Assembly: GCF_000621445.1 (NCBI RefSeq)
Contig: NZ_KK211277.1
Location: 352,821 to 408,157 of the forward strand
From: Alkalihalobacillus bogoriensis ATCC BAA-922
GTDB taxonomy: Bacteria > Bacillota > Bacilli > Bacillales > Bacillaceae_F
Reading direction: 5' to 3'
DNA: 55,337 nucleotides
Of the stretch, positions 1 to 55,337 are shown in pieces; within the stretch, counting starts at the first letter, position 1, and every line of letters starts with the position of its first letter. The position numbers and the translations under genes were made by a program. Under the pieces are notes generated by a model. It did not search any database. It was not told the DNA's origin and saw only the letters and a list, made by a program, of their open reading frames with translations.

Positions 1-73
1 TGTATTAATAAAAACGGCTATATTTGCATTTAACGAAGTTTTGTTCGTTTCATAATAAATATATAAAGCTTTT

Positions 74-98
74 AAAAAAACGCGGAGCGTCTTTTTTT
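74..98 (-). terminator. Putative terminator after the amidase gene
   Basis: Reading leftward past the amidase stop codon there is a short stem (ACGC/GCGT, loop TCC) flanked by an A-run and followed by a run of seven T on the minus strand. It is a small hairpin, but the A-run and T-run can extend the pairing. Position just after the stop fits an intrinsic terminator. Confidence 0.5.
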
Positions 99-132
99 TA
101 TACAAATTCACTCTATTAAGAAAATCTTATCG

Positions 133-1362
133 TTAATTAAATAACCGGCCCCATGTTTGTGGTCCAACAATTCCATCAACAGTAATACCTTCACTTTGTT
201 GGAATTCTCTGACCGCACGTTCAGTCACTGGACCATACAGCCCATCTACTGGAACCCCTAGTTCCCTTTGTACGCGTTTTACATCATCACCTTGCACAAA
301 AGGTCTCCTTAATGTTAATAATCTCTCATATCGAGCAGCTGTGTTTCTTACACGGTCTAACGCTCTCCATGTTTGTGGACCTACTATCCCATCAACAGTT
401 AAATTTTCCCGCCGTTGAAACTCTCTTACTCTACGATCTGTTTCTGGTCCGAATAAGCCATCGACCATTGCCCCTGTTTTCCGCTGAACTTCTTGAACAT
501 CCTCTCCACGCATAACAGGAATAACATAGCGAAGAAGTCTTCGCGATTCATTAGTAAAACTAGGTTCACGATAATCTGGCTCATCTGTAGGGGAGCCGTG
601 CTCAATTTGGTCTATTGGTGTTTGTGCATCACGTAAAGCTGCTCTCGTTTCTGGACCAACAATACCATCTACGCCGATATTCGCGCTTCGTTGAAATCGA
701 ACAACACCATCATAAGTAAGCGGTCCAAAAATGCCATCAATCGGCCCTGCATCAAATCCTAACTCTGTTAATCGCTCTTGAAGCGCCCTCACATCATCGC
801 CTTGGTCTCCTCTAGATAAAAAACTCCGTTGTCTTGCCCCTGCGACATATGTTCGTGAAGGAATCGCCCCTTGTGGCAAGTCTCCTCGACGATTGTATAA
901 AGCATTACGAAATCCGTTCATGCTAACAGACGGACAAGGCTTCCATGAATATCCAGGAAATTCAATATGTCCTAACACATCTTCAATCGCTAAGTTTAAT
1001 TCATCAATTAAAGACAATGTTAAATCAAGGGTTGCATTTCGTTGAGCAGCTTCTAATGATTGAGTACGAAAGTCTCCAACCATACAAATCCCAACCGCTC
1101 TTCCATTACTATTTCCGACGTGATAACTGACAACTTCTAAATCATGACATTTGCTAATCGAGCCATCTTTATCAACAACATAATGATATCCAATACCAGG
1201 CCAGCCAAGTTGATTTACATGGTATCTGGCAAAAGCTTCAGCACTTCCAGATGTTGTCGCACTATGGTGAATGGCTATGTTTGTAATAGCTGAACGTGAA
1301 CGACGACGATAATTACGGCTATTATGACGAGCTAATGAATTTCGCTTATCGATTATATTCAT
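133..1362 (-). CDS. N-acetylmuramoyl-L-alanine amidase with three peptidoglycan-binding domains
   Basis: Cell-wall hydrolase of 409 aa. Residues about 25-160 resemble the Amidase_2/PGRP zinc amidase fold: the segment IAIHHSATTSG holds the first zinc histidine, HYVVDKDG follows, and GHIEFPG and PCPS carry later motif residues. Three PG_binding_1 repeats follow, at about 183-247, 280-337 and 350-408, each ending in a variant of VDGIVGPQTW. No signal peptide is visible at the N-terminus, so export by a non-classical route or from a lysing mother cell is open. The start has a good Shine-Dalgarno (GAGGTGATA) just upstream. It stands alone, tail-to-tail with nothing seen to its left. Confidence 0.88.
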   Translation of the reverse strand: MNIIDKRNSLARHNSRNYRRRSRSAITNIAIHHSATTSGSAEAFARYHVNQLGWPGIGYHYVVDKDGSISKCHDLEVVSYHVGNSNGRAVGICMVGDFRTQSLEAAQRNATLDLTLSLIDELNLAIEDVLGHIEFPGYSWKPCPSVSMNGFRNALYNRRGDLPQGAIPSRTYVAGARQRSFLSRGDQGDDVRALQERLTELGFDAGPIDGIFGPLTYDGVVRFQRSANIGVDGIVGPETRAALRDAQTPIDQIEHGSPTDEPDYREPSFTNESRRLLRYVIPVMRGEDVQEVQRKTGAMVDGLFGPETDRRVREFQRRENLTVDGIVGPQTWRALDRVRNTAARYERLLTLRRPFVQGDDVKRVQRELGVPVDGLYGPVTERAVREFQQSEGITVDGIVGPQTWGRLFN

Positions 1363-1486
1363 ATTATCACCTCATACTATATATATAGGCGATGCCCCAA
1401 AGAGGTGATAATGAAAAAGAAAAAAGTACAAACTCTAGCCCTACTTTTTAAAATCCCTCACTACTTCAATATTGTAAACATTAAAA

Positions 1487-1524
1487 AAAGGAGTGCTATT
1501 CAACTATGGATAGCATTCCTTTTC
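1487..1524 (-). terminator. Intrinsic terminator after ykuV
   Basis: Imperfect inverted repeat with arms AAAGGAGTGCTAT and ATAGCATTCCTTT, separated by a short loop, lying just past the ykuV stop. On the minus strand it is followed by a run of seven T, the usual shape of a Rho-independent terminator. Confidence 0.75.
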
Positions 1525-1545
1525 TCTTACTTCGTATTACCAATA

Positions 1546-1998
1546 TTATTCTTTAATTCCTAATACACGGTTCACACGTTTCGTTAACATTTTCATTCCG
1601 CCACCACCTGCTTGAAAATGGCGTAATTGACCTTCTTCATCAAACACATAGTATGCTGGTACATATTCATTTTCAAACGCATCGGTGATTTTATGTTGAT
1701 TATCAACCGCAATCGTTTGGGTAATATCATGTTCAGCGGCCACAGCTTTAATTTGTTCAAGGTCTAAATCTTTTTCTGAACGTGGCATATGAATCGCAAT
1801 GACATTCAACTTATCTTGATATGCATCACGAAATTCATTTACATTTGGCATTGCTTCTTTACAAAGTCCACAAGACACAGACCAAAAGTGGATAAGTGTC
1901 GGCTTATTCCCGATTAACTCTTCTCGTTTCACTTCTCCATTAAGCCATTCTGTTGCTCCAGATAGTTCAGGTAATTGTGAGCGTAATTTAAGTGCCAT
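1546..1998 (-). CDS. ykuV: YkuV-type thiol-disulfide oxidoreductase
   Basis: Cytoplasmic thioredoxin-fold protein, about 150 aa. The redox motif CGLC lies at residues 43-46 inside FWSVSCGLCKEAMP; the C-terminal part has the cis-proline region EYVPAYYVFDEEG. Sequence, length and the neighbouring peroxiredoxin match B. subtilis YkuV. No signal peptide or membrane segment, unlike ResA or StoA. I chose the ATG at 1998 because the GGAGGG ribosome site lies between it and an in-frame ATG 15 nt upstream. It follows ykuU by 84 nt, with a terminator-like hairpin between them, and probably recycles oxidised thiols together with that peroxidase (inference from pairing). Confidence 0.87.
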   Translation of the reverse strand: MALKLRSQLPELSGATEWLNGEVKREELIGNKPTLIHFWSVSCGLCKEAMPNVNEFRDAYQDKLNVIAIHMPRSEKDLDLEQIKAVAAEHDITQTIAVDNQHKITDAFENEYVPAYYVFDEEGQLRHFQAGGGGMKMLTKRVNRVLGIKE

Positions 1999-2025
1999 TT
2001 CTAGTCCCTCCATTGTTCAATTAGC

Positions 2026-2052
2026 AAAAAAGGTCTAACAAAATGCTAGACC
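2026..2052 (-). terminator. Terminator-like hairpin between ykuU and ykuV
   Basis: Minus-strand arms GGTCTA and TAGACC enclose a nine-nt loop and are followed by six T. It lies between the ykuU stop and the ykuV ribosome site. It could end most ykuU transcripts and let only a fraction read on into ykuV. No separate ykuV promoter is obvious in the remaining gap. Confidence 0.55.
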
Positions 2053-2082
2053 CTCATTCGCTTTAATTTCAATTATTCTAGA

Positions 2083-2634
2083 TTATACGTTTAATGTTTC
2101 TTGACCAGGTTTCCAGTTTGCTGGGCAAAGTCCACCTGTTTGTAGTGCTTGAAGAACTCGAAGTGTCTCATCCACATCACGACCGATGTTATTATGATTA
2201 ACAACGGAATACATTAATTCGCCTTCTGGACTAATGATGAATAATCCACGAAGAGCAATACCTTCTTCTTCAATTAATACACCATAATCACGAGAAACTT
2301 GGTGGTTCGTATCTGCAGCTAATGGATACGCTAAATCACCTAGACCATTTTCGTCACGAGCTGTGTTAATCCATGCTTTGTGCGTATGAACCGTATCTGT
2401 AGAAACCCCAATTACTTCTGCATCTAAATCTTCAAACTCATCATAACGATCGCTTAAAGACGTAATTTCAGTTGGACAAACAAAAGTAAAATCCATTGGG
2501 TAAAAAAATAATACCGTCCACTTTTCATTTTTCATGTTTTCCTCGAGACTTACTTTACCAAATTCCTTGTTTGGTAACACTGCTTCCATTTCAAAACGAG
2601 GAGCTTGCTTTGCAACCATTCGCTTATCTGACAT
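2083..2634 (-). CDS. ykuU: YkuU-type 2-Cys peroxiredoxin
   Basis: Thiol peroxidase of the AhpC/TSA family, 183 aa, reducing hydrogen peroxide and organic peroxides in the cytoplasm. The peroxidatic cysteine is C53 in DFTFVCPTE and the resolving cysteine is about C170 in GGLCPANW, so it is a typical 2-Cys enzyme. Length and neighbour (ykuV) match B. subtilis YkuU. The start at 2634 has GGAGG nine nt upstream; a longer in-frame ORF begins at 2664 but has no ribosome site and would cover this one. A strong SigA promoter lies 42-70 nt upstream. I cannot exclude a general AhpC label, but no AhpF neighbour is present. Confidence 0.9.
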   Translation of the reverse strand: MSDKRMVAKQAPRFEMEAVLPNKEFGKVSLEENMKNEKWTVLFFYPMDFTFVCPTEITSLSDRYDEFEDLDAEVIGVSTDTVHTHKAWINTARDENGLGDLAYPLAADTNHQVSRDYGVLIEEEGIALRGLFIISPEGELMYSVVNHNNIGRDVDETLRVLQALQTGGLCPANWKPGQETLNV

Positions 2635-2675
2635 ATGTACATACCTCCTAAAAAAACTTGTCATATTACATTGAT

Positions 2676-2704
2676 ATTATAAGAGAAGGGTTTTTGTTAG
2701 TCAA
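2676..2704 (-). promoter_or_regulatory. SigA promoter of ykuU-ykuV
   Basis: On the minus strand TTGACT (2704-2699) and TATAAT (2681-2676) are 17 bp apart, a near-consensus vegetative promoter placed just upstream of the ykuU ribosome site. Confidence 0.75.
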
Positions 2705-2746
2705 TGATAGTTAAAATTGTCTGAATGTGCTAATGATGCCCAATTT

Positions 2747-2770
2747 TATAATTATCACTATATAATTATA
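2747..2770. repeat. Paired AT palindromes between ykuU and ykuT
   Basis: TATAATTAT at 2747-2755 is repeated as TATAATTATA at 2761-2770, and each is nearly self-complementary. The site lies in the divergent ykuU/ykuT gap, upstream of the ykuU promoter. The half-sites resemble those of Fur-family metalloregulators such as PerR (TTATAATNATTATAA), but AT-rich background makes chance a real alternative. Confidence 0.35.
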
Positions 2771-2962
2771 TCCAGTAACAACAGTTATAAACAGTAATCT
2801 AGTAGTATATTCGCATTTTTTTCTCTTAAAGATTTAACTTGAGATTTTTTCATTTTTAATGTGTTACAATTTTTTTAACTTTGTTTTAGTTTAGTAAAAG
2901 TCGAACCGTTTGAAAACAAAAAAAATTGGGTAATGTTTTAAAGTAGATTGGAGTGGATACCT

Positions 2963-3790
2963 ATGTTTGAAAGTGAAATTGTTATTAATTTTCTTAGTGG
3001 AGCCGTCCTAATTATTGGACAACTCCTATTAACGATTATTGTCTTTTTTATTGCAAGATCTATCGGAAACAAAGTGATTTCACGTGCGTTTTCAAAGATG
3101 GCAGAACAACGAAATGTAACACAAGGTCGGATTATTACCCTTGAAAAATTATCAAAAAACGCCTTGTCTTATACGTTATTTTTTGTATTTGTCACTATCG
3201 TATTAACGATATTCGATTTAAATCCTGCTGGTTTAATTGCCGGTGCTGGTGTTATTGGATTGGCTGTTGGTTTTGGAGCCCAAGGATTAGTGAGCGATGT
3301 AGTAACCGGATTTTTTCTATTATTAGAACGTCAAGTTGATGTAGAAGATTATGTTACGATTGGTGGATTAGACGGGATTGTTGAAGAGGTCGGGATCCGA
3401 ACGACCAAAATTCGTGGGTTTGATGGCACTCTCCATTATATTCCTAACCGTGAAATAGGAAGTGTCAGTAATCACTCTCGAGGAAATATGCGAGCCCTTG
3501 TTGATATTAGCATTTCTTATGATGATGACATTACAAAGGCGATGGACGTATTGCAAACGGTTTGTGATAAGCTCGCTTTAGAAATGGAAGAAATTGTTGA
3601 AGGGCCAGATGTTGTTGGTGTTCAAGCTCTCGGTAGTTCAGATGTAGTATTACGAATCGTATCAAAAACAACAAATATGAACCAATGGGCCGTTGAAAGG
3701 CGATTACGGAAAGAAATTAAAGAAGCATTCGATGCAAATGGGATCGAAATTCCTTTTCCGCATCAAGTTAATATTACGAAAAGTCAATAA
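2963..3790 (+). CDS. ykuT: YkuT-type small-conductance mechanosensitive channel (MscS family)
   Basis: Membrane channel of 275 aa that would open under membrane tension to relieve osmotic downshock. Transmembrane segments are near residues 8-30, 55-80 and 85-115. The third carries the small-residue pore helix typical of MscS (AGAGVIGLAVGFGAQGLVSD). The cytoplasmic beta domain follows (DVEDYVTIGGLDGIVEEVG). The ATG at 2963 is preceded by GGAG at about 9 nt; an upstream TTG at 2948 is less likely. It is divergent from ykuU, as in the B. subtilis ykuT region. A second, longer MscS relative is encoded at 21.4-22.6 kb. Confidence 0.87.
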   Translation: MFESEIVINFLSGAVLIIGQLLLTIIVFFIARSIGNKVISRAFSKMAEQRNVTQGRIITLEKLSKNALSYTLFFVFVTIVLTIFDLNPAGLIAGAGVIGLAVGFGAQGLVSDVVTGFFLLLERQVDVEDYVTIGGLDGIVEEVGIRTTKIRGFDGTLHYIPNREIGSVSNHSRGNMRALVDISISYDDDITKAMDVLQTVCDKLALEMEEIVEGPDVVGVQALGSSDVVLRIVSKTTNMNQWAVERRLRKEIKEAFDANGIEIPFPHQVNITKSQ

Positions 3791-3800
3791 AAGTCAGGAT

Positions 3801-3839
3801 GTCACAAAGAGTTATCTCTTTGTGGCACTTTTTTTTTAA
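3801..3839 (+). terminator. Intrinsic terminator after ykuT
   Basis: Arms GTCACAAAGAG and CTCTTTGTGGC (one G-T wobble), four-nt loop, followed by nine T. A textbook Rho-independent terminator 10 nt past the ykuT stop. Confidence 0.9.
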
Positions 3840-3874
3840 AAGAGTTTCTAATTGGATTTCAGGTGAAATGCCTA

Positions 3875-3902
3875 CACATCTACAATTTCATTTCATATTG
3901 TA
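3875..3902 (+). promoter_or_regulatory. SigK-like promoter of the CotW-like gene
   Basis: CATATTGTA at 3894-3902 matches the SigK -10 consensus CATANNNTA exactly, and CACA at 3875-3878 fits the AC-type -35 with a 15-bp spacer. It lies 34 nt upstream of the CotW-like start codon. Late mother-cell expression would fit a coat gene. Confidence 0.55.
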
Positions 3903-3936
3903 TACTATATTGGGACAATTTCAGGGAGGAATTGAT

Positions 3937-4263
3937 ATGGAAATCAATCAATCAAGTCAACAAAAATTAATTGAAATGGTCGTAGACAATGTATTGAAAA
4001 AGCATGATGTAAAAACAAAGTCTGTGAATTTAGATGATGAAGAAAAGGAAAAAATTAAAGGCATCGTATTTGATATACAAAAAGAAGTAGAAGGTTTCTT
4101 AGAGAATCAACAAAAAGCAAAAACAGAAAAGGATTTTGAACAACAAATAGATTCGACACCTACTTTAGAGCAACCACAACCAGAAGCTCCAGTCCGAAAG
4201 CAATTTATGAGTGACAATGACGTTAGTTCAGTTAAGACATTTGTAAACAAAAAAGATAATTAA
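3937..4263 (+). CDS. CotW-like spore coat protein
   Basis: Small hydrophilic protein of 108 aa. Residues 7-62 share the pattern of B. subtilis CotW as I remember it: an N-terminal helix ending in KKHDVK, then a DEEKEKI segment, then an ENQQKAK coiled stretch rich in Lys, Glu and Gln. The C-terminal 40 residues are low-complexity and Pro/Gln rich. The start at 3937 is supported by GGGAGG 8 nt upstream; the longer in-frame ORF starting at 3799 runs through the ykuT terminator and is not used. It is followed by a hairpin and then by cotX, as in cotVWXYZ of B. subtilis. The CotW call rests on pattern memory, so moderate confidence. Confidence 0.6.
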   Translation: MEINQSSQQKLIEMVVDNVLKKHDVKTKSVNLDDEEKEKIKGIVFDIQKEVEGFLENQQKAKTEKDFEQQIDSTPTLEQPQPEAPVRKQFMSDNDVSSVKTFVNKKDN

Positions 4264-4271
4264 ATGTCTAT

Positions 4272-4307
4272 GGCCATTCTCAGAGTTGAGAATGGTCATT
4301 CTTTATT
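4272..4307 (+). terminator. Hairpin after the CotW-like gene
   Basis: Arms GGCCATTCTCA and TGAGAATGGTC with a four-nt loop, followed by a T-rich but interrupted tract. Likely a partial or complete terminator before cotX. Confidence 0.65.
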
Positions 4308-4408
4308 CTTTCATTAAAAATGTGCATTTACACTAGGGTATATGTCCACTCCGTCTCACCTATCCCTACATATGCTGAATTAGAAACTGAAAGGAGGAAT
4401 TTAAAAAA

Positions 4409-4879
4409 ATGAACCAAGAAGTATATCGCTCATCTGACCGAAAAGAAAAAAAATGGTCTGCATTAGATCCAAAAACTTCTCATCCACTATGCCCTTCTCC
4501 AAAAGAGGAGGACGTTGCGCAAGAAGCTACTCAAGCAAATAAAACACTACAGCTCTCTGAAGAATATATTTTAATTAAAGATTCTTGTGATGTAACGGTG
4601 ACAACAACAGATACAAAAGCCGCTGTTTCACTCCAAGCATCATTACAAGCGGCGATTGCGATTGTCATTAGCATTTCAATTGCAGACAGTGCGACTGCAG
4701 AACGCATTACACAAGAGCTTTTACAAACAGCAAAAGTAAAACAAATGACGTACCAAAAAACAATTATCGAAAATTCTCGTAACGTTGATGTAACGACAAC
4801 AGACACACAAGCAGCTATCAACATCCAACTATTACTTCAACTTTTACTCGCATTACTTGTTAAACTTGATATTTTATAA
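4409..4879 (+). CDS. cotX: Spore coat protein X (CotX family)
   Basis: Insoluble-fraction coat protein of the CotX/CotV family, 156 aa. The family domain occurs twice: about residues 50-95 (IKDSCDVTVTTTDTKAA then a hydrophobic helix) and 110-156 (IIENSRNVDVTTTDTQAA then IQLLLQLLLALLVKLDIL). The first 45 residues are charged and variable. The ATG has AAGGAGG 10 nt upstream. CATATGCTG at 4369-4377 is one base off a SigK -10 but its -35 spacing is poor. It sits as an apparent insertion, with the CotW-like gene, between ykuT and ykuS. Function in spore outer layers is family knowledge. Confidence 0.88.
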   Translation: MNQEVYRSSDRKEKKWSALDPKTSHPLCPSPKEEDVAQEATQANKTLQLSEEYILIKDSCDVTVTTTDTKAAVSLQASLQAAIAIVISISIADSATAERITQELLQTAKVKQMTYQKTIIENSRNVDVTTTDTQAAINIQLLLQLLLALLVKLDIL

Positions 4880-4915
4880 ACAAGTAATGTAAATGTTTGG
4901 TTGCTTCTTTCACAA

Positions 4916-4950
4916 AAACATAAGCAGGCTTTTTTCGCCTGCTTATGTTT
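4916..4950. terminator. Bidirectional terminator between cotX and ykuS
   Basis: Perfect 14-bp stem, AAACATAAGCAGGC with GCCTGCTTATGTTT, loop of seven nt, with A-rich left and T-rich right flanks. It serves the converging cotX and ykuS genes. Confidence 0.85.
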
Positions 4951-4963
4951 CATTTTTCGGTCA

Positions 4964-5215
4964 TTATTGGCTTTGTTGAATGCGAGCTTCAACCGTTTGA
5001 CAAATCTCTTCAGCTGTTTTTCCATCTGCTGTAATAACAGAACCATTTGTAACTGTATTTTGGATTCCCATCACATTTTGGTCTTGTCCAGTTATGACGC
5101 AGCAGTCACAACCTTGCGCATCTTGTTCTTGTTTTAATTGAATAACATCATACCCTCTAGCTTGAAGTTCTTGTTGAACGTCAGTTAATGATTGCTCGAC
5201 ACCGATTCGTGGCAT
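4964..5215 (-). CDS. ykuS: YkuS, UPF0180 family protein
   Basis: Conserved protein of 83 aa with no known function. It starts [10 protein letters not shown] and contains a cysteine motif GCDCCV and an NVMGI segment, both hallmarks of the UPF0180/YkuS family. The ATG at 5215 is used because GGAGGTG lies just upstream of it and inside the longer reading frame that starts at 5230. No membrane segment or signal peptide. It keeps the position of B. subtilis ykuS, next to dapL (ykuR), but a terminator separates the two, so it has its own transcript. Confidence 0.87.
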
Positions 5216-5320
5216 CAAAAACACCTCCAAATGTATAAGTAAATATCTTGTATGTTACACTGTTAGTATGGATTATTGAAAGTAAACTATACAATTTTTA
5301 CATATGAATGAGAAAAAGAA

Positions 5321-5361
5321 AAGTCCGTTAAGAAAGGACGAATAACCTTTTTAATGGACTT
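5321..5361 (-). terminator. Intrinsic terminator of the dapH-aminotransferase-dapL operon
   Basis: Inverted repeat with arms AAGTCC..TTAA..AAAGG and CCTTTTTAA.GGACTT (two mismatches), just past the dapL stop on the minus strand, followed by a T-rich run. Confidence 0.8.
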
Positions 5362-5369
5362 AGAACGTT

Positions 5370-6503
5370 TTACATATTAGACTGCTTATACGTAATATAA
5401 GAAATTAAATGTTCAATGGCTGTTTCAATTGCCTTTTCATCAGGGTTTAATTTTGCATCATGTAAACCGTATGCACTATTCACACCTAACCAAAACATAA
5501 ACCCTGGTATCTCTTCTAGAAAATACCCAAAATCTTCGCCTGTCATTGCTTCTTGACACTCGATAACAGTTATATTTTCCGCCTTTTTACTAAACTCGAT
5601 AAACTCTCTGGTTAACGTAGTATCATTATACACTTGACAGTAGTTAGCTCCATAGTCAATTGTTGCTTTACAAGAAAAACCAACTTCGACACCCGATACT
5701 AACGCTTCTATTCTGGCTTTTACTTTTTCCATAGACTGAAGCGAAAGAGTACGGATCGTCCCTTCAATCCTAGATTTTTCAGCGATAATATTTTGCTTTG
5801 TTCCCCCACTAATCTTTCCAATTGTGACCACGGCAGAGTCTAGCGGGTCGATATTTCTTGAAACAATCGTTTGGAGTTGGGTTACTAAGTGTGCCGCACA
5901 AACGACCATGTCATTTGCTGTATGCGGATAGGCAGCATGCCCTCCTTTCCCATGGAGGTCAATAAATAACTCGGACGTATTCGCAAAGAGTAGCCCTTCT
6001 TTTGTTGCTATTGTACCAACAGGATATTCTGGTGCGATATGCAAAGCAATCATTTGAGTCGGTCGCCATTTGGCGAACTCTTCACTCTCTAACATCGGCT
6101 TGGCACCACCTGGGCCTTCTTCTGCTGGCTGGAAAATAAATAATAAGCTTTCTTTCGGACGATGCTTAGCAAAATGAGTTAATAACCCAAGTGCAATACT
6201 CATATGAAAATCATGCCCACAAGCATGCATATTCCCTGGATGATGAGAAGTGAAGGCATACCCTGTTTCTTCTTCAATTGGTAACCCATCAATATCTGCA
6301 CGATAGCCAATGACACCAGTCGGTTCAGTTCCCTCCACCTTTACAAGTATTCCTGTTTTCCATGTATTCACTTCAATAAATTGTTGTGGAAGCTGTTTAA
6401 TATAGTTTAATAAATATTGTTGAGTTTTCACTTCCTGGAACCCTAATTCAGGAATTTCGTGAAGTTGTCTTCGAATTTGGACAAATTGCTCAAATCGGCC
6501 CAT
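5370..6503 (-). CDS. dapL: N-acetyl-L,L-diaminopimelate deacetylase (DapL/YkuR, M20 family)
   Basis: Metal-dependent deacylase, 377 aa, removing acetate from N-acetyl-LL-diaminopimelate in the acetylase branch of lysine and meso-DAP synthesis. M20D features: D70 in [10 protein letters not shown], metal ligands in HACGHD (93-98), E128-E129 in [10 protein letters not shown] and a late EAMTGEDFG. The start ATG overlaps the stop of the upstream aminotransferase (TAATG), so translation is coupled. A terminator follows. M20D enzymes include hippurate and indole-acetyl hydrolases, but the dapH neighbour and ykuQR synteny decide for DapL. Confidence 0.9.
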
Positions 6504-7717
6504 TATACAGTCTCCTTTTGAATTGTCTCGACATTGGCAAGGAATCTATCAATAAACTCGTCGACTTCTTCCCTTTTTAATGTTAGAGGAGGCAATAATC
6601 GCATAATCGTTTGTTGCGTCACATCTACTAAGAACCCATCAGCTAGCATTTGTTTTTGTAACTGTTTCGTTTTTTCTGGAGAAAGTCGTGTAACAACCCC
6701 TAACATCATCCCTTTTCCACGAATACTGTCAATAACTTCAGGATACGTATCTTTTATCACTTGAAGCTTATCCCATAAATATTCACTTTGTACATTTGCT
6801 TCTTCTAATAGCCCTTTTTCTAGTAAAACGCGAAAAACAGTATTTCCTAACGCTGCGCTTAACGGAGACGGAGCAAACGTAGTTCCGTGATCACCCGGCT
6901 GAAACAAGTGAGCTAACGACTCAGAGACAATAATTCCTCCTAAAGGAAGACCACCGCCTATCCCTTTAGCAAACAATATTAGATCTGGTGAAACATTCGC
7001 ATACTGATAAGCAAATAACTTTCCTGTTCGACCAATCCCAGTTTGGATTTCATCCATACAAAACAGAACCCCATATTGTTTGCATAACTGAGCTACATCC
7101 GTTAAATATTTAACATCAAGAGGAACAATTCCACCAGAACCGAGAACAGGCTCCATTATAATTGCGGCCGGCTGTTCTTTTTCCATAACCATTTCAAGCT
7201 GCTTTAAATCATGTGGTGGTACTTCATATACTGGTGTTGAAGTCACCGGAAAGTCCTGATATACACCTGGCTGTCTCGTCAGTTTCAACGCTCCTAATGT
7301 TCGGCCATGGAAACTTTTTTCTAATACGATGACACCAGCTTTCGGTTCTTTTTGTTCTTTTGTCCACTTATGTACAAGCTTTATAGCTGCTTCTGTCGCT
7401 TCTGCACCGGAATTTGTAAAAAACACTTTGCCATTTGGTAATGTATGCGTCACTAAACGTTCTGCTAACTCAATCGCTGGCTTGTTCAAAAAAACATTTG
7501 AGATATGTAAAAACTTTTCTGCTTGTTCTTTTATCGTTTGAACGATGTCAGGGTGAGAATGGCCAAGCACATTAACAGCAAGTCCTGTAAACAAGTCTAA
7601 ATATTGATTTCCCTCTGTATCAAATAAATAATTTCCTTCACCTTTTTCTATCGCAATTGGCATTCGATTATATGTTGCCATCATATACGTCGCATCACGC
7701 TCTTGCCAGTTCGTCAA
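6503..7717 (-). CDS. Class III aminotransferase, ArgD-like, probable N-acetyl-DAP aminotransferase
   Basis: PLP-dependent aminotransferase of 404 aa. It shows [12 protein letters not shown] (102-113), the aspartate of DEIQTGIGR (D222) and the PLP lysine K251 in [14 protein letters not shown]. The sequence resembles acetylornithine aminotransferase (ArgD), which can also act on succinyl- or acetyl-DAP in other bacteria. It lies between dapH and dapL and is start-stop coupled to dapL, so the missing step between them (transfer of an amino group to N-acetyl-2-amino-6-ketopimelate) is the natural role; in B. subtilis that step belongs to the class I enzyme PatA. The start is TTG at 7717 with AAGGAAGG upstream. 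Alternative: arginine biosynthesis. Confidence 0.8.
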
Positions 7718-7749
7718 TTCATTACACCTTCCTTTTCTATTTAATAAGA

Positions 7750-7787
7750 GGATGTCCCAAAAGGTTCTTTCACCCTTTGGGACATCC
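7750..7787 (-). terminator. Hairpin between dapH and the aminotransferase gene
   Basis: Perfect 12-bp stem, GGATGTCCCAAA with TTTGGGACATCC, in the dapH-aminotransferase gap. The T-tract after it on the minus strand is poor (CTCTTATT), so it may act as a partial terminator or mRNA-stabilising element rather than a full stop. Confidence 0.6.
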
Positions 7788-7795
7788 TTAATTGT

Positions 7796-8518
7796 TTAGT
7801 TATCTTCGTTTAAACGGCGTAATTCTTGTTTAATTTCAGTTTTGCCTTTTGTTTTTTCATCAATTTCTTTAATGACACGTGCTGGCGTACCCGCTACAAC
7901 AGTGTTTGGAGGTACATCTTCTGTTACAATAGCGCCTGCTGCAACAACAGCGCCTGCTCCAACGGTTACTCCTTCTAAAATAACAGCATTTGCTCCAACT
8001 ACGACATTGTCTTCAATGACAACTGGCTTTGCAGAAGGTGGTTCAATTACACCAGCTAAAACAGAGCCTGCACCAATATGACAATTTTTCCCTACTGTTG
8101 CACGTCCACCAAGAACAACATTCATGTCAATCATTGTGCCTTCTCCAATGACAGAGCCAATATTAATACTTGCCCCCATCATAATAACGGCATTATTTCC
8201 AATTTCTACTTGGTCACGAATAATTGCACCAGGCTCAATTCTCGCTTGAATATTTTTCATATCAAGAAGAGGAATCGCAGAATTGCGTCGGTCATTTTCC
8301 ACAACATAGTCTTCAATTTTTGCTTCATTTGCTTTTATAGCAGCTTCAATTTCTTTCCACTCACCAAACAATACGCCCGTATTTCCATTTATGAACGATT
8401 TTGTTTCTGCTCCAAAGTCAATTCCTTGTAATTCACCTTTAATATGTACTTTTACAGGAGTTTTCTTTTCACTATTCGAAATAAATTGAATAATTTCGTT
8501 TGCATCCATCATTTTCAT
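7796..8518 (-). CDS. dapH: Tetrahydrodipicolinate N-acetyltransferase (DapH/YkuQ)
   Basis: Acetyl-CoA-dependent acyltransferase, 240 aa, first enzyme of the acetylase branch to meso-diaminopimelate and lysine. The N-terminal 80 residues are the DapH-specific domain; residues 90-215 are a left-handed beta-helix of hexapeptide repeats (for example [22 protein letters not shown] and [16 protein letters not shown]-type turns). The ATG has GGAGGAAC 8 nt upstream. It is first in the operon and has a near-consensus SigA promoter. Lysine-responsive control is not visible: no L-box leader is present in the short 5-prime region. Confidence 0.93.
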
Positions 8519-8556
8519 CTGTTTGTTCCTCCAATGTCAATATTTATTCTCTTCTT

Positions 8557-8585
8557 ATAATAGTGATAGATTAGAAAAAATGCAA
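8557..8585 (-). promoter_or_regulatory. SigA promoter of the dapH operon
   Basis: Minus strand TTGCAT (8585-8580), 17-bp spacer, TATTAT (8562-8557), about 40 nt upstream of the dapH start codon and downstream of a terminator that closes the preceding transcript. Confidence 0.7.
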
Positions 8586-8634
8586 TCCGTAAGCCGTATT
8601 ATGACCGAAAAACTTCTAAGTCATCCTAGTGAAG

Positions 8635-8656
8635 AAAAAAAGCTGTTTTCACAGCT
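8635..8656 (-). terminator. Intrinsic terminator beyond repeat unit 1
   Basis: Minus strand AGCTGT-GAAA-ACAGCT followed by six T. It lies 2 nt outside the left end of repeat unit 1, so a transcript of the RraA-like gene would run through the whole unit and stop here. Confidence 0.75.
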
Positions 8657-8658
8657 CG

Positions 8659-8843
8659 TAATGGACATCTTTTCCGCTATTTTTCGAATCAATCACGTTT
8701 GTCATGTGCTATCGGACATCTTTTCCGTTACATAAGTCATTTGACATATCTTTCCCTTTATTTCAGCTCATTAACGGAACAGATGTCCGTTAAAAATAGA
8801 AAACATTCCTTTTTTAATGATATAACGGAATAAATGTCCGTAA
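8659..8843. repeat. Four-core dyad intergenic repeat, unit 1
   Basis: Cores of the form CGGACATNNNTTCCG at 8662-8676 (first base T) and 8713-8727 in forward orientation, and at 8775-8789 and 8826-8840 in reverse orientation. Core centres are 51, 62 and 51 bp apart. Most cores are extended by TAN on the left and NTA on the right, giving small hairpin arms. This 343-bp gap between the RraA-like gene and dapH otherwise holds a terminator and the dapH promoter. Confidence 0.85.
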
Positions 8844-8861
8844 TGATAACAGACAATTTCG

Positions 8862-9347
8862 TTATAATAGAAAAGTGTCTGAAAGCAGAATGCCATCTTC
8901 ATCTGCATATACATAGTGGCCCGGTTCCCAACAGACACCAGCAAAAGACAGAGGGACTTGAGTTTCTCCTTCTCCTTTTTTTATACTTTTAAATGGGTTC
9001 GTACCAATCGCAAATAGACTAGTATCCATGTTATTAATCATCGCACTATCCCGGATACAACCATATATAATAACACCTGCTAGCTTCCTTTTAACCGCAA
9101 TATCAGCTAAATTATCTCCCATTAAAGCACAACGCGTCGACCCACCACCATCAACAACAAGGACACTATGTTCTGGAATTGCTTCAAGTGCTCGTTTCAC
9201 TAACACATTGTCTTCATATACTTTTACGGTATAAATTGGCCCGAAAAAAGCCGATTTCTTTCCATATTGTCGAAAAAGTGGATCAGCCACTTTCAGTTTA
9301 TCACGAAACTCATCACAAAGATCCGCTGTTTGAAATTGCCTACTCAT
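8862..9347 (-). CDS. RraA-like protein (RNase E inhibitor / HMG aldolase fold)
   Basis: Protein of 161 aa of the RraA family. Seen: TADLCDEF at the N-terminus, VLVVDGGGSTRCALMGDNLADIA and GVIIYGCIRD, which carry the phosphate and metal-binding region of the fold. Family members are either regulators of RNase E (E. coli RraA) or metal-dependent 4-hydroxy-4-methyl-2-oxoglutarate/oxaloacetate aldolase-decarboxylases; typical Bacillaceae lack RNase E, so an enzymatic role or an unknown one is more likely. Good GGAGG site 9 nt upstream of ATG 9347. It follows aceA after a terminator. Name as RraA-like only. Confidence 0.85.
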   Translation of the reverse strand: MSRQFQTADLCDEFRDKLKVADPLFRQYGKKSAFFGPIYTVKVYEDNVLVKRALEAIPEHSVLVVDGGGSTRCALMGDNLADIAVKRKLAGVIIYGCIRDSAMINNMDTSLFAIGTNPFKSIKKGEGETQVPLSFAGVCWEPGHYVYADEDGILLSDTFLL

Positions 9348-9416
9348 TTTTTATTCCTCCTTATACTAAAACTTGCCTTTTTTGGCATAGTTGTTATTCA
9401 CACAGTCGCAAAAAAG

Positions 9417-9444
9417 AAAGTAGGGAAAATTAATCCCCTACTTT
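9417..9444 (-). terminator. Intrinsic terminator after aceA
   Basis: Arms AAAGTAGGG and CCCTACTTT around a ten-nt loop, followed on the minus strand by CTTTTTT, just after the aceA stop codon. Confidence 0.85.
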
Positions 9445-9450
9445 TCCCGC

Positions 9451-10743
9451 TTATTTTTGAAACTGAGCTTCTTCTGTTGATCCTTTTAATGCAGTTGTTG
9501 ATGATGTACCACCAGAAACAACTTGTGCTACTTCATCAAAATAACCTGTTCCAACTTCACGTTGGTGGCGAGTCGCTGTATATCCATTTACTTCACTAGC
9601 AAATTCCGCTTGTTGTAGCTCTGAATATGCACCCATTCCTCTTTCTTTATAACCACGCGCAAGCTCAAACATGCTATGGTTTAACGCATGGAATCCTGCT
9701 AACGTTACAAACTGGAACTTATAACCCATTTTCCCTAGTTCAACTTGATATTTCTCAATCGTTTCTTTATCAAGATTTGCTTCCCAGTTAAATGATGGTG
9801 AGCAATTGTAGGCTAACATTTTTCCAGGGAATTTAGCGTGAATCGCATCTGCAAATTGTTTTGCTTCTTCTAAGCTTGGTTTTGACGTTTCGCACCAGAT
9901 TAAGTCAGCATATGGTGCATAAGCTAATCCACGAGCAATCGCTTGGTCAATTCCCGCATTTGTACGGTAGAATCCTTCTGCTGTTCGCTCACCTGTAATA
10001 AATGGAGCATCAACAGGGTCAATATCACTTGTAATTAAATCAGCTGCATCCGCATCTGTTCGAGCAATAAGAACAGTAGGAACACCACTAACATCAGCAG
10101 CTAGACGAGCTGATACTAAATTACGAATAGCCGTTTGTGTTGGGATTAATACTTTTCCACCTAAATGTCCACACTTTTTCTCAGAAGCTAATTGGTCTTC
10201 AAAGTGAACGCCTGAAGCACCGCCTTCAATCATTCCTTTCATTAATTCAAAAACATTTAACTGACCACCAAAACCAGCTTCAGCATCAGCAACAATTGGA
10301 GCAAAATAATCAACATCACCATTGCCTTCCATATGTTGAATTTGGTCAGCACGTTGCAATGAGTTATTAATTCTTTTGACAACTTGAGGAACACTATTTG
10401 CCGGATATAAACTTTGGTCTGGATACATTTGTCCTGCAATGTTAGCATCTGCTGCAACTTGCCATCCGCTTAAGTAAATCGCTTTTAGGCCTGCCTTTAC
10501 TTGTTGAACAGCCTGCCCCCCTGTTAGGGCACCTAACGCATTAATATAAGGCTCATTATTGATTAAGTTCCAAAGTTTTTCAGACCCTCTTCTAGCTAAC
10601 GTATGTTCAATTTGAACAGAACCACGAAGTCGTACAACGTCATCAGCACTATAAGGTCTTTCAATCCCTAACCATCTTTCATTCGTATCCCAATCAAATT
10701 GCAATTCTTTCACTTGTTCTTCTCTTGTCGTATTGTTTGTCAT
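9451..10743 (-). CDS. aceA: Isocitrate lyase
   Basis: Glyoxylate-shunt enzyme splitting isocitrate to glyoxylate and succinate, about 430 aa, cytoplasmic. The signature KKCGHLGG is at residues 189-196 with catalytic C191; metal and substrate segments LSGWQVAAD and DADAGFGG-like (ADAEAGFGG) are present. I place the start at ATG 10743 ([10 protein letters not shown]), which clears the aceB stop; an in-frame ATG at 10785 would overlap aceB by 13 nt. It follows aceB by 29 nt in the same transcript and ends at a terminator. Allows growth on acetate or fatty acids. Confidence 0.95.
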
Positions 10744-10772
10744 ATACTCCATCTCCCTTTTCATCTTTTTTA

Positions 10773-12362
10773 TTATTGAATACACTCATAACCAGGAACT
10801 GTTAAAAACTCTTCAAACTCATCATTTTCAATAAGTGAGATAAATAATTGACTTGCCTCATCAAATCTTCCGCTCTGGTAGACCCCAACCCCCAGATTTT
10901 CTTTGATTTTTTCCAATTCTTCTTTTTGTAATTGGTGTACAAGTTCTAATGTCACTTTTTCTCCTGTATTTAAAACACCTTTAGGATGACGAATCCATTG
11001 CCATACTTGCGCTCTTGATATTTCCGCTGTTGCTGCGTCTTCCATTAAGTTATTGATTGGAGCAGCCCCGTGCCCGCGCAACCAATATTCGATATATTGA
11101 ATTCCAACACTAATGTTTGTTCTAAGTCCGTCCTCTGTAATCGTGCCTTCAGGTATTTCAATTAAATCTTCGGCACTTACATTGACATCCTCACGTTTTT
11201 TATCAATTTGATTTGGTGTTGGCATATACTTGTCGAATACTTCTTTCGCTACAGGAACTAACGCGGGATGTGCAACCCATGTTCCATCATGTCCGTTTGT
11301 TGCTTCTCTTTCTTTATCTGCGCGAACTTTTGCAAACGCTTCTTCATTCGCTTTCTCATCATTTTTCACTGGGATTTGCGCAGCCATCCCCCCTATAGCT
11401 GGAGCGTTTCTTCTATGACATGTTTTAATCGCTAATGTCGAATACGCTTTCATAAAAGGGACAGTCATAGTCACTTGTGAACGGTCTGGTAAAATGACGT
11501 CCGGATGATTTCGAAATCTCTTTAAGTAACTAAAAATATAATCCCATCTTCCACAATTTAACCCTGCTGAATGTTCTTTTAATTCGTATAAAATTTCATC
11601 CATTTCAAACGCTGCCATAATCGTTTCGATTAATACAGTTGCTTTAATTGTTCCTTCAGGGATAGAAAGCTCTCGTTGAGCATATACAAAAATGTCATTC
11701 CACAATCTAGCTTCTAGGTGACTTTCAAGTTTCGGCAAGTAAAAGTAAGGTCCTGAACCATTTTCAATCAATGTTTTTGCATTATGATAAAAATAAAGTC
11801 CAAAATCTACTAAACTACCTGAAATCGGTATTCCATCAAACGTAATTTGCTTTTCTACTAAGTGCAATCCTCTAGGACGAACAACTAAAGTCGCAATTTC
11901 ATCTTTAAGTTTGTATTCTTTCTGAGTTGCTTCATTAACAAAACGAATGTTTTTTCGAATCGCATCACGCAAATTGATTTGTCCATTCATATTGTTGTCC
12001 CATGTTGGTGAGTTGGCATCTTCAAAATCCGCCATAAACACTTTTGCACCAGAGTTTAAAGCGTTAATAATCATTTTGCGGTCCACTGGTCCTGTAATTT
12101 CCACACGGCGATCTAGCAAATCCGATGGCAATGGAGCAATTTCCCACTCACTTTTTCTGATCGTCTCTGTTTCGGGCAAAAAGTTTGGCATGATCCCTTT
12201 ATCAATTTCTAGCTGTCGTACTTGCCTTCTCTTTAGGAGTTCAACTCGTCTTTTATCAAATCTCCGAACCAATTTTTCTACGAACAAAAGAGCTTCTGGC
12301 GTCAAAACCTCTTCATAACGATTCACATGGTTTATTTCCAAACTCGTTTTTATCTGATTCAC
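10773..12362 (-). CDS. aceB: Malate synthase A
   Basis: Condenses glyoxylate with acetyl-CoA to malate, second step of the shunt, about 530 aa. Seen: [12 protein letters not shown] and VRPRGLHL in the TIM barrel, [12 protein letters not shown], and the catalytic region [14 protein letters not shown] prefer the GTG at 12362 (VNQIKTSLE) because GGAGGGAGAGG lies just before it; an in-frame ATG at 12380 has no ribosome site and would contain that sequence. First gene of the aceB-aceA operon with a SigA promoter and a candidate operator in its leader. Confidence 0.94.
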
Positions 12363-12387
12363 ACTTTCCTCTCCCTCCATTTTAGTT

Positions 12388-12403
12388 ACTGTAGTAATAC
12401 AGT
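12388..12403. promoter_or_regulatory. Inverted repeat in the aceB leader, candidate operator
   Basis: Perfect ACTGTA-GTAA-TACAGT, about 10-25 nt downstream of the inferred aceB transcription start. It is either a repressor operator or a small 5-prime hairpin. No regulator for it is identifiable here. Confidence 0.5.
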
Positions 12404-12420
12404 TTTTATTTTATAAATTT

Positions 12421-12449
12421 ATAATATAACAGTATTTTAGTAATATCAA
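12421..12449 (-). promoter_or_regulatory. SigA promoter of aceB-aceA
   Basis: Minus strand TTGATA (12449-12444), 17-bp spacer, TATTAT (12426-12421). Confidence 0.65.
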
Positions 12450-12560
12450 CCACTTTTTTATACTTTTTTCTAATTTTTAAAAAAATATTGAAAAAATACC
12501 GTCTTTTCAACGTAATAAACCTTCAATTGTTTCATTACTTAATACCACTCACTACCCCTG

Positions 12561-12569
12561 TGTTATAAT
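12561..12569 (+). promoter_or_regulatory. Extended -10 promoter upstream of the TPP riboswitch
   Basis: TGTTATAAT gives a TG-N-TATAAT extended -10 on the plus strand. The -35 at the expected distance is not recognisable. About 110 nt of leader, including a 10-bp hairpin at 12633-12657, separates it from the aptamer. Confidence 0.5.
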
Positions 12570-12678
12570 ACATAAAAACAATATGTTAATGATTTTTAAG
12601 AAGAATAGTCCTTTTGGTTGAGTTTTCCTTTTATCTGTGATAGTTTTTATCATAGATAGTTACAGTCTAATATGGATT

Positions 12679-12766
12679 ACCACTAGGGGTGCTTATATAG
12701 CTGAGAAAGGTTAACAACCTAAACCCTATGAACCTGATCTAGGTAACACTAGCGGAGGGAAGTGGA
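12679..12766 (+). ncRNA. TPP riboswitch (THI-box)
   Basis: All conserved blocks are present in order: CCACTAGGGGTGC, AGCTGAGA, AACCCTATGAACCTGAT, then CTAGCGGAGGGAAGTGG. The closing P1 stem is CCACT (12680-12684) with AGTGG (12761-12765). It controls the downstream thiamin-pyrimidine salvage operon; binding of thiamin pyrophosphate should favour the terminator that follows at 12803. Confidence 0.96.
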
Positions 12767-12802
12767 TGGACGGTCGTTGTACTGACATGCGATATTGTGC
12801 CC

Positions 12803-12845
12803 AAGCTACTTCTTTTCAATGAAGTAGCTTTTTTTATTTTTCTAA
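12803..12845 (+). terminator. Riboswitch expression-platform terminator
   Basis: Perfect 10-bp stem, AAGCTACTTC with GAAGTAGCTT, loop of eight nt, then a long T-rich run. It lies between the TPP aptamer and ylmB, so control is by transcription termination. Confidence 0.92.
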
Positions 12846-12861
12846 TAAAAGGAGGTTAGAA

Positions 12862-14154
12862 ATGACAAACTCAAAAGAGCTTATGAATCTATTACATACG
12901 GTGGAAACAAATAAAGAAGAATTACTTTCCCTTATCAAAACACTCATTGCCTTTGAAACACCAAGTCCACCTGCTAGAAATACAAAAGAAGCCCAACAAT
13001 TTATCGCCGATTATTTACAATCACTCGGCTTCACCATTGATATGTGGGATGTTTATCGCAACGATCCGAATGTTGTTGGCGTCCTAAAAGGAAAACAACC
13101 TGCTAGCGCAAATAGCTTGCTAATTAATGGACATATTGATGTTGCGGAAGTCCATGAAGATGAACCATGGGAAGAACCACCGTTTTCACCTATTGTGAAA
13201 GATGGTATTTTGTATGGTCGCGGTGCAGCTGATATGAAAGGCGGCTTAGGTTGTGCCTTGTTTGCCTTATCCTTGCTTCATCGTCATAACATTTCCTTAC
13301 CTGGGGATCTCATTGTAGAGTCTGTTATAGGAGAAGAAGTCGGGGAAGCTGGAACATTAGAATGTTGTAAAAAAGGATATGCAGCTGACTTTGCGGTTGT
13401 CGTTGATACAAGCGATTGCCAAATTCAAGGCCAAGGTGGTGTCATTACAGGTTGGATAACAATTCAAAGTCCAAACACCTATCATGATGCAACAAGGAGA
13501 AATATGATTCATGCAGGTGGTGGGATGTTTGCCGCTAGTGCGATCGAAAAAATGATGAAAGTCATTTCTAGCTTAAATGAACTTGAACAACATTGGGCCA
13601 TTACAAAATCATATCCAGGGTTTCCACCCGGCATGACGACGATTAACCCGGCCGTCATTGAAGGTGGCAGACATGCTGCATTTATCGCTGATAAATGCGC
13701 GTTATGGATTACAGTTCACTTTTATCCAAACGAAAACCATGATGATATCGCAAAAGAAGTGGAAAACCATATATTACAAATGGCAAAAGCTGATCCATGG
13801 TTACGTGAACACCCACCTATTTTTCAATGGGGTGGCACATCGATGATTGAAGAACGAGGCGAAATTTTTCCTTCTTTAGAAATCGACCCTACACACCCAG
13901 GTGTCCAACAGCTTGCACAAGCCCACCAGCATGTGTTCCAGGAAAACGTACAAATTAGCATGTCCCCTACTGTAACTGACGGTGGATGGTTAGGTGAAGC
14001 TGGAATTCCTACGGTTATTTATGGTCCTGGAAAACTCCAACATGCTCATGCTGTAAATGAACAAGTGTCAGTTGAAGAGTTAGTTCATTTCACTAAAGTT
14101 CTATTAACTTTTATTTACGAATGGTGTCATTCAAAAAAGGAGTGTATTAAATGA
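12862..14154 (+). CDS. ylmB: Formylaminopyrimidine deformylase-type peptidase M20 (YlmB)
   Basis: Zinc-dependent deacylase of the ArgE/DapE/M20 family, 430 aa. Seen: LLINGHIDV, the GRGAADMKGG metal motif, and the catalytic pair in GEEVGE. In B. halodurans the homologous enzyme removes the formyl group from N-formyl-4-amino-5-aminomethyl-2-methylpyrimidine in the base-degraded thiamin salvage route. The riboswitch upstream, TenA downstream and ThiXYZ in the same operon all fit that role. AAGGAGG precedes the ATG by 8 nt, and its stop overlaps tenA start (ATGA). Confidence 0.9.
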   Translation: MTNSKELMNLLHTVETNKEELLSLIKTLIAFETPSPPARNTKEAQQFIADYLQSLGFTIDMWDVYRNDPNVVGVLKGKQPASANSLLINGHIDVAEVHEDEPWEEPPFSPIVKDGILYGRGAADMKGGLGCALFALSLLHRHNISLPGDLIVESVIGEEVGEAGTLECCKKGYAADFAVVVDTSDCQIQGQGGVITGWITIQSPNTYHDATRRNMIHAGGGMFAASAIEKMMKVISSLNELEQHWAITKSYPGFPPGMTTINPAVIEGGRHAAFIADKCALWITVHFYPNENHDDIAKEVENHILQMAKADPWLREHPPIFQWGGTSMIEERGEIFPSLEIDPTHPGVQQLAQAHQHVFQENVQISMSPTVTDGGWLGEAGIPTVIYGPGKLQHAHAVNEQVSVEELVHFTKVLLTFIYEWCHSKKECIK

Positions 14155-14825
14155 AATTTACAGAGCGCTTACATAAAAAAGCAACACCAATATGGAGAAA
14201 AAGTCATGACCATCCTTTTGTACAAGGAATTGGTCAAGGTACACTTGAACTTGATAAATTTCAATTTTTCATGTGCCAAGATTACCTTTATTTAATTGAC
14301 TATGCTCGTCTCTTTGCTTTAGGAAGCTTAAAAGCTCAAGATTTAAAAACGATGTCAACCTTCGCAAACTTATTAGACTCTACGTTAAATGTGGAAATGG
14401 ATTTACACCGACAATATGCAAAACGTCTCGGTATCTCGATAGAACAACTAGAAGCGACGAAAGCGGCTCCAACGACATTAGCTTATAGTGGCTATATGTT
14501 AAATGTGGCCCAACGAGGGTCGCTTGCAGAACTTGTTGCTGCCGTCCTTCCTTGCACATGGAGTTATTATGAAATTGGAAAAGAGCTTTCGCAACTTCCA
14601 GGGGCAACCGAACATGAAACTTACGGGGAATGGGTTGCCATGTATTGCTCTGAAGAGTTTGGTCAATTAGCGGATTGGCTAATTGACCTCTTAGATGAAT
14701 TAGCAACTGGTCTTCCAGAATCTCAATTAGAGAAACTTGAAGAAATCTTTTTAAATACTAGCCGGTATGAGTATATGTTTTGGGATATGTCCTATAACAA
14801 AGACATGTGGCCTACAGATGAATAA
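14151..14825 (+). CDS. tenA: Aminopyrimidine aminohydrolase / thiaminase II (TenA)
   Basis: TenA-family helical protein of 224 aa. D44 (CQDYLYL), C135 (VLPCTWSYYEIG) and E207 (SRYEYMFW) match the active-site Asp, Cys and Glu of the B. subtilis enzyme. It hydrolyses 4-amino-5-aminomethyl-2-methylpyrimidine to the hydroxymethyl pyrimidine used to rebuild thiamin. Start overlaps the ylmB stop and its own end overlaps thiZ, so it is translated in a chain. Cytoplasmic. Confidence 0.95.
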   Translation: MKFTERLHKKATPIWRKSHDHPFVQGIGQGTLELDKFQFFMCQDYLYLIDYARLFALGSLKAQDLKTMSTFANLLDSTLNVEMDLHRQYAKRLGISIEQLEATKAAPTTLAYSGYMLNVAQRGSLAELVAAVLPCTWSYYEIGKELSQLPGATEHETYGEWVAMYCSEEFGQLADWLIDLLDELATGLPESQLEKLEEIFLNTSRYEYMFWDMSYNKDMWPTDE

Positions 14826-15597
14826 CACACCCCTATTATCATTTCATCAGCTTTCTTTTTCTTATCCACAGAAAAAGGCAGAACAATCACAAATCGTTTT
14901 AAAAGATTTATCCTTTACGATTCAGCAAGGTGAATTTGTTAGCATCCTTGGCCCAAGCGGTTCTGGCAAAAGTACGATTTTTCGGTTAATTACCGGTTTA
15001 GAAAAACAGATTGCGGGAGATATCACCTTCCAAAAAGAAACAAATGGAAATCGGTTAGGGAAAGTGGGACTTATGCCGCAACAAGATATGCTATTGGAAT
15101 GGCGAACCGTCCTAGATAATGTAATTCTTCCACTCGAAGTGAGTGGAAAAAGCAAAAAAGAAGCAAATGAAATTGCCCTTTCTTTCTTTCCATCTTTCGG
15201 TTTGCAAGGAACAGAAAAAAAGTACCCTCATCAATTATCGGGTGGTATGAAGCAACGGGCATCTTTTTTACGGGCTATGCTCGGTGGAAGCGAGTTATTA
15301 CTCCTTGATGAACCGTTTAGCTCTCTTGATGCGATGACAAAACTGACAATGCAAGAATGGTTGCTTGCAAAATGGGACGAATTAAATAGTACGATTTTAT
15401 TTATTACTCATGATGTAGATGAAGCGCTTTTTTTATCTGATCGAATCATTTTATTTACAGAAACACCGTTAACGACGTTTGAGGAAATTTCACTGCCACT
15501 TCGTCGACCACGGTCCATTGATGATTTATTGACACAAGAGTTGACCGAATTAAAACGGTCCATTTTAAATCGGCTAAGACAGAAGGTGTCAGTATGA
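14818..15597 (+). CDS. thiZ: ABC transporter ATPase for thiamin pyrimidine precursor (ThiZ)
   Basis: Nitrate/sulfonate/taurine-type ABC ATPase, about 259 aa. Walker A LGPSGSGKST, Q-loop MPQQD, signature LSGGMKQR, Walker B LLLLDEPFSSLD and the switch histidine in FITHDVDEA are all intact. The ATG at 14818 overlaps the tenA stop by eight nt; a longer in-frame ORF from 14767 would lie deep inside tenA and is not needed. It powers import of formylaminopyrimidine with ThiX and ThiY. The ThiZ name follows the ThiXYZ system described in B. halodurans. Confidence 0.92.
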   Translation: MNNTPLLSFHQLSFSYPQKKAEQSQIVLKDLSFTIQQGEFVSILGPSGSGKSTIFRLITGLEKQIAGDITFQKETNGNRLGKVGLMPQQDMLLEWRTVLDNVILPLEVSGKSKKEANEIALSFFPSFGLQGTEKKYPHQLSGGMKQRASFLRAMLGGSELLLLDEPFSSLDAMTKLTMQEWLLAKWDELNSTILFITHDVDEALFLSDRIILFTETPLTTFEEISLPLRRPRSIDDLLTQELTELKRSILNRLRQKVSV

Positions 15598-16343
15598 AGT
15601 TACGCTATTCGGTTTATTCCTTACTGTTCCTAAGCATGATTGGAATAGGATGGGAGCTGTGGGCTAAATATTATAACAAACCGTATTTACTCCCTGCTCC
15701 CTCTCATATTGGACAAAAAATGGTGGAATTACATGATATTCTCTTTTTTGTCCACCTTCCAGCGACATTGCAAATTGTAGTTATCGGGCTAACAATTTCG
15801 ATTGTTTTTGGTGTAGGGTTAGCGATTTGGATGAACACAAATGTAACAGCAGAAAAAACATTTTTTCCGATTGTTATCGCTTCACAAACAATTCCCATAA
15901 TCGCTTTAGCCCCTATATTTGTTTTATGGTTTGGCTATACGATTTGGAGCAAAGTCGTTGTGACCGTACTTATCACGTTTTTTCCGATTACAGTAAGTAC
16001 GTTTGATGGGTTACGTTCAACGAAAAGCGAACATTTAGATTTATTAAAAACGATGGGAGCTAGTCGGTTTCAGCTTTTTACAAAAATTCAACTGCCAACC
16101 GCTCTGCCTTATTTTTATTCTGGGTTAAAAGTTGCTGTCACATTAAGTGTAATTGGAGCAGCGATTGGAGAATGGTTAGGAGCCGATGCAGGGTTAGGAT
16201 ATTTCAGTAGAAGAATGATGACCCAATTTGACGGGCCCGGTGTTTTCGCACCAATTGTTTGGTTATCCATACTTGGCATTACACTTTTTTTACTCGTAAA
16301 ACTTCTAGAAACAATAACATTAAAATGGAGGAATTTATCTTGA
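15594..16343 (+). CDS. thiX: ABC transporter permease for thiamin pyrimidine precursor (ThiX)
   Basis: Inner-membrane permease of the SsuC/TauC-like family, 249 aa, about six transmembrane segments. The EAA-like cytoplasmic loop that contacts the ATPase is at KTMGASRFQLFTKIQLPTA. Start overlaps thiZ stop (ATGA) and stop overlaps the thiY TTG start, giving a compact, coupled operon. Confidence 0.92.
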   Translation: MKLRYSVYSLLFLSMIGIGWELWAKYYNKPYLLPAPSHIGQKMVELHDILFFVHLPATLQIVVIGLTISIVFGVGLAIWMNTNVTAEKTFFPIVIASQTIPIIALAPIFVLWFGYTIWSKVVVTVLITFFPITVSTFDGLRSTKSEHLDLLKTMGASRFQLFTKIQLPTALPYFYSGLKVAVTLSVIGAAIGEWLGADAGLGYFSRRMMTQFDGPGVFAPIVWLSILGITLFLLVKLLETITLKWRNLS

Positions 16344-17377
16344 AACACTATTTTCTATTTGCAATATGCTCACTATTATTATTAAGTGCTTGTGGTGCCG
16401 AACAACCAACTGAAGGTGAAAGTCAACCTGAAGCGGGAGAAGACGACTTACAAGAAACGGTAGAACCCGCTGATTTAACAAGTATGGATATAATGCTAGA
16501 TTGGTATCCAAATGCTGTTCATTCATATTTATATGCAGCATTAGAAGAAGGTTATTTTGAAGAAGAAGGATTGGATGTCAATATTCGCTTTCCGGCAAAC
16601 CCAACTGACCCGATTAATTTAGCAGCAACAGGCGGTGTCACTCTTGGAATCACATACCAACCAGATGTTATAATGGCAAGAGAAAAAGGGGTTCCTGTTG
16701 TGTCTGTCGCAGCGATTGTACGCTCACCTTTAAACCATTTAATGGTCATGGCAGATAGTGACATCCAATCTCCTCAAGACTTAGTTGGCAAAAGTGTTGG
16801 ATACCCTGGGATTCCTGTTAATGAACCTCTATTAAAGACAATGGTGGAGTCTGATGGTGGGAACATTGAAGATGTTTCCCTTGTTGATGTTGGTTTTGAA
16901 CTAGGATCTTCGATTGTAAGTAACAGAGTCGATGCCGTCATTGGCACTTATATTAATCATGAATACCCCGTTTTAGTAGAACAAGGTCATGATATTCGTT
17001 ATTTTAACCCAACGGATTACGGTGTCCCTTCTTATTATGAGCTTGTCATTGTTACAAATGAAGAAACTCTGGAAAATGAGCGAGAAAATATTGAAGCGTT
17101 TTGGCGTGCTGCAACAAAAGGTTATGAACTAATGAAAGAAAATCCTTCTGAAAGTCTTGATATTCTATTTGCAAACCAAGACCAAGTCAATTTCCCGTTA
17201 AGTCGTGCCGTTGAAGACCAATCGATTGAGATTTTACTTTCAAAGATGGAAGAAGAAGGAGAACCATTTGGTAGTCAGTCTCTTGAGTCATGGCAGGAAG
17301 TTATTAATTGGCTTAAAGAAGAAGGGCTCATTGAAAATCCACCAGAAGCAGAAGAGATTTTTACAACGTTAAACTAA
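16340..17377 (+). CDS. thiY: Substrate-binding lipoprotein for thiamin pyrimidine precursor (ThiY)
   Basis: NMT1/THI5-like binding protein, about 345 aa, anchored as a lipoprotein (lipobox LLSAC followed by Gly, at residues about 14-19). The ligand domain starts at MDIMLDWYPNAVHSYLYAAL, typical of pyrimidine-precursor binding proteins. I use TTG 16340, which has GGAGG 8 nt upstream and puts the signal peptide at the N-terminus; upstream in-frame ATGs fall inside thiX. Last gene of the riboswitch operon. Confidence 0.92.
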   Translation: MKHYFLFAICSLLLLSACGAEQPTEGESQPEAGEDDLQETVEPADLTSMDIMLDWYPNAVHSYLYAALEEGYFEEEGLDVNIRFPANPTDPINLAATGGVTLGITYQPDVIMAREKGVPVVSVAAIVRSPLNHLMVMADSDIQSPQDLVGKSVGYPGIPVNEPLLKTMVESDGGNIEDVSLVDVGFELGSSIVSNRVDAVIGTYINHEYPVLVEQGHDIRYFNPTDYGVPSYYELVIVTNEETLENERENIEAFWRAATKGYELMKENPSESLDILFANQDQVNFPLSRAVEDQSIEILLSKMEEEGEPFGSQSLESWQEVINWLKEEGLIENPPEAEEIFTTLN

Positions 17378-17383
17378 AAAGGC

Positions 17384-17426
17384 AAAGGTGAGACCAGATG
17401 TGTTTTTACACTGTGGTCTCACCTTT
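17384..17426. terminator. Terminator between thiY and the converging lipoprotein gene
   Basis: Perfect 13-bp stem, AAAGGTGAGACCA with TGGTCTCACCTTT. The T-run is short on the plus strand; the A-rich left flank lets it act on the minus strand as well. Confidence 0.75.
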
Positions 17427-17460
17427 AATTTAGACGCAGTTGTCTAAAGGTCTATCTAGC

Positions 17461-18045
17461 TTAAACATTATCTTCAATCGGCTCATTAAAATTTAATCGA
17501 ATCCAAGCATAATGAATCGTTCCTTCTTTCTCTTTTGTCTCAAATAAAAGGATATGCTTTCCGACATGATACTCATACGACCAAAAATCTTCCATTTCAT
17601 TATATTCAACAATATCTGGTGTGCCAAGCGCATGATACAAATCACTAACCACCTTTTCATGTTCTTCAAAAGGGATTGCAATCGCACTTGTTTGATTTGT
17701 TTCTGGATTTATAAAAAAAGTGACATGAGTATAATCTAGAAATTGTCCACCATTATAATACCCTTCTTCTATGGGGTCACCATATTGTGTAATCACCTGT
17801 TCTTTTTCCGTTCCAATGGCTAGTGGAATGTCGGCTAAATATCCTTCATACGCTTTTTCAATCCAGTTAAAATCTAACGTCTCTTCTTTCCCCTCTACTG
17901 ACACCGTTTTGCTAGCAATATTAATTGTCTTTACTTCTTGTTCCTTTATTTGCACTTTTTCCTTATCAGCTAGTCCATTTGCCTGTCCACAACCGCCTAG
18001 TAAAATGAGTACTAACAACAATATCACCCAGTTCACTTTTTTCAT
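17461..18045 (-). CDS. Putative lipoprotein with DUF4309-like domain
   Basis: Secreted lipid-anchored protein of 194 aa. N-terminal signal peptide with lipobox LLGGC; the rest has the pattern IPLAIGTEKEQVITQYGDP and a beta-rich C-terminus, similar to the DUF4309 (YjgB-like) family, whose role is unknown. GAGGTGAGG precedes the ATG. Monocistronic as far as seen: a terminator separates it from thiY and another closes the gene upstream. I do not assign a function. Confidence 0.7.
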   Translation of the reverse strand: MKKVNWVILLLVLILLGGCGQANGLADKEKVQIKEQEVKTINIASKTVSVEGKEETLDFNWIEKAYEGYLADIPLAIGTEKEQVITQYGDPIEEGYYNGGQFLDYTHVTFFINPETNQTSAIAIPFEEHEKVVSDLYHALGTPDIVEYNEMEDFWSYEYHVGKHILLFETKEKEGTIHYAWIRLNFNEPIEDNV

Positions 18046-18273
18046 TTTGCCTCACCTCTCCAAAAATTAAGACAAATCCATTTATACTCTCTGTTTACCC
18101 AATATCCTATGTCTCTATTCAATAAACACAAATATATCAGTATCTAGTCATTTGTATTCTATGTTTCTATTCTTTATATTAGACGTAATAAGGAGCCTTT
18201 TCGTTTCATTTTTTTAGTACTCGTGAAGCAGCGACCTCCCGTGTAACCAACAGAGAATCGAAAATATAACGAA

Positions 18274-18309
18274 AAAACGCTTTTGAGAATCGTTTCTCAA
18301 AAGCGTTTT
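18274..18309 (-). terminator. Intrinsic terminator after the GGDEF/EAL gene
   Basis: Perfect 16-bp stem, arms AAAACGCTTTTGAGAA and TTCTCAAAAGCGTTTT, four-nt loop, followed on the minus strand by T-rich sequence. The rest of the 294-bp gap (18046-18339) shows no gene. Confidence 0.9.
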
Positions 18310-18339
18310 GTAGCAATGATTACCTTTCTATTTATCAAC

Positions 18340-20352
18340 TTACTTTTCTTTTCTACTTGTTAACCATTCTTCAAACTCCGGTGCAAACAAAGGTTTACAA
18401 TAATAATATCCTTGAATCACATGACAATCCTTTTGTTGCAAAAACTGAAGTTGTTCTTTCTTTTCTACACCTTCAGCAATTAAATCGATTTGTAAGCTTT
18501 TTGCTAACGCAATAATAGCTGTCACAACTTCACCTCCTTTTTCTTGCCCACAATCTTTAATAAACTCGCGATCAATTTTCAATGTATCAACCGGAAATGA
18601 TTTTAAATATCGTAGAGAGGAGTGCCCTGTTCCAAAATCATCTATAGCAATATGTACTCCTAACAATTTCAAATCTGCCATTTTTCTAGCATTTGTTACG
18701 GTATTATCCATTGCCGTACTTTCAGTAATTTCAATCGTAACATAGTTTGGGTCTAATTCAGATTCTTGTAATGCCTGATCAATGACAGCAACAATATTTT
18801 CTTGTTGGAATTGTTTAGCTGATACATTGATAGAAACATTCATTGGCGGATAGCCAGCATCTTGCCAAGCTTTATTTTGCTTACACGCTTCGTGAATGAC
18901 CCAATTTCCAATTTGATGAATTAAATTTGTCTTTTCGATAATCGGAATAAATTTCCCAGGTGGTACCATACCAAACTCTTCATCATACCAGCGCAATAGT
19001 ACTTCTACACCAACAATTTCATTTGTTCTAGCATCAATTTGCGGTTGATACGCTAACATTAATTGATTTTGCTCAAAAGCTCGTCTTATATGTTTTTCAA
19101 TTTCTGCTCGTTCTAACACAATATCACTCATATGTGGTTGATAATAGATATATTGCTTTTTCCCAAGACTTTTTGCTGTATTCATAGCCACATCAGCATT
19201 TCTTAATAAAGTATCGTGCTTCAACCCATCTTTAGGATACATTGAGATCCCAATGCTAACCGAGAGTGAAATCTCATTTTTATCTATTTCAAATTCTTTC
19301 GTACAAGCTTCGATAATCGCTTTACAAAGCCTATTCACATTCTCTTGTTGACTCATCCTTTCATCTGTAATTAAAACAGTGAACTCATCGCCACCAAGTC
19401 TAGCAAGAATTCCTGAATCTTCTATTGTATCTTGAAGACGCTCTGCCATTTTGATAAGCAGTTGATCTCCAAAAGAATGTCCGAGTGTATCGTTTACAGT
19501 TTTAAAACCATCAACATCAATATATAAAACAACAAATCCACTATTATCTTTTTCAGCATTATAAATTTGTTGACTAATTAACTCTCGAAACAATCGACGG
19601 TTTGGTAGATTTGTTAATCCATCATGGAAGGACATATACTCGACTTGATTATCTGCTTTCTTTCTCACTTCATGCACTAATTCATGAATATGACTAACCA
19701 TTTCATTTATCCTATCAACTAGCCATTGAAAGTGCTGATTATGACCTATCTCTAACTTTTTCGAGAAATCCCCTTTTGCGACATTTCCTAAATAGGATTC
19801 TATTACACCTAATGGTCTTAGCTTTCTTTTGGCAATAAAAAGAACGATACAATACACGAGTAAAAATGCAAACAACGTCACAACGACATCAACTATGATA
19901 ATTCGATTTTCAATCGCACGGTGTCTTTCATAATTAAGACCAATGAGTAACACTGTATTATCCATGAGTTGAACTCCATAATAATTAGCCTCTTTATCTA
20001 GTTGTTCACCTTCAATTAAAATAGAGTCTACGTGTTGCTGTATTATATTATCGCGTTGTTCTACTTGACCAACGACTATCATATCAGAGTCAGTGTACAG
20101 GACAAAATGGTTAAAATCCTGTTCATTCATAAGGAGCTCTTCAAAAGTTGCTTCCAAATAAAGAGTATCATCCACATGACCTTTTGTTAATTGAACGACG
20201 ACATCTATTTTTTCTTTTAGTGTGTCATTCATGTATGCTTGTAACGGTGCCTTCAAAAACAAATGGGATAAACTAAAATTAACGAGAGCAACCGCAAAAA
20301 GAATAATGCCTATATATATTAATATACTTTTCATGACTAGCCGGTATTTCAT
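18340..20352 (-). CDS. Membrane GGDEF-EAL cyclic-di-GMP signalling protein
   Basis: Protein of about 670 aa. Transmembrane helices near residues 7-29 and 150-174 enclose an extracellular sensor region; a HAMP-like segment follows, then GGDEF at 320-324 (LARLGGDEF) and a C-terminal EAL domain. The EAL motif reads EVLLRW and the DDFGTGHSSL loop and KIDREFI are intact, so phosphodiesterase activity is plausible; the GGDEF site is also intact, so both activities are possible. The start at 20352 (MKYRLV) has GAGGAG 9 nt upstream, better than the in-frame ATG at 20406. Single gene with its own terminator. Confidence 0.9.
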   Translation of the reverse strand: MKYRLVMKSILIYIGIILFAVALVNFSLSHLFLKAPLQAYMNDTLKEKIDVVVQLTKGHVDDTLYLEATFEELLMNEQDFNHFVLYTDSDMIVVGQVEQRDNIIQQHVDSILIEGEQLDKEANYYGVQLMDNTVLLIGLNYERHRAIENRIIIVDVVVTLFAFLLVYCIVLFIAKRKLRPLGVIESYLGNVAKGDFSKKLEIGHNQHFQWLVDRINEMVSHIHELVHEVRKKADNQVEYMSFHDGLTNLPNRRLFRELISQQIYNAEKDNSGFVVLYIDVDGFKTVNDTLGHSFGDQLLIKMAERLQDTIEDSGILARLGGDEFTVLITDERMSQQENVNRLCKAIIEACTKEFEIDKNEISLSVSIGISMYPKDGLKHDTLLRNADVAMNTAKSLGKKQYIYYQPHMSDIVLERAEIEKHIRRAFEQNQLMLAYQPQIDARTNEIVGVEVLLRWYDEEFGMVPPGKFIPIIEKTNLIHQIGNWVIHEACKQNKAWQDAGYPPMNVSINVSAKQFQQENIVAVIDQALQESELDPNYVTIEITESTAMDNTVTNARKMADLKLLGVHIAIDDFGTGHSSLRYLKSFPVDTLKIDREFIKDCGQEKGGEVVTAIIALAKSLQIDLIAEGVEKKEQLQFLQQKDCHVIQGYYYCKPLFAPEFEEWLTSRKEK

Positions 20353-20472
20353 GAATGTACTCCTCAATTTGACATAACAGCAAAAAGTCGTTGAATTACG
20401 CCACATCTTTTTTCTTTATTTTACACAATAGGAGAGAGAAACGACTAGCTTTTTTTGTTTGGCTTTTCACAT

Positions 20473-21330
20473 TCACTTTTGTAATATCTTACGAATTTGT
20501 TTCATGACTTGCCATTCCCAAATCTTCCATGGCAAAACGCTTTTTAAGAAAAGTAATGGCTTTACACCTCGTCCAATTGGAAAACGAAAACTTGGATGGG
20601 GAGAAGTAGCAATGCTAACTAATAGTTTCCCGACCTCTTTTTTATCGCCATATGTTTCAACTTTATTTTCCATATAGTGTTCTAGCGCGATAACTTTGTT
20701 ATAGTTCGGTGACATAGTGTCTTTCGCTTTGTTAGCCATCCGTTTTCCTCTGCTCCATATATTTGTTTTATATGACCCTGGTTCTATGAAACAAACATCG
20801 ATTCCCTCATCTACTAATTCTAACCGTAAGCTTTCACTGTAGCCCTTTATAGCATGCTTAGAAGCAACATATGGGCCAATCCCAGGAAAAGCAATACTAC
20901 TACTAATACTTCCTATCATGAGTATTTTTCCTTTGTTCTGTTTTCTCATATATGGAAGCACCGCATTTGTTACTGCAATAAGCCCGAAAACATTCGTTTC
21001 GAACTGTTCTTTCCATTCTTCAATCGTGACATCTTCACAAAAGCCAGACATGGCAAACCCTGCGTTATTGATGAGAATGTCAATTCGACGGCTGTTTTCA
21101 ATGACTTCCTCTATCACTTGAGGGATGCTATTGAAATTTGTAACATCTAATTCTTTTATCGTCACGCGTTGTTCAAGTTGCTTTTCTTTAATAACAAGCC
21201 GTAAAGGTTCAGACCGCTCTATACTTCTTACCGTGGCAATCACATCATACCCTTTCAATGCAAATTGAATCACAGCTTCCATTCCAAAGCCACTTCCTGC
21301 ACCTGTAATGAACACAACTTCTCTTTCCAT
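20473..21330 (-). CDS. Short-chain dehydrogenase/reductase
   Basis: Classical SDR, 285 aa. The NAD(P)-binding glycine motif is TGAGSGFG at residues 10-17, the structural NNAG follows (INNAGFAMSG), the catalytic Ser is in GSISSS and the Tyr-Lys pair in YVASK. Substrate cannot be told from the sequence. GGAGACGGAG precedes the ATG. A terminator separates it from the upstream MscS gene. Confidence 0.88.
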   Translation of the reverse strand: MEREVVFITGAGSGFGMEAVIQFALKGYDVIATVRSIERSEPLRLVIKEKQLEQRVTIKELDVTNFNSIPQVIEEVIENSRRIDILINNAGFAMSGFCEDVTIEEWKEQFETNVFGLIAVTNAVLPYMRKQNKGKILMIGSISSSIAFPGIGPYVASKHAIKGYSESLRLELVDEGIDVCFIEPGSYKTNIWSRGKRMANKAKDTMSPNYNKVIALEHYMENKVETYGDKKEVGKLLVSIATSPHPSFRFPIGRGVKPLLFLKSVLPWKIWEWQVMKQIRKILQK

Positions 21331-21393
21331 CTCCGTCTCCTATTCCCGTTGCTTTTTATTTATTATATTTGATATTTATAATGAAAGCTCGTG

Positions 21394-21429
21394 AAAACGT
21401 CTTTGAGAACCTTGTCTCAAAGACGTTTT
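21394..21429 (-). terminator. Intrinsic terminator after the long MscS gene
   Basis: Perfect 15-bp stem, AAAACGTCTTTGAGA with TCTCAAAGACGTTTT, short loop. It closely resembles the terminator at 18274 in layout (A-run, GAGA centre, T-run). Confidence 0.9.
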
Positions 21430-21447
21430 TCTGTTGACTATTTTAAC

Positions 21448-22569
21448 TTATGCTTCATTCGATTTGTCTTCATTTTGTAATAATGTGTGACCTGTGTCTG
21501 GTTTTTCAATATATAAGCTGCGAGATGGAAACGCGACAGACACCCCTTCTTCTTCCAATATTCTCATAATAGTAAAGTTAATGTCTTCTTTTACCCGAAG
21601 CCATTCTCCCCACATAATTGTATTTGTGAAAAAATAAATAAAAATATCTAAACTTGAACTATTAAATTCACTAAATCGAACTAATATTAAATCTTGGTGA
21701 ACTTCCTCGTGTTCCCGCAATGCTTTTTCAATTTTTCTCGCAACAGTTTCAAGTTTTTCTTTCGGCGTTGAATACGTTACACCAAGGGAAAAAGTGATTC
21801 GCCGCTTGCCCATTTGAGCCCAGTTTGTAATTGGCTCATTCGCTAACGTAGAATTCGGAACAGTCACAACCGAATCCGCAAACGTTCGGATTTTCGTACT
21901 TCGAAACGTAATATCTTCTACAACCCCTGTAACAGTTGGGGTTTCAATCCAATCCCCTTTTTGGAAAGGCTTTTCCGTAATAATAATGACACCACCAAAA
22001 AAATTACTCACTGTATCTTGGGCTGCTAAGGCAAACGCAAGACCACCTAGACCTAACCCAGCAACTAACCCTGTAATTTGAATATCCCACACACCTAGTA
22101 CGATTGTTAATGTTAGTGCAATAACTAGGAAACGAAGTCCTTTTGATAAAAAAGGAATAAGCATACTTTTTTCTTCATCTTCATCAATATGATTAAACAT
22201 CCTCATAAATAATGATGAATTTTCAGCAGTGAAATTATAAAGGCCCCATCCGACTAGTAAAATGATGGACGATCCGTACACTTTTTCTAAAGTTAGCATA
22301 ACATCGGGCCGGACCGGCAAATAAATTAGTGCAACATACGTTCCTACTATGATAAAAAACGTCCGTAATGGTTTTTCAAATGCTAATAACACATTTGTAA
22401 ATATGTCAGTCGGTGTTTTCTTTGAAAACCGAACAATTAGTTTGAAAATATAACGTGTAAACACTTTTCTAAAAATATGAAACAACAGAAAAATCGCAAG
22501 CGCTATTCCTATATCAACCCATTTGATACGATAAAAATAGTCAGTTATATTCACCCAATCCCAATCCAT
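21448..22569 (-). CDS. MscS-family mechanosensitive channel, YhdY-like
   Basis: Membrane channel of about 373 aa, longer than YkuT, with roughly five predicted transmembrane helices (near residues 15-35, 60-80, 90-110, 135-160, 165-185) before the cytoplasmic domain. The pore helix is GLVAGLGLGGLAFALAAQDTVSNFFGG, and the beta domain starts at FQKGDWIETPTVTGVVEDI. Length and topology resemble B. subtilis YhdY. I use ATG 22569 (MDWDWVNI), preceded by GAAGGTGTGG; the ATG at 22602 has no ribosome site. Probable osmotic-downshock release valve. Confidence 0.87.
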   Translation of the reverse strand: MDWDWVNITDYFYRIKWVDIGIALAIFLLFHIFRKVFTRYIFKLIVRFSKKTPTDIFTNVLLAFEKPLRTFFIIVGTYVALIYLPVRPDVMLTLEKVYGSSIILLVGWGLYNFTAENSSLFMRMFNHIDEDEEKSMLIPFLSKGLRFLVIALTLTIVLGVWDIQITGLVAGLGLGGLAFALAAQDTVSNFFGGVIIITEKPFQKGDWIETPTVTGVVEDITFRSTKIRTFADSVVTVPNSTLANEPITNWAQMGKRRITFSLGVTYSTPKEKLETVARKIEKALREHEEVHQDLILVRFSEFNSSSLDIFIYFFTNTIMWGEWLRVKEDINFTIMRILEEEGVSVAFPSRSLYIEKPDTGHTLLQNEDKSNEA

Positions 22570-22651
22570 AACATCCACACCTTCATTAAACTTCCCGACC
22601 ATTTTATCATATTTTGCATTTTATGCTCTATAAATTTCTGCTCGAATCATG

Positions 22652-22836
22652 CTTCGGACATGTATTCCACTATTACATACAAAACCACCATTTTTCATTT
22701 TCTACCGGACATACGTTCCTTTATCCTTCAAAATAACATTGCTTTACAGTCGTTTTTACTAAAGTAACGGAACATATGTCCGATAGCATCTACATTCCCG
22801 TCTTTTTTCTTTACTTAGCGGAACCCCTGTCCGATT
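22652..22836. repeat. Four-core dyad intergenic repeat, unit 2
   Basis: Forward cores at 22655-22669 and 22706-22720 (last base of each is not G), reverse cores at 22768-22782 and 22819-22833. Centre spacing is 51, 62 and 51 bp, the same as in units 1, 3 and 4. Lies between the MscS and YtxH-like genes. This 365-bp gap also holds a GC-rich inverted repeat and a terminator. Confidence 0.85.
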
Positions 22837-22861
22837 AAAACGTGACACTAAGAGGAACGCA

Positions 22862-22883
22862 AGCGAAGTGCGGAGCCTTCGCT
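22862..22883. repeat. GC-rich inverted repeat
   Basis: AGCGAAG and CTTCGCT around an eight-nt loop (TGCGGAGC), in a local GC-rich patch of an otherwise AT-rich gap. May be an intergenic repeat or a terminator remnant. Confidence 0.45.
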
Positions 22884-22923
22884 CTGATAGAACCAAAATT
22901 TTTATGCTTTCTTATCTGTCCAA

Positions 22924-22955
22924 AAGAACAAGCTGCCGAGAAGTTCTCGACAGCC
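22924..22955 (-). terminator. Terminator after the YtxH-like gene
   Basis: Minus strand arms GCTGTCGAG and CTCGGCAGC (one G-T wobble), five-nt loop, followed by TTGTTCTTTTG. Confidence 0.75.
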
Positions 22956-22967
22956 TGATTCAAAGAA

Positions 22968-23345
22968 TTACTCTTTTGTGTTGTTCGTTGCTTCTTCATT
23001 TGACCCATCTTCAACAACTTCTTGAATAAGATGACCAATATCTCCACCGTCATGGGTAGAATCTTGTTCTTGTTGATTTTGGTTTTCGGACGTAGATTGA
23101 GAGTTGGACTCTGTTTGTTCTCCTTTATTGTCATCAAATAAATCTGCGGTCCATTCGCTTCCCATCTCAAGTAGCATATGAGAAATTTTTCCGCCTTCTC
23201 TTTCTGTTTGGTCAAATTGCTTCATAATATCTTGACGAAGTTCTTGTCCTTTTTTAGGGGCTAATAAAAGCGCTCCCGTTGCACCGATTACACCACCAAT
23301 TAAAGTTCCTACAAGCATCGTGTTACCCGAACGTCGTTTTCTCAT
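22968..23345 (-). CDS. YtxH-like general stress/membrane-anchored protein
   Basis: Protein of 125 aa with an N-terminal glycine-rich transmembrane helix (TMLVGTLIGGVIGATGALLLAPKKG), the YtxH domain signature, and a long acidic, Gln/Ser-rich tail. YtxH relatives are often stress-induced in Bacillus; function is unknown. The start at 23345 (MRKRRSG) has GGTGA 8 nt upstream; the in-frame ATG at 23360 abuts its GGAAGGGG and is less likely. Confidence 0.75.
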   Translation of the reverse strand: MRKRRSGNTMLVGTLIGGVIGATGALLLAPKKGQELRQDIMKQFDQTEREGGKISHMLLEMGSEWTADLFDDNKGEQTESNSQSTSENQNQQEQDSTHDGGDIGHLIQEVVEDGSNEEATNNTKE

Positions 23346-23454
23346 AAACAAAATCACCATCCCCTTCCATCAATGGTTATAAAAGTCCTCATCATTAGCA
23401 TTCACTTTCATACCCATTTTTTATTCGAATGAAACAAGGTTTTTGGTGATTTTT

Positions 23455-24597
23455 CTATCCGTGATACACCATTTCTCCATTTATGAAGGTGGATTCCACT
23501 TTCGTTTCTACTGCAAAAGGATGACCTGTCCATATAACAAAGTCAGCATCTTTTCCTTTTTCTAATGAGCCAACTCGGTCCTCAACACCAAGGTGTTTTG
23601 CTGCATTGGACGTGACCATTTTCCATGCTTCTTCTTCGGGTACACCGTGTTTGACTGCATTCGCCAATGAAGTAAGTAAATACTCAATTCCAACGACAGG
23701 ATGATCTGTCGTTACAGAAACAGAAATCCCTTTTTCCATTAATTCTTTCACCGTATGCCACCCTTTATCAGCAAGCTCCACTTTTGAACGTGTCGACATC
23801 GTAGGTCCTACAGAGACACGAATATTTTGTTTTGCTAAAAAGTCAGAAATTTGATGTCCTTCTGTACAATGTTCAATTGTGAGATCAAATCCAAATTCTT
23901 GTTTTAAACGAATGATTGTGACGATATCATCAGCACGGTGAGCGTGTACTCTCAGTGGAATTTCTTTTTTTAATACTTTTGCTAACTGTTCAAGCCCTAA
24001 ATCTCTTGCATGGTGTTTATCTTTTTCTATTGCGTTTAAATAATTTTGAGCTTTTATAAACTCTTGTCTAAAAAGAGCCGCTACGCCCATTCGTGTCACA
24101 GGTGCTTTTCCTTTCGAGCCATAAACGCGTTTTGGATTTTCTCCAAGAGCGGCTTTCATCCCAGAAGGATTTCGGATTACCATTTCATCAACAATGGTCC
24201 CAACTGTTTTTAACACAACCATCTCACCACCAATGACATTTGCACTGCCTGGCATGATTTGAACTGTAGTTACACCTGAACGTCTAGCATCTTCAAAGCC
24301 TTTTTCAACAGGATTAATGCCATCTAATGCTCTTACAAACGGAGTAACGGGATCACTCGTTTCATTAAAATCGGCTCCCGCTGGTCCAACCCCTTCTTCA
24401 TGAACGCCAAGATGAGTATGTACATCGATAATACCCGGTGTAATAAATTTTCCTGTAACATCGATTAATTCAGCATCACTTGGAATTTCCACTTGTTCTC
24501 CAACAGCAACTATTTTATCGTTTTCCACAAGTAATGTACCTTTTGTTAACATCGTACCTTCTCCCGTTATCATCGTTGCATTTGTATAAGCTCTCAT
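23455..24597 (-). CDS. Imidazolonepropionase-like amidohydrolase
   Basis: Metal-dependent hydrolase of 380 aa. Motifs of the amidohydrolase superfamily: DVHTHLG (about 58-64), VHAHRADD, IEHCTEGH and the catalytic Asp in TTDHP. The N- and C-terminal beta sandwich is visible (GKFITPGIID and KGKDADFVIW). Substrate unknown; the sequence fits the imidazolonepropionase/prolidase-like group, and no hut genes are near. GAGGAGTG precedes the ATG. Monocistronic. Confidence 0.85.
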   Translation of the reverse strand: MRAYTNATMITGEGTMLTKGTLLVENDKIVAVGEQVEIPSDAELIDVTGKFITPGIIDVHTHLGVHEEGVGPAGADFNETSDPVTPFVRALDGINPVEKGFEDARRSGVTTVQIMPGSANVIGGEMVVLKTVGTIVDEMVIRNPSGMKAALGENPKRVYGSKGKAPVTRMGVAALFRQEFIKAQNYLNAIEKDKHHARDLGLEQLAKVLKKEIPLRVHAHRADDIVTIIRLKQEFGFDLTIEHCTEGHQISDFLAKQNIRVSVGPTMSTRSKVELADKGWHTVKELMEKGISVSVTTDHPVVGIEYLLTSLANAVKHGVPEEEAWKMVTSNAAKHLGVEDRVGSLEKGKDADFVIWTGHPFAVETKVESTFINGEMVYHG

Positions 24598-24705
24598 TCC
24601 ATCACTCCTCGTAAATAATAATATATCATGATAATTTTAGTAAAAAAGAAGTGTCGTTGTCCAACTATCTGACTTTTCATTTTATTCTCATTTTTTAAAG
24701 CACTC

Positions 24706-24746
24706 AAAAAAGGTGTCCAAAAGAGATTACATACCTTTAAGACACC
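24706..24746 (-). terminator. Terminator after the DUF2512 gene
   Basis: Minus strand GGTGTC and GACACC enclose a 23-nt loop and are followed by six T. Confidence 0.65.
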
Positions 24747-24767
24747 AAAACTATGAAATGGCTTTTA

Positions 24768-25148
24768 TTACGATTGTGTTCTTGTTCTTTTTTCTGTTCG
24801 ATTAACAGCAGCAGCCATAAATTTATGGAAAAACCACTCTCCTACACTAATGACTAGTGCGGAAATAAAAGCGACAGAAAGTGGTACTCCAACACCATAA
24901 AGAAATGGCCCGATTAACCAAATTGCAAATGTTGTTAACCCTAAATCAGCAATAGTGGCAACCGTATTATTTGTGATTCTTAAAATTCCCACATCACCAA
25001 TAATATAACTAATCCCCACAATTAAAAGCGATAATCCAAACGTTGAACCTGCAGGATAATTATAAACACCAGTTAAAATCAGTAGCAACACAATGGTGAC
25101 CATTAACGTTTTCACAATAATAGCTGATAAATGTCGAATGAATATCAC
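24768..25148 (-). CDS. Small membrane protein, DUF2512 (YndM) family
   Basis: Four-helix membrane protein of about 123-126 aa, with helices near residues 10-28, 35-52, 60-82 and 88-108. The motif GDVGILRITNN fits the DUF2512/YndM family, function unknown. Start is unclear: the GTG at 25148 overlaps its own AAGGAG sequence, while an ATT at 25139 has ideal spacing and would give a start (RHLSAIIVK after the initiator) aligned with other family members. Confidence 0.8.
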   Translation of the reverse strand: MIFIRHLSAIIVKTLMVTIVLLLILTGVYNYPAGSTFGLSLLIVGISYIIGDVGILRITNNTVATIADLGLTTFAIWLIGPFLYGVGVPLSVAFISALVISVGEWFFHKFMAAAVNRTEKRTRTQS

Positions 25149-25334
25149 TCCTTTTATTTTAGTTTTATTATTTACTTATCAAAAGCAAATTACATTGACG
25201 CTTTTTTGTTTTAAAGGCAGCAATAAGTGAAAGGAAGAAGGAAATGGCAATTTTTCAACATTTTAAACACCTTCTTGTTATAATCATGGAGAGTTGGTTT
25301 AATCTATGTAAGACATACTTGAAGAGGGAAAAAA

Positions 25335-26465
25335 ATGACACTCATTTATCTTATTATTATTGTTGCTTTTCTTGATACCTTTTCTCAATTGCCGATTATC
25401 TCCCCGTTTGCGATGAGCCTAGGGGCAACTCCGCTACTGACAGGTGTAATTATTGGCATGTATTCGTTCACTAATATTATTGGAAACCTTCTTGCCGGGT
25501 TTTGGATTGATAAACGAGGGGCCAAACCTATTCTTTTTATAGGAATGCTCCTAGTCAGTGTGATGATGTTTTTTTATACCGTCACAACAAACGCCGAACA
25601 ACTCATTGTCGTTCGCTTTTTTCACGGTTTAGCAGGGGGACTAATCGTTCCCGCTGCCTTTACGATTCTTAGTGCCAAAAAAGTAGAAACACGAAAAGGA
25701 AAAGTTATGGCTTTTTCAGGGGCTGCTGTTGGTATTTCTGCGATTATTGGTCCTCCGATCGGCGCTATCATTAGTAGTTCCTTTGGTTATGACAGCTTAT
25801 TTTATTTTCTTAGTGGTCTTATGCTCATTTTTTCTCTTTGTGCTTTGTTTTTTTTACATCCTAGTCAAAAGCAAAACCAACTCCAATTGCAGAACAAAAC
25901 ACCGCATGGATTTCGACTATCTAAAACTTTACTATATTCTTACTTATCCATATTTTTATTATTATGTACACTAGGGATTTTAACGTATGCTCTGCCATTA
26001 CAAGTAAGTGAACTTCACTTGCACTTTGCATTGACGGGACCACTATTAAGTACATTTGGTATTATTGCTATCCTCATCTTTTTGTTGCCGACAAATAAAT
26101 TATTTGACATTGAAAATAAGGAGACAATAACTTCCATTGGCCTTTGTTTCATTTCTATTGCCTTACTTTTATTATCCTTATCCACAAATGCTCTCGGTTT
26201 ATTTACTGCGATGGTCGTGTATGGAATCGGCTTTGCCTTCATTTTTCCAACGACAAGTGCGATTGTCCTTGATCATTCTGGAAACGAAAGACGTGGAATA
26301 GCCTTTGGGATTTATTATGCTTGCTTTTCGTTTGGTGTCATTTGTGGATCAATTCTTTCTGGCATACTTCCACTTTCTCCATCAACTTTATTCTTGTTCG
26401 GAACAATCACAACCTTACTTACTCTTGGATTTTTTAAGGTCGTCATGTTTCTTAAAAAAGTATAA
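25335..26465 (+). CDS. Major facilitator superfamily transporter
   Basis: Efflux-type carrier of 376 aa with about 12 transmembrane helices. The A-motif between helices 2 and 3 is GFWIDKRGAKP, and helix 5 has the GPPIGAII antiporter-like motif. Drug or metabolite export is the usual role of this subgroup; the substrate cannot be told. GAGGG precedes the ATG at 10 nt. A TATAAT box about 45 nt upstream may be its promoter. Confidence 0.87.
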   Translation: MTLIYLIIIVAFLDTFSQLPIISPFAMSLGATPLLTGVIIGMYSFTNIIGNLLAGFWIDKRGAKPILFIGMLLVSVMMFFYTVTTNAEQLIVVRFFHGLAGGLIVPAAFTILSAKKVETRKGKVMAFSGAAVGISAIIGPPIGAIISSSFGYDSLFYFLSGLMLIFSLCALFFLHPSQKQNQLQLQNKTPHGFRLSKTLLYSYLSIFLLLCTLGILTYALPLQVSELHLHFALTGPLLSTFGIIAILIFLLPTNKLFDIENKETITSIGLCFISIALLLLSLSTNALGLFTAMVVYGIGFAFIFPTTSAIVLDHSGNERRGIAFGIYYACFSFGVICGSILSGILPLSPSTLFLFGTITTLLTLGFFKVVMFLKKV

Positions 26466-26579
26466 ACTTTTAACAATATCTACTAATTAGTAAGAAATTT
26501 GCTTCCATTGCATTCTGTTCTTTTTCTTACATTGCTATGATTCTTTATAGCGAGTTTTTTTACAATGGGGGACATATTT

Positions 26580-27950
26580 GTGAAGAAAGAAAAAGAACAG
26601 ATGAAAAAACTATCTTTATTTGCTATCTCGTGGCCCATCTTTATTGAGCTTTCCCTTCATATGTTAATGGGAAATGCTGATACATTTATGCTTAGTCAAT
26701 ATTCAGATGATGCAGTTGCAGCCGTTGGCGTTTCAAATCAAATATTGTCTGTTATGATTGTCATGTTCGGGTTTATTGCAACTGGAACAAGTGTCCTCAT
26801 TGCCCAGTTTTTAGGAGCCAAACAGGAGAAAGAAGCAAGTCATATTGCCGTCGTTTCGATTATATCCAATCTCATAATAGGTCTTATCATCGGTATTGTG
26901 CTACTCTTTTTCTCACAATCATTATTACAACTAATCGGTGTTTCACCTTCTATTCTTTCTGAAGCTACGATTTATCTTCAAATTGTAGGGCTGTCATTGC
27001 TCGCTCAATCTGGAATTATGACCATTGGTGCAACATTGCGTAGTTATCGATTTACAAAAGACGTGATGTACGTAACGATTGGAATGAATATCCTTAATGT
27101 TATTGGGAATTATTTATTTATCTTTGGGCCTTTTGGGATTCCTGTTCTCGGTGTTCAAGGTGTTGCCCTTTCAACTGCATTGAGTAGAACTATCGGTATT
27201 ATAGTTATGTTACTTGTATTATATAAGCGTGTAAATGGAAAGCTTCCCTTTTCAAATGTTTTTAAACGATTCCCAGCATTTGAATTAAAAAAAATCTTAA
27301 AAATCGGCATTCCTTCCGCAGGAGAACATTTATCCTTTAATGGCTCACAATTAGTTATTACATCATTTATCGTTTTACTCGGAACAGAAGCGTTAACAAC
27401 ACGAGTTTATGCACAAAATATTGGGATGTTTGTGTTGCTTTTTTCCATCGCTATTGGGCAAGGAACCCAAATTATCATCGGACACCAAATTGGGGCAAAA
27501 CAGTTAGAAGAAGCTTATAAGCGCTGTATCACTAGCTTACAAATCGCCATTGGCTTAGCTGCCTTTGTCGGGTTTGTCATCTTTTTATGCAGTGAGCCCA
27601 TTTTGCGTATTTTCACTGATAATACGGACATCGTAAAAACTGGGGGACTCTTACTTTTACTTACAGTCCTCGTTGAACCAGGACGCGCTTTTAATGCAGT
27701 TGTAATAAATTCGTTACGTGCTGCAGGTGATGTGAATTTTCCTGTCCTTATTGGGATAATTTCAATGTGGGGTGTGAGTGTTCCGATTGCGTATTTGCTT
27801 GGGATTCATCTTGGTTATGGGTTAATCGGGATTTGGATTGCTTTTATTATAGATGAATGGCTTCGTGGAATATTGATGTTATGGCGGTGGCGTCAAGGGA
27901 AATGGCGTGAGATGGCTTTTGTTCACAACCAAAAATCACATGTGTCTTAG
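26580..27950 (+). CDS. MATE family efflux transporter
   Basis: Multidrug and toxin extrusion carrier of about 456 aa with 12 transmembrane helices, in two homologous halves (LSLHMLMGNADTFMLSQY in the first, SAGEHLSFNGSQLVITSF in the second). I prefer GTG 26580 (VKKEKEQMKK), since GGGGGA lies just upstream of it; an ATG at 26565 overlaps that sequence. It likely exports cationic compounds with Na+ or H+. It follows the MFS gene on the same strand after about 100 nt. Confidence 0.88.
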   Translation: MKKEKEQMKKLSLFAISWPIFIELSLHMLMGNADTFMLSQYSDDAVAAVGVSNQILSVMIVMFGFIATGTSVLIAQFLGAKQEKEASHIAVVSIISNLIIGLIIGIVLLFFSQSLLQLIGVSPSILSEATIYLQIVGLSLLAQSGIMTIGATLRSYRFTKDVMYVTIGMNILNVIGNYLFIFGPFGIPVLGVQGVALSTALSRTIGIIVMLLVLYKRVNGKLPFSNVFKRFPAFELKKILKIGIPSAGEHLSFNGSQLVITSFIVLLGTEALTTRVYAQNIGMFVLLFSIAIGQGTQIIIGHQIGAKQLEEAYKRCITSLQIAIGLAAFVGFVIFLCSEPILRIFTDNTDIVKTGGLLLLLTVLVEPGRAFNAVVINSLRAAGDVNFPVLIGIISMWGVSVPIAYLLGIHLGYGLIGIWIAFIIDEWLRGILMLWRWRQGKWREMAFVHNQKSHVS

Positions 27951-28036
27951 TGTTTCATTTTGTCCAATTCGCTACTGAAATATGATAAATTAGATTACAT
28001 CAATATAATTTCGTTCCTGTTGAGGAGTTGGACTTT

Positions 28037-29791
28037 ATGTTTGAACTTTTACTCGTTATGATCGAGCGTCTCGGTATTATTATCGCTGTCGCCTTTCTTA
28101 TGACTCGGTTGAAGTTTATTCGTTTCTTAATTGAAAAAAGAGAGATCACCTTTACACATAAAATGAGCATCATCATCATTTTTGGATTATTTGGGATTGT
28201 TGGAACGTACACGGGATTAACCGTAAATGTTCAAGATAGTTCTTACAGTAGAAGTGTTCTTCATTTAGCGGAAGGAGAAGCTATTGCCAACTCTCGGGTT
28301 ATCGGTGTTGTAATCGCTGGTATTCTTGGTGGATGGAAAGTTGGTCTTGGAGCTGGACTCATCGCTGGCATCCATCGCTATTTGCTAGGTGGCTTTACCG
28401 GATTTGCCTGTGGTTTATCGGCGGTAATTGCTGGTTTATTAGCTGGCTATTTTCACAAAAAACAAAACACCACCCAATCCACCATCCCCATTCAAACCGC
28501 CTTTCTTGTTGGTGCGCTAGCTGAAGCGGTCCAGATGAGTTTAATTTTATTACTTTCGCGTCCGTTTGACGATGCTGTCACATTAGTAGGCAATATTGGC
28601 TTACCAATGATTATTGCGAATGGGATTGGTGTTGCTATCTTCATCCTCATTATTCGAAATGTTTTCCATGAAGAAGAAAAACGCGGGTCCCTACAGGCTC
28701 AAAAAGCGTTAAAATTAGCAGATTTAACATTAAATTTTTTACGAACCGGATTAAAAGAAAAGTCAGCGAAATCAACTTGTGACATTTTATTAAAAGAAGT
28801 GCAAGTGGATGCCGTATCGATAACAAATAAAGAAAAGGTCTTGGCTTTTTCAGGTATCGGTGAAGACCATCATGTCACAGATGATACGATAAAAACAGAA
28901 GTGACAAAGCGTGTACTCCATGAAGGAAATCTTATTATAGCGAAAGCGGGTGAAATCGGCTGTACTCATAATCATTGTTTATTAAAAGCCGCTGTCATCG
29001 CCCCTCTTAAAATTAAAGATGATACCATTGGGACTTTGAAATTTTATTTTACATCAGAAGACGATATTTCCCCTATGACGCTTGAACTTAGCAAAGGACT
29101 TTCAACCCTTCTCAGTCACCAACTGGAATTATCTGAAGTAGATCGACATTTAGAACTAGCGAAACAAGCTGAGATTAAAGCTTTACAAGCTCAAGTGAGT
29201 CCCCATTTTTTATTTAATGCATTAAATACAATCATTGCACTAATTCGGATTGACCCGATGAAAGCCCGAAAATTACTTGTTTCTCTTTCTCACTTTTTCA
29301 GGCAAAACTTAGCGGGGACAACGACAACAAAGACAACATTAGAAACAGAGTTAAAACATGTTCAAGCTTATCTTGAAATTGAAGAAGCAAGATTTTCTGA
29401 TAAATTAAAAGTGACATATGACATAGACGACGAAGCGATTTCATGTATACTCCCTCCTATGACACTACAGCCGATCGTCGAAAATGCGATAAAGCATGGT
29501 GTCAAAACATTAACAGACGATAGCTTTATTGAGATCAAAGTAAAAAAAGAAACAGATTGTGTAAAAATTTCAGTTATAGATAATGGTATAGGAATTGAGG
29601 AAGAACGGATTCACAGCCTCATGAAAGAAAAAGTTCCTTCCCATACAGGAACAGGAATTGGCCTTTATAATGTGAATCGACGATTACAAATGATGTATGA
29701 TGAAAGGGCAAGCTTACAAGTAACGAGCAATAAAAAGGGAACTTGTATTTCATTTACGCTTCAACATAGGGAGATAACAAATGAAAAATAA
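28037..29791 (+). CDS. lytS: LytS-type sensor histidine kinase
   Basis: Membrane kinase of 584 aa. N-terminal 5TM-Lyt domain (residues about 1-205, with GTYTGLTVN and the GIHRYLLGGFTGFACGLSAVIAG region), a GAF-like domain (about 225-365), then the His_kinase segment with phosphoacceptor H390 (QVSPHFLFNALNTI) and an HATPase (ENAIKHGV, GIGIGLYNV-type GTGIGLYNV). ATG 28037 has GAGGAG 9 nt upstream. It overlaps lytT by 11 nt. Relatives sense extracellular pyruvate (E. coli BtsS, B. subtilis LytS); pyruvate sensing here is inference. Confidence 0.9.
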   Translation: MFELLLVMIERLGIIIAVAFLMTRLKFIRFLIEKREITFTHKMSIIIIFGLFGIVGTYTGLTVNVQDSSYSRSVLHLAEGEAIANSRVIGVVIAGILGGWKVGLGAGLIAGIHRYLLGGFTGFACGLSAVIAGLLAGYFHKKQNTTQSTIPIQTAFLVGALAEAVQMSLILLLSRPFDDAVTLVGNIGLPMIIANGIGVAIFILIIRNVFHEEEKRGSLQAQKALKLADLTLNFLRTGLKEKSAKSTCDILLKEVQVDAVSITNKEKVLAFSGIGEDHHVTDDTIKTEVTKRVLHEGNLIIAKAGEIGCTHNHCLLKAAVIAPLKIKDDTIGTLKFYFTSEDDISPMTLELSKGLSTLLSHQLELSEVDRHLELAKQAEIKALQAQVSPHFLFNALNTIIALIRIDPMKARKLLVSLSHFFRQNLAGTTTTKTTLETELKHVQAYLEIEEARFSDKLKVTYDIDDEAISCILPPMTLQPIVENAIKHGVKTLTDDSFIEIKVKKETDCVKISVIDNGIGIEEERIHSLMKEKVPSHTGTGIGLYNVNRRLQMMYDERASLQVTSNKKGTCISFTLQHREITNEK

Positions 29792-30518
29792 AATCCGTAC
29801 AATTATTATTGACGATGAACCATTAAGTAGAGACGAACTGAAATTTTTATTAAAAGAATATGAAGATATTGACCTTATCGGTGAAGCTGAATCTGGAGAA
29901 AAAGGGTTAACGCTTATTATGACACAAAAACCAGATGTTGTGTTTTTAGATATTGAAATGCCACAAATGTCTGGGATTGACTTGGCCAATACATTGCACA
30001 ATATGCGAAAAGTTCCTCTGATTATTTTTGCAACGGCTTATCCTGATTATGCAGCTTTAGCCTTTCGCGTTCATGCGCTCGACTATTTATTAAAACCATT
30101 TGATGAAACACAATTACAGGAGACAATCAGTCGAGTGAGAGCTCGATTAACAACAACCGAACGAAATGGTACATCGACAGCTGGACGTATAGCTAAACTG
30201 GCTGTAGAACATGACGGGCGAATTGTGTATCTTCACCCGTCAGACATTTCGTATTTATTTCGGGAAGAGCGAGAAACAATCCTTTGCACAAATGACGTTA
30301 AATATAGTTCAAAAATGACTTTAAAAGAATTAGAAGAAAAATTAAGTGGCTACCCTTTTTTTCGTACACATAAAAGTTATCTTGTAAACCTTGACAAAGT
30401 TGAACAGCTCATTCCTTGGTTTAATGGAGCATACCAAGTGAAGATGGTGGGAAAAAAAGAGGAAATTCCAGTAAGTCGTAATTATGTTAAAGCATTACGC
30501 GAACAACTCGAACTTTAA
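29781..30518 (+). CDS. lytT: LytTR response regulator (LytT)
   Basis: Response regulator of 245 aa: receiver domain with acidic pair D11-D12 and phosphoacceptor D57 (VVFLDIEMPQMSG), then a LytTR DNA-binding domain from about residue 140 (IVYLHPSDISYLFREERETI, FFRTHKSYLVNLDKVEQL). Start lies inside the lytS end. Two 9-bp direct repeats 21 bp apart in the gap before cstA fit LytTR binding geometry, so cstA is the likely target. Confidence 0.93.
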   Translation: MKNKIRTIIIDDEPLSRDELKFLLKEYEDIDLIGEAESGEKGLTLIMTQKPDVVFLDIEMPQMSGIDLANTLHNMRKVPLIIFATAYPDYAALAFRVHALDYLLKPFDETQLQETISRVRARLTTTERNGTSTAGRIAKLAVEHDGRIVYLHPSDISYLFREERETILCTNDVKYSSKMTLKELEEKLSGYPFFRTHKSYLVNLDKVEQLIPWFNGAYQVKMVGKKEEIPVSRNYVKALREQLEL

Positions 30519-30531
30519 ATAAAGCATTATA

Positions 30532-30567
30532 AACCTAACAAACAACATGTTAGGTTTTTCTTTTTAC
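30532..30567 (+). terminator. Terminator after lytT
   Basis: AACCTAACA and TGTTAGGTT stem, short loop, then TTTCTTTTT. Its right arm contains the first of the two ACATGTTAG repeats. Confidence 0.7.
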
Positions 30568-30574
30568 ATGTTAG
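30545..30574 (+). promoter_or_regulatory. Two direct repeats, candidate LytT operator
   Basis: ACATGTTAG at 30545-30553 and again at 30566-30574. The 21-bp period (two DNA turns, 12-bp spacer) matches the direct-repeat layout bound by LytTR regulators; the bases match the known LytTR consensus only in part. Confidence 0.5.
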
Positions 30575-30611
30575 ACACAACTTCGTCACATTTATTAATT
30601 ACGGTGATAAA

Positions 30612-30627
30612 ATGAAAGCGTATTCAA
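30612..30627 (+). promoter_or_regulatory. cre site upstream of cstA
   Basis: ATGAAAGCGTATTCAA matches the CcpA consensus WTGNAANCGNWNNCAW at every position. It lies between a weak -10-like GATAAAAT (30606-30613) and the cstA ribosome site, where CcpA would block transcription. Confidence 0.75.
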
Positions 30628-30651
30628 CAAAGTGAAAAGGGGTGTCTACAC

Positions 30652-32097
30652 ATGGTTACTTTTTTAGTTGCTATTGCACTTTTAATTATCGGTTATTACA
30701 CGTATGGTAAATTCATTGAAAAGATTTTTGGTGTGAAAGAAGCGAGAATGACTCCTGCTTATAGTATGAAAGATGGCGTCGATTATATCCCAATGGGAAC
30801 AAACCGCAATTCATTAATTCAGCTCTTAAATATAGCGGGCGTTGGTCCAATCTTTGGTCCTATTATGGGTGCGTTATATGGTCCAGTCGCTTTTATTTGG
30901 ATTGTCGTCGGGGCTATTTTTGCCGGAGCTGTCCATGATTATTTGACTGGGATGATTTCGATTCGAAATAAAGGAGCCCATTTACCACAGTTAGCCGGTC
31001 AATTTTTAGGAAAGTCGATGAAACATGTTGTTAATGCCGTAGCTGTCCTTCTTTTATTACTCGTAGGTACAGTTTTTGTAACTGCACCTGCAGGACTTCT
31101 ATTTAACTTAATGAATGGTGCCGTTGCTTTAGGTATTATTGTTGGTGCTATTTTTGTTTATTATATCTTTGCTACATTACTCCCTGTAGATAAAATTATC
31201 GGTCGCATTTATCCAATCTTAGGAGCTCTTTTATTAATTAGTGCGATTGGTGTTGGGGGAATGTTAATTTTCACAGGAGCCCCAATTCCTGAATTAACAT
31301 TTGAAAATATGCATCCTGCTGGTGCTGCTATCTTTCCATTGCTCATGATTACGATTGCTTGTGGTGCGATTTCAGGATTCCACGCAACACAGTCTCCGAT
31401 CATTTCTAGAACATTACAGAACGAACAAAATGGTCGTAAAGTGTTTTATGGCATGATGATTGTAGAAGGTATTATTGCAATGATTTGGGCGGCTGCCGCA
31501 ATGAGCTTATTCTATGGAACAGATTTAAGCGAACTTCTCGCAAATGGAGGGGCTGGTCTTGTTGTTAGTGAGGTTGCCTTTACATTACTTGGCGCGATTG
31601 GTGGTACTTTAGCAGTACTTGGGGTTATCGTTCTTCCGATTACATCTGGAGATACTGCGTTCCGTTCCGCACGTATGATAATCGCTGAATATATTAACGT
31701 TGGCCAAGTGAAGCTATTAAGTCGATTATGGATTGCTCTTCCTTTGTTTGGTCTTTCATATATGCTAACAAATATGGACTTCCAAATTTTATGGAGATAT
31801 TTCGGTGTAACCAATGCTTCCATCAGTGCAATTGCTCTATTTGTCGGGGCTATGTATCTAGCTATCCAGTATAAACTTCATTGGGTTGCAACCATTCCAG
31901 CTACATTTATGACGATGGTATCATTAACGTTTATCTTTAATGCACCAATTGGCTTTGGCTTACCAATGACAACGTCGTATATAGCTGCTGCAATTGGAAC
32001 TGTTATTATTTTAGCTTTATTCGCTTACAAAGTAAGATTAAACCGAGCAGAATCAAACTTCAAGCTTGATGCCGATGAGGGCCATAAAGCCGCATAA
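30652..32097 (+). CDS. cstA: CstA-family carbon-starvation carrier
   Basis: Polytopic membrane protein of 481 aa, about 13 transmembrane helices, short form of the CstA family. Seen: NRNSLIQLLNIAGVGPIFGPIMGALYG near the N-terminus, VHDYLTGMISIRNKG, and CGAISGFHATQSP. E. coli members BtsT and CstA import pyruvate, and btsT is under the LytS-type BtsSR system; here the LytST pair sits directly upstream. Older annotation proposes peptide uptake. AAAAGGGGTG precedes the ATG. Predicted control: LytT activation, CcpA repression. Confidence 0.9.
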   Translation: MVTFLVAIALLIIGYYTYGKFIEKIFGVKEARMTPAYSMKDGVDYIPMGTNRNSLIQLLNIAGVGPIFGPIMGALYGPVAFIWIVVGAIFAGAVHDYLTGMISIRNKGAHLPQLAGQFLGKSMKHVVNAVAVLLLLLVGTVFVTAPAGLLFNLMNGAVALGIIVGAIFVYYIFATLLPVDKIIGRIYPILGALLLISAIGVGGMLIFTGAPIPELTFENMHPAGAAIFPLLMITIACGAISGFHATQSPIISRTLQNEQNGRKVFYGMMIVEGIIAMIWAAAAMSLFYGTDLSELLANGGAGLVVSEVAFTLLGAIGGTLAVLGVIVLPITSGDTAFRSARMIIAEYINVGQVKLLSRLWIALPLFGLSYMLTNMDFQILWRYFGVTNASISAIALFVGAMYLAIQYKLHWVATIPATFMTMVSLTFIFNAPIGFGLPMTTSYIAAAIGTVIILALFAYKVRLNRAESNFKLDADEGHKAA

Positions 32098-32107
32098 TGA
32101 CATGAAA

Positions 32108-32174
32108 GGCTGAGACATACAAGGAGGGTTTAACAGAGATTTAATCTCGTTAATCAAACTCCTTCGTCTCAGCC
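32108..32174. terminator. Long bidirectional hairpin between cstA and the arabinanase gene
   Basis: Outer stem GGCTGAGAC/GTCTCAGCC, then AAGGAG..GTTT with AAACTCCTT, then an inner GAGAT/ATCTC. It lies between the converging cstA and arabinanase genes and probably terminates both. Confidence 0.7.
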
Positions 32175-32201
32175 TCTTATTGTATAAAAACTAGAAATCT
32201 A

Positions 32202-34622
32202 TTACTCTTTCGATGCAAGTTCATTTACATCGTCAGAAGACAATGCCTTGTCATTATACACAATTACTTCATCCATTAACCCTTTGAAAGGAACATCCCA
32301 ATGGTTAACACCTAAACCAAAATATCCATTTGTTGTCGTAAATACATTCGGGAAACCTGGTCCACTAAACCGTTCTTCTCCATTAATATAAATCGTAATA
32401 TCGCCTTCATCGACCGTAATAGCAACATGAGACCATTCTCCAACTTGAAGTTTTGTCCCTGTTCCTGCATCATACCATGGCGAACTTCCTGACCATACCA
32501 TCGTATCTTGGTTTACGCCATCATGCCCTTTAGGCACAAAACTAATCCAACTATTTTCATTTCTTGCCCCAAAGAACGCTGTTGTGTAGTCTGTTACTTG
32601 TTCGGGTTTTAACCAAAATGCAACAGAATACGTATGACTTGTTATTAATCCATTTGGCAAACGAATTCCAGATGCACCATCAAATACAGCGGCTTGACCA
32701 AATACTCCATCGGCAAACGTAATCGTACCACCATCATTCGTAATCCGGTTTCCAGTTACTTTACCGTCTCCGAATTGCTCATAACCAGCACTATTTTTTA
32801 AGTTGCCATCGAATTTATAGTGGGCAACAAGTTGGCCATCTTTCCGTTCTAGAACCGTTACATGAAATTCTTTTGTTTTCGTCGTTTTTCCATTTTTTAT
32901 TGTTGCTGTTAATGAGACAGAAGCATCTCCGTCTCCTGGGTTCGGTCTTGTTACTTGCCCTGAGTTTGAGATGACATTTTCATTTGAAGATTTCCATGTA
33001 ATTTCTGTTTGACGCATTGCTTCAGTTGGTAAGTCGAGATGACTAATGACAGTATCATCTAGCTGTAAATCGTGAAATACCGCTTCTACGATTTCTTTTT
33101 CTGTTTTTGTTTCCACTTGACTTCCCCATACAGCTACTCCTTCTTTTGATAAAGCTGAAAAGGTCATTACATACGTTTCAGACGTTGGATCCCATTGTCT
33201 CAAGAACACGCCATCATAAGTAGAACCTGCAATCTTTAATTCAACCGCATTATGCCCAGTCGTTTTCCAAGTTCCTGTGACGGCTCCTGATATTTTATTG
33301 TTTTTTTCTAGTGTAATTAATGATGACTTTTTAATGTCAGCAGTAATCTCTTTTCCGTGATTAATAAACTTATATTCTCCTATTACATCTTGGCGATTGA
33401 TTTTTGAAATCGTTTCTCCTGTATAACGATACGGAGCAATGACTGGCCAGCCATGTTTATTCATAAACATTTGATGTACTCGAATTTGATGCATTTCTCC
33501 TTGCTCAGGGAAACGAGTATGGAAAATTAAATAATGCTTTCCTGTTTCTTCATCGTAATAAACAGAATTATGTCCTGGTGAAACATAACCTGTACCAATT
33601 CCTGTCCCTTTTTCACCGATTTCACGCTCAAACAAAAAGTTCCCCATTTGTTTTACACCATAAGGCTCGATCGAACGGTCATCAAAAAGTGGTAAACTTG
33701 GGTCAGATTTAACTTCTGTCATTTTGTTTCCTTCAGCATCATAATAAGGTCCATCTGGATTTTCTGATCGAGCGACTCGCATATTATAACCACCGATTGC
33801 ATCTAAGCCACCGAAAGTTACATACAAGTAGTAATAATCCGTTTCAGGACTATAAGAGATGTAAGGAGCTTCGATTCGACTATGATTACCTCCCATTAAA
33901 TGAGTACCATATCCTTGATCTGGTAAAGGGAATCCTGTTTCACGATCTAATTCTAAAATAAATAATCCACCTGAATATGAACCATATACCATCCATAAAC
34001 GACCTTCTTTATCAAAGAAAACATCTGGATCAATCGCATTTGGATGAATTGTTGCATCGTAGATTGTCCCATCTGGACTTTCTTCTCCCCACATTCCTGA
34101 TTTTAAGAAGATTCCTAAATTTTCATATGGCCCTTCGATATTATCGGCAACCGCAATACCTAATGCTGATCTTGGCGCATCACCTTGACAAGCATTGTAA
34201 TACATATAAAACTTACCGTCTTCTAATTGAATTACGTCTGCTGCCCATAATGTATCCGAATTTGCCCACTCAAACGCTTCCGCAAGCTCTTCATATACAT
34301 TAGGGATTAATGGATTTCCATTATGGACATGAGTTGAGATCTGTTCCCAGTTCATAAAATCCTTCGTTTTCGCAGAAGCGAGGTGTGAACCAAATACATA
34401 AAAAGTATCCTCTACTTTAATGACAGCTGGATCATGAACAGAAGCCTCTGTAAAACTTGGAATCTCTCCTTCATATGGAACATGAGGTCGATTGCTATTG
34501 CTATTATTACTATTTCCTTTGTTCGATTTGTCTGATGCGCCTTGTGCAAACACTGTAGCTGGAATTAACAGCGCTATTACGAGACACATCAAAATCATTT
34601 TTCTTACTCTACTTTTCTTCAT
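32202..34622 (-). CDS. Secreted GH43 endo-arabinanase with Ig-like and LamG domains
   Basis: Extracellular enzyme of 806 aa attacking alpha-1,5-arabinan. Signal peptide at 1-26 (cleavage after TVFA), then an Asn/Ser-rich linker. The GH43 five-blade domain spans about 45-400: catalytic base D64 (VHDPAV), D198 (AIDPDVF) and acid E251 (RIEAPYI). A GH43 C-terminal domain (400-505), a bacterial Ig-like segment (about 510-605: ITWKSSNENVISNSGQVT) and a LamG/ConA-like C-terminal domain (610-800) follow. B. subtilis AbnB is much shorter and lacks the last two. A cre-like site and a strong upstream terminator lie before it. Confidence 0.9.
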   Translation of the reverse strand: MKKSRVRKMILMCLVIALLIPATVFAQGASDKSNKGNSNNSNSNRPHVPYEGEIPSFTEASVHDPAVIKVEDTFYVFGSHLASAKTKDFMNWEQISTHVHNGNPLIPNVYEELAEAFEWANSDTLWAADVIQLEDGKFYMYYNACQGDAPRSALGIAVADNIEGPYENLGIFLKSGMWGEESPDGTIYDATIHPNAIDPDVFFDKEGRLWMVYGSYSGGLFILELDRETGFPLPDQGYGTHLMGGNHSRIEAPYISYSPETDYYYLYVTFGGLDAIGGYNMRVARSENPDGPYYDAEGNKMTEVKSDPSLPLFDDRSIEPYGVKQMGNFLFEREIGEKGTGIGTGYVSPGHNSVYYDEETGKHYLIFHTRFPEQGEMHQIRVHQMFMNKHGWPVIAPYRYTGETISKINRQDVIGEYKFINHGKEITADIKKSSLITLEKNNKISGAVTGTWKTTGHNAVELKIAGSTYDGVFLRQWDPTSETYVMTFSALSKEGVAVWGSQVETKTEKEIVEAVFHDLQLDDTVISHLDLPTEAMRQTEITWKSSNENVISNSGQVTRPNPGDGDASVSLTATIKNGKTTKTKEFHVTVLERKDGQLVAHYKFDGNLKNSAGYEQFGDGKVTGNRITNDGGTITFADGVFGQAAVFDGASGIRLPNGLITSHTYSVAFWLKPEQVTDYTTAFFGARNENSWISFVPKGHDGVNQDTMVWSGSSPWYDAGTGTKLQVGEWSHVAITVDEGDITIYINGEERFSGPGFPNVFTTTNGYFGLGVNHWDVPFKGLMDEVIVYNDKALSSDDVNELASKE

Positions 34623-34638
34623 TTTCTTACCCCTTCCT

Positions 34639-34654
34639 TTGAAAGCCTTTTCAT
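34639..34654. promoter_or_regulatory. cre-like site before the arabinanase gene
   Basis: TTGAAAGCCTTTTCAT matches WTGNAANCGNWNNCAW except for C in place of the core G. It is 17 bp upstream of the start codon and overlaps the ribosome-site region. Confidence 0.45.
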
Positions 34655-34662
34655 ATATTTTG

Positions 34663-34702
34663 TTTTATAAAAAGCTAGCTTGAACACTAGCTTTTTATAA
34701 AA
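34663..34702 (-). terminator. Strong terminator of the tal-tkt-abfA operon
   Basis: Perfect 16-bp stem (TTTTATAAAAAGCTAG and CTAGCTTTTTATAAAA), eight-nt loop. On the minus strand it follows the small Cys-rich gene and precedes the arabinanase gene. Confidence 0.85.
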
Positions 34703-34714
34703 GTTATACCTATG

Positions 34715-34969
34715 TTATTTATTTACATAGAACCATTTCTCTTCTCCTGGATAAGGACAGCTTTTTTCTTTGAATAGCGCACGATATGTGATGATGTCAC
34801 CAGAATGTTTGCACGTCATTCCGCGTTGAAGTGAAGGGCAATCCATACAAATCGCAACTCTACTTTCATATATCTCATCAGACACTGCTTTTGACTTATC
34901 TTCTAGAACATAGTCAAAGTTTAGTTCCTCTGAGATTCCACAGCTCCTACACAATCGTTGTGATTGCAT
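34715..34969 (-). CDS. Small cysteine-rich protein, DUF6171-like
   Basis: Protein of 84 aa with six cysteines: C7-x2-C10, C41-x2-C44, C53 and C71, in the pattern CRSC, CMDCPS, MTCKH and SCPYPGE. This resembles the DUF6171 family and suggests metal binding. No signal peptide. Its start is seven nt after the abfA stop with no strong ribosome site of its own, so translation is probably coupled to abfA. Function unknown; its place in an arabinose operon is the only clue. Confidence 0.75.
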   Translation of the reverse strand: MQSQRLCRSCGISEELNFDYVLEDKSKAVSDEIYESRVAICMDCPSLQRGMTCKHSGDIITYRALFKEKSCPYPGEEKWFYVNK

Positions 34970-34976
34970 TTTTCTC

Positions 34977-36464
34977 TTATCCTAGTGAAATGATAGCAAC
35001 AGAAGTTGGTGGTAACGTAACTGTCAATTGCTCACCTTCAACTTCGATTGTATCAAGAGTTGTTGGTTTTACATTTTCCGGATTGTCAAATGTATTGTGG
35101 GCATTTCTTTCCGATGCTGTCAGCACTCTACCTGAAACATGTTGAATCGTCTCTTTTAAACCACGAAGCTCAAGCGTAATGTTCGACTCTTCTTTATGGT
35201 TTAAATTACATAAGCTAATGTTTACTTTTCCTTCTTTATCTTTTGAAGCCGACACACTAATTTCTGGTAATTGCTCACCATTTAACTCATATGTCTCACT
35301 TGTAATATTCAAATCTAACTTCGTTGCATCTTGATGAACTTTAAACATTTCAAACACATGATAGGTTGGCGTTAATATCATTTTTTCCCCTTCAGTTAAA
35401 ATCATCGCTTGAAGAACATTAACTGTTTGTGCGATATTTGCCATTTGAACACGGTCATTATGATCATGGAAAATATGAAAATGAACACCAGCTACAAGCG
35501 CATCTCGAATTGTATTTTGTTGATATAAAAACCCTGGGTTTGTTCCTGGCTCAACGTCAAACCACGTTCCCCATTCGTCAATAATCATACCGATTCGCTT
35601 TTCTGGGTCATATTTATCCATTATCGTCGCATGTTTTGTAATGAGTTCATCGATATGAAGGGCTTTTTTCATGGTGATAAACCACTCTTGTTCAGTCGGG
35701 TCTAATGCAGCCCCTTTTCCTTTCCAGAAATCACCTGGAATCGTGTAATAATGAAGGCTTAATCCATCCATTAACCAATGAGCTTCACGCATTAATACTT
35801 CTGTCCAGCGGTAGTCATCAACGTTTGCCCCACCAGCAATTTTATAAATTTTGTTGTCGCCATAATTTCTTACATACGTTTGGTAACGGCGATATAAATC
35901 TGCATAATACTCAGGACGCATGTTTCCACCGCAACCCCAGTTTTCATTACCAACTCCAAAATATTTTAAAGCCCATGGTTTTTCACGACCATTTTCTTTG
36001 CGCCAATCGGCCATTGGAGATTCTCCGTCAAAAGTCATATACTCGACCCATTCAGACATTTCTTGAACTGTACCACTTCCAACATTTCCACAAATATACG
36101 GTTCTGTTTCTAACATGTCGCATAGCATCATAAACTCGTGCGTTCCAAAATGGTTATTTTCGACAACGCCACCCCAGTGCGTATTGACCATTCGTTTACG
36201 AGATTCTCGTGGGCCAATCCCATCTTTCCAATGATACTCATCAGCAAAACATCCCCCTGGCCAACGTAACACTGGAATCTTAATGTTCTTTAAAGCAGCT
36301 ACTACATCATTACGGATCCCATTGGTGTTTGGAATGGGAGAATCTTCTCCCACCCAAAACCCTTCATAAATACATCTCCCAAGATGTTCTGCAAAGTGAC
36401 CATATATGTTTTTGTTAATCGTGCCTTTTTCAATGTCGGTATTTACAACAACTTTATTTGCCAT
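34977..36464 (-). CDS. abfA: Alpha-L-arabinofuranosidase, GH51
   Basis: Intracellular retaining glycosidase of 495 aa that releases L-arabinose from imported arabino-oligosaccharides. Catalytic acid/base E174 in [11 protein letters not shown] and nucleophile E297 in IIDEWGTW match Geobacillus AbfA positions closely; no signal peptide. GGAGGATG precedes ATG 36464 at 8 nt. It follows tkt by 15 nt and is followed by the Cys-rich gene, so it lies in the tal-tkt-abfA transcript. Confidence 0.95.
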
Positions 36465-36479
36465 GATACATCCTCCTTT

Positions 36480-38480
36480 TTATTTTTCAGTAACAAAAAG
36501 TTTTTCTACATGGGCTATAACATTATCAACATGGAACCCAAATTCTTTTACAATGGTGTTCCCATTTCCAGAAGCTCCAAAAGTATTGATTCCAATAATG
36601 GCTCCTTTATCTCCAACATATCGTTCCCAACCTAATGGGTATGCCATTTCAATCGCAACTCGTGCTTTAATATGAGAAGGAAGTACAGATTCTTTGTACT
36701 CAGGAGTTTGCTGTTCAAATAATTCCCAACTTGGCATACTTACAACTCTAACAGCGACGTCTTTTTTCTTAAGCTGTTCTTTTGCTTCAACAGCTAGGCT
36801 CACTTCTGAACCTGTAGCAAGTAAAATGACATCTGCATCTCCTTCACAATCAGACAACACATATGCCCCTTTTTGAACACCTTCTTTTGCTAACTTTGCT
36901 GACCCTTCTAATACTGGTAAGGCTTGACGTGTTAACACCATGGCCACTGGGCTTTCATTTTGGCTAAATGCATAACGATACGCTTCTGTCGTTTCATTTG
37001 CGTCTGCTGGGCGAATGACCGTTAACCCAGGAATAACTCGTAATGAAGGAAGCTGCTCAACAGGCTCATGAGTTGGTCCATCTTCACCTACTGCAATACT
37101 ATCATGTGTAAACACATAAACAACAGGTTGCTTCATCATGGCTGCTAATCGAATAGAAGGACGAAGATAATCTGAGAATACAAAGAATGTTCCTCCGAAT
37201 GGGCGAACCCCTCCATGAAGGGCTAATCCATTTAAAGCTGCTCCCATCGCATGTTCACGAACACCAAACCAAATATTTTTCCCAGCAAAATTTTCTTTAC
37301 TAAAGTTTGGCAACCCTTTTAAAGTCGTATTGTTTGAACCAGCTAAATCAGCAGATCCTCCAAACAAAGTCGGTAAATGTGTGGCAATCGCATTTAAAGC
37401 CGCTCCAGATGATTGTCTTGTTGCCATCTTTGGAGACTCTGGACCATACACTGGTAGCTCTTTATCCCATCCTTCAGGAAGTTCACCATTTATCGCTTGT
37501 TTAAATTGCTTTGCTAGTTCTGGAAATTGTTGTTCATAGTTTTCAAACAATTCATTCCAACTCGCTTCCGCCTTTGCACCATTTTCTTTTATTTGAGCAA
37601 AATGGTGACGAACTTCATCAGGAACGAAAAATGGTTCATGCTCCCATCCGTATTGTTCTTTTGTTAATTTCACCTCATCACTTCCAAGTGGCGCACCATG
37701 AGAGGCTGATTTTCCAGACTTATTTGGACTTCCATGACCAATTACTGTTTTAATTTCTATTAAAGTCGGGCGATTTTTTTCTGCTTTTGCTGCTGCAATT
37801 GCTGCTCCAATAGAAACTGTATCTGTCCCATCTTCAACTCGAGTATAATGCCAGCCATACGCTTTAAATCTTTGTTCAACATTTTCAGAAAAAGACATAT
37901 GAAGGTCGCCATCTAAAGAAATATCATTTGAATCATATAGAACGATTAATTTTCCAAGTCCCATATGCCCCGCCATTGATGCTGCTTCTGATGCGATCCC
38001 TTCCATTAAATCGCCATCTCCACAAATCGTGTATGTATAATGATCAACAAGAGAATATCCTTCCTGATTGTAAGTTGCTGCTAAGTGGGCTTCGGCCATC
38101 GCCATACCAACTGCTGTTGAAATTCCTTGACCTAATGGTCCTGTTGTAGCTTCAACTCCAACAGTATGACCATACTCAGGGTGTCCTGGTGTTTCGCTTC
38201 CTAGTTGACGAAAGTTTTTTATTTCTTCCAATGAAAGGTCATACCCTGTAAGGTGAAGTAAGCTGTACAAAAGTGCTGAACCATGACCAGCAGAGAGTAC
38301 AAAACGATCTCGGTCGAAAAATTGAGGATTATTAGGATTGTGTTTCATATGATTTGTCCAAAGTTCATAAGCCATCGGTGCAGCTCCCATTGGCATTCCC
38401 GGATGACCTGAATTCGCTTTTTCTACCATATCAATCGATAAAGTGCGAATGCTATTAATTGCTTTTAGCTCAATACTCAT
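36480..38480 (-). CDS. tkt: Transketolase
   Basis: Thiamin-diphosphate enzyme of 666 aa in the pentose phosphate pathway. Seen: [30 protein letters not shown], the TPP motif [10 protein letters not shown]-type region ([14 protein letters not shown]), and the C-terminal [12 protein letters not shown]. Start ATG 38480 (MSIELKAIN) has AAGGAG 9 nt upstream; the ORF to 38528 overlaps tal. Being in an arabinose operon with transaldolase it probably works on xylulose 5-phosphate made from arabinose; it may be a second, dedicated copy. Confidence 0.95.
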
Positions 38481-38499
38481 CTTTTTTACTCCTTCTTGG

Positions 38500-39147
38500 T
38501 TATATTTTCGGGACACTTTCCCAATCACTTAAAAATTGTTCAATTCCTTTATCTGTTAACGGATGTTTCCATAGTTTAGGAAGAAGTGAACCTGGTATGG
38601 TGGCAATATCTGCTCCTGCAAGCGCTGTTTTCTCCACATGTTCAATATTACGAATACTAGCTGCAATGATTTCCGTTTCAAACTGATAGTTTGTTAGAAT
38701 CGTTTTTAAATCTCTTACTAACGCCATTCCTTCTGTTCCAATATCATCTAATCTTCCTACAAATGGGCTAATATACGTTGCTCCTGCTTTGGCAGCCATT
38801 AATCCTTGTGCGGCTGAAAACACTAACGTCACATTTGTTTTTATCCCACGTTTTGTTAACTCATATGTAGCTTCTAATCCATCCTCTGTCATTGGAAGCT
38901 TAATAACGACATTTGGTGCCCAAGTCGCTAGTTCCTCTGCTTCTTTTACCATTTCTTCTGCTTTTAACCCAATAACTTCAGCACTGACTGGACCATCCAC
39001 TACAGCACATATGTCTTGAATAATATCTTTAAAAGGACGACCTTCTTTTGCAATTAATGTTGGGTTTGTTGTAACCCCATCAACAAGTCCTAATTTTGTA
39101 ATTCGTTTGATTTCCTCAAGGTTACCAGTATCTAAGAAAAACTTCAT
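38500..39147 (-). CDS. tal: Transaldolase, small (TalC/Fsa-like) subfamily
   Basis: Class I aldolase of 215 aa. The Schiff-base lysine is K83 in VVIKLPMT; also [18 protein letters not shown] and [12 protein letters not shown]. The length fits the TalC subfamily, which includes both true transaldolases and fructose-6-phosphate aldolases; the tkt neighbour favours transaldolase. First gene of a tal-tkt-abfA-small protein operon with its own SigA promoter, an AraR-like operator and a cre site. Confidence 0.93.
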
Positions 39148-39233
39148 CTAACCATTCCACTCCTTCTCTTTTATTAAAAGGGATTCTCCTTAACACGTAC
39201 GAACCTATAATTGTTATTATATTTTTTAATTAT

Positions 39234-39249
39234 AGTTGTACGTACATTT
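39234..39249. promoter_or_regulatory. AraR-like operator at the tal promoter
   Basis: AGTTGTACGTACATTT matches the AraR operator ATTTGTACGTACAAAT at 13 of 16 positions, with the central TTGTACGTACA intact. It covers the expected transcription start of tal. Confidence 0.75.
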
Positions 39250-39251
39250 CA

Positions 39252-39280
39252 ATTGTAAACGTAGTCACTTTTTTTGACAA
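39252..39280 (-). promoter_or_regulatory. SigA promoter of tal-tkt-abfA
   Basis: Minus strand TTGTCA (39280-39275), 17-bp spacer, TACAAT (39257-39252). Confidence 0.75.
39254..39267. promoter_or_regulatory. cre site overlapping the tal -10
   Basis: TGTAAACGTAGTCA matches the CcpA consensus TGWAANCGNTNWCA at 13 of 14 positions and overlaps the -10 box of the tal promoter. Confidence 0.65.
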
Positions 39281-39328
39281 GAGCTAATATTACGTTTTCT
39301 AAACATTTCTAATTTAGTCACAACTAAA

Positions 39329-39365
39329 AAAGCAGAGCTTTTATGATTCATAGAAGCTCTGCTTT
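39329..39365 (-). terminator. Intrinsic terminator after araA
   Basis: Perfect 12-bp stem, AAAGCAGAGCTT with AAGCTCTGCTTT, then six T on the minus strand. Confidence 0.9.
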
Positions 39366-39380
39366 GGCAGTAATTTGCTA

Positions 39381-40868
39381 TTAAAATTTACGTGCAATAT
39401 CATTCCAACGTAATTCATTTTGGAATTGCATTACATTTGTAGACTCATTTATAAACACACACTCAATATCTGTCATTGTTGCCCAGTCATATAGTTGCTC
39501 TGGTGTTACTTCAAACGAGAAGACCGTATGATGCGCACCACCGGCATGAATCCACGCTTCAGCTGATTCACTTAACGATGGTTGTGGTTTCCATAAAATT
39601 TGAGCCACCGGTAGCTTCGGCATTTCTTGAACTGGCTTTACTGCATCAACTTCATTCACAACTAGGCGGAAACGATTTCCTAAGTCAATTAATGATGCAT
39701 TTAATGCGCGCCCTTCAGCACCATTAAACACCATACGAGCAGGGTCTTCTTTTCCACCAATCCCTAAAGGATGAACTTCAATTTTCGGTTTTGTTGCTGC
39801 AATTGTAGGACAAACTTCTAACATATGCGAACCTAAAACAAGCTCATTTCCTTTTTCTAAGTGATACGTATAATCTTCCATAAAGGATGTTCCTTTACCA
39901 TCTGCAATAATCTTCATCATGCGAGTTAAAGCCGCTGTTTTCCAGTCGCCTTCCCCACCGAAACCATACCCTTGCTCCATTAACCGTTGCACCGCAAGTC
40001 CAGGTAATTGCTTCATGCCATGTAAGTCTTCAAAATTCGTTGTAAACGCCGTAAATCCACCTTCTTCTAAGAAAGACTTCATCCCTAATTCAATTCGTGC
40101 TTGATATAAAATGGAATTACGATATTCTTCAGACGTTGATGCTGCTGCATTGATATCATACAATTCTTCATATTCTTTATATAGAGCTTCTACAGCTTCA
40201 TCAGAAATTTCGTTCATTCGTTCAACTAAATCTCCAATTCCAAAAGCAGATGTTGTCCACCCAAATTTAATTTGAGCTTCAACTTTATCTCCTTCTGTTA
40301 CAGCTACGTTTCTCATATTGTCACCAAAACGAGCAACTTTTAATTGCAGGCCATCGGTTACTGCTACGGCTGTTTTCATCCAGCTTGCTGTACGAGTTCT
40401 TACCGTTTCATCTTCCCAATGACCGACGATAACTTTTCGAGCTAATTTCATACGAGCACCAATAAATCCATATTCACGGTCTCCGTGAGCGGATTGGTTT
40501 GTGTTCATGAAGTCCATATCAATTGAATCCCAAGGAATTTCACGATTAAATTGTGTGTGTAAGTGTAACAACGGTCTTTTCAGTTCAGATAACCCAGCAA
40601 TCCACATTTTAGCTGGAGAAAATGTATGCATCCATGTAATGAGACCTGCACAATTTTCACTTGTATTTGCTTCAATACATAATTTATGAATCGCTTCTGC
40701 AGTTGTTAAAACAGGCTTTAAAACAATGTTAAATGGAATCGTTTCATCTGCATTTAACCCTGCAACAATTTGGCGTGAATGTTCTTGAACTTCCTCAATT
40801 GTTTCTGGTCCGTATAAATGCTGACTTCCTGTAACAAACCAAAATTCATAGTTTTTTGTTTTTAACAT
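39381..40868 (-). CDS. araA: L-arabinose isomerase
   Basis: Converts L-arabinose to L-ribulose, 495 aa, cytoplasmic, Mn-dependent. Family blocks seen: [12 protein letters not shown] at the N-terminus, [45 protein letters not shown] and [20 protein letters not shown] C-terminus ([13 protein letters not shown]). AGGAGGA precedes the ATG. It follows araD by 38 nt and ends in a terminator, so araD-araA is one transcript. Confidence 0.97.
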
Positions 40869-40906
40869 CTTTTGTTCCTCCTAATATGTTTGTATCTTAT
40901 TTTTAA

Positions 40907-41602
40907 TTATTTTTGGCCATAGTAAGCGTTTGCACCATGTTTACGAAGAAAATGACGATCTAGTAATTCTTGGTCCATTGGTTCTGTAGTTGGATTAATC
41001 GTTATCATATTAATCGCCATTTTAGCTACTTCTTCTAGTACAACAGCATTATGAACAGCATTGTCTGGGTCTTTTCCCCACACAAACGGTGCATGAGAAT
41101 GAACGAGTACTCCTGGCATTTGTGCTGGGTTAATTTGTTTCTTTTCAAACGTCTCCACAATCACATTTCCTGTTTCAAGTTCATATTCTCCTTTTATTTC
41201 AGCTTCTGACATTGGGCGTGTGCATGGAATTTCTCCATAAAAGTAATCAGCATGTGTCGTGCCAAAAGCAGCAAGTGATTTTCCAGCTTGTGCCCAGCTT
41301 GTTGCAAAGGAAGAGTGAGTATGGACAATCCCACCAATGTCTTGAAATGCTTTATATAAAACAAGGTGAGTAGCTGTGTCAGAAGATGGTCGCAAATGGC
41401 CTTCAACAACATTTCCGTCTAAATCTACAACAACCATATCCTCGACGCGCATTTCGTCATACTCGACTCCACTTGGTTTAATGACGACAAGACCTTTTTC
41501 TCGGTCAATTCCACTTACATTTCCCCAAGTAAAAGTAACAAGTTTATGTTTCGGTAAAGCTAAATTTGCTTGGAATACTTTTTCTTTCAGTTGTTCTAAC
41601 AT
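40907..41602 (-). CDS. araD: L-ribulose-5-phosphate 4-epimerase
   Basis: Class II aldolase-fold enzyme of 231 aa making D-xylulose 5-phosphate. Seen: [22 protein letters not shown], zinc histidines in [10 protein letters not shown] and VHSHAPF. The ATG at 41602 (MLEQLKEKV) has AAGGAGAG at 8 nt and matches the B. subtilis AraD start; ATGs at 41608 and upstream are too close to or above the ribosome site. First gene of araD-araA. Promoter carries an AraR operator in its spacer. Confidence 0.95.
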
Positions 41603-41648
41603 TGACATCTCTCCTTTCCCCAATACCATACTTATAATCTATAATTCC

Positions 41649-41676
41649 ATTATACACTTGTACGTACATATTTCAA
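41649..41676 (-). promoter_or_regulatory. SigA promoter of araD-araA with embedded AraR operator
   Basis: Minus strand TTGAAA (41676-41671), 16-bp spacer, TATAAT (41654-41649). The spacer and flanks contain ACTTGTACGTACATAT on the plus strand (41656-41671), a 14 of 16 match to the AraR operator ATTTGTACGTACAAAT. Repressor binding would cover the whole promoter. Confidence 0.85.
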
Positions 41677-41765
41677 ATTATTTTTTTATAAAATTATTTA
41701 CTCCTTCTATCACCTTTAACATTTAGTTATAAAAGCTTGTTATTACAGAGTTTTACATACTCTTT

Positions 41766-41781
41766 CTCTGTACGTATAACT
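41766..41781. promoter_or_regulatory. Second AraR-like operator
   Basis: CTCTGTACGTATAACT matches the AraR operator at 12 of 16 positions. It lies 110 bp from the araD operator, and on the plus strand overlaps a TTTACA-17-TATAAC promoter-like pair (41752-41780). Confidence 0.5.
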
Positions 41782-41891
41782 TGTATATAATCTCCTACAA
41801 CCGTATCTATTTTCATTTGTTTTGTATATGAAATTCGATAAAACATATACTAATTTAGCTAACTTCACTACATAAGAAGGAGAGATTCAGA

Positions 41892-42029
41892 ATGAGCAAC
41901 AAAGAAAAATATATGAATGACTCAAATGAAAAAAACAAACAAACTCCTGAAAAAACAACAACAAACACCGATGCCCAATCTGATGGGTTTCGCTATGATT
42001 ACGATGACTCTTCTGATTTAAAGAACTAA
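41892..42029 (+). CDS. Small hydrophilic protein, 45 aa, unknown
   Basis: Short ORF, MSNKEKYMNDS through DSSDLKN, very rich in Asn, Lys, Asp and Thr. Support: AAGGAGAG 8 nt upstream of the ATG, promoter-like boxes about 110 nt upstream and a good intrinsic terminator starting at the stop codon. No hydrophobic segment or cysteine. I do not recognise the family. It is divergent from araD and close to an AraR-like site. Confidence 0.6.
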   Translation: MSNKEKYMNDSNEKNKQTPEKTTTNTDAQSDGFRYDYDDSSDLKN

Positions 42030-42060
42030 GAACCAATCCATTTAGGTTTGGTTCTTTTTT
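42028..42060 (+). terminator. Terminator after the 45-aa ORF
   Basis: AAGAACCAA and TTGGTTCTT stem, ten-nt loop, then a T run. Confidence 0.8.
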
Positions 42061-42074
42061 GGAATCTCTTTTGT

Positions 42075-42104
42075 TTGACAAACGTCACTTTCATCTTTTA
42101 TACT
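42075..42104 (+). promoter_or_regulatory. SigA promoter of the azoreductase gene
   Basis: TTGACA (42075-42080) and TATACT (42099-42104) with an 18-bp spacer. Confidence 0.7.
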
Positions 42105-42120
42105 GACAATTGTAGTTTTA

Positions 42121-42134
42121 GTTGCTATAGCAAC
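42121..42134. promoter_or_regulatory. Perfect palindrome in the azoreductase leader
   Basis: GTTGCTATAGCAAC, 14 bp, about 10 nt after the expected transcription start. Candidate operator for a redox or quinone-sensing repressor; no match to the YodB or MhqR sites I know. Confidence 0.5.
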
Positions 42135-42167
42135 AAAAGGAATATACTTATATGGAGGTCATACAAC

Positions 42168-42794
42168 ATGGCAAAAGTTTTATTTATTAAAGCAAATTCA
42201 AGACCAGTGGAGCAGTCAGTCAGTGTTAAACTCTACTATTCTTTCATAGAAAGCTATAAACAATCACACCCTAACGACGACATTACTGAACTTGATTTGT
42301 TTGCAGAAAACCTACCGTACTACGATACGGACAAAATCAATGGAATGTTTAAATTAGCAAAAGGAATGGAGTTAACGCCTGCTGAAAAAGAAGCTACTGA
42401 CATCGTTACAAAATATTTAAATCAATTTTTAGAAGCAGAAAAAATCGTCATTGCCTTCCCATTATGGAACTTTACTGTTCCCGCTGTGTTACACACGTAT
42501 TTAGATTATTTAGCGCAAGCAGGCAAAACATTCCGCTACACAGCTGAAGGACCAGAAGGATTATTAACAGATAAAAAAGTGGTCTTGTTAAATGCAAGAG
42601 GAGGCGTCTATTCAGAAGGTCCTGCTCAATCAGCAGAAATGGCAGTCAACTTTGTCGAAACTATGCTGAATTTCTGGGGGGTTCAAGAGATTCAATCTGT
42701 CATCATTGAAGGACATAATCAATTCCCTGATAAAGCAGAAAGCATTATAGAAGAAGGATTACAAAAAGCAGCAACATTAGCAACGAAGTTTTAA
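42168..42794 (+). CDS. azoR: FMN-dependent NADH azoreductase
   Basis: Flavodoxin-like quinone/azo reductase of 208 aa. Seen: VLFIKANSRP near the N-terminus (FMN phosphate loop region), AFPLWNFTVPAVLHTYLDYL and the loop LLNARGGVYS. Protects against quinones and electrophiles in B. subtilis relatives. ATG 42168 has GGAGG 8 nt upstream; a longer in-frame ORF from 42048 overlaps the promoter. Confidence 0.93.
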   Translation: MAKVLFIKANSRPVEQSVSVKLYYSFIESYKQSHPNDDITELDLFAENLPYYDTDKINGMFKLAKGMELTPAEKEATDIVTKYLNQFLEAEKIVIAFPLWNFTVPAVLHTYLDYLAQAGKTFRYTAEGPEGLLTDKKVVLLNARGGVYSEGPAQSAEMAVNFVETMLNFWGVQEIQSVIIEGHNQFPDKAESIIEEGLQKAATLATKF

Positions 42795-42799
42795 TAAAT

Positions 42800-42830
42800 A
42801 GCCAGCTATGATTTTTATTCATAGCTGGCT
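42800..42830. terminator. Terminator after azoreductase gene
   Basis: Perfect 12-bp stem, AGCCAGCTATGA with TCATAGCTGGCT, seven-nt loop, six nt past the azoR stop codon. An identical hairpin is at 52562-52592 as part of a longer duplication. Confidence 0.8.
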
Positions 42831-42846
42831 TTCTATTTGCAGAACG

Positions 42847-43031
42847 TAGCGGACATGCGTTCCGCTATTTCACGCAAAACCTTTGTTTCTCAGAACCTAT
42901 CGGACATGTGTTCCGCTATCTCTTTGTATTTTCGGAGTTTCACTTTTTTACTTCTTCATTAACGGAATAGATGTCCGGTAGCATCAAGATTTCATTGAAA
43001 ATATGTATAATAGCGGAAAACATGTCCGTTA
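42847..43031. repeat. Four-core dyad intergenic repeat, unit 3
   Basis: Forward cores at 42850-42864 and 42901-42915, reverse cores at 42963-42977 and 43014-43028; spacing 51, 62, 51. It fills most of the 313-bp gap between the converging azoR and sugar-binding protein genes. Confidence 0.88.
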
Positions 43032-43071
43032 TCCAATTTGATATCCTCGCCTTCAATCATGAAAACAAAAA

Positions 43072-43097
43072 AGGAGGATCAATCTCTTTGTCCTCCT
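43072..43097 (-). terminator. Terminator of the sugar ABC operon
   Basis: Minus strand AGGAGGA and TCCTCCT stem, 12-nt loop, then six T. Confidence 0.75.
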
Positions 43098-43107
43098 ACT
43101 TTCTTCT

Positions 43108-44163
43108 TTAGTAAACCTCTTTCCACTCATCAATATTACTTGCATCAAAGCGGAATGGGTCGCCTAACATAATTTGTGTCCCTTCTCCATCTTCAACGAC
43201 TTCTTTTTGCCCAAGCCTTCCTAATTCTAGACTCTCTCCAACAACCCCTTTTATTTCCCCTTCCACTAATGCATAAGCAGCCATACCTGCCCCATATCCA
43301 ACATCAATTGGATTCCATAAAAACATCGCTGGTGACACACCGTTTTCTATATAGGAAGCCATTTCACTAGGAAGTCCAAGACCAGTTAGTGCGATTTCAC
43401 CTTGTAGCCCTTTATCCGTCAGAACTTTACCTGCTGCTGCAATCCCTACGGTAGTAGGGGAGATTATTGCTTTTAAATCAGGATATTGTAATAATAATGC
43501 TTCGGTTTCAGATGTACTTTTATCACGTAAATCATCACCATATGCTATTTTCACTAATTCCATATTTTCATACTTTGGATCTTCTAATTCTTTTTTCATC
43601 CATTCGATCCAAATGTTTTGATTTGTCGCTTGAGATGTTGCGCTTAATACAGCAATTTCTCCTTCATACTCTATCATTTCAGCTACAGCTTCAATTTGGG
43701 AACGACCAATTCTTTCCGGGTCAGCCTGATTCACATGAACGATTCGACTGTTGGCGTTTACAGAAGAATCAACAGAAAGAACTTTAATGCCTGCATCCAT
43801 TGCTTTCTGTAATACTGGTTGCAAAGCATCCTCATCATTTCCAGCAATCGCAATCGCATCGACTTGCTGTGTAATTAATTGTTCAATAATTTGAATTTGC
43901 CCTTCCGCCGTTGGTTGGTCCGGGGAACGGAGAATGACATTTCCACCAACTTCATTTATTGCTTCTTCAAACCCATCCATCATTTTTTCACCATATGGAT
44001 TTCCAGTATTTTTAAAGACCATCGCGTATGTTCTATCTCCATCATTAGAGCTTGAACCACCCTCAGAAGGTTGTTCACCCTGATTTGTTGCTTCACTTCC
44101 ACAAGCGGTAAGCATCACAGCTGCTAATCCAATAGTAGCCCATTTCACAAAAAACTTTTTCAT
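43108..44163 (-). CDS. Sugar ABC transporter substrate-binding lipoprotein (RhaS/LsrB-like)
   Basis: Periplasmic-binding-protein-like I fold, 351 aa, membrane-anchored by lipobox LTACG at residues about 18-22, followed by a Gly/Ser/Asn linker. Binding-fold motifs: TYAMVFKNTGNPYGEKMMDGFEEA-type start, PDQPTAEGQI and VLSVDSSV. Closest in style to rhamnose (RhaS) and AI-2 (LsrB) binding proteins, and to the L-arabinose importer AraE of Geobacillus. Substrate cannot be fixed from sequence; the GH127 and three-component system nearby favour L-arabinose. Last gene of the importer operon. Confidence 0.87.
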   Translation of the reverse strand: MKKFFVKWATIGLAAVMLTACGSEATNQGEQPSEGGSSSNDGDRTYAMVFKNTGNPYGEKMMDGFEEAINEVGGNVILRSPDQPTAEGQIQIIEQLITQQVDAIAIAGNDEDALQPVLQKAMDAGIKVLSVDSSVNANSRIVHVNQADPERIGRSQIEAVAEMIEYEGEIAVLSATSQATNQNIWIEWMKKELEDPKYENMELVKIAYGDDLRDKSTSETEALLLQYPDLKAIISPTTVGIAAAGKVLTDKGLQGEIALTGLGLPSEMASYIENGVSPAMFLWNPIDVGYGAGMAAYALVEGEIKGVVGESLELGRLGQKEVVEDGEGTQIMLGDPFRFDASNIDEWKEVY

Positions 44164-44233
44164 CCTTTTCTCCCCTTTTTTAATGTTTTATACATAATCA
44201 GCCAAACTGCCGAAACAGCCGGACCGTTAGTAA

Positions 44234-45271
44234 CTACTTCATTTTTTTGCGTTTCCACTCTTGAATCTTTTGACTAATTGATAGCTTTGGAATGGCGACA
44301 GCTACGAGTAACAACAAACCAACAATAACGAGCATCATTTGTGAAGGAATATTAATAAGCCCTAATCCATATTGGAGATATCCAATAATAAAAACGGCAA
44401 TTATCGCACCTATCATTCTACCTTTACCACCAGCCGTACTAATTCCGCCTAGCGCGACCATTGCAATTACATCTAATTCATACATCGTTGCAATATTTGG
44501 TCTAGTACTCCCCATTCTTGAAGCTAAAAAAATAGCAGTAATTGCAGCCATTAAGCCAGCTAGTGTAAACACAATGATTTTTACTTTATCAACTTGAACT
44601 CCTGAAAAACGACTAGCTGTATCATTATTACCCATCGCATAAACTTGCCGTCCAAATGTTGATTTATGAAGCAATATTGTAAAAGCAACTGCAAAAATAA
44701 CAAACATAATGAGGATAAAGGGAATGCCTCCTATATTCCCCCAACCAAAAAAGCTGAACCAACTCGGAAATTGACCAGAGGCTTGGTCTTCTAAAATGAC
44801 ATAAGCAATGCCTCGATATAAAATCATCGTTCCTAACGTGACAATGACAGCAGAAAGTTCTTTAAATTTAACAATTAACAATCCATTAACTAGGCCACAT
44901 ACTGCCCCAACAACAAGGCATAAAACTATTGCCAATTCCATTGGAACACCTAAACTGTTGTAAAGAGTAGCCATAATAACCGATGATAAAGCCACCGTTG
45001 AGCCTACAGAAATGTCAATGTCACGCAATATCATAATCAATACCATCGGCAACACAATAAATGCTTTATCGAGAAAAATAGCAGTCGCATCTCGTAATCC
45101 TGTTGCACTTAAGAAATATGGTGATAAATTTGTATTAATAATGAGTACTAAAATAAAAACTAAAACTAACACCCATTCCCACTGGAAGAAAAATGTTTTA
45201 AGAGAAAATGATTGATTGCTTCCAAGTGTGCGTTGTACATATTTGGTTTGATTTGCAACTCTAGGTTCCAT
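44234..45271 (-). CDS. Sugar ABC transporter permease 2
   Basis: BPD_transp_2 permease of 345 aa, about ten transmembrane helices, RbsC/RhaQ/LsrD-like. The family signature DIDISVGSTVALSSVIMA is present, and AMVALGGISTAGGKGRMIGA near the C-terminus. Its ATG directly follows the TAG of the first permease gene; GAGGAGG lies within the end of that gene. Pairs with permease 1 as a heterodimeric channel. Confidence 0.9.
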   Translation of the reverse strand: MEPRVANQTKYVQRTLGSNQSFSLKTFFFQWEWVLVLVFILVLIINTNLSPYFLSATGLRDATAIFLDKAFIVLPMVLIMILRDIDISVGSTVALSSVIMATLYNSLGVPMELAIVLCLVVGAVCGLVNGLLIVKFKELSAVIVTLGTMILYRGIAYVILEDQASGQFPSWFSFFGWGNIGGIPFILIMFVIFAVAFTILLHKSTFGRQVYAMGNNDTASRFSGVQVDKVKIIVFTLAGLMAAITAIFLASRMGSTRPNIATMYELDVIAMVALGGISTAGGKGRMIGAIIAVFIIGYLQYGLGLINIPSQMMLVIVGLLLLVAVAIPKLSISQKIQEWKRKKMK

Positions 45272-46309
45272 CTATATTTTCCTCCTCAGCAGATGATTGC
45301 GGTTCACTCCACGCTTAACGAGAGTATTCATAATGACCGCGATTAAAATAATCGATCCTTGAATCGCCATTTGCCAAAATGGAGAAACATTCATTAAAGG
45401 GAGAGCATTATTTAATATACCTAATAATACAGCTCCTAAAATCACACCAGATATTTTCCCAGATCCGCCCGCAATACTTACGCCCCCAAGGATACATGCG
45501 GCAATGACCGTTAGCTCGTATCCAGAAGCAGTATCTCCTTGAGCAGATGCAAATTTAGAAACCCACAACACTCCTGATAATCCCGCTAATCCACCCATAA
45601 TCGAATACACAATAAGTAAAATTTTCGTTTGATTAATTCCACTCACTTTGGCTGATTCTGGGTTGCTTCCAACAGCATAAATTTGTCTCCCTGTTCTCGT
45701 ATGATTAATAAAATAAAATGCGACGAGGTAAATGACAATGGCAATAAACACAAGAGTGTTCACACCAACTATTTTGCTTGTCGCAATCGAAACAAATTGT
45801 TCAGACATTTGATATGAACTTACCCATTGTCCACCACTTACTGTAAACGTTAAACCGCGGAAAATATTCATCATTGCTAATGTTGCAATAATCGGGAGAA
45901 TCCCTATTTTAGCAACTAAAAACCCAATCGTGATACCACACACTATTCCAATTCCTATTCCTAGCAAAATTGCAATAATAGGATGCATGCCGTGATACAT
46001 GCTTACAACTTGTGCCACTACCATTCCTGATAAAGCAAGGGTCGAGCCTACCGATAAGTCAATTCCTCGTGTTATTAACACAAGCATCATTCCTAACGCA
46101 AGGATACTCAATATAGCTGTATTCGTAATCATATCGGTTAAATTGCCCACGGTGAAAAAACTAGAATTTCGTGTTTGAACAAATATACAAAGGAGAATAA
46201 TAAAGACCAATAATCCTAGCTCACGAAACCTTGAAACCCCCGCTAAAAACGATGCTTTCTTATCCACATTCTCATTTGTCTGTTCAATAGCTGCCTCAGC
46301 CAACTCCAT
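45272..46309 (-). CDS. Sugar ABC transporter permease 1
   Basis: BPD_transp_2 permease of 345 aa, RbsC/RhaP/LsrC-like, about ten transmembrane helices. Signature GIDLSVGSTLALSGMVVAQ and late CILGGVSIAGGSGKISGVILGA. I use the ATG at 46309 over the adjoining GTG at 46312 because AAGGA is at the better distance. It follows the ATPase gene by 20 nt. Confidence 0.9.
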   Translation of the reverse strand: MELAEAAIEQTNENVDKKASFLAGVSRFRELGLLVFIILLCIFVQTRNSSFFTVGNLTDMITNTAILSILALGMMLVLITRGIDLSVGSTLALSGMVVAQVVSMYHGMHPIIAILLGIGIGIVCGITIGFLVAKIGILPIIATLAMMNIFRGLTFTVSGGQWVSSYQMSEQFVSIATSKIVGVNTLVFIAIVIYLVAFYFINHTRTGRQIYAVGSNPESAKVSGINQTKILLIVYSIMGGLAGLSGVLWVSKFASAQGDTASGYELTVIAACILGGVSIAGGSGKISGVILGAVLLGILNNALPLMNVSPFWQMAIQGSIILIAVIMNTLVKRGVNRNHLLRRKI

Positions 46310-46329
46310 CACCTCTTCCTTCCATTGTC

Positions 46330-47841
46330 TTAGCTGATTTCTTTTTTTGAACTATCCGTCATTGCTGCTTCTAGGATTTCTTCTTGAGTCACAGCATCTT
46401 TATCAAATATTTTTGCAATTCTCCCCGCACGCATAACAGCAATACGATCGCTCATGCCAATAACTTCAGGCATTTCTGATGAAACGATAATAATGCCATA
46501 TCCTTTGGCAGCTAAGTTCTGGATAATTTCATATATGGCAGACTTTGCCCCAACATCGACACCTTTTGTAGGTTCATCCATGATAATAATATCTAATTTC
46601 GCAGTAAGTAATTTTGCAACAGCAACCTTCTGTTGGTTTCCTCCAGATAATGAGCTAACTAAATCGAATATGCTATTTGCTTTAACCTGTACCTTTTCAG
46701 CTAATTCTTTTGCAAGCGCATTTTCACTTTTTTCACGTAACCACCCTTTTTTGGAAAGTTGAGAAAGCGCCGGCAACGTTATATTTTTTCCAATTCCCCA
46801 TTGCAGCACCAAACCTTGTAATTGACGGTCCTCAGGTAAATAGCCGATTCCAAGTTTCATTGCCTGTTTTGGGCTTTTTATCATTACTTTTTTTCCGTTT
46901 AATCGAATTTGCCCTTTGTCATAAGGCATAATGCCAAATAGCGATTGGCAAACTTCTGTCCTTCCCGCCCCAACAAGACCTGTTATAGCTAAAATTTCGC
47001 CTTTCCGTACATGAAATGAAATATCAGCAAAATATCCCGTTTTACTTAGCCCTTGCACTTCGAATAGGACATCACCAATAACCGTATTTTTAGTTGGAAA
47101 TACTTGTGTAATTTCTCTTCCAACCATCGCTACAACTAATTCCTCATTTGTAATCTCATGAATACCCCAAGAACCTATATATTTAGAATCTCGGAGTACT
47201 GTCACTTGTGAGGCTAGTCGATACATATCTTCAAATCGATGCGAAATAAAAATAATAGAAGCTCCATTTTCTCGTAAACTTTCAGTAATTTTGTATAGTT
47301 CCTCACTTTCCCTTGCTGTTAAGGCCGCTGTTGGTTCATCCATAATAATAATTTTCGCTTTAGTAGAAATCGCTTTTGCAATTTCTACAATTTGCTGCTG
47401 AGCAACACTAAGCGATCCCATTTCTGCTCTTGGATCAATGGAAGACCCAAGTGACTTTAATATGGCTCTAGCTTCTTCATGCATTTGTTTCCATAGAAGC
47501 CGTTTTGTGATTTTTTCTATTTTTTCATGTCCCATAAATATATTTTCAGTGACGGTCAAATCAGGATAATTCGTAACGTGCTGATAAATGGCGGCAATTC
47601 CTTTGGCTTGAGCTTCATTTGGGTTAGAGAACTCTACTTTTTCCCCTCTGACAAACATTTCCCCTTCATTCGGAGCGTGGACGCCCGTAATGACTTTAAT
47701 AAAAGTCGACTTTCCGGCCCCGTTTTCTCCCATTAACGCATGAATTTCTCCTGGTTTTAGTTTAAAGTGGACATTGTCTAGAGCCGTTACTCCAGGGAAT
47801 CTTTTCGTAATCCCTTTCATTTCTAGTACGTATTCAGTCAT
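46330..47841 (-). CDS. Sugar ABC transporter ATPase (two nucleotide-binding domains)
   Basis: RbsA/AraG/RhaT-type ATPase of about 503 aa with two ABC domains. First domain: Walker A GENGAGKST, Walker B IIIMDEPTAAL, signature LSVAQQQ. Second domain: degenerate P-loop GLVGAGRTE, signature LSGGNQQK, IIMDEPTKGVDVG, as is typical of the carbohydrate-uptake type 2 (CUT2) family. ATG 47841 (MTEYVLEMKG) follows GGGAGTGAG. First gene of a four-gene importer operon, with a perfect cre site just upstream. Confidence 0.93.
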   Translation of the reverse strand: MTEYVLEMKGITKRFPGVTALDNVHFKLKPGEIHALMGENGAGKSTFIKVITGVHAPNEGEMFVRGEKVEFSNPNEAQAKGIAAIYQHVTNYPDLTVTENIFMGHEKIEKITKRLLWKQMHEEARAILKSLGSSIDPRAEMGSLSVAQQQIVEIAKAISTKAKIIIMDEPTAALTARESEELYKITESLRENGASIIFISHRFEDMYRLASQVTVLRDSKYIGSWGIHEITNEELVVAMVGREITQVFPTKNTVIGDVLFEVQGLSKTGYFADISFHVRKGEILAITGLVGAGRTEVCQSLFGIMPYDKGQIRLNGKKVMIKSPKQAMKLGIGYLPEDRQLQGLVLQWGIGKNITLPALSQLSKKGWLREKSENALAKELAEKVQVKANSIFDLVSSLSGGNQQKVAVAKLLTAKLDIIIMDEPTKGVDVGAKSAIYEIIQNLAAKGYGIIIVSSEMPEVIGMSDRIAVMRAGRIAKIFDKDAVTQEEILEAAMTDSSKKEIS

Positions 47842-47882
47842 TTTCTCACTCCCTACCATTTCTATTTCTAATAAACACTTAC

Positions 47883-47898
47883 TTGATAACGCTTACAA
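47883..47898. promoter_or_regulatory. cre site upstream of the sugar ABC operon
   Basis: On the minus strand TTGTAAGCGTTATCAA matches both common CcpA consensus forms at every position. It lies 42-57 nt upstream of the ATPase start codon. No clear -35/-10 pair is seen, which suits an activator-dependent promoter. Confidence 0.8.
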
Positions 47899-47966
47899 AT
47901 AATGATAATCCATCCACTCTTTTCTCAAAAGGTGACAACTTTCGGTTATAGTGAGAGAATTTTCTG

Positions 47967-48015
47967 AAAATAAGAAAAGAAAGATGCTTTAACCACATCT
48001 TTCTTTTCTTATTTT
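47967..48015 (-). terminator. Terminator of the sugar-sensing operon
   Basis: Perfect 20-bp stem (left arm 47967-47986, right arm 47996-48015), nine-nt loop. The right arm includes the stop codon and last codons of the response regulator. Confidence 0.85.
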
Positions 48016-49631
48016 TGTATACGTGTTTGTATGTTTACCTTATATTTTGATGGAATTTCCCCATAATATTTTTTAAACAACTTACTAAAGTATTTTGAAT
48101 CAGAATATCCGACTTCGTTAGAGATTTCATATACTTTCAAATTTGTTGTGAGTAGTAACTCTCTCGCTTTCGCCATACGAACTTTTGTTACATAGTCTAA
48201 CACCGTTTCTCCAGTTTGCTGTTTAAAGTATTCGCAAAAATAGGTTGGATTCATATACACTTCATTTGCTACCTTTTCAATCGTAATATTATTGGCAATA
48301 TTTTCTGAAACCCATCTTTTTACGATGCGAATATTATCAAACAACCTCGTTTCGTCACTCTTCTCCAGCTCGGCAAACCTATCATAAATCCAATTCGTGA
48401 TTTCAGTTGTTAACTCCGAAAAATTACTCATTGTGTTTATAAAAGGAAAGCTTTCAAACTCTAACGTTCGTGTATGGCTCATTACAAAGCTACTAATTTG
48501 TATGACGCAAGAACGGATAATATCGGAAATGTTTGTGGGTGATTGGATTTGTTGAATTATTTCATTAAATTGTAGGATATGAACTTGTAAACTTGCTTTA
48601 TCTATTCTTTCAAAGTCTTCGAGTATTTTTTGAATGATAGGCTGTACTTGCGCTAAATACTGATTGTCTGTCACAGAATATTGTCGTGTCTGCCCGTGGA
48701 AAAAAGTTTGATTTCCCCCATAAATGACTCGAAAAGGCAATAGCCGGGTCAGGTCTTTTTTCACGCTAGGTAACGAAGTAATATCTGTGAACGGTTTGCT
48801 AATGATTATCGTGTTAGAAAGGGGCGTATAGTGAGTAATTGCTTGTTGCAGTTTTCTTGAAAAGGTGTCTACATCCTGTTTTAATCCGTTTAGACTTTCC
48901 CCTTCGGAAGAATGAAATAACATCATCGTACAAGCATTAGCTAATTTCCATTTCCACCAGTTTCCTTTAATAGAGGACGCTTGCTCTTGTAAAATATTTT
49001 CATGAGCAAATGTCCACAATTTCGAGTCTTCCTCAGACAATACCTTTGAATGTTCTACTTTTTGATCGACACTGATAAGGACAGAAATAAATATGCCACT
49101 TGGAAAGTCTATAAGTTGGTCAAATACAGAAACATCTTTCTCTTCATAAGCTGTCAATTCAAGTAATTTTTCTTGTTGTTTCGTTTTTGTTACTAGCGAG
49201 GCTTGTTTCACCATTATCTCGAACTGTCTTTTCTCCATTCTTTCATTTTGAATCTTTTGTTTTACTGCCTCAAGTTGTATGTTAAACTCATTTCGGTCGA
49301 TTGGCTTCAGTAAATAATCTAGAGCACCTTCCCTGATAGCTGTTTGCAAATAGGAGAAATCGTCGTATCCACTTATGACAAGTGGATAAAAATGAGTTCG
49401 CTTTTTCATTTCTTTTATTAACGTTAGGCCATCCATTAATGCCATTCGAATATCTGTAATTAACACGTCAAATTCAAATGGATGTTCATCATAGGAAGAA
49501 ACAAGTTCTTGACCATCACTATACGCTGCTTCCACGCTCCAATCGGGCCCACATGCGATTACCATTTTTTCAATGCCACGTCTAATGCGTTTTTCATCAT
49601 CAACAATGACTGCTCTAATGCAGTGACTCAT
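48009..49631 (-). CDS. AraC-type response regulator of a three-component sugar system (AraT/YesN-like)
   Basis: Response regulator of 540 aa: receiver domain with D11, D12 and phosphoacceptor D60 (VLITDIRM), a long central region (about 130-430) with no family I recognise, and a C-terminal AraC-type double helix-turn-helix (TIEKVANEVYMNPTYFCEYFKQQTG, VYEISNEVGYSDSKYFSKLFKKYYG). Start overlaps the kinase gene by 17 nt. It most likely activates the adjacent importer operon. Confidence 0.92.
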   Translation of the reverse strand: MSHCIRAVIVDDEKRIRRGIEKMVIACGPDWSVEAAYSDGQELVSSYDEHPFEFDVLITDIRMALMDGLTLIKEMKKRTHFYPLVISGYDDFSYLQTAIREGALDYLLKPIDRNEFNIQLEAVKQKIQNERMEKRQFEIMVKQASLVTKTKQQEKLLELTAYEEKDVSVFDQLIDFPSGIFISVLISVDQKVEHSKVLSEEDSKLWTFAHENILQEQASSIKGNWWKWKLANACTMMLFHSSEGESLNGLKQDVDTFSRKLQQAITHYTPLSNTIIISKPFTDITSLPSVKKDLTRLLPFRVIYGGNQTFFHGQTRQYSVTDNQYLAQVQPIIQKILEDFERIDKASLQVHILQFNEIIQQIQSPTNISDIIRSCVIQISSFVMSHTRTLEFESFPFINTMSNFSELTTEITNWIYDRFAELEKSDETRLFDNIRIVKRWVSENIANNITIEKVANEVYMNPTYFCEYFKQQTGETVLDYVTKVRMAKARELLLTTNLKVYEISNEVGYSDSKYFSKLFKKYYGEIPSKYKVNIQTRIQK

Positions 49632-51435
49632 TATAATGAACCTCCTCTCTTTTTATTAAAGGAATTTGAATTGTCACTTCTGTACCGCTAGTATCGCTTG
49701 TAATCGTCAACCCATAGCCTTCCCCGAATTGAAGGGCAATTCTAGCATGTACATTCACTAACCCAAAGCGTGAATCTCGTTTTTTCATCGGATCAGCCAA
49801 AAGTAATTGTTCGATATTATACAACACTTCTTCATTCATACCAGAGCCATTATCTTTAATCGTAAACAAAACACCTTCCTGTTTTCTACATTTTTCTGTA
49901 TATGTTTCAATCCCTATCTCAACAGTGGTAACCTTTCCTGGGATAATCGCATATTTGATGACGTTTTCAACAATGGGTTGAAGAATAAATTTTGGAGTGA
50001 ACACATCTTTCGCATTTAATTTTTCAGTTATATAAAAGTCCAAACTTTCCTCAAAGCGAATTTTTTGAATCGTTAAGTAGTCCTTAACATGAGCTACTTC
50101 ATCCGCAATCGGAATAAGATCATCTTTATTACTAATCGAAAATCTCAGCATACGCCCTAATATCGTTACCATTTGAACCACCGTTTCTTTTTCATCATCT
50201 TCAACCGCCATTGCTATCGTTTCTAACGTATTGTACATAAAGTGAGGGTTAATTTGAGATTGTAGTGCATATAATTCTGCATCTTTTTGTTTTAATTGAA
50301 TATGATATTTCTCTCGAATTAACTCTCTTATTTCTTTTATCATTTTATTAGTACTGTTCGCAATCATCCCCACTTCATCTTGTCGTTCAACAGATAGGTC
50401 CACATTAAAATTCCCTTTCTCTACCAGTTTCATAGATCGTGCTAATCTTTGTAATGGGCTCGATACATTCCATGATAATAAAATCGCTAAACCCGTGCTG
50501 ATCAGAACGAGGATGATAAAAATCATCACAGTAATATTGCGTACCAAATCCGTCCTTTCCGTTAAATGTCTAACATATACACTATGAACTAACACCCAAT
50601 TTTCTTGTTCCAAATGGTCAATACTAATTAACCTCGTTTTTTCTTCTTTTTTCGTTCTAAAGCTTCCATTGATTTTAGGATAATCATATGAATGTACATC
50701 AATGGTTCCAATTAAATCTGGATTTGTATGATAAATAATTCGACCTGTATGATCCATCATCCATATTGATGCTTTTTCATCGGCATTTAATTTATGCACT
50801 ACATCTTTTAAGAAAGATACTTCAATCGCAATAGCAATAGTCCCTAAGTTTTTTCGATTTTCTAAATCTGTCAGTTGCTTCATCAATAATATATAAGGAG
50901 GGTTTCCTTCAAACTGAAGTGCTGTTTGATGTGGTAATAAAAAAACAGTTTCATTACCCTCAATCTCAAAATTTTCACCATAATAAAGGGAAGGAAATTG
51001 AAAATCAATTTGGTCATACGGTACTTTCACACTTTGAAACTGTCGATTATTTGAAAAAATAAAGACACCTAAAATATCAGGATTCGCGCCATTTATATAG
51101 TGTCTCGTTAAATAATTATTAATGAAAAATTGGTCTTGTAACAATGAAGAGCGGTTTTGATACACGTCTTTTCGCAATATGCTCATAACTTGGCTCGAGT
51201 TATAAATCGTATCTGGTAATTCCTTGATTTCTCTTAACTGATTTTTTATGTTTTCATTCGCTTGTTCTAGTAATTTTGGAATATATTCACCGACTTGCTC
51301 TTCAATTGACGTTGTATAATGACTATATGCCACATAACCTAAAAGCGCCATTGGGAGAACGGTAAGGATAAAATACATGACAACTAACTTTGTTCGAAGA
51401 CGATAATTCTTAAAACTTATGATTTTAGAAATCAT
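49615..51435 (-). CDS. Sensor histidine kinase of a three-component sugar system (AraS/YesM-like)
   Basis: Membrane kinase of 606 aa. Transmembrane helices near 17-38 and 301-322 flank a large extracellular sensor domain; then HAMP (about 323-375), the His_kinase motif with H398 (QSQINPHFMYNTLET) and an HATPase domain (PIVENVIKYAI, DNGSGM). Start overlaps the end of the binding-protein gene by 11 nt and its end overlaps the regulator. The sensor probably reads the sugar-bound lipoprotein rather than the sugar itself (inference from AraPST). Confidence 0.92.
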   Translation of the reverse strand: MISKIISFKNYRLRTKLVVMYFILTVLPMALLGYVAYSHYTTSIEEQVGEYIPKLLEQANENIKNQLREIKELPDTIYNSSQVMSILRKDVYQNRSSLLQDQFFINNYLTRHYINGANPDILGVFIFSNNRQFQSVKVPYDQIDFQFPSLYYGENFEIEGNETVFLLPHQTALQFEGNPPYILLMKQLTDLENRKNLGTIAIAIEVSFLKDVVHKLNADEKASIWMMDHTGRIIYHTNPDLIGTIDVHSYDYPKINGSFRTKKEEKTRLISIDHLEQENWVLVHSVYVRHLTERTDLVRNITVMIFIILVLISTGLAILLSWNVSSPLQRLARSMKLVEKGNFNVDLSVERQDEVGMIANSTNKMIKEIRELIREKYHIQLKQKDAELYALQSQINPHFMYNTLETIAMAVEDDEKETVVQMVTILGRMLRFSISNKDDLIPIADEVAHVKDYLTIQKIRFEESLDFYITEKLNAKDVFTPKFILQPIVENVIKYAIIPGKVTTVEIGIETYTEKCRKQEGVLFTIKDNGSGMNEEVLYNIEQLLLADPMKKRDSRFGLVNVHARIALQFGEGYGLTITSDTSGTEVTIQIPLIKREEVHYNESLH

Positions 51436-52462
51436 ATTGGTCTACATTGTCCTTTGTATAATCTATCGGTTCTCCCATAATGACTGTATCTCCTATCATA
51501 CGAATTTTTCCAACTTTCGGAATATCTTGTCTATCATACGGTTCTTTTCCTTCTACTACATTTTTTGATATCGCTACGGTTAAATATCCGAGCTTTTTCG
51601 GGCTCCATAACGTTACCGCTTGAGCAGTTCCATCCTTCAAGTACTCATTCATTTGACTAGGAGAGGCTAATCCAACAACCGCTACTTCTCCACTTTTTCC
51701 TAGCTCTTTCACCGCCTTTGCTATAGCCGGAGGTCCTTCAGAAGCACTCCCAATTATCCCATCTAAATCAGGGTGTTCTTTAAGCAACTCCTTTGCCAAT
51801 ATATAAGCTTGATGTGGGTCTTCATCATTGGCAACGATATCTACTAACGTCATTTGTGAATAATATTCTTCATGTTGAATATTAATCCAATGAACCCATT
51901 CGTTTAAGTTAGCTGCTGTAAATGAACCGGTCATAATAGCAAATTTTCCTTGCTCATTTGTATTCCACGCTAGTAAATCCATTAAATGCCGACCTAATGT
52001 TTCCGGGTCAACCATGTTAATAAACAAGTCACGTGAGCCAGGAAGCGTATCGGAGTCCCATGTAATCACTTTAATCTCAAGTTGCCTTGCTTTTTGCAAC
52101 ACAGGTGCTAGTTTTTCAGGATCATTTGCCGATACAGCTAATAAATCTACGTTTTGCTTGATTAAGTCTTCAATAATCTCAATTTGTAAAGATGAATCAG
52201 CCAGTGGTGGACCTTTATATATGACATTCACATTTAAATCTTCTGCCGCTTCTCTTGCTCCTTTTTCTACTGCATTAAAATATGGGATGTTAACAAGTTT
52301 AGGAACAATAGCCACTGTTATTTGGTCCTCATCCGTGTTCTCTTGTTCAAATGAAGGTGCTTGCTCATTTTCATAAACAATCTCATAGGGAGAATCACTG
52401 TCACTCATTATGTTGCAACCGCTTACAATTAATAGAAAGATAATAGAACAAAATACTTTCAT
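51425..52462 (-). CDS. Sugar-binding lipoprotein sensor of a three-component system (AraP-like)
   Basis: Periplasmic-binding-protein-like lipoprotein of about 345 aa. Lipobox IVSGC at residues 13-17 after a short signal peptide, then a ligand fold (VAIVPKLVNIPYFNAVEKGAREAA, VLAVSANDPEKL, VITWDSD). It resembles the RhaS/LsrB-like transporter protein at 43.1 kb, but lies first in the kinase-regulator operon, so it should sense rather than transport. ATG 52462 has GGAG 5 nt upstream and puts the signal peptide at the N-terminus; an ATG at 52486 is also in frame. Matches AraP of Geobacillus AraPST in role. Confidence 0.85.
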   Translation of the reverse strand: MKVFCSIIFLLIVSGCNIMSDSDSPYEIVYENEQAPSFEQENTDEDQITVAIVPKLVNIPYFNAVEKGAREAAEDLNVNVIYKGPPLADSSLQIEIIEDLIKQNVDLLAVSANDPEKLAPVLQKARQLEIKVITWDSDTLPGSRDLFINMVDPETLGRHLMDLLAWNTNEQGKFAIMTGSFTAANLNEWVHWINIQHEEYYSQMTLVDIVANDEDPHQAYILAKELLKEHPDLDGIIGSASEGPPAIAKAVKELGKSGEVAVVGLASPSQMNEYLKDGTAQAVTLWSPKKLGYLTVAISKNVVEGKEPYDRQDIPKVGKIRMIGDTVIMGEPIDYTKDNVDQYDF

Positions 52463-52561
52463 GAGTGCTCCCACCTCTTTTTTCATTTTCTCGTATTATA
52501 CTCTTTTTTTATAAAAAGGTGTAGCTAGTAAAGTAATTCTTCTTACCTCATACTAACAAAA

Positions 52562-52592
52562 AGCCAGCTATGATTTTTATTCATAGCTGGCT
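52562..52592 (-). terminator. Terminator hairpin duplicated from the azoR region
   Basis: Same 12-bp stem as at 42800-42830. Here the minus strand continues into five T, so it can end transcripts of the GH127 gene after they cross repeat unit 4. Confidence 0.7.
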
Positions 52593-52608
52593 TTCTATTT
52601 GCAGAACG

Positions 52609-52793
52609 TAGCGGACATGCGTTCCGCTATTTCACCCAAAACCTTTGTTTCTCAGAACCTATCGGACATGTGTTCCGCTATCTCTTTGTATTTTCGGAGT
52701 TTCACTTCTTTTTTTCTTCATTAACGGAATAGATGTCCGGTAGCATCAAGATTTCCTTGAATATGGGCACATTAACGGAACACGTGTCCGTTA
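52609..52793. repeat. Four-core dyad intergenic repeat, unit 4
   Basis: Forward cores at 52612-52626 and 52663-52677, reverse cores at 52725-52739 and 52776-52790; spacing 51, 62, 51. Lies between the GH127 gene and the sensor operon in a 342-bp gap that also holds the duplicated terminator. Confidence 0.88.
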
Positions 52794-52828
52794 ATGTACT
52801 CCTGACATGTTTCTAAGACTTTTATCTT

Positions 52829-55108
52829 TTATTTTTCCAAAGTATTTATGATTCTTACACCATATACGCCACCCGCAACCTTTCCTTCTGTTGATTTAAA
52901 TGTGACTTTTACTGTATGTTTGCCACTAGTTAGTTCTATTGGTATGTCGTAATAGGCAGTAATCAGTTCCTCAAAAGGTTCATTGGCATCAAGACGTTGC
53001 TCGGCAATAACTTTATCATCTACTAAAATGTGAAAATGTCTTTCATATGTTTTTCCATCGAGTATAAACGTTCGGTCGCCTCCAAAATACTGGACTTGTA
53101 AATACATTTGCTTTGTAGGGTCCACTTTCATCGTGTAACTGAAATAGCCATCATCACGACAATCACGCCACCCACGTTCCACCGTTGCAACATAACCAGA
53201 CCTAGAATTCTTTTTCTCAATATGATGTTCGACTTCTGGCTGTTGTTCGTTCGGTTGAACTTCATCTACGGTAATCTTTCGTAATCGCTCAAGTTCTTTT
53301 TGTTCTTTATCTACAAATGTTTGGAACGCTTCTTCATCCATGACATTCCAATACAAAGAATAACGCTCATGATGCAAAGCAAAAAAAGGTATAAGGCGGA
53401 CTCGACTATGACCTGGTTGTCCTACTGGATCTGTTATAAATGTCAATGGCTCATCTTCACTTTTTTTGATCCATTCTTTAATATTCATTTTATCCGCAAC
53501 AAGGACAGGAACGTCAATAAGTGGATGATTATTTAATGCTAAGTGGTCCCCCAGAATATCTGTTTCAGGGAAGTTTTCTTTTCCTAAAGCTCCGGCTAAA
53601 ACGACAGGTCCATACATAAATCCAACTTTATTTGGCTCATCTTTCGCCTTATAGAGATGAAGGTCCATCGCCAACGTTACATCAATTTCATCTCCAGGTT
53701 TCCAGTTTCTTGTCATTACTGCATATCCACTCTCGACTGAATACTTTTGCTTTTCGCCATTTACAGAAATCATAACTTGATCAGCTACCCAATAAGGCAA
53801 GCGAACGTAAATGGAAGACATTGACTCATCAATGGTATCAATTGTAATTGTCGTCCTGTCATCATACGGGAAGTTCGTTTCTTGTTTTCCTTTTATTTTT
53901 TTATCCTCAGTTTCAAACTGAGAAGCAATAAACAAATTGACAAACAACTTCCCATCTTTTTGAGAATAGATATTTCTCGTATAACGTGCAGGGTTTTCCA
54001 TTCCTGTTCCTGTACAACACCAAAAAGAATTATCCGGCGAACAATATACTTTGAAATGACCTGGTTGAGTCGAGACAAAATAAGTTTTCATCCCTGTTTC
54101 CGGATCTTGTGATGCTAATATATGGTTGTATAGAGCCGTTTCATAAAAATCAAAGTATTTTCCTTCTTGTGACCAATTAAAAAGATATTCTGTTAACTTC
54201 AACATATTATAAGTATTGCATGTTTCTGTCGTTTGGACGCCTAATTTTTCACTATTCGTTGGTCCAAAATGTTCATTAATACTGTTTCCACCAATAATAT
54301 AGGATCGTTTTTTTGTGACTTCATTCCAAAAAAACAGCGCCATCCTTTTATACTTTTCTTCTCCAGTAATATCATAGAGTTTTGCTGCGCCAATGACTTT
54401 TGGAATTTGAGTGTTGGCATGTTTCCCCTCAAGGACATCTTTATTTTGAGCAAGAGGTTCAAGCACTAGCTGATGACAAAAGCGTTTTGCTAGATGTAAA
54501 TAATCTTGATTTTTTGTAAGAACATATAAATCGGCCATCGCTTCATTCATGCCGCCATGCTCGCAAATTAACATCTTTTGAAATTGCTCTTCTGTTAAAT
54601 TGTCCGACCCTCTTTTTGCCCAATTTGCAAGTTTAATTACAACATCTAATGCCAGTTGATGCCCTAGAAGTTGGTAAACATCGATTAAGCCAGCATAAAT
54701 TTTATGGATGCTATACCATGGAACCCATTGACCAGCTAAACTAAAATGCTCAACTTCAAACTCTCCAGTAAAAACGGTATCAAAACATGTTCGGGCAAAT
54801 CCACTCACATACCCATCCTTATCATAGCTTTGAACATGTGCTAGTTCATCTACTGCATAATTCACTTTTTCTTTCAGTTTCTCATCTTTTGTTACCGCAT
54901 ACATTTGTGCCGCTGCTGAAAGCCAGTGTCCGATAGAATGTCCACTTATTCCTGTTGATTCCCATCCACCATAACGTGGTTTTTTAGGTTCTTGTTCAAC
55001 CGCTTCGTAACATGGCGCTATTAGCCTATCTACATCTAAATATAGTAAGTATTCTTTTCCTTTTTCTTGTGAGTCCTTGAATACACCTTCTCGTAAAATC
55101 GTTTCCAC
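52829..55108 (-). CDS. GH127 beta-L-arabinofuranosidase
   Basis: Glycoside hydrolase of 759 aa of the GH127 (DUF1680) family. E295 and C297 in TTETCNTYNM, and C364-C365 in SFWCCTGTG, match the Zn-binding Glu/Cys and nucleophilic Cys of Bifidobacterium HypBA1. An (alpha/alpha)6 barrel fills the first 400 residues; two beta-sandwich regions and a C-terminal domain (about 630-759) follow. No signal peptide, so it acts on imported beta-linked arabino-oligosaccharides. The start codon is the best available; a CCCC-rich leader shows GGGGAG upstream. Next to the sugar-sensing operon. Confidence 0.9.
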   Translation of the reverse strand: METILREGVFKDSQEKGKEYLLYLDVDRLIAPCYEAVEQEPKKPRYGGWESTGISGHSIGHWLSAAAQMYAVTKDEKLKEKVNYAVDELAHVQSYDKDGYVSGFARTCFDTVFTGEFEVEHFSLAGQWVPWYSIHKIYAGLIDVYQLLGHQLALDVVIKLANWAKRGSDNLTEEQFQKMLICEHGGMNEAMADLYVLTKNQDYLHLAKRFCHQLVLEPLAQNKDVLEGKHANTQIPKVIGAAKLYDITGEEKYKRMALFFWNEVTKKRSYIIGGNSINEHFGPTNSEKLGVQTTETCNTYNMLKLTEYLFNWSQEGKYFDFYETALYNHILASQDPETGMKTYFVSTQPGHFKVYCSPDNSFWCCTGTGMENPARYTRNIYSQKDGKLFVNLFIASQFETEDKKIKGKQETNFPYDDRTTITIDTIDESMSSIYVRLPYWVADQVMISVNGEKQKYSVESGYAVMTRNWKPGDEIDVTLAMDLHLYKAKDEPNKVGFMYGPVVLAGALGKENFPETDILGDHLALNNHPLIDVPVLVADKMNIKEWIKKSEDEPLTFITDPVGQPGHSRVRLIPFFALHHERYSLYWNVMDEEAFQTFVDKEQKELERLRKITVDEVQPNEQQPEVEHHIEKKNSRSGYVATVERGWRDCRDDGYFSYTMKVDPTKQMYLQVQYFGGDRTFILDGKTYERHFHILVDDKVIAEQRLDANEPFEELITAYYDIPIELTSGKHTVKVTFKSTEGKVAGGVYGVRIINTLEK

Positions 55109-55337
55109 AAAAATCAGTCTCCCCTCAACAAAACGTTATGATTTTATTTATAATTAACGTTTATGTTATGATTTGTTGACACTATCTTATCATGAATTAT
55201 TCGTTTATGGGTGAGATTTACTTAAAAATTGATAACTTTTACAATGAACTCTCATTGTTTTATCTAAAGGTGGTGGGTTCTGTAAATTTTGTAAGGAGTA
55301 CAACTACAATAGGCTTATGAAGGACACTTCTTCTCTT
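55109..55337. other. Right-edge intergenic region
   Basis: Holds the GH127 leader with two direct repeats GTTATGATTT (55135-55144 and 55165-55174, 30 bp apart). On the plus strand an AAGGAG at 55291 and a possible ATG at 55317 might belong to a gene beyond the window, but their spacing is too long and only seven codons are visible, so I do not call it. Confidence 0.5.

Follow-up and report, generated by a model that had tools for sequence, protein, structure and literature searches.

Within a window of 55,337 nucleotides (the whole stretch of DNA analysed), four intergenic segments each carry two forward and then two reversed copies of one short core, which raises the question of what kind of element this layout represents. 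Four 185-bp units with core centres 51, 62 and 51 bp apart had been proposed for this DNA, and both their presence and the exact spacing were confirmed in all four (Table 1). The reading that we favour, as probably though by no means certainly correct, is that the unit serves, as double-stranded DNA, for the assembly of four putative protein dimers into a wrapped complex and is maintained by selection in the host.

Table 1. Units and cores in the window, and second-family copies in other stretches of the own genome
Feature	Position	Strand	Context or match to core
Unit 1	8659..8843	.	between DapH-type gene (7796-8518, -) and RraA-like gene (8862-9347, -)
Unit 1 core 1	8662..8676	+	one mismatch
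Unit 1 core 2	8713..8727	+	exact match
Unit 1 core 3	8775..8789	-	exact match
Unit 1 core 4	8826..8840	-	exact match
Unit 2	22652..22836	.	between MscS-type channel gene (21448-22602, -) and YtxH-like gene (22968-23360, -)
Unit 2 core 1	22655..22669	+	one mismatch
Unit 2 core 2	22706..22720	+	one mismatch
Unit 2 core 3	22768..22782	-	exact match
Unit 2 core 4	22819..22833	-	one mismatch
Unit 3	42847..43031	.	convergent gap, flavodoxin-fold gene (42048-42794, +) / sugar-binding protein gene (43108-44163, -)
Unit 3 core 1	42850..42864	+	exact match
Unit 3 core 2	42901..42915	+	exact match
Unit 3 core 3	42963..42977	-	exact match
Unit 3 core 4	43014..43028	-	exact match
Unit 4	52609..52793	.	between genes 51425-52486 (-) and 52829-55108 (-); recent copy of unit 3
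Unit 4 core 1	52612..52626	+	exact match
Unit 4 core 2	52663..52677	+	exact match
Unit 4 core 3	52725..52739	-	exact match
Unit 4 core 4	52776..52790	-	one mismatch
Second-family copies	L035:5130, L044:3039, L048:10767, L048:14246, L049:3441		own-genome stretches
Second-family copies (rest)	L136:2631, L139:10926, L143:10782, L158:2831		own-genome stretches

The core was defined as CGGACATNNNTTCCG, which was matched exactly by 11 of the 16 window cores and with one mismatch by the other five. Throughout the genome (5.0 Mb, 51 contigs), the core occurred 863 times with at most one mismatch, compared with 7 occurrences of the same pattern read backwards. In a 455-kb sample consisting of the window and 20 stretches picked for holding cores, 216 of the 251 core pairs no more than 400 bp apart showed the expected distances (50-52 bp on the same strand; 60-63, 112-114 or 163-165 bp facing), and the strict core yielded 36 full units. 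When the outer spacing was fixed at 51 bp and a looser core score was used, an inner spacing of 62 bp gave 43 units and one of 60 bp gave a single unit, and the 23 other even inner spacings from 40 to 88 gave none. Rather than being scattered in random order and at random distances, the cores are locked at 51-62-51 genome-wide; nor are they only four recent copies of one sequence. A recent copying event links units 3 and 4, which are 93.3% identical over 240 bp, of which 58 bp are left flank.

The middle of the core varies by lineage. CATNNNT is specific to one family, and the part common to the families seen is CGG-N9-CCG followed by YTA, with a short inverted repeat inside each core. A looser unit score built on CGG-N9-CCG plus YTA (maximum 36) found, at a score of 26, 71 units in 635 kb of the own genome (G000), 89 in 1.08 Mb of the sister species G001 and 3, with a core of another type, in 280 kb of the third congener G002, and none in one shuffled control for each of these genomes. 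At a score of 28, 12 of the 66 own-genome units departed from CGGA/TCCG, of which 8 belonged to a second family and 4 appeared misregistered or decayed. Nine copies of the second family were found, including one beside a RAYT-like gene, and since they are 91% alike over 179 bp this family spread recently. Each of its units has four different cores, yet the 51-62-51 spacing is kept; the copies are embedded in partly shared flanks, with 40-44% identity in the 50 bp beyond the unit.

The earlier note suggested that the spacing is kept and the filler between the cores is not. The first part was supported, but the filler shares a phased A/T pattern and carries information. In other species, the G+C content of 46 units followed a wave with a best period of 10.2 bp (R2 0.73 vs. 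a shuffled 99th percentile of 0.12), and weighting by species (13 other species, 47 units) gave 10.24 bp with an R2 of 0.75 and a bootstrap range of 10.20-10.30. The corresponding wave in 39 own-genus units had a period of 10.1 bp (R2 0.40 vs. 0.13). Fits by segment gave 10.04 bp (9.82-10.24) for the outer filler and 10.46 bp (10.20-10.68) for the middle; single-species fits ranged from R2 0.07 to 0.62, and the flanks of other-species units showed a weak wave too (11.1 bp, R2 0.12, 99th percentile 0.10). In the own genome and elsewhere alike, the filler is rich in A from +26 to +29 and in T from +37 to +40, and as read from the profile the A/T crests extend across the centres of the cores, from which the arms are offset by half a turn. 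Because the G+C content oscillates every 10.24 bp, 51 and 62 bp correspond to 5.0 and 6.1 turns, that is, 5 and 6 turns, which agrees with the suggestion that all cores are turned to the same side of the helix.

Read in this way, a unit of ~180 bp would present four dyad sites, CGG-N9-CCG and mostly CGGA-N7-TCCG, on one helix face and 5, 6 and 5 turns apart. Each dyad would probably be bound by one protein dimer in two successive major grooves, and the A/T-rich steps every 10.2 bp of the filler would allow the DNA to bend towards the protein. A period below 10.5 bp suggests a left-handed path and one above 10.5 bp a right-handed path, the nucleosome value being near 10.2. With its shorter period, the unit may follow a left-handed, nucleosome-like path.

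Constraint on the unit was evaluated in 28 orthologous pairs. Differing sites were few in the arms (19/894, 2.1%), CA.T (12/448, 2.7%) and YTA (11/336, 3.3%), compared with 38/336 (11.3%) in NNN and 492/3695 (13.3%) in the flanks; within the filler, 7.4% of A/T-phase positions and 14.4% of G+C-phase positions differed. Compared with the flanks, evolution is about 2-6 times slower in the arms, CA.T, YTA and the A/T-phase filler, but not in NNN and at the G+C-phase positions. Because A/T bases may mutate less, the comparison was also limited to A/T bases, where 5.8% differed at the A/T phase vs. 12.1% in flanks (p 6e-9) and 13.3% at the G+C phase. Indel events were also rarer, with 17 in 5006 unit bases vs. 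50 in 4480 flank bases (p 6e-6), although the arm and indel rates are biased downward since units were found by their arms and spacing and broken ones were excluded; CA.T, YTA and the phase positions played no part in finding the orthologous units. As judged from these sequence comparisons, the unit is under selection in place as double-stranded DNA.

A long hairpin, formed by core 1 with core 4 and core 2 with core 3 in RNA or single-stranded DNA, had been put forward in the earlier note and was not borne out. The NNN positions agreed at 93 of 204 positions for cores 1 and 4 (88.4 when shuffled, p 0.26) and at 109 of 204 for cores 2 and 3 (105.7 when shuffled, p 0.28), and the outer fillers were slightly less complementary than shuffled ones (z -2.3). 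The small arms proposed for each core are present as a short inverted repeat, but the stem has no extension beyond them: in the main family the bases at -1 and +15 of the core vary independently of each other, with no covariation at the stem edge, and the core stem therefore ends at its arms. A hairpin between cores, a stem extension and an RNA were accordingly rejected for the main family, on the lack of both covariation and core pairing. Rfam covariance models gave no match in the window at the gathering threshold except a TPP riboswitch. This riboswitch lies at 12675-12777 of the window and scored 80.4 bits.

The placement of the units beside genes was analysed using simple ORF calls, by which 4 of 96 units overlapped an ORF by more than 60 bp. 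Tandem, convergent and divergent gaps accounted for 43, 21 and 4, respectively, of the 68 non-orthologous units, vs. 236, 72 and 75 of the gaps of 150 bp or more in that DNA, a control that includes the unit-bearing gaps and counts syntenic G000/G001 DNA twice; divergent gaps were depleted (p 0.005) and convergent gaps enriched (p 0.033). Units of other species were distributed over 45 tandem, 25 convergent and 8 divergent gaps. Moreover, 72 of 122 neighbouring stop codons lay within 60 bp of a unit. A structured RNA or a two-way transcription terminator would fit this position, and the inverted repeat in each core would suit it, but the results on pairing, stem edge and Rfam models speak against it and the 10.2-bp composition wave has no evident meaning for an RNA; we regard it as scarcely probable. 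On the favoured reading of a wrapped complex, units would be kept by selection at positions that are mostly behind genes and rarely in divergent gaps, and their most likely role would be that of an insulating or chromosome-organising mark at gene ends.

The gene families beside the units showed no telling recurrence, and no candidate for the binding protein was found among them. As read from the sequences, those seen in three or more species were AraC-type, ABC ATPase, MFS and sensor-type families. No founding gene was found beside lone units in sparse genomes, where only ordinary-looking genes and an IS256-like transposase occurred, the latter, again by sequence reading, near two lone units in G002 and G127. 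Per-column tests against gene direction revealed slight differences only. In G001, a strict half-unit pattern was met by the leading-strand-downstream half in 61 of the 100 matches listed of 107 (p 0.035), and units may be weakly polar.

Location behind genes is also a property of strong DNA gyrase sites. Such a site, as proposed for BIME-2, would have gyrase wrap the unit behind genes and remove supercoils. Gyrase is general, yet most relatives show no units. In E. coli, gyrase sites carry a phased G/C wave of 10.75 bp, with two 47-bp arms around a 36-bp centre over 130 bp, which is read as wrapping, and are enriched downstream of transcribed operons (available part of PMC6379681). The gyrase motif and BIME-2 share with the units a phased G/C wave, an intergenic position (BIME-2) and a location downstream of transcription units, but the published motif (same source) is degenerate, and the units consist of four exact dyads at fixed spacing over ~180 bp with a period of 10.24 bp. 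The 10.75-bp wave was not found over the unit, where the period was 10.20-10.30 bp, although the middle segment alone allows a period of up to 10.68. A period of 10.75 bp would imply a right-handed path for gyrase, and the period of the unit suggests a left-handed one. Gyrase wrapping is a distinctly unlikely account of the units.

Conservation could alternatively reflect use by a transposase and not by the host, with the unit a non-autonomous MITE-like element carrying two transposase sites per end. Like MITEs of the bcr1 type, the units are discrete dispersed copies with sharp ends, a few to ~20 bp beyond the outer cores; among the matches listed, the similarity of related copies (80-90%) reaches up to about 3-12 bp past the outer cores and ends there. 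Since the similarity between copies covers the unit and a few to ~20 bp of adjoining sequence, the unit appears to be copied as a block, and spread as blocks would equally form part of the wrapped-complex reading. The recent spread of the second family, the patchy distribution and one unit in a prophage-like contig all favour mobility, as does a below-average distance between the most similar copies in the G000 C4 stretch (36 vs. 58 kb) and in its G001 counterpart (29 vs. 54 kb), but the other stretch pair showed little or no local clustering (60 vs. 69 kb and 64 vs. 59 kb).

The loci themselves were less readily explained by transposition. G000 and G001 stretches align at roughly 87-98%, and most G000 units lie at the same loci in G001: among 79 unit entries from both genomes, 55 had an intact partner at the same place, 8 were missing or broken and 16 were unplaceable. 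The seven of these eight sites looked at showed internal deletions, rearrangement or a tandem copy, with no clean empty site; three had a deletion of ~50 bp running from one core to its neighbour, the outcome expected of direct repeats. No target-site duplication was seen at these sites or in the second-family flanks, which contain no consistent direct word. Two G002 loci were too diverged to read, G002 being ~70-86% identical to G000 where alignable. No larger cargo-bearing version stood out, in a comparison confounded by orientation. Furthermore, copying alone does not give the in-place conservation of the main family between two species while NNN and the G+C-phase positions drift. A MITE-like element thus appears unlikely, though deserving of some weight. 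Among described repeats, bcr1-bcr3 of the B. cereus group resemble the units in being intergenic, MITE-like Bacillus elements of about 150-170 bp; compared by description only, they are presented without four phased dyads (PMC3446304, with Bcr1 size from PMC2267715, as far as the available text of each goes). Bhal-1 of Bacillus halodurans (74 bp, 36 copies), compared by length only, corresponds to about half a unit plus edges (available part of PMC2267715).

The RAYT-like gene beside a second-family unit raises the further alternative of a REPIN-like single-stranded element copied by a RAYT transposase. This gene, the only one of its kind in the own genome (NF047646, 74.3 bits, below the cut-off of 80), lies 767 bp from the unit, beyond a fabZ-like gene, at the same place in G000 and G001; by chance, ~4% of 3-kb surroundings would hold a second-family unit at 8 per 635 kb. 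RAYT relatives occurred in 28 of 35 pair carriers vs. 204 of 362 other genomes (p 0.007; lists matched by eye). Among 30 RAYT loci of about 3.5 kb, 7 of them from carriers, a unit was found only in G000 and G001 (one orthologous place); the other 28 had none, though only 5 of these were from carriers. G270, moreover, has 21 pairs and no RAYT match. REPINs are likewise high-copy and extragenic, with inverted conserved ends, a fixed-length, less conserved spacer and tandem arrays, but they need hairpin pairing, whereas the units have four cores instead of two, lack hairpin pairing or compensatory changes and are near a RAYT gene in the case of one second-family unit only (REPIN features from the available part of PMC3116915). 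Inverted repeats that pair with compensatory changes were not found in the main family, nor was covariation at the stem edge, and helical spacing would be useless in single strands. The RAYT link is weak, and copying of this kind is very unlikely to explain the units.

The three-core pattern had 240 matches in G001, 127 in the own genome and none in G002. Across the order, a CGGA-N7-TCCG pair at 50-52 bp was found in 35 of 397 genomes (at least 10 pairs in 13), and a four-core pattern with the spacing fixed at 51-62-51 and no more than 3 mismatches in 23 of 397, including three that the pair search had missed (G004, G008 and G079); this exact pattern misses genomes with 50-62-50 spacing, such as G075. 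In four pair-matching genomes (G089, G219, G242 and G215) the locus seen was another repeat or a chance-like match. A class-wide sample gave the three-core pattern in 3 of 398 genomes, namely the own genome and two outside the order. By our own count, four CGGA-type cores occur patchily on named contigs of at least 24 species of Bacillus- and Paenibacillus-type genera, in a scan that imposed arms and spacing and thus tests neither. Some soil and saline bacteria are among the carriers. The carriers among the matches listed belong to Paenibacillus, Cohnella, Ammoniphilus, Texcoconibacillus, Halalkalibacter, Salibacterium, Rossellomorea, Calidifontibacillus, Gracilibacillus, Aquibacillus, Pseudoneobacillus, Gordonibacillus and Bacillus. 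An independent test of geometry was provided by 28 loci of other genomes found by one pair alone: a further core lay 60-64 bp away in 19, and the average for other 5-bp windows was 1.5, even with the expected 110-114 window among them. In addition, the T and A of YTA, which was not imposed in the search, were present in all but about 1% of 110 fillers. The saturated filler combined with fixed geometry across genera suggests an old family that may often have been gained and lost, and the patchy occurrence (35/397 and 23/397 genomes) implies either a dispensable host factor or such frequent gain and loss. No unit was found on plasmids by BLAST with one unit as query. None of the viral contigs matched the own-genus pattern, and the general pattern gave one match, in the 16.6-kb prophage-like contig. 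That unit lies at L324:1360-1540, near a repressor-like gene.

Sampling of the G001 chromosome (37 samples of 20 kb from a grid of 41 places; of the four places left out, two fell within unit-rich stretches) gave 29 strict units, or 40 by the looser score, which extrapolates to about 190 or 260 units per genome, respectively. Four samples from 2.18 to 2.56 Mb contained no units. Strict exclusion from the terminus was rejected, as units are present at 2.66-3.15 Mb, beyond the skew change.

We tentatively consider a more specific form of the wrapped complex, possible but doubtful, in which hundreds of sequence-positioned, nucleosome-like particles, each with four dimers wrapping ~180 bp left-handed, would act as boundaries behind genes, their places being specified by the four dyads together with the 10.2-bp bending rhythm. 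If so, the position and rotation of a DNA-wrapping particle would be encoded at hundreds of intergenic addresses, and the units would explain a considerable part of the intergenic DNA of these genera. As a broad class, high-copy intergenic repeats are known; the four-dyad, helically phased layout selected in place was not matched by the families tested here, and a full-text literature search with the motif letters, judged by title, returned no such repeat.

Several other repeats were encountered during the searches. Tandem repeats of 52 bp that include CGGA-N7-TCCG in a single orientation occur in three stretches, from G242, G089 and G219 (L111-L113), and are probably a separate kind of repeat. 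In G002, the locus corresponding to one G000 unit contains an array of the palindrome TTCATGAA with ~21-bp spacing (C1 ~1514440-1514560, L278), the only such array in 260 kb. In G094 and G013 (L114, L115), the units themselves form tandem arrays with a period of 192-193 bp and 29 bp between the last core of one unit and the first core of the following one, a distance at which helical phase would be kept.
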